From assembly GCF_009017415.1 (NCBI RefSeq), contig NC_092410.1, positions 3,100,001 through 3,164,000 on the forward strand: a stretch of 64,000 nt of DNA, read 5' to 3'. Below the pieces are notes generated by a model. That model made no database searches. It had not been told where the DNA came from and was given only the letters and a program-made list of their open reading frames with translations. Below are positions 1 to 64,000 of this stretch, piece by piece; position 1 is the first letter of the stretch, and the number at the start of each line of letters is the position of its first letter. The stretch is from Aspergillus flavus. Lineage: Eukaryota; Ascomycota; Eurotiomycetes; Eurotiales; Aspergillaceae. The position numbers and the translations under genes were made by a program.

Positions 1-1082
1 GCTCCCTGGGGTAAAACTCAGACCGTGTCCACTGTCGAGCAATTCAGCTAGCCCTACTGGCGTGTACTGGTAGCATGCCTCATCCTATCTCTGGAATAGG
101 CAACCTGAACGCTGTATGAAGTTTATGCTTGCCGTGTTATGAGCCAGGTGAGGGCAGGCTAAGAGTAAAAAGAAACATGAGGGTGGGCTTCAGTCGGGGG
201 GGAAGGGGCCAACGTGGTATTTCATCCCAATTTGATTTATCGGAGGCTAAGGCAAGGCTGAAATCACTAAATATGAGAGTAAAGCTCATTGGGTGAGGGC
301 ATTTGGATTGCCCGCACACACCTGCGCTGATGACCAATAGAATACCTACACTACCTGGCTAGCTATATTAGTACTTGTTGATTCTTTCCCCGTTTAACGT
401 AATTGGTAAGCGATCCGCACCCCGATCGCGTTGAAAACGCGCCTCAATTTACGGAGTAGATGATTAAAATTTTAAACACCTGTTATAGCACTAAAATGTC
501 TACATAAAAAAGAGTTTCGCCTTGAGCAGGAATACAAAATCCTACTGTCTATATCAACTATAAGAAGCAATGAAATTGGTAATATAAAAAAGGTAGCTTA
601 GACAGACTTTTAGTATATCTCTTTCTACACTACGTTATCGTCTCTGTTGATATAATATAATATAATCTAGTCCGTTGTGTGATAGATGCGTTCACATCTA
701 GGCTCCTAACTACCACTCGTTGATTTCATATACGCTCTCTCAGAACACCGGCGGTGGCTCATCCAAAATTAATCACGCAAGGAGCCGGTCGTTACGGGAG
801 ATATAATGCAAAGAATTGGAGCAAGGTTCCTATCGAGTTCTTGCTCACAGTTTGCAAAACATGGCATTAAACTGCGCTCACTTTATTTGATAATCATATA
901 GTTCAAGCAACTCCTGATTCGGAAATATAGTAAAACAGGCCCCGTTGGGGGCAATGCACCTATTCCTAACCTCCAAACATCACACAAAGTATCCCACTTA
1001 ATTCGCGCTCAGCATGGCAATTTATATAGCCATTCGGCAGAGCGAGCTTTCCTCTCCAAGAACGACGCTCCAGGTAATAAGA
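1..1082. other. No gene seen (left flank)
   Basis: Rather AT-rich sequence with short low-complexity runs such as the TATAA repeats near 650-665. I find no open frame with recognisable protein features, tRNA or repeat. It lies downstream of the minus-strand glycoside hydrolase and probably contains its 3' untranslated region. Confidence 0.6.
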
Positions 1083-4000
1083 TTAACGGATCACCAGTTT
1101 CGAATATGGAATAACACTAACTTCTTCCACCAGGCCGTTTTCCGAAATACCTGGAACGGGCAATCCCTCGGCAAGTAGGCCTGGGAGATGGCCTTGGTCA
1201 CGTATCTCTGGCAGTATACTTCGAATATAGTTCCACATGGTGGTTGGAACGACCGCTAGGACTTCATTTGTGCCCGCTTTCAGATACTGGCTGATATCCG
1301 CCTTGGCGTCGGTGTAGTCTAACGGCGGGACCCTGTGTCCATTAATGGAGAGCTGAATGGCATGTAGGATTGATGGGAAGACGATGTAAGCGCCATCCGC
1401 GGTTCCGTTATCCCGACGGTGCGTGGTAGGTGGCCACTGGAAAGTGGTGCTATAGTAACCCAGCCCCGATGCGTTTCGGAGGATAGGGATCTGGCTCCAT
1501 GACACCAGTGTCGTCAATTCATGGGTCGTGTTATGCTTCCGGGCAATGGTCTTAGCATCACTGAGATTCGTTGGGGCTTCCCAATGCTCGGCAACGAGTT
1601 GCCAATTGGTCAGATTAAAGGGGCTCGCTGTTCGCTGGTGTTGAGGGAGCTCGATGTATCTGTCGCTGGATAGATGGATTCTTTCATGCGTGGTGTCAGA
1701 ACCCTGGTTGGCGACATGGGCAACCCAGCCGTCCCTTTGGTCATAAGTTGCACCGATCACCGAAGGAGGAGTCTCAATAGCATGGGTCTTTGGCTCTCCG
1801 GATTCATTCAGCCCCCGTGGAGAAAATGCGATGATCATTGTCTGGTTGCCTTGGAGCGAGACGGGCAGGGTCAAAGCATGATCCGTCACATTGTACGTGA
1901 AAACGGGGGACCTAGCACCCGTCCACGCGTTGAGGTAGAAGGGAACCTTATCCTTGGCAGAGCCAGTGACCGTGATATATCCGGAGGAAGTATTGGAATC
2001 GCAGAAAATCAAGGCATAGTCGATCCCGCTCGACGAGTCTTCTCTCCAGGTTGTTAACCACTTCCCGTCGGTTTGAACTTGGATATGAGGCGAAAGTCCA
2101 AGGGCGGATAGTTTCTCAGCAACACCACCCGTACGAACGAGATGCACATTGGCGGAGGTTGACAAATGTGTTAGGCCTGCTTCAATGGCGGTGCTTTCAC
2201 TTGCATTGGCGGAAGGAAAGATTCCTGGCAACCCTCCGCTGAGTATAATCGGTAGTCCTTGAGTCGAATATTCCCGGATATTGTCTAGCCCTGAGAGTGT
2301 CATATTACTGGCATTTTCTACGACCAGAGCCTTAAAACGCGGTCCATCGGGACCCAAAGTACCGTTCTCCACTGTAGCCCCTGGGAGGGCGAAGTTATCC
2401 GGGGAAAGGTATGCCCACGACCAACCTGGGTGGAATTTTAGCTCCTGAGTACTAACATATTAAAGGACACGGAAAAGACAAACCTTCATTAATCAAGTCG
2501 TCCGCTTGATACATGGAGGGAAATGCGGCAGCGTCGGTGGCTGAAACTTTATTATAAATGGCCACGTCCACTCTTGGGATACCCTGTCGTTGGGTATACT
2601 GGACTCTGGCAAAAAAGTTCAGAACATCCGACAGGCCGTGATCCCACGAGGGCTGCTTGTTGGAATAAAGCTCGGAGGTTGAGTACGAGAAGGCCGTGTA
2701 GCCTGGCCAGGTTGTCTCGTAGTAATCTCCAGTATAACTCTGCCCGTGCAGAACCAGCTGGTTCACGCCCCCTACAATAGCACGACCAACGGAGAATAAA
2801 AGACTTCGAAAGGGATAACCGTAAGCAGCCATGGTGGCACCCATCTCGTTTGAGATAACACTTTTACCAGCAAGTAACGCTGGTCCCGAAAACTGGCGGT
2901 AGGCATCGACACTATCGCCAAACTGAAGGCTCTCACATTCAGGAGCATCTACGACAGGTATGTTCACCTCCATATCCATGGGGAGATTGTAGGATACCTG
3001 TGCTGAGAATTCAAGATGGAGCTCATTGCGTGCCCAGTCAGTAATCGTCTGGAGGTACTCCCGGTAGCCATCTTCGAGGACGCTGCGGAAGTCGTTGATA
3101 TAACCAGCCCCAGCGTCTGGTGTGCTTAGAATGCTTTGCACTGCGCCAGGTCTGTACTTTTGAATATTAACATTGTTGTCAGGCCAGAGCGTTCCGAAAT
3201 TCAGAACGGGTAGGTATCGTTTTAGACTATAGCCGAATTTCCGCTGGAACCTTTCAGGCAGTGCTGGCGTCCATGATGTGTTTGAGGTTAATTCCATGCT
3301 GTCTTCCCAAGCTATACGTGATACGATACCACAGTCAACCCAGTGTTCTTCTTTTGCCAGTGGATCGGGGCGACCTACCGTAATTCCCTACTTCCATCAG
3401 CAACTCCTTTATGCCATCGATCAGAATCTGGCTCTCCCAGAAATCAATGACCGTCTGAGCACCGCGTGGGCTGTAGTGATCCACAGCGAAAGAGCCGTTG
3501 TCCCAGATCGTTGTTGTAGCATTATTCGTAAAGTGCAGATTCCTGTTCAAAGTCCGCTTTTGATAGTAGGCGAAAATCCGGTGGCCAAGACCGTTGCTAT
3601 ACGTGGGAAAGCGTATTGAAAGCTGACCATCCTCAGAAGCTTGATCCGTAATGTCAGTCAGGCTCTCATGCTCAAGCACTAAACTGAGATAGCCACTCTG
3701 GGCCGTGAGAAAAGGCGAGTCGATCGCCGGCAGTGAAATATTAGTCTGTGAAAGAACGCGCGCCGATACCACGGCGACCAGTTCTCCGGTTCCCCAGCCG
3801 GGAATCGGGCCTTGGAAGGTTTCATTGGTGCCGACTGGAACGGAATATGGAACCTGAGCGTCAAATAATCAGTCTCTTGATTCTCTGGTGAGATATAATG
3901 CTTGCGTCCTCACCAGATCCCATTGCAGGCCAGGGTCATCACTAGAAGCCGGAACACCCTGGCCCTGATTCGGCCCAAGAGCGAAATCCATTAATAAGCC

Positions 4001-4348
4001 CGCATCTTTATGTGCTTGGAGAGCAGCCCGGAACACGTCGCGAAAGGCTGGTGTCCCAAACCCATTGGTGACCCAGTCGGCCTGGGGTAGCGGGTCCCCA
4101 GCTTCACCACCGTAGTTGTAGAATGGGACAAATTCGACCCCTCCCGCGCCTCGCGCCCCACTGTCTTTGATGTTGGTCGAAACTATCTCCTTGTCAACTC
4201 CCGCATCCGGGAGCCAATATCGAAAACGAGGTCGAGACCGGACGGAAGGATTCTCGAACGTCCCCAGAGATGAGGGCCCCGAGGAGCTTGCTGCTAGCAC
4301 GTCGGCAGTATGAAGCAGCAACAAGGGCTCCAGCCGTACCATGGTCAA
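1083..4348 (-). CDS. GH106-like (alpha-L-rhamnosidase-type) glycoside hydrolase
   Basis: Four exons join in one frame: 4348-3914, 3853-3379, 3311-2484 and 2425-1083, with introns of 60, 67 and 58 nt, giving about 1026 residues. The N-terminal part carries the fungal GH106-like pattern (FRYWLPDA, then GGVEFVPFYNYG around residues 35-85). The last exon holds a beta-sandwich of the galactose-binding/GH2 sugar-binding type. Many N-x-S/T sequons suggest a secreted glycoprotein, but the N-terminal hydrophobic stretch (LEPLLLLHTADVLA) is a weak signal peptide. The family hydrolyses terminal rhamnosides; the substrate here is unknown. It lies downstream of a Zn2Cys6 regulator on the same strand, which may control it. 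The splice model is supported by frame and by conserved-looking joins at each boundary. Confidence 0.75.
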
Positions 4349-4923
4349 TACACTTTTGGTTTCAAGAGGAAAGCTCCAAAGATCAAGCTCTAGTTTGTCA
4401 ATGGGATTTCTCCCCGTTATACATATTATATTCTATTTGACTTTCCCGCAATTCTCCTCGACGTCTCGGGGAATGATAGTCCGGGGCTCGGTATAACATT
4501 AGCAGGGCGTAGAGATTAGGGCAAGTTGGGGTAAGGAGATAGCCGGGGGCGGGAACCTTTTGCAGCTACTCCGTGCCCTGCCACCGAACCGAGCCGAACA
4601 ATGCCGCGCTTGAGCTCCTACGCACTGTGGCCAACTTCAGTACAATGTCTGCCTGAGGATGATAAATATCGCCGGGCTAAGGCGTCGCTTGCGGACGTTA
4701 TAATAACACGGCAGGAAGTTACTTAAAACGGTGGCATGCTCCAAAGCGTTCCATAGGAACTGCAGCTGCCAACTATATCTACGCTATAAGTCCTTTCGGA
4801 GCTTTTACAAACTTTAGAGAGGTGCCTTTGGAAGAGAGCAACCGTTACTAGAGTGAAGATAAACTTGAGAATAGCCGCTAATACCAATCCAAGTACTAGG
4901 CCCATTCCCCGCAAAATATCCAT
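4349..4923. other. Intergenic, promoter side of the GH106-like gene
   Basis: 575 bp between the glycoside hydrolase start and the 3' end of the upstream regulator. The open frame at 4723-4923 has no family features and is probably 3' untranslated sequence of the regulator. No regulatory site was identified with confidence. Confidence 0.5.
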
Positions 4924-7131
4924 TTAGGTCTGCGGAACGAGGTCATTCCAATCCCAACTCAGCAAGTCGAAGGATCCCCACGAGAGTGGGGGAGATTCGA
5001 GCGGATTCGGAATGGTCATCGGGGTAAGATGATTCTCCACGGGATCCGTGCTGAATTCGACTGAAGACTGAAGGGCCATATCGCTTAGTAGCTGAGAGAC
5101 ATAGCGCTCTAACGCATCGAGCGATTTATGCAACGAGTTCTGAGCGGTGCTGGATGAATATCTTTGTCGCGAGATAGCCATGGCCGCCTTCATGAGCTGG
5201 ATTGGAACTAAGTCAACGAGCATATTCCACAGTGGACCCAGACTTTCTCGAACAAACGTACCTCAAAGTGCGTCCGGCTCAAGATAGTGGCTGGCTGGCG
5301 ACGAATATGGACGGCTAAGACGTAGGCCGCTGCCAGTGGTGAAGTGCCTAGGACCAAAAAGCTGGGTTCATCGGCCTCTGTCACCATGACTTGTAAGTTT
5401 GTCATGCCCTTTGCGGCCTCAAGACATATTTGGGGCCCATTGCGAAGCCGTAAATGCCACGGTTCCCCGGATCCATACCGATCGACCTCCCTTTTCACCT
5501 CACTCCAATCCAGCAGAAGAGTGTTCCGATACAATACAATGACCCTAGTGAGCATCAGCGAAGGAAATACTCTTTAGCAAGGATGAAAGATGGTAACCGC
5601 ACGCTTGGTGATAGTAAAAGGAGAGGAAAGCCCATTGAGGTGTAAGTTGCACATCGGCGGAGCTAGACGTCCCGACCCTGGTGAAGGCACTGCTGTTAGA
5701 TGAATGCGCTGGGCAAGTAAAGGGCTCGCTGCAGACAGATTGGAGCTAGAATAAGGTCTCAGCGAAAAACGCTTACTGATATTCAGAGGGCAGACTTCCT
5801 CTCCATTCCCACAGCAAGGTGTCGATTGCGCCCGCGGTACGAATCTTGCTCGCACGGGCATCCGCGTCGCTCGTTGTATCTAGACTCTCCGTCCGCCATG
5901 TATGCCATGAACGATGTTGCATTTCGCGCAATACATTTGCCAGGCTGGTTAGGAAATTCTCATAATCTTGGAGCACAAGCGCCTTTTCATTATTCATCGG
6001 CTCTGTTGGGTCTTGTCGCCCTACGGATGATAATCTTGGATCGTCCAGGGTGGACTGCCGACCAGAGTCGAAGGCGAGAAATTTCTCAAATACGTACAGG
6101 GCCCACCATGTGCGCATGGGATTCATGTTGCTGCCTGACCCCTTGTCATGGATGGTTCGCAGGTGAGCACTAAGATGGGCAAGCCTCAAGGTCTGCGACA
6201 TGGAGATAGCGAGCGTGAGCACATCCCATGCCTGCGATAGTTGGTCGCGGAGACGAAGAGTGATTGAGAAAAGGAGGAGTGCCTGAACCGACTCTATTGA
6301 TGGCTGCAGGATGAGGTGACCCACGAGCGTGTGACAGTAACTTAGATATGTGTTGAGATGCTGCTGAAACACGGTTGGGCCTGCCATTGTGCCCAAGATC
6401 GTGATTAGATAAAGGAGCATCAACCGAGAAGTCTTGCTAACCCTACGACTTCTTGCACTACGCTGTGACATGTCAGATGATTCACTTACGAGCAACCGTA
6501 TCATTCCCCGGTCGAGAAACGGATAGATTGGATGATAAACCTTGAAGAAGAGTTCGATCAACCGGTGGAGCTCGTCTACGGGCGGCAATCCCGGCTCCAT
6601 AGAAGCAACGGTGTAGTCGTACGACATCTCAGGGCTGGATAGGCAGGGCTCCAAGTTAACCCGGACATAGTTCGAGCGTGGAATTCGAAGCCGAGAAAGA
6701 GCTAGATCGAGCCATTGAGTTGAGATCTGTACGATGCTGGACCCTGCTCGTGTGGGGAGTACCGGGAGATGTCTCGTATCCCAGTTGCCCCACTCATTCG
6801 AGTCTCTCGGCCCAGGTGACAGGGACTTTGAGAGTGCTGATGGGATTGTAAACTCCGGTGGGTGGCTCGTTTCCGGAGACACCAGGTTTGTTGCCTCCGG
6901 TTCAAAAGTTCGTTCCGTCACGGGCAGATCTTTGCGACGATGCTGAACCGGCGCATTCGGTCGCCTTTTATCCACGGTAATACACTGCACACCTGCCAGT
7001 TGACAGTTTCGGCAACTGGGGAATTGCTCATCACACCGTGTCTTCTTGGCCCTGCAGTGATTGCACGCGTACGATAAGCGCTTCCGCTTGGAAAGCGGTG
7101 CCAAACAGGAGTTCCCGAGCATGGAAGACAC
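4924..7131 (-). CDS. Zn2Cys6 transcription factor with fungal middle homology region
   Basis: Four exons (7131-5777, 5728-5603, 5544-5262, 5196-4924; introns 48, 58 and 65 nt) give about 678 residues. Near residue 23 there is a perfect CX2CX6CX6CX2CX6C zinc cluster (CNHCRAKKTRC..., CRNC...C), followed by a basic linker. The middle part resembles the fungal-specific transcription-factor domain (VDELHRLIELFFKVYHPIYPFLDRG, broken here into its features: leucine-rich helices and the YPFLDR turn). It is a nuclear DNA-binding regulator that would recognise CGG half-sites. Neighbours are a GH106-like hydrolase downstream and a Gfo/Idh/MocA enzyme upstream, all on the minus strand, so a sugar or glycoside-responsive role is a reasonable guess. 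No direct evidence of the target exists in the sequence. Confidence 0.85.
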
Positions 7132-7347
7132 TGAGGTGAGACTACCCTGCAGTCGGCCGAACCGAGGAATTATTTTATTTATTTATTAAACAGGGTTTAA
7201 AGGAAGGCAAAAGTCAAGCAAAAGAGCCCCGCATTGAAAAATGCGGAGAAGATTCATGCTCGGTCTGGTCCGAGCCGAGGGTGGAGACAGAAAAGGCGGG
7301 GGAAATTGTCAGAAATATATTTGGGTTTGAAGGTTCAGTTTGGTATA

Positions 7348-8533
7348 CTACGTTATACTATAGGTTCGGAATGTGGACGTGATATCTACCGGCAGCGCTT
7401 GTGCATCCCCCGACCTCAACATGGCTTCCACAATCTTCAAATCCTCTAGGGCCTCCGTGGTTGACAATCTAGAATCCAGCCTACCGGTAGAGATGCTCGT
7501 AGCGAACGCAGCGATCTCCTCCTTCACACCCCACATCAATGGTGCCGGTTCTGATCGTTCCTCCCAGTTGCCTCCCTGGTCTTGTTTGACCAAGATCTCC
7601 ATCTGGAACGGACGGTATGTGACGTAGCCTTTGTCGGTCACAATCTCAAATTCCATACCACGCTTGGCTTGGATTCCGACAGATGAGGTGTAGGTGCCAC
7701 TACGCCCTTTGTTGGTTCTCAAAATCGCATGAACAGTGTCAAGGGGAGGAAGATCCTCTTGCAAAGACGTCGTGTATGCGGATACGACGTCTACCCTTTG
7801 ACCGAGAGCAGCTAGCAACGTTCGTAACACCGCAGCGAAATGCACCCCACCATCCAGTAAATACCCTCCCTGGAATGTAGGCTTCTGGCGCCTTGGATAT
7901 GAAACTTTAGCTACATGGCCTGTAAAATAGAGCTCTCATAACTCACCAGTCGGTATGATAGAAGGGGTTCTTGGAATCCGTGAATGAATAGGCAGTCACC
8001 GAAAAGGTGACTAGGCTTCCACCCATCTCCGTGAGGATCCTCGCAGCCTTCTGAACAGGGTTCCAGAATCGGAAATTCTCGCCCACACCCCACAGTACGC
8101 CGCTCTTCGTCTGTCCATGGTAGTAATCCATCAACCTCTGGGCTGTCTCGACGTCGGGAGCGATTGGTTTCTCGCTCAGAACATGTTTTCCTGCGGCCAA
8201 TGCTTTCTGGATCAGATCCGGTGCCGCCGTAATCGCAACGGCGATGATGACGGCAACAATGTCTTGACGTTGTAACAGATCATCCAGGGATTTGGATTGA
8301 ACAGAAGGCGACTCAAAGTAGGCTTCAATATCCTCGCCGGCTGCAGCGGCGAAGCTCTCGGCTGACGTCTGCGATCGCGAGTAGACGGCCTTCAAACTCA
8401 ATGATGGACATGATTCGATGGCCGGAAGGTGCTCTGTGGCTCTCAGCCGTTAGAATCGCAGTGGACTTTCATCAACATACACACCCTTCTTTGCAAAAAT
8501 CCCAGCCCCAAGCAGAGCTACACCAATCGACAT
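7348..8533 (-). CDS. Gfo/Idh/MocA-family NAD(P)-dependent oxidoreductase
   Basis: Three exons (8533-8485, 8433-7947, 7891-7348; introns 51 and 55 nt) give 359 residues. The N-terminus has the Rossmann motif LLGAGIFA, and around residue 95 the family's EKP motif (VLSEKPIA), whose lysine is part of the catalytic site. The C-terminal half has the family's alpha/beta dimer domain beginning at GGYLLDGGVHF. I start at 8533 because the Rossmann strand then begins immediately (MSIGVALLG); longer upstream frames add unrelated residues. Members oxidise or reduce sugars, cyclitols and related alcohols. The substrate is not predictable. It may act with the neighbouring glycoside hydrolase and regulator. 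Confidence 0.85.
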
Positions 8534-9370
8534 TGTAGGGTTGCTAGTATGGAAAGCAGATCTCAGACATCTAGTCAGGACAGTGGATCTGTGTAAGATT
8601 AGCGAAGCTCTGTACTCTTCAACGGATTGAATTATCCCGGTACCTACCCCTAGCGTGGCTCTTATCAGTACCGAATGGTCAGGGAGATTCATCAGGAATT
8701 TCTCAGGACGCTTCGGGTTGCGTTCATGTTCGCCCACATGTCCCGAAAACTCAATGGAGGTTCCGGCCTGGCTCTAGCCAAGTCTTACTCGAAACTGCTC
8801 CATTATCCAGTTCACACCAATTAGTTACTTCGAATATGCGATATGCAGTTACCCCGCGAACAGGCAGACAACGAGGGGAATACGGGGCAAGTTTCATTCC
8901 CGTGGGGATTTAATATCTCGGACGCAGCCGACTATGGCAGATCCTATCTCATTCTAGCCAAGCCGGTTCGGAATACTAGCGGCCGAACTAATCTACTCCG
9001 TACCGGTCGGAACAACAGACTTGCGAATCAGAGGAAACGGAATCATGGGCTAGAGCTGAATATGTTGAGTTAAGACCCGGTTCGCCTTCGGTTCGGCAAA
9101 CGCTCTTCGGAGCAAGATTTGGGGGGCTCATGAAGGTAATCATGAGGAATGAATCCACAAAATTACCTGTAAGGCGGTCAGGGATCCTAGTATGTATACC
9201 GGTGTTGCCTAATCGGGCTTTATGTTATGTATTGAAGCTGAACAACAAAAGTATCCTGTCTCCCCGCGTGCATAGATAGATACTAGTCAAGAATTCCATA
9301 TTGGCGGAATCAAGCTAGCAGTATTCCTTCCTTTGATTATTCAGTACCTCGTAACTTTCAATCAAAGATC
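8534..9370. other. Divergent intergenic region, no gene seen
   Basis: 837 bp between the minus-strand oxidoreductase and the plus-strand CocE/NonD hydrolase, so it should hold both promoters. Several CGG/CCG triplets occur (for example around 8985-9010), but no spacing recurs. No RNA gene or repeat was recognised. Confidence 0.5.
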
Positions 9371-11116
9371 ATGAAGGAGTTCAAAGACGTTCAAGTCATC
9401 TACAAACCCTTGAGCCAGCCCAAAATAGGGTTGGGTTACCAAGGATTCAATCCGCGTACCGAAATCTTGCCCAAGGGGTGGTCAAACGAGGGAAAGCGAC
9501 CCTTGACGTGTGATATCCTCGTTGAACATGACGTCGGGTACAAGGTGCGCGATGGAGTCACCCTGTATGCGGACGTTCTTCGTCCTCCCACCGGCCGGGT
9601 CCCGGCTATTGTTTGCTGGAGTCCCTTCGGAAAGAAGTTCAACGGCTCCGACGCGTTGAATCTGATGGCTCCGTACAATTTGGGCCTCCGCGATGACGCG
9701 CTCAGTGGTTTGGAGAAATTCGAGGCGCCGGATCCCGCCTTTTGGGTGGAAAAGGGATACGCGATTGTCAATGTGGATAATAGGGGCAGCTTTGACTCGG
9801 AGGGTTCGTGTGCGGTGCTAGGAACGCAGGAAGGAGAAGATGGTCATGATGTGATCGAATGTATCGCCCAAGAGCCGTGGTGCACTGGAAACATTGGGAT
9901 GGCCGGCAATTCCCACCTTGCACAAAGCCAATGGTTTATTGCCGCCCAGCAGCCACCATCACTGAAAGCTATTGCGCCTTGGGAAGGCTGCGCAGATATG
10001 TACCGCGAGACCTTTGTTCGTGGCGGTATCTACTGTGGCGATCTCTTCGATGAACTCATTTCGAAATATGTCATACACGGTCGCGAGATCGAGGGCATCC
10101 GGGCCATGTTCGACAAATACCCGCTCGCGAATGACTACTGGAACGATAAGCGCGCTGAGATCGAAAAGATTGATATCCCGACATACATCACCGGCACGTG
10201 GTCCAATACTATGCATGGCATGGGAGCCATTCGAGGATGGCTCAAGGTGAAGACGTCCAACAAGTGGCTCCGATTCCATCCCTACCAGGAATGGTATGAC
10301 CTGTGGGGGTGTCCGGAGTCCACCCAGGAGCTACTTCAGTTCTTCGATCGGTACCTCAATGGGCTTGACAACAACTGGGAGAGCACACCCCGCGTGCGCA
10401 TGGCGTTGTTGAAATTCGGCCAAACGCCATCGATAGGCGGCATCGTGGAGCAGGACTTTCCCATTCCGAATACTGAATACAAGAAGGCGTACCTCGAGCC
10501 CAATGAACAGTTGGCCTTCCACAAGCCTACAAACAGGCTCGCCTTGTCGTACGATGCAACATCCCAAACAGACTTCTTGAAATTCAGGTACACGTTTGAT
10601 AGAACGACGCGAATCATGGGCATGCCAAAGGCAGTCCTGTACATGTCATGTCAGGAACATGATGATATGGATGTTTTTGTTATCCTTCGCAAGGTATCGT
10701 CCACAGGCGAGCCTATGTTGTGCTTAAACGTGCCGTGGGAAGGTCTGCCAGTCAAGTCATTCCACGAAATACCTGAGAAGCTGCGGACAGAAGTTATTCT
10801 CTATAAAGGACCGACGGGCATACTCCGGGCGTCGCAACGCGCAATTGACCACGACAAGTCAATGCACCCTAACTGGCCTTTCCACCCACATGACCGAGAG
10901 GAGCGCATTCCACCCGGACAAATCATCAAGCTTGAGATTGGCATTTGGGCAACAGGTATCGAGTTCCAGGCTGGAGAAAGTATACAGTTTGAAATTGCGG
11001 GGCACTTTCGAGGTGTCTCCAACTTTGGGAGACCAGGGCATGTCAAGAACAAAGGCCGGCATATTGTTCATATCGGAGGGGGACACGATAGCCATGTACT
11101 TTTGCCCTTCTGCTAG
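9371..11116 (+). CDS. CocE/NonD-type alpha/beta hydrolase (peptidase S15 family)
   Basis: A single intron-free frame of 581 residues. The order of features matches the CocE/NonD and Xaa-Pro dipeptidyl-peptidase fold: a hydrolase core with the NVDNRGSFDSEG strand-turn (about residues 137-148), the nucleophile elbow GNSHLA (about 179-184) whose Ser is the likely nucleophile, a C-terminal jelly-roll domain, and a late HD/H region near the end (GGGHDSH) that may supply the histidine. Such enzymes cleave esters and amides, including acyl groups on alkaloids and beta-lactam-like drugs. It opens the 9.4-25 kb group of tailoring or detoxifying enzymes. Whether the substrate is an ester or an amide cannot be told. 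Confidence 0.85.
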   Translation: MKEFKDVQVIYKPLSQPKIGLGYQGFNPRTEILPKGWSNEGKRPLTCDILVEHDVGYKVRDGVTLYADVLRPPTGRVPAIVCWSPFGKKFNGSDALNLMAPYNLGLRDDALSGLEKFEAPDPAFWVEKGYAIVNVDNRGSFDSEGSCAVLGTQEGEDGHDVIECIAQEPWCTGNIGMAGNSHLAQSQWFIAAQQPPSLKAIAPWEGCADMYRETFVRGGIYCGDLFDELISKYVIHGREIEGIRAMFDKYPLANDYWNDKRAEIEKIDIPTYITGTWSNTMHGMGAIRGWLKVKTSNKWLRFHPYQEWYDLWGCPESTQELLQFFDRYLNGLDNNWESTPRVRMALLKFGQTPSIGGIVEQDFPIPNTEYKKAYLEPNEQLAFHKPTNRLALSYDATSQTDFLKFRYTFDRTTRIMGMPKAVLYMSCQEHDDMDVFVILRKVSSTGEPMLCLNVPWEGLPVKSFHEIPEKLRTEVILYKGPTGILRASQRAIDHDKSMHPNWPFHPHDREERIPPGQIIKLEIGIWATGIEFQAGESIQFEIAGHFRGVSNFGRPGHVKNKGRHIVHIGGGHDSHVLLPFC

Positions 11117-11890
11117 ACTAGATCTTCTAGGAGTAGTATATGGAATTCGAAATGGACATAATCACCCACAACTCCCATCTATTTGCTAGGTACCCCTAAA
11201 TGTCACACATTCCAAAGACAAATGTAGACCGCCGTGGAACAAGTTCAGAAGGGTAAGAGCTTGGGATACACTTCAATGTGAGCTTTCTGTCCAGGAACTT
11301 CGCCCTTGCTAGACAAATAGAACTCATAGGCGAGTTTATTCCCTATTCATGAAGCCGTCTCCATTACGATGGCTTTGTCTTGGAGGATACTGGGAGAAAA
11401 AGACCGTCAATTGGTCATTGATGGATAATTGGAGGCCTCGCTCTTCTTGACTAGCTAGCAGAGTTGGGGAAAGGGTTCCTCTAGAGTCGAAGGATCCCTT
11501 TCTCTGGTCGCATGACTACGGCACTGTCCAGTCTAATTCCGGCGTTTCGGAAACTCAGGTTGGATGGTCACAGGAGCCATATTCGCGCTGTTGCGAGGGA
11601 TAGTTTTAGGCCAACCACACCTTGTGAAAGCTGGCTTCGGCAGGGTCTCGTCCGCATCCTGGGGTGATCTCAATTGACCCGGAAGACATGATTGGTCTTC
11701 CGATATAAAGTGTGGATCTGGAAGCCATTAGCCGTGGGCATCAAAGGTTAGCTACTCGTATATCAGGCTGGTGCACTTGGTCCTCAAAATGGCAAAAAGA
11801 TCGCGCGCTCAACCGCAACTACACAACTTACAACTCATTTTGAGTCTACGTCCACTACATTCTTTTGAGTCCTAGAACACTTTACTCACA
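11117..11890. other. Intergenic, no gene seen
   Basis: 774 bp between two plus-strand genes. It should contain the hydrolase 3' untranslated region and the promoter of the dioxygenase. No open frame, RNA gene or repeat could be supported. Confidence 0.5.
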
Positions 11891-12936
11891 ATGACACCCT
11901 ACATCGGAGACACGGCGGATCCCTCGTCCGAACCGGTCAAGCATGGCGACTGGCGGGACGAATTCGACGCCAAAGGTTATGTTGTACTTAAGAATGTTGT
12001 GCCCAAAGAACGGGCGCTCTACTATCGCCAGAAGATGCTGGATTGGCTTGGATCTTTTGATAACGGCTTCAATATCAATGATAGGAGCACTTGGACCGAG
12101 GAGAACCTGCCGTGGAGCTTTAAAAATGGCATGTATCTCAACTATTGCGCCGCGCACGAAAAGTATGTTTGGGACGCAAAGCAAGAGCCGGGTGTCTTGG
12201 ATGCCTTTGCCAAAATTTGGGGTACGGACGAGTTGATCGCATCCTACGATACCGTCAACATTACTCTTCCTAATGCCGCAGAGATGGGCGGCACAAAGCC
12301 ATGGCCACATGTTGATCAAGCGCCTGAGAGAAATGGAATGCACTGCGTCCAAGGCTTTATCAACAGTAAGTAGGTCCAGAACAGGGCAGGAACTCGAAGA
12401 TGCTAACTCATGTGCGTCTCGCAGTGTCTGAGGCTGGACCAAAGGACGGTGGCCTGGTTGTTATGGAGGGCAGTGCCCCGTTGTTCGAAAAGTTCTTCAA
12501 AGGATTTCCGCCAGACAGGACCAAAGGTCCACTCGCCGCCCTCCACTATGACTTTTACCCTTTTCAGGATGAAGACCTTAAGTGGTATGAGGCACGGGGA
12601 TGCAAGATTGTCAAGGTCTGCGCCGAGCCGGGCGACCTGGTCCTGTGGGATTCCCGACAGATGCGCTACGCTGTCTATCCTGAAACCGATCTTACCCGCA
12701 CCGTCATTTACACCTGCTATACGCCTGCAGCTTGGATATCACCAGAAGACCTGGAGAACAAGAAAGAAATTTTCCATAAGTGGGAAGCTACCACACATTG
12801 GCCACATATCAACATTCATTCGCATGGAAAGCATATGATTGATGGTGAATTGGATCCGTTGGAAAGGGCAGAACCGTTGGAAAAGCCTGAGATGACAGAC
12901 AAGCTGGAGAAACTCGCAGGGTTGAAGCCGTATTAA
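11891..12936 (+). CDS. Fe(II)/2-oxoglutarate dioxygenase, phytanoyl-CoA dioxygenase (PhyH) family
   Basis: Two exons, 11891-12365 and 12425-12936, with a 59-nt GTAAGT..GCAG intron carrying a GCTAAC branch site, give 328 residues. The jelly-roll iron site begins with HVD in WPHVDQAP; a distal His and the 2-oxoglutarate-binding Arg should lie in the second exon (LVLWDSRQMRYAV region and after). Members hydroxylate, desaturate or rearrange small molecules in the cytosol. The gene sits between a hydrolase and an MFS transporter on the same strand, which suggests a tailoring or degradative step on a shared substrate. I could not decide which exon-2 histidine is the metal ligand; the fold assignment is firm, the reaction is not. 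Confidence 0.8.
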
Positions 12937-13316
12937 TTTAGAAAGCGACTCCTGTGTGAACCTGCATTGTAGGTGATAATAGAAGGCTATTACATCCGTG
13001 GATATCGGGTTATAAGGAAATAGTGGAAGCAATAAGCATCTCCCCTTCTTCTCAAATCTAAAATCCCACACACGCACAAACACACACCGTAATACTGGAA
13101 ATTTCGTTAAGGAACACTTTGTGCATATCATCTCGGCGTAAGTGACTGTAAAATGAACGGATCGCTTTATTTCCTCCGCTCCGGCTTGACGCTCACAGGG
13201 AGTCCTCGTCCTCCGATAGGTCACCAGTGAGTTCTTGTCTACTGTGAGGCATTAAAAGCACTGGTATTATTATTGGCCTTGGTTACCCAAAATACTCGAA
13301 ATCGACACGACCAGCC
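12937..13316. other. Short intergenic region
   Basis: 380 bp between the dioxygenase stop and the MFS transporter start. It contains an ACACACGCACAAACACACAC-like AC-rich patch near 13065-13087 and no recognisable gene. Confidence 0.5.
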
Positions 13317-15110
13317 ATGGAGGCAAAAAGCACCTCGGAAGTTCAGATTGAAGATGTTGAGACTTTCAACAACAAGGTCTACAACCAGGTCGTTGGCAGC
13401 ACCAAGCTCATCAATGACTCTGAAGTGGTCCTCGTACCTACTCCATCAAATGATCCCAACGGGAAGGGCTTTGACTGTACCCATTCTTCCTCCGCTGTTC
13501 TAACACCTATCATACAGACCCTTTGAACCTGCCGGTATGGCAAAAGTATGTCATTCTATTTATCGTTGGCGCCTTTGCGGCGACAGGAAACCTGATGACC
13601 AGTGGTATGAGTGCATTTCTACCCGCGGTTAGAGCCTCGTACAATGGCGACCCCAAAACGAACGACCTCATTACTTGGCCGGCGTTTTTCATGGGCATTG
13701 GGAATCTCATCGCAATACCACTGTCCTACGCCATCGGGCGAAGACCTATATACTTGTTTTCGTCCATTCTGCTGGCTTTTGGCTGCCTGTGGTGTGCGAA
13801 GAGTGAAAGCCTCGAGTCGCACATAGCAGGTCGAGATCTTATGTCCATCGCTGCCGGCACTTGCGAAGCACTTTGCCCCATCATTGTCAAAGAGATTTTC
13901 TTTCTACATGAGCGGGGCAAAGCTATTGCGGCGTTCAGTGCACTACAGGCTGTTGGAACCGCTGCCTTGATCATCGCGAGTCTGTATATTGCATCTGATT
14001 CCCACCTTGGGTGGAGGTGGTGGTACGGTATTTTTGGATGCGTCAGCGGAGCAGTGGCTCTTCTCAGCATCATATTTGTCAAGGAGACCAAGTACACCCG
14101 ATCCATGGAAGCCCTAAACGGTGAGGGGATCGAATTGGAGGGCGTTTTGGTTCCAGTGACAACACGTACAACCCGTGAGCTTGATGTCGTTAACTATCGC
14201 TTACGCAGCTTCTTCCGAGACATGGCACCCTGGTCGGGCAACGCGGAGTGGTCACTCACTATTGACTGTTGCAAACAGATGTGCCAGGTCGTCCTCTTTC
14301 CGAACGTCGTTTGGCTTATCTTGTTGTGAGTTGGCACACCGTACCGCACCACAATATGGATCCTGACACTGACAATAAGTAAGAAATTCTGCTGGTCTTG
14401 GTATATATGTCCTCATGTCGGCGCTCTTTGCAGAAGTGCTCGTGAAGCCGCCGTTTCTGTGGGGATTCAACACGCTTGGCTATGTCTTTACGGGTCAGAT
14501 CGTCACCGCGGTAGCTGTGCCTATTGTCTGCGGGTACTTCAGTGATCAGATTACAAAATTGCTAAGTAAGAGAAACAACGGCGTCAGTGAGGTAAGTTGT
14601 ATCTTCAACCAAGCTACCCGTCTATGTGCTCATATAGACTAGCCGGAATACCGTCTTCTTGCGGTCATTCTTCCCACGGTTGCAATCTTACTCTCTACCA
14701 TAATTTACGGCAAAACCGCTGGACACCCCAAGAACTGGACCTGGGCGGGCATTGCGGTCACCCTGAATTTCGAGTACTTTGGCTTCGTGGGCATTGTTGT
14801 TTCTTCCTTTGTCTACTGCATGGATGCGTACGTTCGGGTTGATGCATAATACAAAAAGGCTGCCTTACTGAACGATTACAGATATCCCCAACGCGTCGAT
14901 GCTACTCTTGTGTTGATTTGCTCGTGCCGTGGATTTATCGGGTTTGGTATTTCCTACGGGGCTATTGCATTCGTGCATAAAACGGGATATGAAGGAGCCT
15001 TCAACATTTGTGCGGGGATTATGGCTGCGCTGATGGTTATCGGTATCTTCATCTACATCTTTGGCAGACAGATTCGGAGGAGGACCCAAAAGTTTGCAGG
15101 AGGTACCTGA
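13317..15110 (+). CDS. Major facilitator superfamily transporter (12-TM type)
   Basis: Five exons (13317-13476, 13518-14325, 14384-14591, 14643-14827, 14882-15110) give 529 residues. The first intron is only 41 nt but has a CTAAC branch site and CAG acceptor. The first helix follows LPVWQKYV; the RRP loop (GRRPIY) between helices 2 and 3 is the MFS signature, and the sixth helix is followed by an acidic cytosolic loop. About twelve hydrophobic segments are visible. It is a plasma-membrane or vacuolar carrier for a small organic substrate. Position among a dioxygenase and an FAD monooxygenase suggests export or uptake of the compound these enzymes act on. Confidence 0.85.
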
Positions 15111-15928
15111 ATGGTCGGGGAAACGATATACTGTTACGAAGTGGTGGGTAAAGGACCTGCAATCAATGGGAAGCTTTGGTGGAATTCTTGGGCGGCCAAG
15201 TGGAGCCAGTTCGTGCAAATTAAAACTATTCAGTTAAGCAGACATTCTAAAACTCGCGATGTATTTGGGAACAGGCAGGCTCTTTGATGGGGGCTATCCG
15301 GCATTTTAGTGTATCACTAAAGCCCTACACTGAGCCTGACAGGTATTGCTGATCGAAGCCGTTGAACGTCCACATGACGGACTGAGAGGGGTTAAAGTTT
15401 CACTACCCCGGAGTAGAAACCCTAATATACGCACGGCATATCATCGATGGTCCTTCCCGGACGGCTCCTAGGAGGTAAGTCCCTTTTTGGGGGCAAGACT
15501 CCACGGGCCCCATTAGAGGATAGGCTGCATACCTAGTGTCTTACCTGTAGGGTAGTACATAGTGCCGAGCTTGCAATCCAACCAACGCTAACCGACAGGC
15601 AAAAATCCGGGGCAGCCCATTGGCATCCTAGCGAATAGGATTTGCCGGGTTACGTGTAGGGAGGTTGGAATATCGGACGAATCCTCTAGCTCCGGGGGCT
15701 AAGAGCCGTCGCGGTTCAAGCGGTGGTAGTAGTATCTGCAACGAAAATATACCTCAGCCATAACAAAAAAGGTCCAGTAAATGTGAGTATTGAATTGACA
15801 AGGCACAGAGACTGCGGCTGTGTCTTGACTTGCTTTGAGCCTATCCTCTTCCCCCACTTCCCTTGGGTCAGCACAACGCCCTGTACTCCCTAGGTCTCAT
15901 ACCAAAGGAAGACAAACCAAAAAACAAA
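15111..15928. other. Intergenic, no gene seen
   Basis: 818 bp between the transporter and the FAD monooxygenase, with several G- or C-rich short blocks. A GCCGTCGCGG near 15706 is close to, but not the same as, the CCGTCGG element found further right. No open frame or RNA gene could be supported. Confidence 0.5.
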
Positions 15929-17415
15929 ATGCCAAAACTCAAGGTGATCATAGTCGGCGGCGGTCTCGCTGGCGCCTGCATGGCGAATGGACTCGTCAAC
16001 AAGGGCAACGACCTATTCGATGTCACCGTCTTCGAGCGCGACACGGAAAGCTCGGGCCGAGACGGGTATCAGATTCGGCTTGGAGCGCATGCGCTGATGG
16101 GATTCAGAGCCTGTTTGACGGAGGAGCAGTATAGGGAGCTGCTCCTTTGCTTCGGGCGCTCTGGCGGCGTGGTATCATCTGCACCGGCAATCTACAATAC
16201 GGAAATGGAACTCCTGCTCGACCTGGGCAAATTCCCAGCTTATGAGAAGAGCGCTCCGATTGGGCGTGCTCGACTCCGTGATTTCCTCCAGGCTCCCCTA
16301 CGCCAGAAAGGCATCATGAGGTACGGCAGGAAATTCGTGCGATTTGAAGTGATCGACGACGAAGAGACACCAGGTCAAAGCAAGATCAGGGCTCATTTTG
16401 AGGACGGGCCGAGCGAGGACTGTGATATTCTACTCTCGGCGGAAGGGAGTGGTAGTCGTGCTAACAAGCAGCTTGGCTGTAACAATATCATCGAGGACGG
16501 CTCCCTCGGCGCGGGCTCACTGCTTGGGAAATGTCACCTCCCTTGGAGCGTCCTCCGTACCCTTCCACGGCCTCTCATTGAGAAAGGCACGATATTCACT
16601 ACCGCCGCGAGTGCAATGCTCTTTGCAGCAGCCTACCTTCCTGACAGCTTGGCACCCTCACAGAAAGCTTCCGTGTCGGGGGACCTGAGTGGCTTAAAGA
16701 AGCCGAGTAACTACGATGAGGAACAAGCATTTCTGATGGTCGGATTTGGCTGGATGGAAGGGCCCTCCTCCATTGAGGCTATACAACTACCAGACACGAA
16801 GGCTTTTATGCGGGAAAAGCTTGCGGAGACGAGATGTCATCCGGATTTCTTCAAGCTCATCGATGCGCTAGATCCCGACGCAATTCAAAGTGTCCCATGG
16901 AGATACGCTAAAACCATACCAGTGGACTGGAGGCGCAATCTTCTATTGGGCAAGGAGAGCAGCCTGGATCGGAGCATCGCCAACCCCCGAGTGTGGCTTA
17001 TCGGTGACGCCATCCACCCGATGCTCCCTTCGAGAGGAATGGGAGCGAATCAGGCAATTCACGACACAGCAGATGCTCTTGGCCCTCTATTGGAGCTTGC
17101 AAAGCAGAAGGATCGGATCGGATTGTTATTTGATGATGATATCCGCGTCCAAGTGGGTGTGTACGAACGGGCAATGATTCCAAGAGCATTCACCTGGGTC
17201 AAGAGAAGCTCTGCACAAGTGGTACGCGCCTAGCCCCTTGTTAAAGTGACCAAATGCAATGCTAATGACCCGTTCAGTTACCTAACATGGATAGTTTCAA
17301 AGGGAAAGCTGTAATTGCAGGTCTTCGTCTTGTTCTGGTGGTCGTCGGTGGCCTTATGAATGTCATGAGGTTCTTGGGCTGGAAGCCGACGGATGATGCC
17401 CCTGAGCTCCCTTGA
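15929..17415 (+). CDS. FAD-dependent monooxygenase with C-terminal membrane helix
   Basis: Two exons, 15929-17221 and 17278-17415 (56-nt intron with a GCTAATGAC branch), give 476 residues. The N-terminus carries the FAD-binding GxGxxG (VIIVGGGLAGA). The second FAD motif GD..HPM (LIGDAIHPMLPSRGMGAN) is near residue 355, and GRARLRDFL corresponds to the aromatic-hydroxylase arginine region. The last exon codes for a hydrophobic helix (AGLRLVLVVVGGLMNVM), so the enzyme is probably membrane-tethered. I chose the ATG at 15929, in a good context right before the Rossmann strand, over the one at 15863. Such enzymes hydroxylate or epoxidise aromatic or polyene substrates. It is convergent with the next transporter. 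Confidence 0.85.
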
Positions 17416-17548
17416 TAGTCACTTATATAGTCGTTGAACACTTGTGCAATTACAAATAATAGGATTTAATGTAGAATTGTATTTGTCTCACCAGAAAGTT
17501 GTAACCCGGCCAACATACTAGCTATCTGACAGAAACTGTTTTCCAACA

Positions 17549-18940
17549 TCACACCTTCGCCATTCGCATTCCAACCTGAGTATATCGCGCGGCGCCGAAT
17601 GCTACAGCAGAAGCAACCATAGTCACGCCACAGAAGACCTGAAGACCCAGAAAATCAGTGCTACTATCCTGACCCCGGATCAGGGCGCCCCCAAGCGGAG
17701 AGCCAGTCAATGCGCCAAAGGCGTTGATCAACTGCGCAATCCCGAGCCCGGTTCCAATCTCCTCAAAATCACTGATTTGAGTCACGCACGACGGGAAGAG
17801 CGTCACATAGCCACCGGATCCAAGCCCGAAGCATACGGCATAAATGATCACCGCTGCTGTACTATTGCTCCCGGGGATCCATAGAGCCAATGTCGTGATT
17901 CCAGACATGGCTGTGATGGCGATGATGCAGTTGAACCGCCCGAAACGGTCGGCGGCGACGCCCATAAGTAGTCGACCGATGAGGCTGACTGCATTGATTA
18001 TCGGGAGGAGGTAGGGAACAAGCGTGGGTGATACCCTGTTCGCCTGCGCCTGGATAATGATATAATTCAAAGGCAGGAACATTCCCCAGAAGTATAGAAA
18101 CCCGCCAAGCACAGTCAATACCATCTTCAATTCCCTAAGGGGCCGGATATAGTCCGTGACGGAGATTGGACGCCAATTAGGTGGCAATCGAGTCTTCACC
18201 GTTGCGCATGCTATACCACAGAGAGCCAAGAACATGAAGCCGAGGACACGGAGAGTCCAGCTGAACCCAATCGATTGGAACAACCGGGTCATCATGATAG
18301 GCAAGACAACCCCCGCGAGGGACGATCCGGAGTTCACAATACCGAATATCGTGCCTCGACGCTTGTAGAACCAGGCCGTTGTGGAGGTCAGGCTAGCATT
18401 GAAGACAGCCCCGGACCCGATCGAACTTAAAATGGCCTGAGAGATAAAGATTTGATAATATTGCCTCGACAGAGAGGTCATCATAAGTCCAAAGCAATAG
18501 AGAGGAGTTCCAAGTAGAAGTAGCCATCTAGGACCATACGAATCATACAGACGTCCCCACTGTTTTGGTTCAGTATATTGATATGCAATATCGTAATGGA
18601 GGAGTCAGGAACATTCAAGATAACTCACCAAGATCGAGCTTCCGACCTGAAGAAACACCTGTACACTTGTGATCCAGCTTATCTGACTGGCAGTGTATTT
18701 TTCTAGTGGTCCGTTCTTGTAGTACTCCAGGAACACGCCTATGCAGGTAATAAGACCAAATGTACAAAACAAAGCACACCATGCTCCAAAGACCACAAGC
18801 CATGCCTGTCGTCCTCCCTCTGGGAAATCAGAGTGCGTTGTATCTTGCTGGATAATTGGAATCTCTGTCGAGGTACCTATGTCTGATTTCTCGAACCGTT
18901 GTTGTTCCCGGTAGTGAGAACGGGTTGGACATTCCGCCAT
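17549..18940 (-). CDS. MFS transporter, monocarboxylate (MCT/SLC16)-like
   Basis: Two exons, 18940-18629 and 18559-17549 (69-nt intron), give 440 residues. A polar N-terminal tail ending in [18 protein letters not shown] is typical of fungal MCT-like proteins: the conserved DGG-x-x-AW motif here appears as EGGRQAW. About twelve transmembrane segments follow, with the MFS loop AADRFGRFN. Fungal members move monocarboxylates, riboflavin or secondary metabolites. A CCGTCGG element lies 387 bp upstream of the start, shared with the genes to the right, which hints that this transporter belongs to that regulon. Confidence 0.85.
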
Positions 18941-19554
18941 GTTTGGGTTAACTAAGCAACGTAGGACTCGAATTTGACGGTGGGGGTCTTTTCCTGGGTT
19001 TAGAAAAGAGCTAAAGAGGTAGAAAACAACCGAAAGACAATCGTGTATCTATGAGAACTGATCTCTCAGCCAGCCGTACATCCACAGGTTGGATGAGCTT
19101 CGTATACAGCACTAGTATGTACATACACTCTCATGTGGGGTGTCTTGATTCCGATTGGCCGGAACTTTTCCGGAATCAATAGGAGTGGAGGTGAAGTAAC
19201 AACTCTGTCCGAATGATAGTCACCGGCGCAGGTCCGGTTATACATATCAAATCCTCCAGCCGGAGCCGTGCCGGAGACAGGCTTCTGTTTGATTCCGTAG
19301 GCTTAGCCCTGCAAGGCACAAGTACTCCGTCGGTTCAATGGCTCATCATGGAAAATACGCGCTTACTATTAATTAGCGCACATATCGATAGTCCATCTAT
19401 GTCAATTTCACAGGGTCCTTGACAGATTAGCAAAGCCAAGCGTAGTACTGCGGGCTTTAAACAGCAAAGAAAGCGTCTTGCTACGTATCTACGTCCGTTG
19501 AGTCGATTGAGGGGATAGAAGTGTGATTGCTGATTAATCTATCGGTTGGCTGGC
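18941..19554. other. Upstream region of the MCT-like transporter
   Basis: 614 bp between the transporter start and the 3' end of the lactamase-fold gene. It contains one CCGTCGG element at 19327-19333. The short frame at 19213-19422 has no protein features. Confidence 0.5.
19327..19333 (+). promoter_or_regulatory. CCGTCGG element upstream of MCT-like transporter
   Basis: Everted CCG-T-CGG repeat, the kind of site bound by Zn2Cys6 dimers, 387 bp upstream of the transporter start. It is one of ten exact copies in upstream regions of this part of the window. Function is inferred only from recurrence. Confidence 0.35.
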
Positions 19555-20752
19555 CTACAGGTCCAACCTATAGACCTCGGCATGTGTTAGATGCAAGACC
19601 TTTGACGCCGTTTCCTTCTCGACTGCGGCCGTGGCAGCCAGGGTGTCGATTCTGTATGGTGGAATGCAGCTATGGAGAGTCAGCCTGGGGGTTATCTTAG
19701 CGTCTATGCTGCCATGTTACCTTTCATCATGCAAGCACCATATCACTTGAGAGGGGCTCCCGAGCCATTGTATCTCCTGTAATGCAAACTCAGCTGCGGA
19801 TCCATCGAAGGGTTTTCCATTGAGGTTTGCCCGGCCGGCGATTCCCAAAATGGCCACATCTGGTTTGGGTTTCAAATCTTTTAGGATACCCTCATAGCCG
19901 CCCAGATGGGCGCTCCAAAGCAACGCCTTGCCCTCGACGAGAAAGTTATACATCAGCTGCCCTCCGTCACAATGAGAGAATACGTTGCGTTTCCGATCAC
20001 TGACGTACTCAACAAACGACCGTTGCCCTTCGCTTTGCTGTTCCACTGGCATAAGCTCACCCAACCTCAGAAGCCCGTGTTTCATACCCAGCGTGATATC
20101 CAAGGTGCAGGTAAAGGGGGTTGCTGCGCCAGTATAGACGGTCCCGGTATCGATTATCTCCGGGTGACCCGATGGCATTAGGCAGTGCAGAGAAGGCCAG
20201 ACTTCTACAGACAATGCCGCGAGTTCATGCACGGGGAATACGGGGCCACCAGGCGGGCCCGGGGCTCTCAGGGCTACGTTGCCCTTGGCCTTATCTCTGA
20301 TTTCACGCGTAAAAAGAGGAATCCGCTCACCACCGGAGACGGGCAGCAGCAGCTCTTCAGGAACCCCGGCTTGTCTGAGGCAATTGATCGCTTCGCCGTT
20401 CGCTATTACAGTGGCGCCGGTGCTGATTGCAATTCGATCCGCTCCAGGAAGGCTGGTGGTGACGATAAGTGTATTGCGGATATTAATCTGCCTATGCTTG
20501 TGGCATCGGTGGAGATACCTACTGATCAAAATGTGCGTGCGATATGAAGATGTAGTCAGCATCTGTCACCTGGTCAACTGCCAGGTATACTGGCAGGACT
20601 GAAGGCCTATCTAGCCACGTATCTAGGAAGATCGTAACTCCTCTGATTCGGAGCCGAAACGTCGTCGCCCCTAATTTATTTTCCCAGTCAGCTAATGAAG
20701 AATACACCAGCAATTTCAACTGACCGAACCATTCAAGGGTTGTATGCTTCAT
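19555..20752 (-). CDS. Metallo-beta-lactamase-fold hydrolase
   Basis: Three exons, 20752-20523, 20452-19721 and 19669-19555 (introns 70 and 51 nt), give 358 residues. Splicing the first intron creates the metal motif HxHxDH (SHAHFDH), followed by LPGADRIA; without it the last His is lost, which supports the splice site. Further zinc ligands should be at SGHPE and SHCDGG. The ATG at 20752 is chosen because the preceding frame lacks family features. The fold hydrolyses lactones, lactams, thioesters or phosphoesters. A CCGTCGG element lies 207 bp upstream. With an amidase, a CYP505 and two transporters nearby, a lactam- or lactone-opening role is possible but unproven. Confidence 0.8.
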
Positions 20753-21521
20753 TGGGTACTGGTTCTTGATATGAGTTTCACTGCATATATAAGAGAGGAT
20801 GGAGACACCGGATTTCAGAAAGTGAACAACCTCGAGGATGGGATTTAGATGTAGAAGTATGGCATCTTCAGCGGCCCACCGCGAGTGTACGATGCTTACC
20901 TGGGGCTGGCTATGGTCGTATTCGCCCCACCGGCACGCTGGTATCTTCCCCCACCCGTGCCGACGGAAATCCCCAGCCGAAACCAACCGAGCCAAGCGAT
21001 TGCACTACTGAGACATAAGAGATTATGGAGCCGATTCATACTCCCGACTTATTGCATCGCTGCGGGACCCTGGTGGTAAGCGAAGTGCGAAGAATCAAAG
21101 CTGTCTAGCTTTGCTAGTCCATCTCATGAGGAGAGTCTCGACGATGCATCATCGGCATGGCAGTTGAAGTCTGAAGAAAGAACTATACAATAGTACAAAC
21201 ATATACCCTTTTCCACATCAGTATATGATAGAGCTGGAGGACTGCGAGGTAGATGATTGTTGTTCTTAATTCAAACTATCTGATAAACAGAGAAAGGCAT
21301 TATATGACTGCGTCAGGTGACTCATCAGGTGACTGACAGTAAATAAATATTCTTCTTGAGCTACGAGGTCTCGGCCACCACACAGAGCTTTACATCAGCA
21401 CTAGAATAATTCGCATTGGTTCTTTGCGGAGGTATTACTCCAAGAGAAAGCCAATATATACACATAATATTCTCTCAGTCCACTGTACCAGGTCACCAAC
21501 GGCAGTAGACCAGACTACAAG
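20753..21521. other. Upstream region of the lactamase-fold gene
   Basis: 769 bp between the lactamase-fold start and the CYP505 stop. It holds one CCGACGG element (20960-20966). A direct repeat of GTGACTCATCAGGTGACT type occurs around 21315-21335. The open frames here lack family features. Confidence 0.5.
20960..20966 (-). promoter_or_regulatory. CCGTCGG element upstream of lactamase-fold gene
   Basis: Reads CCGTCGG on the minus strand, in the same orientation as the gene and 207 bp upstream of its start. Same element as at 19327, 25220, 28164 and other positions. Confidence 0.35.
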
Positions 21522-24500
21522 TCATATAAAAGTCTCAGCTATATATCGCCGCGCGAGTTCTTCTGTCGGTGTAGGAGAAACAATCTTTGAAATTATCGCC
21601 TTCACCCCTTCATTCATTCTAACGCTGCCGCAGACGAAGACCTTAGCATCTTGTCCCCAAAGCGTTTTCACCCTCACTCTTTCCATCCATAGCAAATCTT
21701 GGACGTATTTGCAGCCATGGCTCTCGCTCTGAGCTCTGCTAAAAGCTCTAAAGAGCGTTACCACCCCTTGTTCCTCGAAAGCATCCAACTCCTCGCGATA
21801 GAGATCATCCAAGTCAGCTCTCCTGCAACCGAAAAACAGGAAGGCCGGGGGTAAGATGATTCCTTCCTTCTGTCGGACGGATCTTTCCTGGACAAATGCG
21901 CGGAAGGGTGCAATGCCTGATCCAGCGGCAACCATGATTATGGGGTGAGAGCACGACTCATCTGGGAGTCGGAAGTCAGGATTTGCCTGCCGCAGAGACA
22001 CTCGGAGGATCGACCCGGGGGTGCAGCTCGCTAGGTAGTTTGATGCTACCCCAGCACAGTTTCTAGGCCCGCCAACGTCTGCTCTCTCCATAACGGAAAC
22101 AGTCAATGAAGCCTGGCCACGGTTCAATCGCGGAGATGAGGAAATGGTGTATTGGCGGGGCCGAAGGAGAGGCAACATCTGGATATAATGCTGAATTTCA
22201 ATCGAGGGTACGGAATAGCTTTCTAATATGTCCAATAGGGACAAATGGTTTCCCCGGACTTCCGTTGTGTATCGATCTGTGGCGAGGGCTTCAAGATACT
22301 CTGCAGTTTTCTCATCGGTGGCTTTCGCAGCCAACGATCTCAAGCTCTGTTGAAGGAAGGTCAGTCCATTATATCAGTAATGTGCAGGGCCCTAGATACA
22401 CGTACAGTGGGCGTAGCCACTTGATTCAATTCCACATAGCCGCTCAACAGGTCGTGGGCAGATATAGGGGTATCTGTCGGCAAGGAGGTGGCACTGCTAG
22501 AAGTAATATACAAAATGGTATCTGAACCGATTTGGAAAAGTGAAAGTACCCGCTGCACACTCTGCCGAGAGTTAAGGGGCAAAATGGCTAGATGATCACC
22601 AGGACGGTAGTTCATTGTATCTGGCAGGGCCAGCTCAACATGGACTTTCTTAGTGGTTTCCGCGGATGTCAACACGCGAACTTGATGAACGACAGCTGTT
22701 TCGTGAGCAGCGCGCAACGTGTAGGGTGATCGAATGGTTATCCTGGTGCTCTTTCCAGTCCCATCCGATGAGTTATGGCGCGCAAGATTGAAGGCAGCCT
22801 CAAGACCAGGCCAGACGCTCCTTTCCGACCATGACTCTAATTCCGCGAAGGGGTCATCTTCTGCAGTATCCGCCGACCCTCGCGGGGCTAGACGAGCTCC
22901 ACCATGTTCCGCCATTGTAGTATCTATGAGGGTGGGAATTTTATAGAAGGTGGTCGACCAGTCGTGATGTCCTGGCAAACCTGTCAGTCATTACCCATAT
23001 ATGAGCGAGAGGTGATGAGTCTACCGCATCCGAAGACGGCGTACTGAATCCCTTCCAGGTCATTCCCCTCTAGGGACTGGAGCCACTTGACAAAATGCCG
23101 TGCGTTTTCAGGCGGCCTTCCATCGTATGATCCAGTGACAATTATCACCGGTTGGCCTCGGGGAAGTCGGCGGTGCTCGATTGCGTCCATAGGTTGTACC
23201 TTGCATACGAATCGGCCCTTGCTGCTCATTTCGATGGCCAATCGATGGGCCAGGGCCTCGCAAGTTCCGCTGTTCGAGCCATAAAGGATGGTTGCTGGTT
23301 GGGATTCTACCGTCTCATGCTTTAAGGACATTAGGCCCTCAGGGTGTGTACTGTTTGTTTGGAGCGCTAATCGGGCGTGGAGCACGTTTCGGCCCGGTCG
23401 TGGTGTTGCATAGGCCCACAGGTTATCTGGTTTTATAGTGAGCGACTCTTTGAGTTTTAAGGTATAGCCCCTGTCAACCAAATCGAGACTAAAGCTCTGC
23501 AGAATCAAGGCCAGGATCTGTATGTTGCACATAGTTGCCTTAGTATACGAGCGGCTGGTAGACATGGCCGTCAAGGGGAACAGGCAATACAGAACGGACT
23601 AACCATCAGGGCCTCCTGCCACGCAAAAGCCCGCCCAATGCAACTCCTTTTACCATTACCGAAGGGTTTCCACGAGTTGGCCGGGAGCTTTTGGAAGTGT
23701 TCATCGAACATCCTTTCCGGGCGAAACTCATCTGCGTCAGACCCGTATACGGCAGGATCTCGATGCACAGCCGCGAGGAACACATCTAGTGAGTCTCCTG
23801 GTTTGACTTCGTATTTGCCCCCAATGATCTCCGGTTTATAGGGCGTGACGCTAAACCCAGGTGCGGTGGGCATTAATCGTAAAGTCTCACGAAGAATAGC
23901 ATTGAGGTATTTCAGCATTGAGAGGTGCTCAATCGTGAGCTCTTGGTCGCCCACGACATCGTCTACCTCATGAGCTGCCTTGGCCATGGCATCAGGCGTT
24001 GTCAAAAGGTAGTACACCGCAAACGACAGGAGCCCTGAAGTAGTCTCGTGGCCAGCGACTAAAAATGTCAGGATGTTATCGATGATCGATTCGTCGCTTA
24101 ACGCATCCCCAGATAAGCTGTCTCGAGAGGTCAGCATTGTGTCAAGTAGGTCATTCTTGTGATCAAGGTTCGTCTGCCGGCGCTCAGTAACAATTTCGCG
24201 ACACACGGTGCGCATAAGATCAATATCTAATTGAGTCCTCCTCTTCGCACGAACACGAAGGTTGCTGATAAATGAAGGCAGGGTTGCCTGTGTTTCCGCC
24301 TCTTTCAGGAATCTGACCATGCTCTTGATGAAGGGATGAAAGTCCCCTTCGGAATAGAAGCTGTTGAATCGGTAGCCCATCGCACATAACGCGATGGTAT
24401 CAAGAGTAGTGCGAGTGAAATCGTCAACCAGATTCAAGGGCCTCCTTGGACCATAGCGCTGCCTAACAATCAAGAACTCCTCAGCCAAAGCATCTGAGAG

Positions 24501-25049
24501 GCTGTTATAAGGGTGCCCTACCATTTGAGACATAGTTGCTGCGCGATATCATGCATCTGTGGAAACATCTCACGGATTCGTAATGGACCAAACGCTGGCA
24601 CTAGCAGCCGATGGGCAAGCTCCCAGTTCTTTTCATGATCGTACGCAGTAAATAACCCATCATGTGTACCGGAGCGGAGTAGCTCGAGGCCAAAGGAGAC
24701 ATGCTTGTGGAATCGGGTTTCATCGCAGAGTTCAGAAAGCAGGGCCACGCTATTTATGACAATGGATGTCTCTCCCGCGAAGGTGAACTTAAAAATAGGG
24801 TCTTTGAACAGGGCCGAATGTTACCACTTCTGTGTTATGATCTACTTCTTGCACAGAGCACGCACAGTAGGTTTTCGCGATCTTCAGCGTGGACATGGTA
24901 CCATTGTCTAGATCGATGTCCAGGATATTCCCGAGGAATGGTAGACCTGGAACGCTCATTAGACTTTTCTCAATGAATGATAAGGATGCTCGCTAACCTT
25001 GAGGTCCTGGGATTGGACATATTTGCTTTTCGTTGTCATTCTGTCGCAT
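21522..25049 (-). CDS. Self-sufficient cytochrome P450-reductase fusion (CYP505, P450foxy/BM3 type)
   Basis: Seven exons (25049-24998, 24946-24866, 24801-24522, 24462-23604, 23538-23025, 22971-22406, 22346-21522) add up to 3177 nt, or 1058 residues, the usual CYP505 size. The P450 half begins with the proline-rich PIPGP hinge and LPFLGN. It has AGHETT in helix I, ETLR in helix K and the heme loop [10 protein letters not shown] with its Cys ligand. The reductase half has the FMN site [12 protein letters not shown], the GCGHHDW segment formed by splicing, RQYTISSSP for FAD, and [10 protein letters not shown] for NADPH. Relatives hydroxylate fatty acids near the omega end; others act in secondary metabolism. 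Three CCGTCGG elements lie 170-460 bp upstream. All introns are 51-65 nt and preserve frame. Confidence 0.9.
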
Positions 25050-26263
25050 CTTGAGAAGGCGGCGCATTTTAGTAACAGGATAGTTAGATCGCAGAACAGC
25101 GCCTGGACACAGGAGTCTTTCTCGAAGCTCACGCATCATTTAAGCAGTTCTTAAAGACATATGAAGCTCATCATGACATAGTGTGAGATCACGCGAATTG
25201 GACTTGACTTCGGAGCTCGCCGTCGGTCACTACTTTTGCTTTTCTATTTTATTTGAGGTAATGATCTGTAAACCTCCTTAGGTTCAAAGGAAGTGGCTAT
25301 GGAGGCCCTGGACAGGGGTTATGTGGAGCTTGACCCGGGCCAAGTGGAGAGCAGCGAGCGTCCATTAATCCCGTCAATAGTGGGGTTTAGAGTGGAGTCA
25401 AATGAAATAAAACTGCCGTCGGCCATTTTTCGATCAGAGATCGTCGTTTGGCGGAGCCAGCTGCAGTTGCCCCTAGCAAATTTAATATCCATTCCAAAAA
25501 AGCCGTCGGTGCTTCTTAAGTAAGCCTCGACTTCGTACCTCCCAACTAGCTCCTCCTGATCCTGTAGAGTGACCTAGAAGGGCCGATTCCGCCTTGTTTA
25601 AGCTGGGGTTCATGCATATACCGGAGTAAAGTTGGTGTAGATGAGAGGCATTCAATATGGACTTCATCTCCAGCTTCCCCAGACTTTGGTAACAAAGAAG
25701 GGGTTGATAAAGTCTTTACATATTCGATACTAGTTACTGACATTTGTTTCCTGAAAGATCCCTTGTCGGATCTCTCAGGAGTAAGAGAAACGCAGCAGTT
25801 TGGAATCCCACTCGAGCATTGAGTTATTAGTGAATCTTCAGGATGAAGCACAGAGGAATATAGACAATCGGCTAAAGTTCGGACATGAGATAGTATCAAA
25901 TGCGTCTATAACTGATATAGGCGGATGAACAGCAGCAAATACTTGGCTTGGGATGTGTTGTATCTAAAGTCCCCTGCAAGTAGGCCGTCATACAACAAAC
26001 CTCTTGAGACACATGAGATGAAAGCATACTCTTATGAGCCTATATCTATAAGTAATCTCTCGGAATCATCGACACATAGCTATCATATATGTGAGAACAT
26101 ACTCTTTTGAAGCAGACAGGGGAAGAGCTTCCACATATTGTGACAGTGCTGGTTTCTACTGGTAGTAAGGAAAATAGCAAATCTCATTCTAAAAAGCAGT
26201 TCATAGGGGTGATTTGCTCGAATACTTTGGATACTTTGAACTCGCTTCGAGGAAGTTCTCATA
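25050..26263. other. CYP505 promoter region, no gene seen
   Basis: 1.2 kb between the CYP505 start and the stop of the first FAD oxidase. It holds three CCGTCGG elements within 290 bp. Short frames on both strands (for example 25546-25899 minus) have no family features, and the part beyond 25900 is AT-rich. Confidence 0.55.
25220..25509 (+). promoter_or_regulatory. Three CCGTCGG elements upstream of CYP505
   Basis: Exact copies at 25220-25226, 25416-25422 and 25503-25509, all in the same orientation; two read GCCGTCGGT and one GCCGTCGGC. They lie 171-460 bp upstream of the CYP505 ATG. Clustering of three copies in 290 bp is the strongest local support for a functional operator. Confidence 0.5.
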
Positions 26264-27757
26264 CTACAAATCTCCCGAACCCAAATTTCTAGCAAAGGAC
26301 ATTGGAAACCACTCAGGCGGTGTCCACGATTTGGTTCCCTTCAGATAGCTCAGCATGGCATCAGTTGCCACCGTGGCACAGGCAAAGCACCTGCCCATGC
26401 CCTCGCCGTTGTGTCCTACCGACACGTATTCACCTGGGCTTCCTTTGGTCGGCCGCCCGACAATGCTAGCGCCATCTTTGGTAAATCCTTGGATTCCAGT
26501 CCAGTCATAGACAACGTCGCGCTTGAAATCAATATCCTCAAAGTGGTGCGGGAAAACCGTTTCAAGGAACTGAACCATCTCCCTTCTGTGCGGGGTATTC
26601 TCAGGGAGTGTAATATTGTCATTATAGTCACCGGTCACTTCGGCGGTGGCAAGACCGTATAGATAAGGTCCGTTATTTGGTCGTTGCAAGATCCAGTGCC
26701 AGAAATCCTGGTATCCGAATCCTCGCGATAGTTGGCAAGTATCTGGCGCGGTTATGTTTGGTTGGACGCCCAGCATGTGTGCTTTTCGGCCGTACACGCC
26801 GTCTTTACCACAAAGGGAAGGGACAAGATGGCTGGCGTAGCCATTTGTCGCATGGAATACGGCGCGAGCTTTGATCTCGCCGCGGTTTGTCGAGACAGTG
26901 TAGTGATACCTCTCTGCTGTAAAGTCGCTAACTACCGACGACGCCGGCGTATAGGCGTGGATAGTCAACGCAGGCATGCGCTTCAGAGCAGCCTTTAGCA
27001 GCACCCCGACAAGTTTTCGAGGATAAACAGTCCCAGATGCTTCGAGGTATGCTGCTCCATACTGGGCCTTGGATTCATTCATCGTGACTTTCTAGACTCG
27101 CACTGTGTCAGTGTCTATGGATATGGTAGCTGTAAAGGGAGGTGTTCTCACAGATAGAACGTCACTTGTCTCCTTTATCAAGTAACCCTCTGGCTCATGG
27201 CCGTGCTGTTTGGCCGATTCCAAATCAGCCACAAACTCTTCCTTTTCCTCGGCCGTCTCAAACACCACGATTGTCCCATTGAGCTGTAGGTCGACTTCAG
27301 CCACGGCTTCAAGTTCATTAATTGCTTCAACCATCATATTCCGGTTCTTCTGCCCAAACCTCTTGAGTTTCAAGGCTTCCTTGACGCCAACTTCCTCCGC
27401 TAGCTCCCGAAAATGATACACCTCCGGTCGTCCAATATGTCCTCCATTTCGCCCCGTAGCGCCCGTGCAGAGGCCCCGGGATTCAATCAAAGCCACACAG
27501 AGATCGGGTTGCGAGCGTGAGATTTGGTACGCCACCGTTGCACCGGTGATCCCAGATCCGATAATGACGACGTCGACTTCAGAAGGCAGCGATGTCCGCG
27601 CACATTCTTCTTCGAAGTCGAGGCGATGCTCACGAATCCAGTAACTCTTGGAGATAGCCGGGACCTCTGGGAACTCAGCTGGGTTGGGGGCGCGAGCATA
27701 GATTTGTTCGTTGTGTGTCTGGGGGGACCAGACACTGTCGGAGGGCCAGGTAGCCAT
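26264..27757 (-). CDS. PuuB-like FAD-dependent amine/amino-acid oxidase (DAO family), copy 1
   Basis: Two exons, 27757-27152 and 27091-26264 (60-nt intron), give 477 residues. After a leader of about 60 residues comes the ADP-binding strand VVIIGSGITGATVAY. The GATGRNGGH motif that follows is the mark of DadA/PuuB-type oxidases and their fungal relatives. The C-terminal part has DWTGIQGFTKDGAS and GHNGEGM, closing the FAD site. Expected reaction: oxidative deamination of an amine or amino acid to an aldehyde or keto acid, with hydrogen peroxide and ammonia or amine released. It is divergent from an aldehyde dehydrogenase across 567 bp holding two CCGTCGG elements, an arrangement that fits consecutive steps. 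A second copy lies at 39926-41488. Confidence 0.85.
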
Positions 27758-28324
27758 GGTAAAGTCAATGATAATTCAATCTTGATTTTCATCAACATCC
27801 TTGTCCTACGGTCTTCTTCTTAGGGAATTTAACGCAGCTTCAAACATTTCCCGATCGGTAGACTGGAGGCTGGCGTCCGCGGATTCCGGGGTGGAAGTTG
27901 TAATTTGTGGGGAAGATGGAGATTTGATACGGGATATGGAAATCACCGTCGGCTTCTTTTCAGCATCCCCCAGAAATAGACTACTAGTTGCTTCGAGCGG
28001 AGTATTACACCATCGTGGGATGAAACTTGGCTGAAGCAAGCCGAGGCTGTTACCTAAGGAAATCTATCTTCGAAAAGCATCTTCATCGTGCTCTCACTAT
28101 CATATCAATCTACCAAGCAGCACAAAATGAAGCCTTGTATACGTTTATCGTCTACGTAAATCGCCGTCGGTAGGTTCTTCCGCCTCTTAACTTGCCTCGG
28201 CTTCCAGATAGGTAGATGGATGTTTCCCATTCATTGTGCCTCAAGTCAATGATCAGCCCTTAAAGACATTGTGCTGGTAGCCTGTAGTTTGCTCCGGTCA
28301 TCAACCCTCATTGTAGCAACAACC
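27758..28324. other. Divergent promoter between FAD oxidase and aldehyde dehydrogenase
   Basis: 567 bp shared upstream region with CCGTCGG copies at 27946-27952 and 28164-28170. The small frames on both strands are not gene-like. Confidence 0.55.
27946..28170 (+). promoter_or_regulatory. Two CCGTCGG elements in a divergent promoter
   Basis: ACCGTCGGC (27945-27953) and GCCGTCGGT (28163-28171). The first is about 190 bp from the oxidase start, the second about 155 bp from the dehydrogenase start, so each gene has a copy at typical promoter distance. Confidence 0.5.
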
Positions 28325-29788
28325 ATGGCCAGTTTCATTACAGATGACGAGTTTCGCTCGCTTCACCAGAAGCTTCGCGCTGCCTTCACCGACAACCGAA
28401 CTCGAGACGTCCGATGGCGCAAGTGGCAGTTGAAACAGCTGTTTTGGCTACTTGACGAGAATGAAGACGCTCTTGTCAAAGCCATGGCGGACGACCTGCA
28501 CCGGCACGCCTTCGAGTCACTCTCCTACGACGTCAGCGATGTGAAGAATACCATCCTGACCATGCTCAAGAACGTGGATACCTGGTCTCAGGGCGCTCCG
28601 CCTCCCGAAGCAGGTCTCTTTTTCCGATATGTCGGCAAGGCCTGGATTCGAAAGGAGCCTAGGGGAGTTGTCCTCATCATCGGAGCTTGGAACTACCCTC
28701 TCTCAACACTACTCTCCGTGGCAGCCGCAGCCATTGCAGCAGGAAACAGCGTCATACTCAAACCGTCGGAAATCGCTAGACACACTGAGCTACTGCTGAG
28801 CGAATTAGTCCCGACGTACCTCGACTCATCGGCGATCGCACTCATCCGTGCGGATCCTGCGTCCATGGGCACCATTTTAGAGTACAAGTTCGATTTTATT
28901 TTCTATACCGGCAGCACGCGCGTCGGTCGCATCATCGCCGAAGCCGCTGCGAAGCACATCACCCCTACAGCTCTCGAGCTCGGCGGACAGGCTCCAGCAA
29001 TTGTCACCAAATCAGCAGATATCGAGGTTACCGCGAAGAGGCTGGTGGCTGCCAAACTGACGAATCTCGGCCAGATCTGTGTTTGTGTCAACCATGTCTA
29101 CGTGGATCCCGAAGTCCATGACTCGCTCGTCGCGCGTCTGATCTACTGGACCGAGCGGTTCTCCAAGGGTGACGGGTTGAATGGTCTTGCGCGGATGGTC
29201 GGTGAACGACAGTATGACCGACTCCATAATCTGCTCGAACACACCCAGGGCAAGAAGGTGTTTGAGGGGCCCCATTCCCGCAAGGAAAAACTCATCTTTC
29301 CAACAGTCGTCACAGACGTGAAGCTTGATGACTCGCTTCTTTCAGAAGAGCTATTTGGCCCCGTCTTGCCGGTCGTGAAAAAGACCGTCCCAGAAGTATT
29401 GGACATCCTGCGCGGCAGTCCATATCCACTGGGTCTGTATATTTTCTCGAATGATTCCACTGAGATTGACACCATCCTCAACTCCACCAACTCTGGCGGC
29501 GTAACTATCAACGACGTTGCTATCCATGCGGACGTCCCGTCTGCGCCTTTCGGTGGCGTCGGCGACTCCGGCTACGGCGCTTACCATGGAAAATGGGGAT
29601 TTGATACCTTTAGTCACAACCGCACTGTCGTCCGAGTGCCTGCCTGGATTGACCGCTTTGTACAGTGGCGATACCCGCCGTTCGATATTAAGAACCGGTC
29701 AGAGACTGATGCGCCTCGGCCTAGATTCAAGAAGGGGGAGACACTAGAGGATCAGGGGGGATCAGGGATGGGGTGCGTCGTGATGTAG
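28325..29788 (+). CDS. Aldehyde dehydrogenase, ALDH3 (fatty-aldehyde) type, with C-terminal CaaX box
   Basis: A single exon of 487 residues from the ATG at 28325 (ACCATGG context; the upstream ATG at 28271 is less likely). The cofactor part has IIGAWNYP and KPSE, then the FYTGSTRVGR turn, the catalytic Glu in ELGG, and the catalytic Cys in NLGQIC. The size and motif spacing match ALDH3/Hfd1-type enzymes, which oxidise medium and long aliphatic aldehydes. The last four residues are CVVM, a classical CaaX prenylation signal ending in Met (farnesyl type), preceded by a Gly/Ser linker, so membrane anchoring is likely. It probably oxidises the aldehyde made by the divergent FAD oxidase. Confidence 0.9.
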   Translation: MASFITDDEFRSLHQKLRAAFTDNRTRDVRWRKWQLKQLFWLLDENEDALVKAMADDLHRHAFESLSYDVSDVKNTILTMLKNVDTWSQGAPPPEAGLFFRYVGKAWIRKEPRGVVLIIGAWNYPLSTLLSVAAAAIAAGNSVILKPSEIARHTELLLSELVPTYLDSSAIALIRADPASMGTILEYKFDFIFYTGSTRVGRIIAEAAAKHITPTALELGGQAPAIVTKSADIEVTAKRLVAAKLTNLGQICVCVNHVYVDPEVHDSLVARLIYWTERFSKGDGLNGLARMVGERQYDRLHNLLEHTQGKKVFEGPHSRKEKLIFPTVVTDVKLDDSLLSEELFGPVLPVVKKTVPEVLDILRGSPYPLGLYIFSNDSTEIDTILNSTNSGGVTINDVAIHADVPSAPFGGVGDSGYGAYHGKWGFDTFSHNRTVVRVPAWIDRFVQWRYPPFDIKNRSETDAPRPRFKKGETLEDQGGSGMGCVVM

Positions 29789-29835
29789 TTCATAGTTCTT
29801 CAAGCATACGTTCTGCAATTTGATGTAAACTAAGG

Positions 29836-31567
29836 TCATGACATGTAAAACTCATCTCTTCCTAAGGCCTTGTCAATCGTGCGTAGTAGTCCCAGCACTT
29901 TCTCCTCCTCGAACCTCCTGCCCATAACCTGCAAGCACACCGGTCCATCTTTGTACGTCTCTGGAGCGTCTATGGAGCGGTTAGCATCGTATCAGAATAT
30001 GGTGGCAACCCGCTTGTTTGTAGGGTGACTCACATGTATCCCAATTCCGTTGGTCATAGTCTGACATGGGCTCGAAAGGGCTCTGTGGTTTGGCATCCAA
30101 GACAGAGTCTACTTGGGTAACGGGCACAGTGGCACAGGTCCATTCAAGTACATTAGAGATGGCCTCGTAGGTGAAATACTCCATCTTTCCATGAGGAGGA
30201 GCCACTGTACCGCCGGAGGGAAGAATGATGGCATCGACCGGCAGGCCCGTGGCGGTCTTCGATGCAGTGGCCTGCCAAATATCTATATACTTCTGACGAA
30301 GCAACTTTATCTTGACTGCGGCAGATTTATATTGTGCTACAGACAGGGTGGTCATTGCTTCGAGAGGAGTAATCTCTGCAATGAGAGGCTCATCCAACAC
30401 GCTGAGTATCTTCCGGACTTCCTCGCCGCCGGTTGCAAAGAAAATGGGAAATGCAGCTTTCATAAGCTCCCGCCCATCCCAGGGGTCGATATCAATGACT
30501 TGATGGCCCGCGCGTATAAGAGCCTCCTTCATCTCTCTCATGCCCCGTAGAATGGGAGGGTTAGGAAGCACGACTGAATCGTGCGGCATAAATGCATAGC
30601 AAAGTGGGTGCGTCTTTCCCAGTCCCTCCTGGTATTCAGCCTCCCTCCATGGAATGCGAGCGCTGCTGAAGTCCCACTCCCACGGGCGCAGACCTAACAG
30701 CGTTCGCGTGTAAACTTCCAATCCGTCGACGCTGCGAGACATGGGGCCTGCTACACCTTGGATTATCATATTGCCATCTGAGTTCTCGGCCGAATGTTCG
30801 GGAAAGCGATTTGGAGAAGGGCAAAGCCCGTAAATCCCATTGAAGTTGGCCGGAGTGCGTATTGATCCTGCAATGTCGCTACCGATGCCTAGGGGACTGC
30901 CCCCTAGAGCGATCAGCGATCCTTCACCACCACTTGAACCACCAGCGGTTAGTCCTGTGTTGTAAGGGGTCGATGTGCGACCAAACACGAAGTTCACACA
31001 CTCGCCTGACATCAATGTCTGGGGGACATTGGTTTTGCAATAAAACACGGCGCCAGCCTCGTGAAGCTTTGTGACTAGTCGGTCTTCGTAGTCAGGGATC
31101 TGACCAACTGTGGCTACAAACCCCAGTGTTGTTTCTTGTCCTGCGACGTTCATCACATCTTTCAAACTGATTGGGAGGCCGTGGAGAGGGCCGACGGTCC
31201 TTCCAGTAGTCTTCAAGAACTCATCCAGATTCCGAGCCCGGGCCACCGCGCGTTCGAAAAAGATCTCACTCAGGGGGTTGGTGAGGTAGTGGGCAATTGT
31301 TACTCGGGCGATGAAGGCTCGAAGGACAGCTTCGGCGGACCAGTGGCTACTCGAGAGGTTGGACAGCAGTTGACTGGGAGTTGACTCTGTGATCCGCAGT
31401 TGCTCCTCGGTCAGGAGACCGCAGCGAAGAGGAACATCTTTCACGTATGTGTCATCGGGCTTCAGATCAGGGACTGGCCCGGGCTGCCATTTGCGAATTT
31501 CAGCGTCTCGGGAAGCCCGCTTCTGGGCAGCGCGTTGTTCCCAGAGGGGTGGTTCGACCGACGACAT
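29836..31567 (-). CDS. Amidase (acetamidase/AmdS type)
   Basis: Two exons, 31567-30034 and 29969-29836 (64-nt intron), give 555 residues, close to fungal acetamidases. The amidase-signature catalytic triad is visible: Lys in PISLKDVM, Ser in GGSSGGEG, and Ser in GIGSDIAGSIR. It hydrolyses carboxamides to acid and ammonia in the cytosol; the fungal group accepts small aliphatic or aromatic amides. The stop is 47 bp from that of the convergent aldehyde dehydrogenase. Its start is 277 bp from that of a divergent Zn2Cys6 regulator, whose shared promoter holds a CCGCCGG variant of the recurring element. In a catabolic cluster it would release an amine or ammonia from an N-acyl intermediate. Confidence 0.9.
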
Positions 31568-31711
31568 GTTGTAAATCGATACGAGGTGACGGGTAAAGAG
31601 GTGGTGAGAAGTAGATACTTAAAGGCCAACTTTTCTTCTCATTTTTAGCAGAAGGGGCTGCTACATGGTGGACGTAGCTCTGCTGCTATGTGCCGGTATG
31701 GTGGGAATATG

Positions 31712-31718
31712 CCGCCGG
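31712..31718 (+). promoter_or_regulatory. CCGCCGG variant in amidase/regulator divergent promoter
   Basis: CCG-C-CGG keeps the one-base spacing of the CCGTCGG element but with another centre base. It lies in the 277-bp divergent promoter, 127 bp from the regulator start. A single variant copy is weak evidence on its own. Confidence 0.25.
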
Positions 31719-31844
31719 CGACTTTTGATACTTTTAGGGTACAAGTGGGGCACCCTTGGAACTACTTCGGTTCTCCGATACGTGGCAGACATTCCTTTCT
31801 CCTACATTTTTCACCTTCCTGCCCAGCGCGACCACCTCATCACG

Positions 31845-33919
31845 ATGTCGTCTAGGGCTTGCGATCGCTGCTGGGCCTTGGTAGTCCACTCCACTCCCTC
31901 TTTCGGGGAGGACTTGGTGCTAATGCGATACACGTGTAGAAGACGCAATGCGATTCCCAGAGCCCATGCGCCCGTTGTCGCCGCTTGGGGCTCCCCTGCC
32001 TCACTGAGCGTCCTGTGCGGGCAAAGGGACGCCCGAGGAAATCAGTATCCTCCCGGCAGGATAGGGCTGTCCGCGAGCCGTCCGTAGAGCCTGAATCTCA
32101 ATCTAGTGGCCAGGAGATTAGATCGTCTGTGTCCACTGCGGATGTCTCTAGCATCCCACTAGATCCAAGTCTCATTGACAGCCTTCTTCAGCGGCTCCTA
32201 TCATCTTCAAGGAAACTGGGCATTTTCGGGCTGCTGCCAGATAGTCTGCATGCCGACACCGAGGCCCGCGCCAACTTCTCTGTGCGCCAGATTTTGAACG
32301 CAGAATTACAAAACGCACTACTGGCAATAGCTCTCGATCTATATTGCTATCGACTTCCGGAGACTGTCGCAGGTTCTCTTGCTGTGAGCCGAGACCACCT
32401 CCAGATGAGGGCACTCGCCGACACCCCATGTCTGACATGGAAAAGCCATGAGTTGCAACTAGGGAACGCTCTTCTCTTGCTTCTCTTCAGCTACACGTGG
32501 TGCTTGAACTCGGAGTTTGCTGATATTGCCGTCCGCTGGCTTTCGCTCTCTCGCATCATACACGAAGACATCTCGAAATCGTCCATCCAAGATGACGACT
32601 GGAACGAATTGACTCGACGGTGAGTTCCGCCCAGAAACAGACCTCGAAACCAATAGGCTCATTGGCGACAGCACTGAGATGTCTCTATATATCCAAGACG
32701 CGTACGTTAGGGACCATCTTTTCTTCCTCGGACTATCGCTGATAAATAAGGGATCACCAGCATATTGGCGTTGCTGCACAATCAGAGGAAACCGAGCTGC
32801 CCATTCCAAGTCTGCACCAAATCACAGGTTGCTGACAATATATGGCATGCTTCCTCGCCCTTGAATTCAGTCCCAACAGAGCTGTGGACACTCGAAGCGA
32901 GTAGTTATTTTGTCATGATGCATCCCCTAGTGAAGTAGCTAGCTATAGCCCCCTCATCCTTTGCACATTTGGATTCTGGTCATTAATGGTTCCTTAGCTG
33001 CATGCGAGCGGTTATTGAAGCACCCTCATTTGGTAGTCGAGCGTGGACTACTATCAGAAACGACCTATGCAATTATTTTTTTCGATTCCCCCCAGCACTG
33101 CTGCGGTTCGAGGACTTGACGTACGCCTATGAAGCAGAGGCGATGATCTGGATGCACGGGCTGTTTATTATCTTATGTACGAATCCACGTTCAACCCATC
33201 CGGTGGAAGACTAATACATGGTCTAGATGGGACTCGAGACTTGGTTGATCTGATTATGAACCCTGTTTATCATGAGGCCGACCGTTTCAGCTACCTCCTT
33301 GAACACTCCCTCCTCCTCGGAGATGTATGTCCTATTGTGCTGGAGTCTAATCTACAAGCTAACTCCTCAGGTTCTGCCTACCGTTCTCTCTCTCGATCCA
33401 TACTTGGAAAGCCTCTCGCCTGCTACTATAATCTTCCTCCTCCAGTCCACCACCATCCATGCAATAGCTCTTCGTCAATTCTTCTCCGACAACAGCAACC
33501 ATGCCCTCCTCGAGAATGGTGTTCCTGCGAAGCTCGTCCGATCAAGCGACCACCATCACAGTCTGTTATCCGCCATCGAACTCCATTGCAAGCGGTATGA
33601 TATACCAATCATCGGGGAGATTCGCACACTGCTCTCGACTTGTCTGTCACGCGCTGCATTCCGCAACACGGATGCAAGAATCATATCCACGCAGCAGCTG
33701 ATGCACTACCGGTGGTGCAGCACGGGGACTGGAATTATTCACCTGCAAAGAGATGAGGCTGTTGCGGCATGGCAGTACCCGGTCAGTCCGGGAGAGGAGC
33801 TCTGGCAGCAGCCATCAGACAATAGGGACGAGCTTCAGCCCCTGATTGTGGACTTGTGTGCGCCGAACACGCGGCTCTGCCGCAATGGGTACTTCGACTT
33901 GAGTATCCTGATCCGGTGA
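31845..33919 (+). CDS. Zn2Cys6 transcription factor
   Basis: Eight exons fit one frame: 31845-31880, 31940-32619, 32672-32701, 32751-32827, 32880-32934, 32998-33176, 33227-33324 and 33371-33919 (1704 nt, 567 residues). The zinc cluster is split by intron 1 and is complete only after splicing: CDRC from exon 1, then CX6CX2CX6C from exon 2 (CX2CX6CX6CX2CX6C overall), followed by an AT-hook-like KGRPRKS. The C-terminal two-thirds resembles the fungal-specific factor domain of the XlnR/AraR type (YGTRDLVDLIM, then the helix-rich end). The middle exons, including a 30-nt one, are the least certain; an acceptor at 32656 is an alternative. Divergent from the amidase, it is a good candidate for the local regulator. 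Confidence 0.75.
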
Positions 33920-33939
33920 CTAAACATCTCCCGTCCAGA

Positions 33940-35277
33940 TCAGAACAGCGGAACAGAAAGGTTCTTCTCAGCAGCCAGAATTTGCAGGCTGAGCTCCCTC
34001 GAAGGCTGGGGAGACGCTAACATGGCATCGGACATGGAAAACCGCTGCCACAGCTCTTTGAGTAGGTCGAGGACCTGGGTGAGGTGCGCGATGCGGAAGT
34101 AACGGTGCAAGCGCTCAAACATACTCACAAGCTCCGCTTGCAGCGCATAGTCATTGAAGATCTCATTCCCGATCACGGTCATCGGCCAAATCATGGCGTT
34201 CGCGATCGTAATTCCCTTTTTTTCGGCCAGTGTGATCAGTGACTGAAGTCCGACAATCATCTCGCGAACATATCTTTGATTAACTCGCTGTCGACGAGGA
34301 GCTACAGGGATGTAAATGCTGGTTGTAAACCCGCCTCGAGTGAGGTAAATATGTGCTGCCTTTCGAATAGTTTCCCAGGCAGTTGTCAATGCCAGAGACA
34401 GTGTGCTCGATATGTGGGGTGGCACCATTGGAGGCTCCCATCCGGCAATGATCGCATGCATTCGCGATGTCCAGTAGGATTCCGTCTGCTGTGGGGAGCC
34501 ATACTCAGCTAGCCGTTGTTCTTGAACTGGATGTATTCCTTGATAGATATCATTTATATATGCCGCGACAGAATCGTCGATCTGGCCTTCAATTACAGCA
34601 GAAATAAGAGCGACCACGGTCACCAATGTCTCCGGGTAACCGGATGAAATTTCAAACGTTGTAAACTCCGTAGGCTCGTCTATCGTTGAGGTGCTTCTTC
34701 TCCAAGGACAGATTCCCCAAGCCAGCCATTTGTGTTGACTAGCCTCGGACCTGTTCAGAGCAAAGGCCGAGATGTCAAGATGCGCCGCGACTGTCTGGAG
34801 ATATCGCACCAACGGCACAGATCGAAAACCCTCAATGTCCAGTGATTCCACGAGGGCAATCATTCCAGTCACATGCACCGACCAGTTGTGGACTTGCTCG
34901 GGCAATCCAAACAGCGTCAGCAGGAGACATGAAGCTAACACCTCCATGACATCACCGTCGTTGACTGGATTTTCCGACTGGAGCCGAGACAAAATTGATT
35001 GCACCTTGGTGATTGTCTCCTGGTAGCGGTCGAGCGCATTCCTCTTGGAGCCTTCTGTGCGTGCTGCGCTACCATCTCCAGATGAAACGCGAAGGCGAGC
35101 GGAATACGCAAGTAACGCAGAGAGGATGGACGGATGCTCGGAGGCGAGGGGGAGTATCTCATCCAACAGCGGTCGCGAGCATTCTCCAATGGCGACAATC
35201 GACCGCTGGCAGCTGTGGATCAAGAACCGGATATCCTGGTTCTCGCGCCCGTTAAGCTTCAGACGCCAGTTTGGCAT
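33940..35277 (-). CDS. Fungal transcription-factor-domain protein lacking a zinc cluster
   Basis: A single exon of 445 residues from the ATG at 35277 (an upstream ATG at 35364 would give 474). The helical pattern (HPSILSALLAYSARLR, QSENPVNDGDVMEVLASCLLLT, WSVHVTGM) is typical of the Fungal_trans_2 group usually fused to a Zn2Cys6 domain. No cysteine cluster is present, and I see none in the 300 bp upstream in any frame. I prefer 35277 because a CCGTCGG element at 35341 would then be promoter rather than coding. It converges on the other regulator, with only 20 bp between stops, and is divergent from the cupin gene. It could be a co-regulator, an inhibitor or a truncated factor. Confidence 0.65.
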   Translation of the reverse strand: MPNWRLKLNGRENQDIRFLIHSCQRSIVAIGECSRPLLDEILPLASEHPSILSALLAYSARLRVSSGDGSAARTEGSKRNALDRYQETITKVQSILSRLQSENPVNDGDVMEVLASCLLLTLFGLPEQVHNWSVHVTGMIALVESLDIEGFRSVPLVRYLQTVAAHLDISAFALNRSEASQHKWLAWGICPWRRSTSTIDEPTEFTTFEISSGYPETLVTVVALISAVIEGQIDDSVAAYINDIYQGIHPVQEQRLAEYGSPQQTESYWTSRMHAIIAGWEPPMVPPHISSTLSLALTTAWETIRKAAHIYLTRGGFTTSIYIPVAPRRQRVNQRYVREMIVGLQSLITLAEKKGITIANAMIWPMTVIGNEIFNDYALQAELVSMFERLHRYFRIAHLTQVLDLLKELWQRFSMSDAMLASPQPSRELSLQILAAEKNLSVPLF

Positions 35278-35340
35278 TGGTATTTTTTTCTTACAGACTG
35301 AGGGGCGAGGTATGGGCTGTGGCATGGGTGAAATAAATGC

Positions 35341-35347
35341 CCGTCGG
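35341..35347 (+). promoter_or_regulatory. CCGTCGG element between regulator 2 and cupin
   Basis: CCCGTCGGT at 35340-35348, 64 bp upstream of the preferred start of the minus-strand regulator and about 230 bp upstream of the cupin start. If translation starts at 35364 instead, the element would fall in coding sequence. Confidence 0.35.
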
Positions 35348-35576
35348 TGAAATATCAGCTTCATCCTGGGGGGGAAGCCGGGTAGGAAGCCTGGATGGAT
35401 GCCTTAGGTACCTAGGCAGCGGACTAACTCCGACTGGTCTATTTGGCCGTTCCAATCGGATGCTCGCATTAACGCCGAAGAGACTATATAGATTACTCGT
35501 ATAGAGAGAGATAAGAGACGCTGCTCCATGCTGCCATTCAGACTCAATACTCAGAGCGCCAAAAAATATTTCCATC

Positions 35577-36049
35577 ATGCCGAACATTGTCGTCATTAAC
35601 GGGGCCGACAAAGTCACCCCTACAACCGAAGAAGGCGCGGGCGCCTTTACGGATCTCGCGGGTTCCAAGTATGCCCTTTTCTCCGAACCAATCTCCTGAG
35701 ATGCGATAGCTGAACGTGGTAGTGCCTCCGCCGAACATCCCATCGTAGCTGGAGTTTGGGACCTGGTCGATCTCGATGAGCCTACCCCAGCGTGGGAAGC
35801 CGAATGGGATGAGGTGAAGTACTTGATAGCCGGTAACAGGACACAAAAACCATGAGTTCGGGAAAATACTTATACAGGACAGGAGATTTAACACTAAAGA
35901 ATGAGGAAACCGGCGAGGTCAGCAACCTGAAGGCCGGTGGCATGCTTTGGATTCCCAAGGGTGCGAAGATGTCAATAATCAAGTCAAGGGGTGTGCGCAC
36001 CATTTACGTTGAGCAGCAATATCGGAGGGCGTTGCATACCAGTTCTTAG
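35577..36049 (+). pseudogene. EutQ-like cupin protein with an in-frame TGA or an unusual intron
   Basis: Two stretches, 35577-35832 and 35883-36049, joined by a 50-nt GTAACA..ACAG intron, form a 140-codon frame. The second half has cupin strands typical of EutQ-like proteins (DLTLKNEETGE, AGGMLWIPKGAKM, GVRTIYVEQQYR). Codon 41 (35697-35699) is TGA; the residues on both sides read as normal coding sequence. Either this is a nonsense mutation or sequencing error, or an intron at 35662-35709 (GTTCCA donor, GATAG acceptor, 48 nt) removes it in frame. The donor of that intron is poor. EutQ cupins accompany amine catabolism in bacteria; the fungal role is unknown. It lies between a divergent regulator and an aminotransferase. 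Confidence 0.6.
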
Positions 36050-36260
36050 AAACCACAGGCGAATTAAGATGTATTTAGAGACTGGTAGTAGAGAACAAGT
36101 GACGAAAATGGATTTTCAGTGTAACGAATGCATTATTAGCAAATAAGAACCATCTGGACCGACTGTGGGGGGTCGCACCAGAGTATATAATTCAGCAAGT
36201 CCCTCTCACATTGTTGGTTTTATTCGCTTCCTCTACATTTATATCTCGCTTGGAATCACC

Positions 36261-37583
36261 ATGGCTGAATCAATCACTACCTTGAAGCAACAACTCATCG
36301 ACGAATTTATTCAGGCCAATCCCAAATCTAAAGCAGCTTTTGATCGTGCTCGCAATGCTCTGCCAGCTGGAAATACCCGATCTGTTCTCTGGTCGGAGCC
36401 CTTTCCTCTCACCCTCCAGTCGGGCAACGGCGCACACGTTACCTCGGTAGATGGGCAGGAATATCTAGATTTTGTATCCGATTTCACGGCGGGGCTCTAT
36501 GGGCACTCGCATCCGGTCATTAAGCAGGCTGTGAAGGATGCTCTTGCCACTGGATTCAGTTTGGGTGGCGTCGTCGAGAAGGAGGCCCAACTGGGAGAGA
36601 TCTTGCAGACTCGGTTCAAGAGTATTGAACGGGTTCGTTTCTGCAACTCCGGGACCGAGGCCAATACATTTGCCCTAGCTACCGCGAAGGCCTTTACTGG
36701 CCGAAACAAAGTATGAGAGACTGTCTGTTTGTCTGCTGGAGAAACCACTAACCCACATGACTGTGAGCAGATCTTGGTCTTCGACAGTGGTTATCATGGA
36801 GGAACTATCAGTTTCCATGGCACAACGCCCAACCCGATGAATCTACCGCACGAATTTGTCGTCGGTGCCTTTAATGACATTGAGCGAACACAGTCCTTGG
36901 TTGACAATAGTTTGGCGGCCATCCTGATCGAGCCAATGCAAATGGCAGGAGGCGTCCGACCGGCTTCAATCGAGTTTCTACGGTTCCTACGTGAGTCCGC
37001 CACCAAAGTCGGCGCGGTTCTTATCTTTGACGAAGTGGTGACCTCTCGCCTGCACTACCACGGCCTGCAGGGCGCCCGGGAAGTCTATCCTGATATGACG
37101 ACGCTGGGCAAGTACCTCGGCGGTGGATTCCCCTTTGGTGCCTTTGGCGGACGCGCCGACATCATGGAGCAGTTTAACCCAATCGCTCATGGCAGAAGTG
37201 TATTGCATCATAGCGGTACCTTCAACAACAATATCTTTACCATGACGGCAGCCGTAGCGGCGGCTGAGCTGGTGACAGAGCAGTCACTAGCGGAGCTCAA
37301 CAAACTGGGCGACGATCTGCGCGCGACAGGCAACAGTATTGTGCAGCAAGCGGGGCTCAAGGATATTGTCTTCGTAGGCTACGGGAGTACAGTGGGCATG
37401 GGCTTCCTGGGCGATCGTGGTCAAGTCCTCCGTGAGGTGTTCTACTTCACACTCGTAAAGCAAGGAATTCTGATGGGACGACGAGGATTCCTGTGTTTGA
37501 ATCTGGCACATACAAAGGAGCACATTGACCGGTTTTTGGATGTAGTGAAGGTATTTGCCGAGCAGCATAGGGCAGACGTATAG
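36261..37583 (+). CDS. Class-III aminotransferase (glutamate-1-semialdehyde aminomutase-like)
   Basis: Two exons, 36261-36710 and 36771-37583 (60-nt intron), give 420 residues, the usual size for the GSA-aminomutase branch of class-III aminotransferases. Visible features are NSGTEAN for phosphate binding, the strand IFDEVVTSR with the Asp that holds the pyridine nitrogen, and the Schiff-base Lys in TTLGKYLGGG. Fungi make heme precursor by the ALA synthase route, so a true GSA aminomutase role is unlikely. Transfer of an amino group from an omega-amino acid or an amine is more plausible. The ATG at 36261 follows CACC. It lies 288 bp upstream of a permease gene on the same strand. Confidence 0.88.
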
Positions 37584-37618
37584 CGATATCACGGCGACAG
37601 CCAATCAGAAAAAAAGCA

Positions 37619-37625
37619 CCGACGG
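37619..37625 (-). promoter_or_regulatory. CCGTCGG element upstream of permease
   Basis: ACCGACGGC at 37618-37626, the reverse complement of GCCGTCGGT, 247 bp upstream of the permease start and 35 bp after the aminotransferase stop. Confidence 0.4.
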
Positions 37626-37871
37626 CGAGATGTACGTATCTGGTAGTTTTACTTTAAGCTCTGTCAACTCTCCACTCCTCTGACTGGGCTCAAGCCCAGC
37701 CCCAGGTTTTAGTGTTAGACTCATTCGCCCCGCACGTTTCAAGATAAGAGAATCGTTTAGTGTGATATCGATGTTGTGTCTATTAGACCTATTTAGCTGA
37801 CTTGACTGGCCACTCGCTTGCAACTCCGGCCACCAAATCCGCGTTTCCCTTCTATCAACCAAGCTAGTACC

Positions 37872-39680
37872 ATGTCTTTCACGAATGAGTCACGGGGAGA
37901 CAAATCCCCGGTTGACAATAAATTGCTACAGCCCCTTGAACCGGTGTCGACTTATGGAACCGTGGTTGAGAATGGCACCATCGAGGAGCTCGGCTATGTG
38001 GCCGTCTACCGACGAGTCTTTCGTTCTCTAGGAAATATGTGCATGGTGGTCGCTCTGACGACGTATGCCCTCTTGGGCAATTGCACTTTTAGAGCCATGT
38101 TGACTTTTCTCTCTGTAGTCCATTGAGTGCGATCTTAGTCACCGCATTTTATCAAATATCATATGGTGGCTACTGGGGACTTTCCTGGTGAGGACAGATT
38201 CGTCCAACTTGTGCAAAACTCAAGGCAACACTGACATTTTTAGGGGCTGGATTATCCCCAATGTCATACTGATTCCTGAAGTGCTTGCCATCGCAGAGCT
38301 CGCCTCGTCCATGCCGGTCAATGGCTCCTTCTACTGGTGGGCTGGTGCACTTGCGCCGCCGGGGTGGTCGCACGCTATCTCATTCGTCACTGGGTGGCTG
38401 AACGTGTTCACCATGTTCGCCTCGACAGCTAGTTTTGCCTACGCTGTGGCCTCATCATTATCCTATGCGGTGACCATCGCTGCCCCTTCGATGGCCTGGA
38501 CCAACGCTCAGATCATGTGCCTTTCCCTCGCTGTGATTGTCGTCTGGAGTGGTGTGATGACCTTGAAATTGGAGCGCATTGCCTCTGTGTATATTGCCAT
38601 GGGTAACTTTCGCCTTCTTTGTCATTGCGTGGGCATTGACTGACAAGTTAACAGCAATTCTAGTCTTAATTCAGACTCTTGTTTTCATATTCGGCCTGCC
38701 AATCAGCCACAAAGTCCAGAATCGCCCATTTGCGTCTGCAAGGACTGTCTTTGGAGAGTACACCAACTTCTTTGACTGGGGTCTCGGCGTGTCCGTTCCA
38801 TATTCTTGGTTCTGTACTCTCTGGGTTAACTCGGCGTGGATGGTCCCTGTCTATGTCGCCGAGGAGACGCACGATGCTAGCAGGGAGATCCCCAAGTCCC
38901 TGTGGTACACCTTTTCCGTCACCGCAGTAATTGGCATGGTCATCTGTTTGGTTTCCGCATTCTGCATCAATGACATTGAGGCCGCCGCAGCAGATGAGAG
39001 GCATGTCTTTGAAGATTCGCTTAAAGGCGTTCATGCTAACCCCCTCTAGTGGATACCCCTTGATGAATCTCATTTACGAACACTGGGGTCACGCCCCGAC
39101 CTCTGCCTACTTCCTGTTCATCACCCCGGTCGGATTCATCGGGGGTAGCGGAACCCTCCTTACCTATGCCAGCCAGATCGCAGCCTTCGCTCGAGATGGG
39201 GGGTTTCCCTGGCATGAACGCGTGGCCTACGTGCATCCCCGGCTCAACCTCCCCATCTATTCGCTCGCCATCCTAGGAATCGGCACCTTTCTAGTCCTCA
39301 TTATCGCCCTCTCCCCGGCAGCCAGCTCCATCATCTACTCTCTGTCCGTAGTGACTAGTCTCGTAACCTTTATTGTACCCATATTCTTCCGTATTTTCGC
39401 CGGCGACCGATGGGTGCCGGGCCCCTGGAATCTCGGCCGCTGGAGTATCCCCATTCACATTGCGGCCGTAGTCACGCAGGTGTATCTGATTATCATGGAG
39501 TGCTTCCCCACAGCACGAGCGTGGACTGTGGAAACCTTTAATTATAACTTTGCACTGACCCTCGGGGCAATGTTGATTTCCTGCGGGTTATACTGCAGTG
39601 TGGGGAGGAGGAATTTCAAGGGACTGGATCTGGAGGCTTTGGAGGCGTGGAGGAGGCATCACGCTGCGTATGCGGAGTAA
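37872..39680 (+). CDS. APC-family amino-acid/GABA/polyamine permease
   Basis: Five exons (37872-38062, 38119-38187, 38244-38602, 38655-39000, 39050-39680) give 531 residues. About twelve hydrophobic segments are visible, with a short charged N-terminus. Features of the fungal GABA/choline permease branch include AELASSMPVNGSFYWWAGAL and the EETHDASREIPKS loop. The fourth intron (39001-39049) begins with GC, not GT: AG|GCATGT..CTAG with a perfect GCTAAC branch site. Only this splice keeps the frame (AADES joined to GYPLMN). It is probably the uptake carrier for the amine or amino acid used by the flanking oxidases and aminotransferase. Confidence 0.88.
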
Positions 39681-39812
39681 TATTGGATTCTTCCGGCCCG
39701 AATAGCTTTGTTTGATGTCTATCAATCATGCCAATGTCCTTTGTACAGAGTCTCAGGAACCCGCGGGCAGCGAAGGAGGCCTTGCGGAAGCTTTCAAAAG
39801 AGGCTTTAGTCT

Positions 39813-39819
39813 CCGTCGG
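39813..39819 (+). promoter_or_regulatory. CCGTCGG element upstream of second FAD oxidase
   Basis: TCCGTCGGG at 39812-39820, 107 bp upstream of the second PuuB-like oxidase start. A TATAATATAAATA-like TATA box follows at about 39861-39873. Confidence 0.45.
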
Positions 39820-39925
39820 GGGTTTTCCTCCCTTCGATACTCCAGAGTTGTCGAGTCAATTATAATATAAATACCCACTAGCATATCATTCAAAACTTGG
39901 ACCCGAACAGCAGCGATATTTCAGA

Positions 39926-41488
39926 ATGGCAGAGCACGAAGTCGATGGTACTCCTTTTTCCTCTTTACGATTCTGGATAGCATATTGGCTAACTTTCTCC
40001 AGAACAAACCCTCCTCAACCTTATCACGCAAGACCCTGGTCTACCACGCAACAACCCTACAGCGGCCTACTGGCAACATCTCCCACACCGACTCTCCAAC
40101 GTTCAAAGCGCCAATCTCCCCCAAACCACCGATATCGCCATCATCGGCTCTGGAATCACAGGCGTGAGCGTGGCAAAAACTATCCTTGAGCAGGACGAGG
40201 CAGCAACAGTAACCGTCTTCGACGCCCGGGCCCTCTGCTCCGGTGCGACCGGTCGCAATGGCGGACAACTCGCGATTAATGCAGCGGAAAGCTATCTCAA
40301 ACTGAAGAAGATGGTGGGCATGGAGATGGCAGGGAAGATTATCCACTTTAATATCAAGACGCTCGAGGCACTTCGACGGATCGCAGCGCAGCTTGCCTTG
40401 GTTCAGGATCCTGAGGTCACTGATGTCGTGAAGATCCGGTCTTTCAAAGATGAGGAGTCGTTTCGGAGGGTACAAGGTGGAATTGAGGCGTTGGAAGCCG
40501 ATCACCCTTCCCTGAGGGGGTTGTATACCGTTCTTGACCCAGAGGCTTGTCGAAAGGTGAGAAGTCCCTCTCCGTTCCCGGCTGTGCTCTCGCTAATTGC
40601 AAGTAGGAACATGGTGTCCACGGCGTTGCTGGCGCAGTGCTGCATTCTTCCGGGACAGTCTGGCCATACAGGGTAGTAACAAATACTTTTGATGACCTGT
40701 TATCCCGGTATCCCTCGCGTCTGTCAATCGAAACCAACACTCCAGTGACCGAGGTTGTCTACGGCCCTTCGGCGGACTCAAAGCACCCCTACATCCTGAC
40801 CACCCCAAGGGGAATCATCCGAGCCACCCACGTCGTCTACTGCACAAACGGGTACACGGGCCACCTTCTCCCGGCCCTGAGAGGCGTATTATTCCCAATG
40901 AAAGGGACCATGACAGTGCAAGACCTGACTGCCATCCCCTCCGTCCCGAACCGTGGATCCACGACCTCCTGGGCAATCCACTACACGCCCTTCTTGGACG
41001 CTGCCACGGGCGGCCTCGCAGACGGACTGATCTACGGCATGCAGAATGCCAAAACTGGGTGGCACTTCTTTGGCGGGGAGAAGTCCCCTCCAGAACAGCT
41101 ACTCTCCAGCGACGATTCCACCCTCTCGCAGTCATCTGTACAGTTCCTGCAGGAGTCTCTGGGTTCACTCTTTGGACTCCAGGGACCCGCCCATCAAAAG
41201 CTCGTCAGTGCTTGGTCCGGAATCATGGGTTTTACGTCCGATACACTACCACTGGTAGGCAAATTACCATCAGCACTGACCGGCCGAGACGGTCAAGGAG
41301 AGTGGTTCTCGGGCGGATATAACGGATACGGGATGCCATCGGCCTGGCTGGCGGGAGAAAGTTTGGGGCTGATGATACTGGGTCAATCCCCGAGGGAGTA
41401 CCTACCAGAGGCGTATTTGATCTCTGAGGAGCGGCTGAGGGAGAGATTAACTGTTGCGCGGAGTATGGAATATCTGAGCGAGGCTTGA
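39926..41488 (+). CDS. PuuB-like FAD-dependent amine/amino-acid oxidase (DAO family), copy 2
   Basis: Three exons, 39926-39947, 40003-40556 and 40607-41488 (introns 55 and 50 nt), give 485 residues. The first exon codes for seven residues and one base; its 55-nt intron restores the frame. The ADP-binding strand IAIIGSGITGVSVAK is followed by SGATGRNGGQ, as in copy 1, and the C-terminus has WSGIMGFTSDTLPLVG and GGYNGYGM. It shares layout with the 26264-27757 gene but differs through most of its length, so they are diverged paralogs rather than a recent duplication. It probably oxidises a related amine. It lies directly after the permease and has its own CCGTCGG element. Confidence 0.87.
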
Positions 41489-41964
41489 GAGGCTTCTCAA
41501 CTTTTTGATGATAGTTATAAAGCTTCCATTTTGGTACCTTTAGCTATTGGCCTTACATTATATGAGTGATGAATAGGGATGTAGCTTTTATCATTGATGC
41601 CGAAATGCACCCCTTCCTCTCGACGCTGATGCCATCGCAGTCCTCCCTTTTCGATGAAACATGCGCTCGATTAGGCATATTTTATAGCAAGCAATCTCGT
41701 AATTCCGAATGCATACGATAAATACGGAGTAGGGGAGTTAGCATACCCGGGGATATCGATCCGTGGATAGATATTTTTCGCACGTTCCGGTAGGAAAAGC
41801 CAGGATCTATATCAGAACATGCAGTGATAGATTCATCAGGCGACTCGCACTATAGCCAACACTAGTTGCAGTTCTAAGCACTGTCACTTGCCAGCCTAAA
41901 GTACATCAGAGTAGCACCACGTCCATTTGTGCACTATAGGATGCCTTACAAATAAGAATCTAGT
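41489..41964. other. Intergenic, no gene seen
   Basis: 476 bp between the second FAD oxidase and the 5S rRNA gene. No open frame or recurring element was found. No CCGTCGG copy is present, which would fit a cluster edge. Confidence 0.5.
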
Positions 41965-42083
41965 ACATACGACCATAGGGTGTGGAGAACAGGGCTTCCC
42001 GTCCGCTCAGCCGTACTTAAGCCACACGCCGGGAGGTTAGTAGTTGGGTGGGTGACCACCAGCGAATCCCTCCTGTTGTATGT
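41965..42083 (+). rRNA. 5S ribosomal RNA
   Basis: A 119-nt stretch starts ACATACGACC and ends CTGTTGTATGT, and the two ends pair as helix I of 5S rRNA. The internal control box region (AGCCGTACTTAAGCCACACG... in parts, then GGGTGGGTGACCACC) matches fungal 5S rRNA as I know it, with only scattered differences from the Neurospora type sequence. A run of nine T starting at 42085 is a standard RNA polymerase III terminator. Filamentous ascomycetes carry 5S genes dispersed through the genome, so a single copy here is expected. The intact ends and terminator suggest a functional gene. Confidence 0.93.
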
Positions 42084-43137
42084 ATTTTTTTTTACCTGCT
42101 TGTTTTTTAATTTATTAGATTTAGTACCCTTGCTGCTTTATCTTTATTCTGTTACTCTAAAGCTTATTTAAAGAACAAAATCTATTAAAAACCTAATAAA
42201 TCTTACTTAATATCCCGCTTTTCTAATTTTATTATTAATTTTAACTATATAGACTAATAAAAAAAAATTTTAAATTATTTACTATACTTATCTCTAGTAT
42301 ATAAATAATTATCAATAAATATATAAATAATCTAGATATTATTAAAAAGATTAAGACTTTAAATGTCAGAGGAATATCTACTAGTCAGGGTAGAGGACCT
42401 GTCAACTAGGTAAGGATACGTGGGCAAAGCACTAGGCAGTAGATACTAAAGACAGAAGACTGATTCTTGATTTTCCTACTATGACTTTCAGTACTAATTT
42501 ATAGCCAAAGACCCCTAAGACTCTCTGTCTACATTTTCTAGATCGGGGCCACTGTACGTCATTAGAAAGGCGACGAATATAGACGCCGATGTCGCCGTTC
42601 GGCCGCCGAGTTGTCCATGCACCTGGGGCAGGGTATCCGGCATAGTCACCTTGCATGATCGTTATCAAATCTGTGACATTAAATAGATAGAGTATAGAGA
42701 TTGCCTATACTAGCTATTAGATAAGATTACTAAAAACGGTTTTTAATTTTAGTTTATAGTCTGAAACTTCCTTTAAAAGGCTATTAAGGCTACTAGTTCA
42801 CACTATATTATTCAGGTCTTAAGATGTGTCGGATCGACTGCTTGTACTAGAAAGGCCGAGTATTATGATGGAAACAAAATATTCTACTCTGCAAGATATA
42901 TCTCCAGCGCACTATGTGTTCCATGATAATATTATTACTGTGAGAGTGATAACCATAAGTCATTGCAATGTGATTGACAAGTATTAAAATAGATATTTAT
43001 GAACAACTTGATAAATAAACTAGAAATAATATCAGATAGATTTTCGAAAGTAAACTCATTCTATATTCCCCACTAACTCCCAACCTCTCTCCATATCCGA
43101 ACCTTAACTGGACCACGATCATCGCAACGGCTCAGGG
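42084..43137. repeat. AT-rich degenerate region after 5S rRNA
   Basis: From about 42084 to 42420 the sequence is almost all A and T, with repeated TAATAAA/ATAAATA blocks. A more balanced stretch at 42480-42670 (minus-strand frame 42432-42668) looks like a fragment of older coding DNA. After that it is AT-rich again until the NRPS 3' end. The pattern fits a repeat decayed by RIP-type C-to-T mutation, but I recognise no element family, target-site duplication or terminal repeat. Confidence 0.45.
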
Positions 43138-46100
43138 TCATCGGCGTTTTGTCTTTTTGGTGCTCACAAATGGAGCAGATGGACGTGAGCGTTTCTTTTG
43201 ATTAGGACTGGAGTCACTATCCGCTACACCGAATAGAAGGCTCGCACTGTATTCATTGATGTACTGAGTTATAGCCTGAATCCTGCCACGCCCCTTCAAC
43301 ATTTTGTAGTGGTTGTCGCAATCAACCTTATTCATGACAATGTTGGGACATTGATTTTTCCACCACGCAGCTGTGCCATCCTGGAAACGCTCAGGGAGGC
43401 CGAGGTAAAGACATCTTCCCTGGTACAAAGCAGGCCTGGCGGAGTGCTGAAGGACCCGGATGTGACGGTCAAAGTGTTCTCGGAACGGAGCAAGATCTTC
43501 TGGTTCAACGTCCGACATTCCGAGGGAGTTTCGGATGATTTCTTCGTCTGAGTTTCCAGCCGACGTGCGATTGATAGGTTCATATGTTCCCGGGTCCAGT
43601 AAGACGACAGATGCGCTGTGACTTCCGTAACGTGTCCCCCATAGCTGTGCCATTTCGAACGCGATCAACCCTCCGACGGAATATCCACCAAATATGACAG
43701 GCTGACCACGGATCAAATGAGGCTTGAGATTGATCAGATATGAAGTGGCCCATTCCGCCAATGTCGCGGGACAAGAATCTGTACCAAAAAACGGATCGTC
43801 GACGAGAATAACATTGAGGCGGCGATCTAGTAGAGGTACAAGCGGCTCGAAGATAGTCGACTGCGCCAAGAATGGATGGATAAGAACGATAGTTGCTCTA
43901 CCTCCCCGGTCATGGACGTGCAGATTGCCCGCGATACGACCATTTTTTGTTCTATCACGAATCTTAACTGCTTGGACCTGGATAGTGGAGGATGGAGCGA
44001 CATCTGCCATGTCTACACGCAGTCCGGCTCGTCGAAGTAGGGCCAACAAGGTGATTGACCGAATGGAGTCGCCACCCAACTTAGAGAAGGGCATGGTTAT
44101 ATCCACCCGATCTTCCTTTATTCCCAATACCTTAGCCCAGACTGATGCGATTGTGGCCTCAAGAGTCCCGGGTATGGCTGGAACAAGAACCTGTCTTCCA
44201 GCCGATACATCTGCCATGCACTGCTCATAGGCTGCATTTGCCATTTTCTGGATTGCTAGCTTGTTCGTTTTGCCATGTGCTGTTCGAGGCAACGGCCCCT
44301 GCGGAAGTAGGAGATGCGCAGGTACCATGTAATCCGGGACGCTGCGCGAAATGTGGTCCTTTATCAAGGTCATAAGATCGTTCCCATTAATCGAGGGCGA
44401 CTGGCTTAGTTCGACAAAGGCTATTAGAGCCTCAGAGTCATAGTTTACTGCCTTGGCTACCACACATGCTGTCACCGCAGGATGAGTTTGGGCAACTGAC
44501 TCCACTTCATTAATATCAATTCGCAGACCCCGAAGCTTCACTTGACCATCTTCCCTGTCGAGATACTCGAGGTTACCATCACTGTGGAATCTGCCTAGAT
44601 CACCCGTCCGGAACATCCTTCCCTCGCGCGACGGGGCGAATGGATCGGGCGTAAACCGACATGCTGTTAGGTCTGGCTGGCCGAGGTATCCGCGCGCAAC
44701 CTGTGGTCCTCCAATGCATATTTCTCCAATGGCACCGATGGGTACCGGCTCCTCCGTCTCAGGTCGTAAGATGTATATACGGCAACCCCCAGTGGGGGAT
44801 CCAATCGGAAGGTATGCTCTGGCACGCTCACTCTCGGCACTTGGTCCTTGTAGCTGACATGCTGTTGCTTCAATAGTTGTTTCGCTTGGACCATAGCCGT
44901 TCCACACGGTGAGCTCCACAGGTGTCCTGCGGAGGAAGCTGGCACGAAACGGCTCACCTCCGAAAACTAGGTTCCGGAGATGCGGTAATTGCCTACTACC
45001 CTCACGAAGATCGTTGGGCAATAGACCACCGAGTGTAGGGGTCAATGCCAGGTGTGTTATATTCATATTATCAAGCCAGGTATTGAGTTGCGACAGCATT
45101 TTGCTACGTCTCACCAGGGAAAAGCGACCACCCTTACATAGTGTCGCGAACAGATCACCCATCGAAGCATCGAACGTATAGGCCAAGAATGAAAGCCGGT
45201 TGGAAGTCCATGAACAGTCGACACTTCCTTCCTCGGACATTGTAAAGGCTGTTAGATTTCGATGCTCGACCATGACTCCCTTTGGCACGCCCGTAGATCC
45301 TGAGGTGAACAGAATATAAGCTAGACTGTTCAGAGAGGTAGGTCGGTTGCCTCCGGATACTGGTCCGCCAGACTTCCTGAGATCGGCTATTGTATAGGCA
45401 ACAGCTCCTGTCGCGTTGGTCAGGCTGTTGATCTTCTCGCTGCCGTTGATGCCATCCCATATCAAAATTGGCGGTTGTGTAAGCTCACAGATTTCCTGAA
45501 GCCGCTTGATCGGATAGTTCATATCTAACGGAATGAAAGCTGCTCCGGCCTTCAGAATAGCTAAAATTACAATCACCATATCTGAAGACTTGTCAAAAGC
45601 GATTGGAATCAATGGCTGATTGTCAACATCAGTCATCCTGTTCTCAAGCATGCGTTCGATACTACCAGCAAGCATAGTCGCGGAATCCAACAGCTGCCGA
45701 TATGTGAGGAACTGATCCTGCTCAAACTGAAGGGCTATCTTCTCCGGGGCCTTCTCTGCCTGTTGACTGATAATATCAATGACAGTTTGATCGGGGTCGT
45801 TGGCGACGACATCCTGTTTACTTGCTAGCTGCTGCAACTTCGCTCTTTCATTGGCACTGATCACAAGTCTGGCATCAATATGTTTGTGTACGGCCTTTCG
45901 TGCAATTGCTTGATCGGCGATGAGACTGAGCGCATCAATAACATGTTGCATCACCCAGTCGATATCTCCAGGCGGAAATATAACGGGATCAAATACACAT
46001 CGGATTGAAAGGTGGCCAGTTGTGGAATGGCAAGACACTTCAAATACCAAAGGGAAGTCCACACGGCCTTGTTCAGATTGGGATATAGTGAAGTCATTTG

Positions 46101-46974
46101 TTTCTGGGCCCGCTTCCTGGTAAACGAATAGAACTTGGAACGGTAGTAAATCGGGACTTTCACTTGATAGCCTAATTGACTCGAGACCAACTTGCTGATA
46201 GTGCATAGTATCCAAGTATGTGTCTCGACAGAGCTTGAGCAGACTATGTAGTGATATTCTTCGAGACTGCGTATTATCGGTACTTTGAAACGTGTCCTGC
46301 TTTGCCATGTTAATTCTGACGGGGTGCGTAGCGATACAAGGACCAGCCACAAAGCCGGTGTGATATCTGCCACTTGATACCTCACCCAGGATCACATCAT
46401 CCGAATTGCTATGTTCTGCTATGGTTAAAGCCAAGGCCGCCCTTGCCATTGCAGCTGGTGTAATCTGGAATCGCTTCGCAATTTTGCGAGCGTCGCCTGC
46501 CCACTCACCAATCTTGATCTTGGGGGATCGATCTACTGCCATAGGACCCTTGAGACCATTAGTTACAGGCCATGTAGCACTCATACCCCCTTTAAGGTAG
46601 TCCTTCCAGAAGGCGCAAGCTTTATCGGGGTCCCCGTCCTGTAGCGTGCGTACAAACGTTGAGAAAGAGACCCGATCCTTGTGGGAACTCTTGCACAATG
46701 TGCTACCCTCTTTGTAAACCCCAACCAGACCTTGGATAATTGAAGAGAGGTATTGCCCGTCGTACAAAGCGTGATGAATTTTGAGCCTGAGACTCCATCG
46801 ACTTGAGCCTCTCTCTCGATCCAATTCCAATGACACTGGTATTTTGCCCATATCCATCTGCGGTTGAATGTCGCCGCTGCGTGCCTTTCCACCCTGAATT
46901 GTGGCAACTCTTTGAACCTCAACAGAGCTATCACGAAAGACTGTCTGCAAGAAAGAACGGCCACAGATACCTTG
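43138..46974 (-). pseudogene. NRPS, 3' part: rest of C3, A3, T3 and thioesterase
   Basis: This 1278-codon frame is the exact continuation, in the same reading frame, of the upstream NRPS frame after a single TAG. Numbering from its own first long frame (46950), it contains HHALYDG of the third condensation domain (59-65), FTSGSTGVPKG of the third adenylation domain (about 548-558), the carrier site KLGGDS (about 957-962), and a type-I thioesterase with GYSVGG (1089-1094) and a later His-containing region. It lacks the first part of a condensation domain and so cannot be an ordinary independent gene start. The last 22 residues are strongly basic (KKRSRP, KKTKRR), unusual after a thioesterase. 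See the NRPS 5' part for the whole architecture. Confidence 0.8.
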
Positions 46975-49900
46975 CTAATTTGACGCATCGATGCTAGGTA
47001 GAAATGCTGTGCGGAGCATCTCCTCCCTTTTAACGGTGATTCTCCAAGCAGCAGACAATGCCTCCAGGTCGAGGGCAGAATTTATTGTCACTTGCACAAC
47101 CGCCTGATATGCTGAGCGGCCCTCAAGAACAATGTCGCTTGTAAGGACGCCCTCTTGGAAAGGGGTGCATGGCATTACCCTTTCTATGTCTCCATCGTGT
47201 AGTCCAGCTTCCCTGACTGCTTCTCGCCAACCCACAACTTCATTCGGGGCAAGGTTTGTGAGTGCGTGCGATGCTCCGACCGTGGGTTCAATCATTTCAC
47301 CGTCCCTCTCCGACGAGATTCTCCTGGCGAGCTGTGCGGGAGTTGGATAATCAAATAAATCTCGGACATTCAGAACAGATCCGAGTCGACGAATAATTTT
47401 GGATACCGCTCTCGTCGCCATCAGAGAGTGTCCGCCGAGATTGAAGAAATTATCCATAATGCCAACTTCTGACCCAAGGATATTGCCGAATTCCTCGCAA
47501 AGAGTCCGTTCCAAGTCGTCCCTGGGTGCCACATACTCTCTCTCTATCTCATCTAACGATGGAGAAACAGTCACTGTCATTTGTGCCAGTCTCTTTCTAT
47601 CCACCTTGCCACTATGGTTTATAGGTAGCTGATCGAGGACCTTAATGATAGAGGGTACCATGTATGAAGGAAGTCGTTGCTGCAACCCTTCTCTCAAGGT
47701 CTGTTCAATAGGCTTCCGTAGTCCAGGCAGCATTGGATTGTTTGTCAATGTGTCAGCGTGGCGGCCTTCGTGGTCTGTTGGGAACTGAAATGCTGCCCGT
47801 CCCTGATTTTGTTCTGACTGGATGCGGTGGAATATCGCGTCGAAACCGCCATCCTGTGAAAATTGTCGAGCCCAGCTAACCTCTACCCGAAATCCTGTCA
47901 TGGAAGCTATGTTTATCAGATCAATAACCGAGAGTGAGTTGCGCTTGTGGGCCTCGTCGCGAATAGATGTCAGTCCCTGCCAAGCCTGGGGCTGATTCTC
48001 AAGTGATTCCAGGACGACCCTTTCAACTATTGTCTTTTCGTGAGGGATATTCGCCACGGCTACAACATCGGTATCGTCGGCTCTCTTGCTAAGAATATCG
48101 ATGAGTGCAGCTTGATCCATTGCTTCCGAGACAAAGTCAATCCATTTATGGCTCTCAACGGTATAAATCGAGAGGGGATGATCTCCATGGACAGTATGAA
48201 TAACAGCCGAATAGCGATAACAGCTCAGTTCATTGGTGGCTCGCATCTTCTTAGGTAGAATTTCAACATGCCGGATAAGGCCGGGAAATCGGTGAGGCAA
48301 AGCAGTAAAGAAGCCTGGGTCGACAAGTAACTCTGTCTCATTCTCTACAGTCTCAGCCATAATCTTGCGGATCGCGCTGGGCTCAGCCTTGTCCTCGAGA
48401 ATGTGTAAAGCCTTAGACACTTGGAATTGCCTATACAAGGCGTAGGAGCGCATATCGCCAAAAAACAGAGTTTTCGCCTTGTGCTCCTTCAGAAGATCGC
48501 CTATTGTTCGAGCAAGATAATCTCCGCCTGGGAAGTACTGGGCCACCGAGTTGACCACTACAAGATCTGGCTGCGCAGTGCAAAACTCTGCTATCTTGCC
48601 CACATCTGCCGCTGTCCCGGTATGCAGTCGAACCTTGTCATTCAGGTCGCCACGATGATCATGGATGGTCTTTTGGACAAAGTCAACAATTGGCTGGGCA
48701 GGCTCTAGACCCACGTAGGTCCTCAAGCCCTGTGGTATATTGAACAAGATCATTCCGGAACCTGTCCCTACCTCCAAGACATTGCCAGGGGGGCGGCCAT
48801 CTAGCAGAGTTGAAATGGTGTCATCCAGCCATTCATTCATCTCCCCTTTGTCAATGTTAGTTCCGTCGTACATCGACGTCCAACCAGAAAAGTCGCGTCC
48901 AACTTGATGACTTTGAATTCCGACATCATACACGGCTGTGCTGAAGATCTCTTTCCATCCTTCCTCTTGTTGTTGCTCGTTATTGTGTTCCTTATCTTCA
49001 ACATCCCGCTTCTCTCTCACAAAAGCAACCAGACGAGTATCATCGTCAGCATCGCTTCGCTGCAAGACAACAACCGCTTCGGCCAAGCTGCCTTGATCCA
49101 ATAGAGCTTGCTCTATCTCACCCAGCTCCACCCGATGACCTCTAATTTTGACCTGATCGTTGAGCCGGCCGAAGTATTCCAGCTCACCATCGACCGGGCG
49201 ATACCGGACACGGTCTCCTGTACGATATGCCTTCATCGAGTGTCCGCTGATAGTGATAGTGACGAATAATCCTCCATTTCGTTCTGGATCTGTATAGCCG
49301 CGTGCAAGTCCGTCACCAACTACAACAAGCTCACCCATCACTCCTAGGGGAACAGGGCGTAACTCTTGGTCCATGACGTATGCTCCCGAGTTGTTAATGG
49401 CGCGGCCAATTGGTACGCCATTGGAACATTCGCTGTCTTTCGACATGCAGTATGCTGTACTGACAATTGTGTTTTCCGTTGGTCCATATGCATTGATCAC
49501 GCTCGATCCCACCAACCGTTGTGCTCTGAACATGTCTTGAGGGTCCGCTCGGTCACCACCAACAACCAAAGTATCGAGCTGTGCAACGATATCCGGTGAT
49601 TCGGATAGCAGCTGCTTGAGCATAGCTGGCGTGAGCAGAGCGCATCGGACACCCGTTTTGCTGAAGGTTTGCTCCAGAGCAGCATAGTCCAGGACCGTCA
49701 TGGTATCTATACAGATAACACTGCCGCCATTGAGGAGCGGAGTATAGATCTCTAGAACAGAAGCATCGAATGCAATGCTGCTCAAATGAGCCCAAGCCTT
49801 TGTGCAATCGCTCTCGCTCACAGTGTTGCCACGTTTCATACGTGACACTATCCCTCTATGCTCAATCATCACGCCCTTCGGTTGACCAGTTGACCCAGAC

Positions 49901-52900
49901 GTGAATATAACATAGGCTAGACTGCTTGCCGAAGGCCCCGCGACAGGTACCACGGGAGGTATTTCTTTCGTATCCATGATCCCCAAAATGGGCATTATCA
50001 TAACATCTTTGAGCCCAACGACTGGGGTTTGAACGCCGGAGCCAACCAAGATAAGCCTAGGATCTTGGAGGGAGGCCAGGATAACCTCAATCCGAGCATC
50101 GGGGACTCTTTCATCTAATGGCAAATAGGCCATGCTGGCCTTCAATATTCCCATGAAGGTGACAATTGTTTGGCACGACCGCTGGGAGAATACAGCAACA
50201 ATCGTCTCTGCCGGTAATCCCTGCCCCATCAGCCAGTGACAAATCCTATCAGATTGGTGGTCAAGCTCAGCATAGGTTAGCTGGCAGGATGAGTCCTTGA
50301 CCGCCACTGCGCTAGGCGAGGCAGCGACCTGCTGGCCAAAGAGTTCGACCACACTTATATCTTTCGGGTAGTCAGTGGATGGAGTTCCGACTATGTCCAC
50401 ATCTTGAAAAGTGGACGGTGCTTGCATGAGTGGTATAACATCAATCTTTGTATTAGGGCTTTGCACGCCATATTGGAGGATACTCATAAAGACTGATGAT
50501 ATTGCTTGGATTGTCTCAGAGTGAAAGAGATCAGTGGCATACATGATCTCACCTGCGAGGCCATCGGCATGCTGATAGAAGTGAACCTCTAGATCGAACC
50601 TGGTAGCATATGTGACATTGATTCTTTCAGTGTAGAGCCCTTCAAGGGAGATCTGATCAAAGCCCTCCGGGTGTACAGCGAATACTGTCTGGACCAATGG
50701 ATTACGATCCGTGGCTCTTGTGGGTTGCAGCTCTGAGACAATATCTTCGAAGGGGACCTCCTCATTATCGAAAGCCGCCGTTACGGTATCCCTGACATGC
50801 TTTGTCAATGTATCGAATGAATCTGTTTCCGAGATACGAATCCTTATGCATTGCACATTGACAAACAAACCGATTATGCCTTCGTGCTCCGCTCTGCTCC
50901 GGTTCGTTATTGGTGTCCCAACAGTCGCGTCCTCGGTCCCACAGAGACGATAATGAGCGGCTCGGAATGCTGCCAGTAGGGGTACAAATGGCGTTACTTG
51001 ATAGCTCTGGCAAAAGCTTCGGAGCTGGTCATATATCTCCCCTGTGATGCTCAGTGTTCTCACTTCAGCATTGCCTGATGGACTGGACGGTCGTGCCTTG
51101 TCACAGAAAAACTCAGCCGGCTGGCTACCTTGTAACTGTTCAGACCAGTACTTGAGCTGATGGCGGTGCTTAGCAAGTTGCTCCTCCTGCCGTTGCCAAA
51201 CAGAATAGGCAGGATATTGAAGTGGGAGTGGTGTCAATCGAGTCATTGGATCACTGCCGCTGATAGCCGCAGCGTACAGCACAGCTAGCTCCCGAAGCAC
51301 AATACCCATCGACCAGCCATCTCCTATGATATGATGTATAACAATCGATATGACATGGTTCTGTGAATCTATCCGAAAGACTGACGGCCTCCATCCAGGC
51401 TCTCTTGTAAGGTTAAAAGGCGTGGTCTGCTCCTTAAGGAGTGCCTTGTGAAGCGTCTGCTCCTTATCGCTTCCATTTATATCTGTTACTCGCAGTGGCC
51501 TGTGCTGAAACGGATGGACCACTTGAACAGTTACTCCGTCTTTTTGCTCGAAGGTTGTTCGAAGGGTTTCATGCCGCTGTTCAAGGGCAAGGAAGGCCGC
51601 TTCCAACGCATCTAGGCGAAGCGGGCCTCGAACCCGGAAGGCCAATATCATTAGATACCAACTTAAGCTTTGGTGTAGCTGGTCTAGGAACCACAGCCGA
51701 GATTGAGCAGAAGATAGCTCCACAGGCTCTGAAACTCGGTCCAATCTTGGCTTCCGTGCTTCTGATTGCTCTGTGGATTCGCCTGGTTGATAAATCCGGG
51801 CACATAAGGAACGAGGAGTAGGAAATTGCAAGATATCTCGAAAGGTAATTTCAAGATTCAGCTCGTGATTGATTCTGGTAGCGGCTCGGATGGCAGTGAT
51901 AGAATGTCCACCCATGTTCAGGAGATTATCATCAACTCCCACTCGACACGACAACACATCACCAAACACATTACATACAACCCTCTCCGCTTTGCTCTGG
52001 GGTTCGGAATAACTGGCTGTTGCGAGTTGCGCCTCGTCCTCGATCAGTTTCGTGGCTCGATTCGACAGCCCACGTCGATCAACTTTTCCATTCATCGTAT
52101 GTGGAAGACGATCTTTCACCTGGAAGATAAACGCTGGCACCATGTACTCCGGCAAAGTCTGAGAAGCCTTGGACATGAGCTCCTTTGTAGTTTGGGACCA
52201 AGACAGCTCTCCAGACGCTCCGTTCTGGTCATTGGTTGTAGATCTTGTATGCAACTCGACGAATGCTGCCAAACAGCCGCCATCAGATGTGTCAGCCTTA
52301 ACAACTGCACAGGCCTTCACTCGACTATGCATTGTAATTACTGCTTCAGCCTCCTCCACTTCTATTCTTTGGCCGCGGAGTTTGACCTGATTGTCAATGC
52401 GCCCAATGTAGTCCAGCGTCCCATCAGGCAAGAACCGGCCGAAATCTCCCGTTCGATATACCAGTTTAGAGTCAGGGAAGGGGCTAGGTTGGAATTTTGA
52501 CGCTGTTAGTTCTGGATTTCCCAAATAGCCTCGCGTGACTTGCGGCCCTCCTATAATGATCTCCCCAATTTCCCCAACAGCTACTTGTTGGAAGGTCTGT
52601 GGCACTACAACATAGATTCGACTTCGTCCGTAAGGCAGCCCAACGGGAATCTTTTGTACAGACTGGTCGCTCGGGTCAGTTTTATAGAGTGTTGCAACGA
52701 CTGTGGTTTCGCTAGGACCGTATCCGTTAAATATACGACATTCTTTGGGCGTGTCTCGTAAGAGGGAAGGGTGGAACACTTCTCCTCCAAGAGTAATAAC
52801 ACGCAGAAAAACTGGAATCTGTTCATTGAATGCACTTGCCACGGCAGGCGTCGTGCATAGATGTGTTACGCTGGTCTTCTCCAACCACTGGGGCAGTGAT

Positions 52901-54963
52901 GATAGCAAGCTCGTTGTTGAACCAAGTATAAGCCGTCCCCCACATCCTAGTGTGCCGAAGACATCTAGTATTATAATGTCGAACGTAGGGCCTGTCAACT
53001 GAAGCTGACAAGCAGTCCAGTCCCCCATAAAACCAGGCACTTTGGTACGTACAACTGCCGCGATATTGCGATGCTCAATCATGATTCCTTTCGGCACTCC
53101 AGTCGTCCCTGAGGTGAAATGAACACATGCCAACGAGGAAGCCGAAAAGCCTTCTCTTCTTTTATTGAGAGAACGTTGACCTAGTTGAGGGTTCTGCTCA
53201 TTGAGAAGATCGCCTAAAGTGAATATTGATGCACCTCTCCTGCGTGCGATTTCGCTCAGTTTCTCTGCGCCGGTCATGTTGCCACACAGAATAATGCTTG
53301 CCTTGCACAGCTCAAGAATATGTGCGATTCGCTCAGCCGGGTGATTCACATCAATGACGACATATGCTAGACCAGCTTTCAGAATCGACATGATGGCTAT
53401 AATCATATCAATGCTCTTTTCAAACCAGATTGCAACCACCTCCTCGTAATCAGCTGGTCGTGGGACTAAGCGCCCGATTTGGTACGCAAGGGCGCCTGCC
53501 ATCTCGTCGCATCGTAGGTTCAGATCGGCGTAGGTCATGTACTGGGAATTCTCGTATTGTAAAGCGATCTTTTGTGGCGTTCGCTTTGCCTGGAGTTCAA
53601 ATATTTCATGGACTCCAACCTCAGTTTTGATGTGAGGCTCGGTCGAACAGTGGAGCTGCTCCTGTGGTATAGCGTCGATTTCGTGTCTCTTGACAATGTT
53701 GAGAAGTGGATCACCGTCCGAGCTCCCGTGATGAAAGGTATAATGGGATAGGTGGGTGTGGTTTCCTTGCAGCCATTGCAAATACCCACCAAAGGTTCGC
53801 AGGAGCCTAGTTATATAGTCGTCCGTATACCTACTCTGATGATAACGAATACTGACGTGAAAGAATCCTTCTCTCGGTGGCAATAGCTCGACGACCAAAG
53901 GAATGTCAGTTTTTGTCTCCCGGTAATCCCATAGGAAACCGCCAACTCCATTTGAAGGATACGACATGTCTGTCTGGCAAACAAGGCTGACATCGATATG
54001 ATGGGCTAGCTCCGGTAAAAGTGATTTGAGCTGACCAACAGAAAACCCATGTTCAACATCGTGGGTTGACTTCAGTGACTGCGCAGCATCTGATAACGGA
54101 GTATCTCTGGGAAACCGGGCATGTCGAATTTGAGGAGCCAATAGAGGACCGAGGACCTCTTGATGCTGCTGTGAAAGAGCCTTTCGACCTGACATGATCT
54201 CCAGGAACACTGTCTCACTGACGCCCTGGCACGAGCACAATGCCATCGATAGCGCCAATCTTGCTATCCAGGCGGGAACGGCAGCTCTAGCAGCATAAGG
54301 GGGAAACCTCGTTTCGATGCGGCTTGTTTGCTCGGCGTGCCGGAAGTTCTCAGTCGATCGCCGGCCAGGCTCCATACTTTGGAGGTTAGGTTTGATTTGC
54401 ACTGCCGCAAACCTCTCCTTGATTTGAGCGCGAGTATCATCATTGCACCGTTTAGCCAGGGCTTTGTTGGCTGCAAAGATGTCGAATTGCGGTACTACAG
54501 ACGCTGGGGAGTCTAGCTCATTTTGAATCGCGAGTAGTAGCTGACGTGCCGAGGTTCCATCGAGTATTGCGTGGTGGAAGCTCAGAGTCAATCGTGATCC
54601 TTGTTGATCGGACGACTGCGAAAGAGAGATCTTCCATGGCAATTCCCCGGACCACTCTACACCGGCTGAAAAGGGCGATCCTATCATATAGAATACCACA
54701 TTTGCATTCTGGGCGTTGTACCCAATGAAGGTGCCCATCTTGAGAAGGTATTTCGTATCGAGAACCACAAGACGCACCATGGTCGACTTTGTGCTGTTGC
54801 CATTATCGTCCCAACAAAACAATGACCGCAAGATGGCGTGTTTTTCTATCAGTCTCTGCAGGGCATGGGACAACTGGGTGGCCTGGATCTTCTGGGTCGT
54901 AGTGAAATGGTATGTTTCCAGATAGACCTGATGGTCCACGTCCATCATTGTCGCAAGAATCAT
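46975..54963 (-). CDS. Nonribosomal peptide synthetase, 5' part (C-A-T-C-A-nMT-T-C), interrupted by TAG
   Basis: An intron-free frame of about 2660 codons. Counting from 54975: C1 with HHAILDG (134-140), A1 with FTSGTTGVPKG (620-630), T1 with GGHS (1022-1025), C2 with HHIIGDG (1214-1220), and A2 with FTSGSTGQPKG (1691-1701). A2 is interrupted by an N-methyltransferase with the SAM motif LEVGTGSG (2067-2074). T2 has GGHS (2514-2517), then the start of C3. The frame stops at TAG (46977-46975) inside C3, but the same frame continues downstream. The first in-frame ATG is 54963, yet condensation-domain-like codons extend upstream. An exon starting at 55100 with a poor GTAGTC donor could supply them. 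The product would be a tripeptide, N-methylated at residue 2, with a starter C domain possibly adding an acyl or amino group. Confidence 0.88.
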   Translation of the reverse strand: MILATMMDVDHQVYLETYHFTTTQKIQATQLSHALQRLIEKHAILRSLFCWDDNGNSTKSTMVRLVVLDTKYLLKMGTFIGYNAQNANVVFYMIGSPFSAGVEWSGELPWKISLSQSSDQQGSRLTLSFHHAILDGTSARQLLLAIQNELDSPASVVPQFDIFAANKALAKRCNDDTRAQIKERFAAVQIKPNLQSMEPGRRSTENFRHAEQTSRIETRFPPYAARAAVPAWIARLALSMALCSCQGVSETVFLEIMSGRKALSQQHQEVLGPLLAPQIRHARFPRDTPLSDAAQSLKSTHDVEHGFSVGQLKSLLPELAHHIDVSLVCQTDMSYPSNGVGGFLWDYRETKTDIPLVVELLPPREGFFHVSIRYHQSRYTDDYITRLLRTFGGYLQWLQGNHTHLSHYTFHHGSSDGDPLLNIVKRHEIDAIPQEQLHCSTEPHIKTEVGVHEIFELQAKRTPQKIALQYENSQYMTYADLNLRCDEMAGALAYQIGRLVPRPADYEEVVAIWFEKSIDMIIAIMSILKAGLAYVVIDVNHPAERIAHILELCKASIILCGNMTGAEKLSEIARRRGASIFTLGDLLNEQNPQLGQRSLNKRREGFSASSLACVHFTSGTTGVPKGIMIEHRNIAAVVRTKVPGFMGDWTACQLQLTGPTFDIIILDVFGTLGCGGRLILGSTTSLLSSLPQWLEKTSVTHLCTTPAVASAFNEQIPVFLRVITLGGEVFHPSLLRDTPKECRIFNGYGPSETTVVATLYKTDPSDQSVQKIPVGLPYGRSRIYVVVPQTFQQVAVGEIGEIIIGGPQVTRGYLGNPELTASKFQPSPFPDSKLVYRTGDFGRFLPDGTLDYIGRIDNQVKLRGQRIEVEEAEAVITMHSRVKACAVVKADTSDGGCLAAFVELHTRSTTNDQNGASGELSWSQTTKELMSKASQTLPEYMVPAFIFQVKDRLPHTMNGKVDRRGLSNRATKLIEDEAQLATASYSEPQSKAERVVCNVFGDVLSCRVGVDDNLLNMGGHSITAIRAATRINHELNLEITFRDILQFPTPRSLCARIYQPGESTEQSEARKPRLDRVSEPVELSSAQSRLWFLDQLHQSLSWYLMILAFRVRGPLRLDALEAAFLALEQRHETLRTTFEQKDGVTVQVVHPFQHRPLRVTDINGSDKEQTLHKALLKEQTTPFNLTREPGWRPSVFRIDSQNHVISIVIHHIIGDGWSMGIVLRELAVLYAAAISGSDPMTRLTPLPLQYPAYSVWQRQEEQLAKHRHQLKYWSEQLQGSQPAEFFCDKARPSSPSGNAEVRTLSITGEIYDQLRSFCQSYQVTPFVPLLAAFRAAHYRLCGTEDATVGTPITNRSRAEHEGIIGLFVNVQCIRIRISETDSFDTLTKHVRDTVTAAFDNEEVPFEDIVSELQPTRATDRNPLVQTVFAVHPEGFDQISLEGLYTERINVTYATRFDLEVHFYQHADGLAGEIMYATDLFHSETIQAISSVFMSILQYGVQSPNTKIDVIPLMQAPSTFQDVDIVGTPSTDYPKDISVVELFGQQVAASPSAVAVKDSSCQLTYAELDHQSDRICHWLMGQGLPAETIVAVFSQRSCQTIVTFMGILKASMAYLPLDERVPDARIEVILASLQDPRLILVGSGVQTPVVGLKDVMIMPILGIMDTKEIPPVVPVAGPSASSLAYVIFTSGSTGQPKGVMIEHRGIVSRMKRGNTVSESDCTKAWAHLSSIAFDASVLEIYTPLLNGGSVICIDTMTVLDYAALEQTFSKTGVRCALLTPAMLKQLLSESPDIVAQLDTLVVGGDRADPQDMFRAQRLVGSSVINAYGPTENTIVSTAYCMSKDSECSNGVPIGRAINNSGAYVMDQELRPVPLGVMGELVVVGDGLARGYTDPERNGGLFVTITISGHSMKAYRTGDRVRYRPVDGELEYFGRLNDQVKIRGHRVELGEIEQALLDQGSLAEAVVVLQRSDADDDTRLVAFVREKRDVEDKEHNNEQQQEEGWKEIFSTAVYDVGIQSHQVGRDFSGWTSMYDGTNIDKGEMNEWLDDTISTLLDGRPPGNVLEVGTGSGMILFNIPQGLRTYVGLEPAQPIVDFVQKTIHDHRGDLNDKVRLHTGTAADVGKIAEFCTAQPDLVVVNSVAQYFPGGDYLARTIGDLLKEHKAKTLFFGDMRSYALYRQFQVSKALHILEDKAEPSAIRKIMAETVENETELLVDPGFFTALPHRFPGLIRHVEILPKKMRATNELSCYRYSAVIHTVHGDHPLSIYTVESHKWIDFVSEAMDQAALIDILSKRADDTDVVAVANIPHEKTIVERVVLESLENQPQAWQGLTSIRDEAHKRNSLSVIDLINIASMTGFRVEVSWARQFSQDGGFDAIFHRIQSEQNQGRAAFQFPTDHEGRHADTLTNNPMLPGLRKPIEQTLREGLQQRLPSYMVPSIIKVLDQLPINHSGKVDRKRLAQMTVTVSPSLDEIEREYVAPRDDLERTLCEEFGNILGSEVGIMDNFFNLGGHSLMATRAVSKIIRRLGSVLNVRDLFDYPTPAQLARRISSERDGEMIEPTVGASHALTNLAPNEVVGWREAVREAGLHDGDIERVMPCTPFQEGVLTSDIVLEGRSAYQAVVQVTINSALDLEALSAAWRITVKREEMLRTAFLPSIDASN

Positions 54964-55100
54964 CTCTTCTTGCAACTTGGAGGCCGCATGTGCCGTTTGG
55001 ATGTGGGTAAGGGGATCTTAGCTTGTTGAATCGAGTCGGTAATAGTATCCATAGCGAACGTAGGCTCTAGTGCCTCTCTCTCAGGGTCTAGACTACCCAT

Positions 55101-55733
55101 AGTAAAATGGAATAATGATCGTATCGTTATCAACCTCCGTGGTGGGCTTCAGAGGGGTAAGTCAACAATTGCAGAAGATACCAGTCAAATGTCCTAATAC
55201 GAGAAGATGCGGAAAGAATGCCAGTACTCAGAAATTTCCCTATTTAAATCTAGTTTGGCGCTTGGGGTGGCTGTCCGCCCTTCCCAGTTGATACGAGCAT
55301 GTAGCCCACATGTTTCAAGTTGAATTACTACTAGTAGTCAGTTCCTAATGACCGATCTTACTGTCCGATCAGCCTTGGAGTGGCGTTCCTCCCAATAGAT
55401 TAGAAGTACCTTCAATCACTATACTCCACTATGTTTAGCCAAGAGACTCGTGGCTCCCAGCTCCATGGGGCACACATACTGTGGGAACACCCAACAGATA
55501 CGATAGAAAAACTATTTGATTAATACAATAATATACACCTTCTCATTCAGCGAAATCCCAATATGTCTAGGGTATACTTTGTATATGATTCTAGTGGTGG
55601 CATTCTTTCACAATGACTCCGTAAAGTGAGTATAAACAGCCATTTCTTTCAAAGCTACATTTTTCTACTCTCCCGACATGAATAAGTAAATCCTAGGATT
55701 TCTTTCTCTCTTTTTTCTTTTAAAAAAAAAAAA

Positions 55734-55777
<44 letters not shown>

Positions 55778-56583
55778 AAAGAAAAGAAAAAGAAAAAACA
55801 AATACTATAGGTAAGATGACAATGCATGAGATTTAGTAATAGGTTTGCACGGTCCAGGCTGCAGACCCACACCGAACCCAGCCGTAGTTCGGGATCTGCA
55901 CCATCGCGCACGAGTTGCACGTTGCACCTCAACTTCGGGGGGGCACGGGAGTACCTGACCCACTGATTGTCGTTAGGAGGCTAGCAATAGTATCATCTCT
56001 GCCTTTACATTCAAAATTGGTTCTCCATACACCGCCAAAGCTAACCCAGTTGCTTCTACGCCAGGAATGCTTGGCCGGTAAACGAGAGCTGTACATCGGC
56101 TTCAGCTTCTCACATTCCTCTATGTACTAATTCCCTGGTCAGCTTTGAGTTCCATATAATGTCGATCAGCTGAGCGGAATGACAACGTGTTGAAAGCTGC
56201 CCCATGTATGTATGTGTGGATGCGCTATTGAACCTTCTTGATTGAAACCCGACAGCCTTGCCTAGCTGTCATCGATGCGGTTCTGTGAATCACGTCGTTA
56301 ATAAGCTGCATACATATGTGCTATTTTCTTCGAAGAAAGCCATATAAAGTTTCGGTAAGTAATAGTGGTTAGTCCTATTAGCTTCCATAACCTAGCCTCA
56401 ACAATTCCTATACGTCAATTCCTAGCCCCAAGTGAAGTTGAATAACAGCATGATTTACTCTCCCGGCGTCTTTATATATTTCTTCAACTCTGGTCGAATG
56501 CCCCTCAATTAAGCTACTTGAATTCAACATCCTTCTTTCGCCAACGGTTCGAGCTACGCTTTGCGCAACAGTCAAGTATAACA
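55101..56583. other. NRPS upstream region, mostly without features
   Basis: About 1.5 kb between the divergent NRPS and the small plus-strand gene. An ATTTAAAT TATA-like block sits at about 55243, 145 bp upstream of the candidate NRPS start at 55100. A poly-purine microsatellite is annotated separately. No CCGTCGG element was seen. Confidence 0.5.
55722..55798 (+). repeat. (A)n and (AAAG)n microsatellite with adjoining pyrimidine tract
   Basis: Fourteen A residues run into about eleven GAAA units and then irregular GAAAA units. Immediately before, 55701-55720 is a T/C tract, so the two together form an imperfect inverted repeat that could fold into a hairpin. It is a likely hot spot for length variation; no gene function is implied. 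Confidence 0.9.
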
Positions 56584-57192
56584 ATGCCCACTCTCTCTGG
56601 ATACTATACCTCTTTGTCGGGGCGAACCCTAACCATCAATGAACGGGATGAGCTCACTCTTCTCCCCAGAGGAAAAGAGCTAAATGATCAGACTAAGCTC
56701 CGGGCGGATGGAGAGTTCTGGCTGTGCCGTGACGATGGTGTAAGTAATCACAACTGCATCCTAGCTAGTCACTACGTACAGACTCTAAAAGATATGGTTT
56801 AATAGAGGGTCGGCAAATTCGGCAACCCAACCAAAGTAAGTTTCTTTGTCCCTGGCACCCGATCTACACGAACGTGACCCTTCTTGGATCCATATCTGAG
56901 ACTCAGCAGGCCATCTTTCATATCAACGGACAAGGTTACCATATCTGGGTGGAGCCCCGTGGCTTCAGCAATGGATTGACCGAGGTAAGCTATTTGATCT
57001 TGATTCAGCCGACGTGTACGTCGCGCCCGATGTTTATATTTGCTAACCACGGGGCTTGCCCTATAGTACGGGCTGGTACCTATTCTACCGCAGCACGAAT
57101 ATAGCAACACATTCCTGGCGGTCAATGATCTCGACCAACTAGATATCGTCGGGCAATGGGGGGCTGAGGCAAAATTCCGCTGCTTTGAATAG
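56584..57192 (+). CDS. Small four-exon protein of unknown family
   Basis: Exons 56584-56739, 56806-56835, 56907-56984 and 57067-57192 join as whole codons (52, 10, 26 and 42 including the stop), giving 129 residues. All three donors are strong (GTAAGT, GTAAGT, GTAAGC), the acceptors are TAG, CAG and TAG, and the last intron has a GCTAACC branch site. The protein is soluble, with no signal peptide, membrane segment or cysteine pattern; it looks beta-rich, with aromatic strands such as GEFWLCRDDG, GQGYHIWVEP and DIVGQWGAEAKF. I do not recognise the family. The minus-strand open frame at 56799-57206 crosses the splice sites and is probably a shadow. It is the nearest gene upstream of the NRPS and divergent from it. 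Confidence 0.7.
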
Positions 57193-58818
57193 GGTAGTGC
57201 ACTCATGTCGTGAGCTTCCTCGCTCTTTCCTTTTGCCCGAAAATTTGAATGCGTTACATAATAAATCTTAGAAGCATTGCTATTCTCTCTAAGCTGCAGC
57301 TAACCAACTTACACCGCTACGCTACTGACATCTTCTTTCTCCCGTCTCACACAATACTGGCATAGCATGGTATATATCTCATGTAGTTCAGTAGATATGA
57401 CCAACCTCATAGATACGAAAGCATGCAATGGCATACATGTAGTGAGATATATCAGATGCCGTCTGCATGGCTTCAGCTGCGCGTCATTTCTGTTTTTCTT
57501 ACCTAATTGAAATATTTGCAAGGTACTTAGAGGTGAATGGAAATAAGTAGGCCTGCCTCGAAAATTTAACAATTTTCATTTCCTGAGCTGCTTTGTGGGT
57601 GTTTGCGAGGCAGATACCCGAAGTGAGGGATTGCTGGTGGTAATGACCTACCTGATCAGCACTACTAATAGTAATAGATCTGCATGTCCACATACCAACT
57701 TCCTATTTAGACAATTGCTGATGACCGATCGAATACAAGTCTCTGTCCGCAGATCACAGCTGGCACTCTGAGATTCACTTCGGGAACATCCGCTCCGAGC
57801 TTTTCATTGCTTTTTTATCGAGCATGACCAATCCGACTTTGATAACAGTGGGCCGTGTGGAGACAAAATCGCCCACGCCAATCCAGTACTCAGTAAACTC
57901 GATGAGCTCCATCCTCCGAATCGTACCACGATGAACCACGTCGATCTCCGGGGAAAAGTGCCATCAGTCCGGCTGGCATCCACCCAATCGTACACGTGTG
58001 GATGAATTCCCGATGCTATTGTCTAGAAAGGTATCCTCCACGTACTAAGGTAAGGGTAAGGATAACAAGGTTAAGTTTTGATTTATTTTTTTTTTTTTTT
58101 GGGCGTTTCTTTTCTTTTTCTTTTCTTCTCTTTTCCCCCCTCGGATGAAGACAAAGGCACCTGGGTATGTTGCTTTGTATGACTGACGAACTATGATAAA
58201 TGTACGCAATCGTGCAAAATGAAGCGTGATAGACTGCTGCCGATTTCATTCTTCTCGCTGTGGATCATAACTATAGTGGGTCTATACGAGGGTTCGTGGC
58301 GTTCATGGCTGACTGAATTGTTTCAATAAGCTGCATCCCTTCAGCGATCCAGACCCCTAAACCACTACCTAGAAATTCGGAGTGACGTGGCCCCGTCGTA
58401 CCCTATGATCAGAGAGTGAGAACATGACTTCAATTAAGGTGCATTTGAAGCACCTCATTAATACGGACCCTGTCGTATGAGAAAGACTACGAACCGACCA
58501 GCCCAGACCCACAAGATCCCCGAGATCAGCACAGCAAACGAGGTCGGGAACATCCGCGGGATCAGCAACACATACTCAGATGGGCTGGCCGACTATTCGG
58601 CTCCGAGTTCTTAGTATTAAGCGGACATTATGTGGGCCTTCTGGCTCTAGACCGGAGATCCTCATTCAGGTAGACTAGTGTAGTGACAATTGGATGCTGT
58701 CTTGGGGCATCCCCCTGGCTGATTTAATCACACTTCCAATGTGACTTTCTCTCACCACTGCCTAACACACACCGCTCATATCAGTGTTTCCTCAGTCATC
58801 AGTCTATTTCAAACAAGC
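57193..58818. other. Long intergenic region
   Basis: About 1.6 kb with no convincing gene. It holds a T-run and T/C tract at 58083-58140. A minus-strand patch around 58480-58600 reads as a hydrophobic, coding-like segment (YVLLIPRMFP, VLISGILWVWAGRF) bounded by stops, perhaps a decayed membrane-protein fragment. The 200 bp before 58819 should be the promoter of the FAD oxidoreductase. Confidence 0.5.
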
Positions 58819-60240
58819 ATGGGGTTCTTCCACAGTGCCCTCTCCTTCCTTATGGGTGCATTTTCACAAACCATGGCACAGGCCGCGCCTCCACAGATGG
58901 AAGGTCGCATAGATGTCTCCAAGTATAGCCCACCTGATATCATTACTCGCGATGTCTGTATCATCGGCGGCGGACCAGCAGGCACCCATGCTGCCATTCG
59001 CCTACGTCAGCACAACAAAAGCGTGGTGGTTTTAGAGAAACAGGACCGCCTCGGAGGCCAGACGAACACCTACATCGATCCCGAGTCCGGTCGGGCCGTT
59101 GACTACGGCGTCACCTACTTCCAGAACCTTTCATCTGTCCGAGAAATGTTCGAGCACTTTGAAATCCCTTTGACGAAAGCTGTCTTCGATTACAAGATGC
59201 ACATGTTTGACTTCCGCACGGGAACGCCAGTCCAAGACTCCTCGAAGGCGGAAATGGCAGCCTTTACGGAGAAATATATGGCCCAGCTGGCCAAATATCC
59301 CTATCTGAAGACTGGGTTTGATCTACCGGATCCAGTGCCGGAGGATCTGCTTCTTCCATTCGGAGAATTCGTGCAAAAGTATGATATGATGCCGGCGGTC
59401 GGCCAAATGGGCGCGTGGATCAACGCACTCGGTGATTGGCAAACTATGCCCACACTGTACATCATGAAGTACATGTGTGCTGACACTATGAACGGGGTAA
59501 AGACTGGATTCGTCCGCCCGGCCGATCATAATAACAGTGCCATATACGATGCCGCCCGTAAAGAGCTAGGAGAAGATGCACTGCTGAACAGCAGGGTGGT
59601 ACAGATGGATCGAGACGATACCAAAGGCTGGGTCTACATGGAAGTGCAGTCTGGCTCACAGACAAGGCTGATCCGCGCGAAGAAGATTATTGTCGCCTTC
59701 CCACCTCACCTGGATAACTTCGGAGGCTTCGATGTCAGCCCCAAGGAGAAGGAGCTCTTCTCTCAATTCCAACACATTTACTTCTATCCCGCATTGGTCC
59801 GCATCCAGGGCAATCCCGATAATATCTGTTATATAAACCGAGGGGCGGATCACCCCTTCCTGCGTCCCCAGCTACCTGGCATACTGATGATGAGAACAAG
59901 CGACGTGCAGGGGCTATGTACAGTCCATTTCTCCAGTCGTTTTCCAGTGTCGGAAGAACAGGTGAAAGCTGGCATCGTGAAAGGCATCTCTAGTATCCGA
60001 GAGACCCAAGGTATTGACGGCACTGACCTTGAGTTTGTCAGACTGGCAAACCACAGCCCATACCAGATGACAGTCTCAGCCGATGCCATCGCGCATGGGT
60101 TTTACCAAGAGCTTGACGCATTGCAGGGTGAGCGGCACACCTATTATACTGGAGCCACTTTCGACTCGCACAACACACCACAGATATGGAATTTTACAGA
60201 GCAACTGCTGCAGGAGCAAATATTGAAGTCGCTGGAGTAA
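58819..60240 (+). CDS. Secreted FAD oxidoreductase, beta-cyclopiazonate-dehydrogenase-like
   Basis: A single exon of 473 residues from the ATG at 58819. The first 22 residues (MGFFHSALSFLMGAFSQTMAQA) are a convincing signal peptide; the upstream ATG at 58741 would bury it. FAD binding is shown by VCIIGGGPAGTHAA (about 46-60) and the RLGGQTNTY motif of the amine-oxidase-like group, with DYGVTYFQN after it. The order matches fungal proteins annotated as beta-cyclopiazonate dehydrogenase, an enzyme that closes a ring oxidatively in an indole tetramic acid. Most members have no known substrate. Lying 1.6 kb from the small gene beside the NRPS, it could tailor the NRPS product. No other indole-pathway gene is present. 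Confidence 0.8.
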   Translation: MGFFHSALSFLMGAFSQTMAQAAPPQMEGRIDVSKYSPPDIITRDVCIIGGGPAGTHAAIRLRQHNKSVVVLEKQDRLGGQTNTYIDPESGRAVDYGVTYFQNLSSVREMFEHFEIPLTKAVFDYKMHMFDFRTGTPVQDSSKAEMAAFTEKYMAQLAKYPYLKTGFDLPDPVPEDLLLPFGEFVQKYDMMPAVGQMGAWINALGDWQTMPTLYIMKYMCADTMNGVKTGFVRPADHNNSAIYDAARKELGEDALLNSRVVQMDRDDTKGWVYMEVQSGSQTRLIRAKKIIVAFPPHLDNFGGFDVSPKEKELFSQFQHIYFYPALVRIQGNPDNICYINRGADHPFLRPQLPGILMMRTSDVQGLCTVHFSSRFPVSEEQVKAGIVKGISSIRETQGIDGTDLEFVRLANHSPYQMTVSADAIAHGFYQELDALQGERHTYYTGATFDSHNTPQIWNFTEQLLQEQILKSLE

Positions 60241-60401
60241 GTCGTGTTTCGGTGATAGCAACTATAGGTGTGACTTGTAGTTGTATGTTCTTTGAGCAAA
60301 GCGCGGTCTGCTAGGAATTCAATTTATCTCTAGGCCTGTTCCTACCGGTAGGATGTGTAATGAAAGCATAATGGCCATTCGTTGCGACAGTACCGTAGAC
60401 G

Positions 60402-61400
60402 ATGGATATTGATTCAATATCAGACTGTTATAGCGTGACAGATGATGGCTATCTTGCTGGTGATAGTAACACTGGCACTATCTGGACACATGTCGATTTC
60501 TGTATAGTTAGAAACCCTGTGCCTGGCTGCCCGAACATCCTCGCCGCCACTGTGACTCTACTCCATATCAAAGGAGAGGATGGCAAGCCTCGAATGTAAG
60601 CCATAGTTCTTAATATTATTTATTACCATATTATTTACCCGAATATAGAAAGAGATTTATAATTGAGCACGAAGAAAACTTGATCTTTGACTTACTATTA
60701 CAACTCTTAGCTCTCACCTAGCATGACCGCATCTTTACCACCGCTTATAGAGATATAGAGAATATATACTCTTTCCCAATCCCTCTATATCAAAGAGATA
60801 TAAAATTGAAGGTCAAGAGTAAATACTTAGATAAGCCAATCTTTCGTGAGCCAGAGCATACCTTAAATAGTTATCAAACATTAGATTTTCAACCGCTTAA
60901 ATCCCAAACTTAGAGCCGTAATCCTAAACGGACCGGAGAGAAGTCTGGCAAGGAGCAAAACCTAACCTAGAAAATACTCTAGCGTAGCAATATCAACGCT
61001 ATTAACAGTATAATCCTTTCCCCCGCTATGTCAGAAGTGACAACTAACTAATATACTCGAAGTAGACAAAGCGCCTGCCTCAATTCAGGATTAGATTACT
61101 GATTATGAGTCCAACACCATTAAATATTATTTAAATAAAGTAGTGGACTTTAACACCGCTGCTGCGTTCCACCAGCAGCTATTAAATAAAGCAGTACAGA
61201 GGGAGTTCCAATCAGCGACCCTCCTAGCAGACAATACCGCATCTCTGGGATTAATAGATAAACACAAACGCCGCATTGCTCTTCTCGGTTTCTAGAAGGA
61301 CCGAATTTTACAGAAACTTATGAGGGCCAGTAGCTATTCAATAGCGGATTGAAATAGGAAAAATAGTGCGCGATCCAAATGGAATATAAATGTACTAAGG
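60402..61400 (+). pseudogene. Degenerate DUF3435 (FluG/tyrosine-recombinase-like) relic
   Basis: The first frame (60402-60599) and the sequence after a possible 54-nt GTAAGC..ATAG intron translate to a pattern I know from fungal DUF3435 proteins: FCIVRNPVPG, VTLLHIKGED.KPR, LLLQLLALT.HDRIF, KPIFREPEHT and a late KRTGEK..RRSN block. Several stops break it, mostly TAG at places where the family has Trp or Gln (for example near 60719, 60910, 60968 and 60983), which is what C-to-T mutation of CAG or TGG gives. Later a segment with REFQSATLLADNTASLGL continues the same family. It is a dead copy of a mobile-element-associated gene, with AT-rich spacers. No element ends were found. Confidence 0.6.
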
Positions 61401-61732
61401 TTTATGTCAGTTAGACGCTGATTTTTAAACACTCAATATTAAGGGACAAAGATATCACAAGCTAAAGCAGTTCCTTGTGGCAATATCAACTAGAGCAACC
61501 GTTCTGGGAGCCCATACGCCATTCATCTGGGGTGTTTGGTGGATAGGACATGCCATTTTTTGAGCAACCGTGATGAAAGACAAAAAAATATACATCATTC
61601 ACAAAAATATGTTGGACTCTGCATTGATTTCGGCTTGGCAAAATGAAGATGTAATCAGATGAGCTTGAATTGCCCATCCGTTCTCATAGCTCTCAGTAAA
61701 ATTGAGACATGCAAGATACCAGCTTGTACGAT
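61401..61732. other. No gene seen
   Basis: AT-rich sequence between the degenerate relic and the stop of the SDR gene; it probably contains the SDR 3' untranslated region. No feature was supported. Confidence 0.5.
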
Positions 61733-62638
61733 TCATATATCCTCCTTGATATAAGACAAAAGTGGGCGCTGCTTTGGCTTCCAGTCCAGTAGTGCCTGTG
61801 TCTTCTGGCTGGAGATATAGTTGTCAAGAGCAACTATATTGGCCAACCACCCGAAATGTGCTTTCATATCCTCCCATTCCTTACTCTCCACCGGAACACT
61901 CAGCCGTTCTCCGATCGCTTCAGCAATATCTTTCAACGGAACGCCTTGTTCAGCCACGCCGTGGAGAGTTGAACCGGCTGGGGCCTTTTCCAGCGCCAAA
62001 CGATAAGCTTTGGCAGTGTCTTGCACATGTGTCGCTGGCCAGCGGTTTAACCCGTCGCCCATATATATCGATTTCATGTTCTTCCGCGCTGCGTCTATCA
62101 TCATTGGAACGAAACCTTCGTCCCCTTCACCATAATTGACGGGTGGGATGCGAAGGATAGAAACACGTACTCCTTTCGAGGCAAACGACAAAGCCAATAT
62201 CTCTGACGGTCCTCGGGCCAAAGCGATAGGTGAACGAGGGTTAGGATCGTGGTCATCTTCTGTTCCTAAGCGACCGGGTGGAAGCAACATCGTGCCCGAC
62301 GTGATGACCAGTGGCTTATTTGATCCAACAAGAGCATTTCCAATTGCCTCAATCGCCTGCCTCTCCTCTTGGCAGGCTGCTTCGAATTCAGCCACAGTGA
62401 AATCCTGGACGGTGTTTCGGAAAGCACAATGAATGACGCCTTCTGATGCGGCAGCTCCTTTTCTCAGACTTTCAAGGTCCCCCAGGTTGCCATGATATAC
62501 GTCGGCACCTAGGTTGGCCAGAAGCTTCGCACCTTTCTCGGAACGAGTCAGGGCCAGGACGCTATGTCCTTTCCCGATCAGTTCTTCAACGACAGCTTTG
62601 CCGATGAAGCCGGTACCTCCGGTAACGAAAACACGCAT
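61733..62638 (-). CDS. NAD(P)-dependent epimerase/dehydratase (extended/atypical SDR)
   Basis: A single exon of 301 residues. The N-terminus is the classical TGGTGFIG nucleotide-binding loop, followed by a basic residue at LTRSEKG, which favours NADPH, and the DVYHGNLGDLESL segment. In place of the usual YxxxK the sequence around residue 110-145 has SGTMLLPPG and RGPSEILALS, so the catalytic Tyr is not obvious and the protein is better placed with atypical or NmrA-like extended SDRs (EKAPAGSTLHGVAEQGV resembles bacterial YlbE-type members). It is a cytosolic reductase or sensor of unknown substrate, separated from the secondary-metabolite genes by a decayed element. Confidence 0.85.
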   Translation of the reverse strand: MRVFVTGGTGFIGKAVVEELIGKGHSVLALTRSEKGAKLLANLGADVYHGNLGDLESLRKGAAASEGVIHCAFRNTVQDFTVAEFEAACQEERQAIEAIGNALVGSNKPLVITSGTMLLPPGRLGTEDDHDPNPRSPIALARGPSEILALSFASKGVRVSILRIPPVNYGEGDEGFVPMMIDAARKNMKSIYMGDGLNRWPATHVQDTAKAYRLALEKAPAGSTLHGVAEQGVPLKDIAEAIGERLSVPVESKEWEDMKAHFGWLANIVALDNYISSQKTQALLDWKPKQRPLLSYIKEDI

Positions 62639-64000
62639 TTTGGTTGCTCAAAGTGATGAAGATGGCTTGGTATACAGAAAGGGGAGATTATGTAGAGACC
62701 ATGAGGAATTCTAGGGAATCTAACAAGATCTTTATACTAAACGTAAGAAATCCTACAGCTTAGTCATTTGATTACTTCCAGACACTGTTATTCGAGGAAG
62801 AATCCTTACTCGGTCTCTTCCTCATTTCTTAATAGTTATCTCCGGATATAACTCCGATCGGATTTTGGATCACATACCGAACCAAACCAAGTACTTGTGC
62901 TTACGATCAGGCCCCAGCACTTTTCCCTTCCGAGTGGGGAAGTGCGGCCAGTCACAACCACCGGTGCGTATTTCGGAAAAATAGTCTGAGAGATGGTATT
63001 ATCAACTTATTGAACGCTAGTAAGAGGGCTAGTCTTTTACGACTCACCAGCTGACGATCTGTACCGTGCACCATAACCCATGGCAGGGTTTAACGAATGA
63101 GGTAATTCGCCGGGCCATATATTATTTCCACAGAAAGTTTGCATTTGGCTCCTCTAGAGTCAGGCGCCATCTCAATGAAAGAAAAGGCTGTATTCAAGGT
63201 GTATAGAATAGTAAATCCCCGGGTTCCGGGCTGAGCCCAATATCCTGACGTAGTTGTCTTCTCTCAATGTCCCTCATGTCGATCTGTCTTACTAGCACAA
63301 TCCTTTCCAGTAACCACAGGGGTCATACATGTTGGTTGTGTAGAGATGGATGTAATGAAAAAAAAAAAAAATATCGTTAATATCTGTTTAACGCAGCAGA
63401 GAAGAACACGCTCAGCAATTTCAACGGGGGACTACAAAAAGCGTAAGAGCATACCTATCAAGGGAGCAGGGTCCGTATACTTATACACCCTACAGCAAGG
63501 TGTATATGCCTTTTTACATGACTGGCGGGGAAGTTTACTCTTCGCCCGCTATTTGTGCTTTACGGAGTGGCGTAGGCACTAAATCTGCATAATCACGGCT
63601 TCAGACACGACTGACGTCACCAATAGTATAAATATTGTTGTTATTCATTAGTAGCTTACCTATATTATCTATTTTATCTAGAAAAGCTCGAATAGCGATA
63701 TATTTCTTATGAATATTACAGATCTAGCCCATTGTATATTCATCCCAGAAAGGCATTATATTAAGCGGAGCTATGGTAAAGCTAGGGAACTGGATAAGAA
63801 TTTGGATATAAGGTCGGCTCACACTTAAGTTCGCTCATGAAAATATTTGCTGGGTGCATAAAGAGGATGGATTGAAAAATCAAAGTCCGAATGTAGTTCC
63901 CCGCAACTCAGCCTTGTGTCTTCTCCTTAAATACACAAATGAAGATACGCCACGTCACTGCATTAGCTATTTTAATATATATTATTGATCTCTTTTTTTT
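62639..64000. other. Right flank, no gene seen
   Basis: About 1.36 kb, AT-rich from 63300 on, with a poly-A run at about 63358-63371 and a poly-T run at the window end. The short frame at 63346-63582 has no protein features. The first 200 bp should be the SDR promoter. Confidence 0.5.

What the first reader, a model, noticed from the sequence alone, without database searches (positions are those of the whole stretch)
19327..39819. CCG-T-CGG everted repeat marks a candidate regulon of about seven promoters
Exact CCGTCGG (either strand) occurs upstream of genes at 19327, 20960, 25220, 25416, 25503, 27946, 28164, 35341, 37619 and 39813; a CCGCCGG variant is at 31712. These regions total about 4.5 kb, so about 0.5 copy is expected for a random 7-mer with equal base use. 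I saw none in the intergenic regions left of 18.9 kb or right of 41.5 kb. Six of the ten fit (G/A)CCGTCGG(T/C). An everted CGG pair with one base between is a plausible Zn2Cys6 dimer site. It ties the MCT transporter, lactamase-fold enzyme and CYP505 to the amine-type cluster.
Basis: partly seen in the sequence, partly recalled or inferred. Interest (0 to 1): 0.8.

Follow-up and report, generated by a model that had tools for sequence, protein, structure and literature searches.

The report
Shared promoter motif of fungal cluster
A short mirror-like DNA sequence repeats in front of most genes of a fungal gene cluster that looks built to break down amides and amines, and it very probably is the docking site of a switch protein, perhaps the one encoded in the middle of that cluster; this is an ordinary kind of gene control, but the sites can now be tested directly.

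Summary
All ten CCGTCGG copies and CCGCCGG are where stated. In the cluster's intergenic DNA, CCGTCGG is the most enriched of 3,426 seven-mers (9 seen, 0.42 expected), and among everted CGG pairs only the one-base spacer stands out (11 copies; at most 3 at other spacers 0-20).

Correction: the sites before the transporter (19327) and the lactamase-fold gene (20960) have the core but not the flanks, so their membership is unproven. CYP505 fits well.

Best explanation: the Zn2Cys6 protein at 31845-33919 binds these sites as a dimer and switches on an amide/amine-use cluster, itself included. The second regulator (33940-35277) has no zinc cluster and probably acts through the first. The same heptamer with AT-rich flanks is published for Trichoderma FUR1 (PMC12370193), so the element type is not new, and a FUR1 orthologue is the main rival binder. 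Binding, expression and conservation of the sites could not be tested.

The parts
25220..25226 (+). CCGTCGG, 156 bp upstream of the CYP505-like gene's ATG
   Evidence: leave-one-out: 5 windows in 300 kb score as well or better
25416..25422 (+). CCGTCGG with full A/T flanks on both sides, 352 bp upstream of CYP505
   Evidence: (no window in 300 kb as good)
25503..25509 (+). CCGTCGG with strong A/T flanks, 439 bp upstream of CYP505
   Evidence: (no window in 300 kb as good)
27946..27952 (+). CCGTCGG in the divergent FAD oxidoreductase 1 / aldehyde dehydrogenase promoter (192 and 376 bp from the ATGs)
   Evidence: (no window in 300 kb as good)
28164..28170 (+). CCGTCGG in the same divergent promoter (410 and 158 bp from the ATGs)
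   Evidence: (no window in 300 kb as good)
31712..31718 (+). CCGCCGG variant with A/T flanks in the divergent amidase / Zn2Cys6 regulator promoter (148 and 130 bp from the ATGs)
   Evidence: (2 windows in 300 kb as good)
35341..35347 (+). CCGTCGG between regulator 2 (67 bp from its ATG) and the cupin-like ORF (233 bp)
   Evidence: (5 windows in 300 kb as good)
37619..37625 (-). CCGTCGG 250 bp upstream of the amino-acid permease
   Evidence: (no window in 300 kb as good)
39813..39819 (+). CCGTCGG about 110 bp upstream of FAD oxidoreductase 2 (probable ATG 39926, not verified)
   Evidence: (5 windows in 300 kb as good)
19327..19333 (+). CCGTCGG core 390 bp upstream of the MFS transporter; flanks do not fit (weak)
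   Evidence: (101 windows in 300 kb as good)
20960..20966 (-). CCGTCGG core 211 bp upstream of the lactamase-fold gene; flanks do not fit (weak)
   Evidence: (908 windows in 300 kb as good)
17549..18940 (-). MFS transporter; best NCBIfam models are lactate/monocarboxylate transporters, below their curated cut-offs
19717..20752 (-). metallo-beta-lactamase-fold hydrolase (one intron inferred; HAHFDH motif)
26264..27757 (-). FAD-dependent oxidoreductase 1 (DAO family)
28325..29788 (+). aldehyde dehydrogenase, class-3 / fatty-aldehyde type
29981..31567 (-). amidase, best solved match a fatty acid amide hydrolase (6kvr)
31845..33919 (+). Zn2Cys6 regulator: CX2CX6CX5CX2CX6C followed by a GRPRK stretch (AT-hook-like, recalled); only its first intron was modelled
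33940..35277 (-). regulator 2: Fungal_trans_2 domain, no zinc cluster here or in the 5 of 7 database hits scanned
36261..37583 (+). class-III aminotransferase, best solved matches beta-phenylalanine aminotransferase and beta-transaminases; no CCGNCGG in the short gap before it
37872..39680 (+). amino-acid permease
39926..41488 (+). FAD-dependent oxidoreductase 2 (DAO family)

Best explanation
The repeats are binding sites of a cluster-specific Zn2Cys6 activator, most likely the one encoded at 31845-33919. Shown by sequence: an everted pair of CGG triplets with exactly one base between them (T/A in ten of eleven), with A-rich sequence on the left and T-rich on the right a few bases beyond each triplet in most copies, sits 67-440 bp upstream of start codons in six intergenic regions from CYP505 to FAD oxidoreductase 2. 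Inferred: the activator binds as a homodimer whose two zinc clusters read the outward-facing triplets, and its linker (which carries an AT-hook-like stretch) touches the A/T flanks. When an amide or amine substrate is present it turns on uptake (permease), amide hydrolysis (FAAH-like amidase), oxidation and transamination of the amine part (two FAD oxidoreductases, beta-transaminase-like enzyme) and oxidation of the resulting aldehyde/acyl chain (class-3 ALDH, CYP505), and raises its own level through the site it shares with the amidase. The second regulator lacks a zinc cluster and so probably acts through a partner, as sensor or brake. Membership of the MFS transporter and lactamase-fold gene is open.
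For: Top 7-mer of 3,426 and top two dyads of 28,843 in the cluster's intergenic DNA. Among everted pairs, 11 copies at spacer 1 and at most 3 at any other spacer 0-20 (10 before the start of regulator 2 was corrected). Symmetric flanks: T at half-site positions 8 and 9 in 28 of 40 for the ten claimed sites against 31 of 128 for 32 sampled sites; rank test over positions 7-10, ten against 39 others, P 2.7e-4. Extended palindrome 33 times genome-wide with 4 here; no other 20.5 kb stretch has more than 2. Leave-one-out: 9 of 11 sites matched or beaten by at most 5 windows in 300 kb. Of the two cluster regulators only one has a zinc cluster. Amidase and regulator 2 relatives lie on contigs of equal length in 4 of the 5 other Aspergillus species named, with A. 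brasiliensis locus tags 006678 and 006680. Published precedent: FUR1 binds CCGACGG with AT-rich flanks by EMSA (PMC12370193).
Against: No binding, expression or cross-species site data. The gap before the aminotransferase (36050-36260) has no CCGNCGG. Two of the eleven sites fail the flank test. The flank patterns were read off these same sites, so the genome counts of the extended patterns are partly circular, and genome-wide they are not much commoner than their backward controls (33 against 22; 24 against 26). Three coding places in the window also score well on the matrix: 36859 (15.1), 31191 (13.7), 10811 (13.2), above the claimed 19327 (11.4). Another Zn2Cys6 protein, such as an orthologue of FUR1, could be the binder. 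Forward-strand groups of up to 6 copies in 20.5 kb occur in the listed first 1.83 Mb of contig 1 (9 here). Direct CGG-N8-CGG pairs also number 7 in the same DNA.
Confidence: 0.65

Rival explanations
1. The sites are real but are read by a regulator encoded elsewhere, for example the Aspergillus orthologue of FUR1, whose published site is the same heptamer.
For: FUR1 of T. reesei binds CCGACGG flanked by AT-rich DNA, and the paper says orthologues occur in Eurotiomycetes and names one in A. niger (PMC12370193). 29 of the 33 extended sites lie outside this cluster, so the element may serve other genes.
Against: The genes here do not look like L-fucose or D-arabinose genes. A zinc-cluster regulator lies in the middle of the site array with a site in its own promoter. 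The concentration here (4 of 33 in 20.5 kb) would be unusual for a dispersed regulon.
Confidence: 0.2
2. Only the core from CYP505 to FAD oxidoreductase 2 is one regulon; the two left-hand CCGTCGG cores (transporter, lactamase) are chance or decayed sites, perhaps of a separately acquired arm. (This is about the border and can hold together with the best explanation.)
For: Leave-one-out failure of 19327 and 20960. The lactamase's best named full-length relatives are in Pyricularia, Pestalotiopsis, Thozetella, Sarocladium, Curvularia and Fusarium at 69-75%; none of the four core-bearing Aspergilli is among the 120 of 311 listed.
Against: Two cores in about 1.5 kb of intergenic DNA by chance is unlikely (about 0.12 expected at the sampled noncoding rate), and both lie 200-400 bp upstream of an ATG. 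The lactamase listing is capped, shows other Aspergilli (56-68%), and holds the window's own protein only as an unnamed 99% fragment, so absence there is weak.
Confidence: 0.5
3. Chance or compositional clustering of a GC-rich heptamer.
For: CCGTCGG is not rare in the genome (3,861 copies), and local groups of 5-6 on one strand in 20.5 kb exist elsewhere.
Against: Those counts include coding DNA; here the excess is intergenic (9 against 0.42; 8 against 0.29 with one mask), specific to spacer 1 and flank-symmetric.
Confidence: 0.03
4. The cluster makes a secondary metabolite together with the neighbouring NRPS (43138-55017) and the motif is that cluster's element.
For: The near (3') end of the NRPS gene lies 1.65 kb beyond the last cluster gene.
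Against: The two CCGNCGG copies right of 41.5 kb (43673, 59392) are in open frames, so the NRPS promoter side has none; the enzymes resemble catabolic ones.
Confidence: 0.08

Closest known systems
FUR1 of Trichoderma reesei and its site CCGACGG (PMC12370193; passages and section 11 read)
   Same: Identical heptamer (reverse complement CCGTCGG), AT-rich flanks, upstream of catabolic genes, Zn2Cys6 binder shown by EMSA with the DNA-binding domain.
   Different: FUR1 is an 876-aa XYR1 relative serving L-fucose and glycan-degrading genes; here the sites are concentrated in one cluster of amide/amine enzymes. Homology of the cluster regulator to FUR1 was not tested.
LeuB/Leu3 site CCG-N4-CGG (PMC6221358; passages read)
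   Same: Everted CGG pair bound by an Aspergillus Zn2Cys6 protein.
   Different: Spacer 4, not 1; regulon of branched-chain amino acid, nitrogen and iron genes.
AmdR/IntA control of acetamide, omega-amino acid and lactam use in A. nidulans (PMC8016842; passages read)
   Same: One specific activator for acetamidase, GABA permease and GABA transaminase genes (its Zn2Cys6 type is recalled).
   Different: Serves amdS, gatA, gabA, lamA and lamB; its site is not given in the passages seen; no homology was tested.
QutA/QutR, GaaR/GaaX, TanR/TanX activator-repressor modules (PMC10512348; passages read)
   Same: A Zn2Cys6 activator gene next to a second regulator gene of another kind.
   Different: Those partners are AROM-derived repressors; regulator 2 here is a Fungal_trans_2 protein.

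Membership tests
Zn2Cys6 everted-repeat binding element | Two outward-facing CGG triplets at fixed spacing | tested here: met
   Everted spacer 1: 11 in cluster intergenic DNA; other everted spacers 0-20 at most 3
Zn2Cys6 everted-repeat binding element | Symmetric preference beyond the triplets | tested here: met
   T at half positions 8/9 in 28 of 40 against 31 of 128 elsewhere; fails for 19327 and 20960
Zn2Cys6 everted-repeat binding element | Bound by a Zn2Cys6 protein | not testable with these tools
   A Zn2Cys6 gene lies in the cluster; no binding data
FUR1-type element (CCGACGG, AT-rich flanks) | Same heptamer and AT-rich flanks | tested here: met
   against PMC12370193
FUR1-type element (CCGACGG, AT-rich flanks) | Regulator orthologous to FUR1 | not tested
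   FUR1's sequence was not obtained; Zn_clus was the only Pfam domain found in the pieces of the 31845 regulator scanned
LeuB element CCG-N4-CGG | Spacer of 4 | tested here: not met
   0 everted copies at spacer 4 in the cluster intergenic DNA
Single-cluster regulon | Sites concentrated in the cluster against the genome | tested here: met
   4 of 33 extended and 3 of 24 half-extended sites in 20.5 kb; elsewhere at most 2 and 1
Single-cluster regulon | Sites conserved in orthologous clusters | not testable with these tools
Single-cluster regulon | Every cluster gene has a site | tested here: not met
   No CCGNCGG in the gap before the aminotransferase, 36050-36260

The most novel reading that the evidence does not exclude
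A two-protein switch: a zinc-cluster activator that reads CCG-N-CGG in A/T-rich context, paired with a conserved Fungal_trans_2 protein that has lost (or never had) its DNA-binding domain and serves as its substrate sensor. The pair controls an Aspergillus pathway for fatty amides or beta-amino acyl compounds that I did not find described (one search), and its element has begun to capture a separately acquired lactamase/transporter arm.
Probability: 0.2. Interest if true: 0.55.

Novelty: new member of a known kind. Interest (0 to 1): 0.35.

Why it matters
It gives a concrete, ranked set of binding sites and a leading candidate binder for an Aspergillus flavus-type cluster that I did not find described (only), draws the cluster's limits from promoters, and shows that the element published for FUR1 in Trichoderma marks a quite different set of genes here. 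The zinc-cluster-free partner regulator, apparently kept beside the amidase in at least four other species, is a testable case of a fungal regulator acting without its own DNA-binding domain.

Tried and rejected
Rejected: chance or composition (shuffles and genome counts); a LeuB-type element (spacer 4 absent); an NRPS cluster element. Tried without result: looking for a wider regulon. CGGAATC, second of the 7-mers, was dropped: 6 in the cluster's intergenic DNA, but 13 in the whole window, others outside it. Solved-structure searches with pieces of the two FAD oxidoreductases gave nothing. A review of Aspergillus cluster regulators has no word beginning with CCG (PMC8395729, term search only). 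Spellings such as CCGNCGG found no paper; CCGTCGG or CCGACGG as a whole word found three, of which two were looked into by term. The paper searches gave listings only, apart from the papers named above and one review on AcuK/AcuM (PMC12719309, passages).
Full report
What was checked. The window is G000:C6:3100001-3164000 of a 37.74 Mb, eight-contig fungal genome. Its regulator 2 is 99% identical to an Aspergillus flavus protein, so the organism is probably A. flavus or a very close relative. Two further copies in the range lie in coding sequence (28763 in the aldehyde dehydrogenase, 31191 in the amidase). One copy left of 18.9 kb (17386) is in a non-coding gap, but between two convergent gene ends.

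More than chance. The genome holds 3,861 copies in 37.74 Mb; the same word read backwards has 4,803, so the heptamer is not generally favoured. The 20.5 kb stretch holds 12 against 2.1 expected, P 2.2e-6; over about 1,840 such stretches that is roughly 0.004 by chance. Among the 100 places listed for the first 1.83 Mb of contig 1, the densest 20.5 kb has 6 forward-strand copies against 9 here. In the intergenic DNA of the cluster, without choosing a word beforehand, CCGTCGG ranks first of 3,426 seven-mers (9 seen in 4,739 bp, 8 in 100.7 kb of sampled noncoding DNA, P 8e-10), and the dyads CCG-N2-GGC and CCG-N-CGG rank first and second of 28,843. The sample is 300 kb: 100 kb beside the window on contig 6 and 200 kb on seven other contigs; noncoding means outside open frames of 100 codons or more, which is an approximation. 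With that same mask on the cluster, 8 copies lie in 3,665 bp against 0.29 expected. Among everted pairs only the one-base spacer stands out: 11 copies, and at most 3 at any other spacer 0-20; inverted pairs reach 4 and direct pairs 7, the latter at spacer 8.

Flanks. At positions 8 and 9, T is found in 28 of 40 half-site letters of the ten claimed sites against 31 of 128 in 32 sampled sites; the rank test over positions 7-10, ten claimed against 39 others (32 sampled, 7 in the window), gives P 2.7e-4. The palindrome AAn4CCGnCGGn4TT occurs 33 times in the genome (backward control 22); four (starting at 25410, 27940, 28158, 31706) are in this cluster, and no other 20.5 kb stretch has more than two. 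CCGTCGGn3TTTT occurs 24 times (backward control 26), three of them here and elsewhere never two together. These two patterns were read off the cluster's own sites, so they are partly circular; the leave-one-out test is less so. There, 25416, 25503, 27946, 28164 and 37619 are matched by no window in 300 kb, 31712 by two, and 25220, 35341 and 39813 by five each; 19327 is matched or beaten by 101 and 20960 by 908. So nine of eleven sites stand and the two leftmost do not. The matrix also gives fair scores to three coding places in the window (36859, 31191, 10811), so a score alone does not make a site.

Where the sites sit. Distances to start codons are 67-440 bp. Six intergenic regions carry well-supported sites: CYP505 (three), FAD oxidoreductase 1/ALDH (two, divergent), amidase/Zn2Cys6 regulator (one, divergent), regulator 2/cupin-like ORF (one), permease (one), FAD oxidoreductase 2 (one, about 110 bp from a probable ATG at 39926). 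Whether 35341 is upstream or coding hung on the start of regulator 2; the 445-aa A. flavus protein starts at the codon at 35277, so the site is upstream. The aminotransferase has no CCGNCGG in the gap before it.

What the cluster may do. The amidase is closest to a fatty acid amide hydrolase among solved structures, the aminotransferase to beta-phenylalanine and other beta-transaminases, the ALDH to class-3/fatty aldehyde dehydrogenases, and the P450 to fused BM3-type enzymes. Two FAD oxidoreductases and an amino-acid permease complete it. A breakdown route for a fatty amide, amine or beta-amino acid fits; the substrate is inference.

Who binds. The protein at 31845 has a complete Zn2Cys6 pattern once its first intron is spliced, followed by an AT-hook-like GRPRK stretch (the AT-hook label is recalled). 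Its later introns were not modelled. Regulator 2 has a Fungal_trans_2 domain but no zinc cluster: none in the three reverse frames of 33.9-36.3 kb, and none in the five of seven database hits scanned, the A. flavus protein and four relatives at 59-64% identity, whose N-termini begin at nearly the same place. In A. brasiliensis, A. costaricaensis, A. heterothallicus and A. indologenus the relatives of regulator 2 and of the amidase are on contigs of equal length, and in A. brasiliensis their tags are 006680 and 006678. A. caelatus, the fifth other named species, has a partial regulator 2 and no amidase listed under its name. So the two genes seem linked in four other species, and the tag between them may be the zinc-cluster gene; this is read from contig lengths and tags, not from DNA, and the amidase family itself is far wider (461 hits at 1e-100, 120 listed). 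The lactamase-fold protein has another spread: its best named full-length relatives are in Pyricularia, Pestalotiopsis, Fusarium and other non-Aspergilli at 69-75%, other Aspergilli follow at 56-68%, and none of those four species is among the 120 of 311 listed. That fits the weak site before it but is weak evidence, since the window's own protein appears there only as an unnamed 99% fragment.

Known precedent. The same heptamer with AT-rich flanks is the published site of FUR1, a Zn2Cys6 regulator of L-fucose use in Trichoderma reesei, shown by EMSA (PMC12370193, passages and section 11 read; also a row in a table of PMC12941744, one passage). That makes a Zn2Cys6 element much safer and the element type not new. 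It also supplies the main rival, an orthologue of FUR1 as binder. LeuB uses spacer 4 (PMC6221358, passages), absent here. Neighbouring activator/partner gene pairs are known (QutA/QutR and others; PMC10512348, passages), but with AROM-derived partners.

Verdict. It is a new member of a known kind of regulatory element; binding, expression and conservation of the sites remain to be tested.

Noticed in passing
33940-35277: Regulator 2 is a Fungal_trans_2 protein with no zinc cluster, and the five database hits scanned lack it too; a DNA-binding-free regulator next to a zinc-cluster gene.
   Followed up: partly
19717-20752: Lactamase-fold protein whose nearest named full-length relatives are in Pyricularia, Pestalotiopsis and Fusarium rather than in the Aspergilli that share the cluster core; possibly a separate origin.
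   Followed up: partly
35577-36049: Small cupin-like ORF (EutQ-like by eye, recalled) between regulator 2 and the aminotransferase, with an in-frame TGA or an unmodelled intron.
   Followed up: no
27092-27094: In-frame TAG inside FAD oxidoreductase 1, possibly within a short intron; not resolved.
   Followed up: no
43138-55017: Large multi-module NRPS (condensation, AMP-binding, carrier, thioesterase domains and a weak methyltransferase match); its only CCGNCGG (43673) is coding.
   Followed up: no
cluster intergenic regions (19147, 19171, 19291, 25585, 26061, 27882): CGGAATC is the second most enriched 7-mer (6 against 0.33 expected), but 7 more copies lie elsewhere in the window.
   Followed up: partly
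cluster intergenic regions: Direct CGG-N8-CGG pairs number 7, more than at any other direct spacing 0-20; not tested further.
   Followed up: no
G000 C1:4350003, C2:2031013, C2:3887226; pair C3:3766681 and 3774899: Sites elsewhere in the genome that match both extended patterns, or lie 8 kb apart; candidate further targets whose surroundings could not be read.
   Followed up: no
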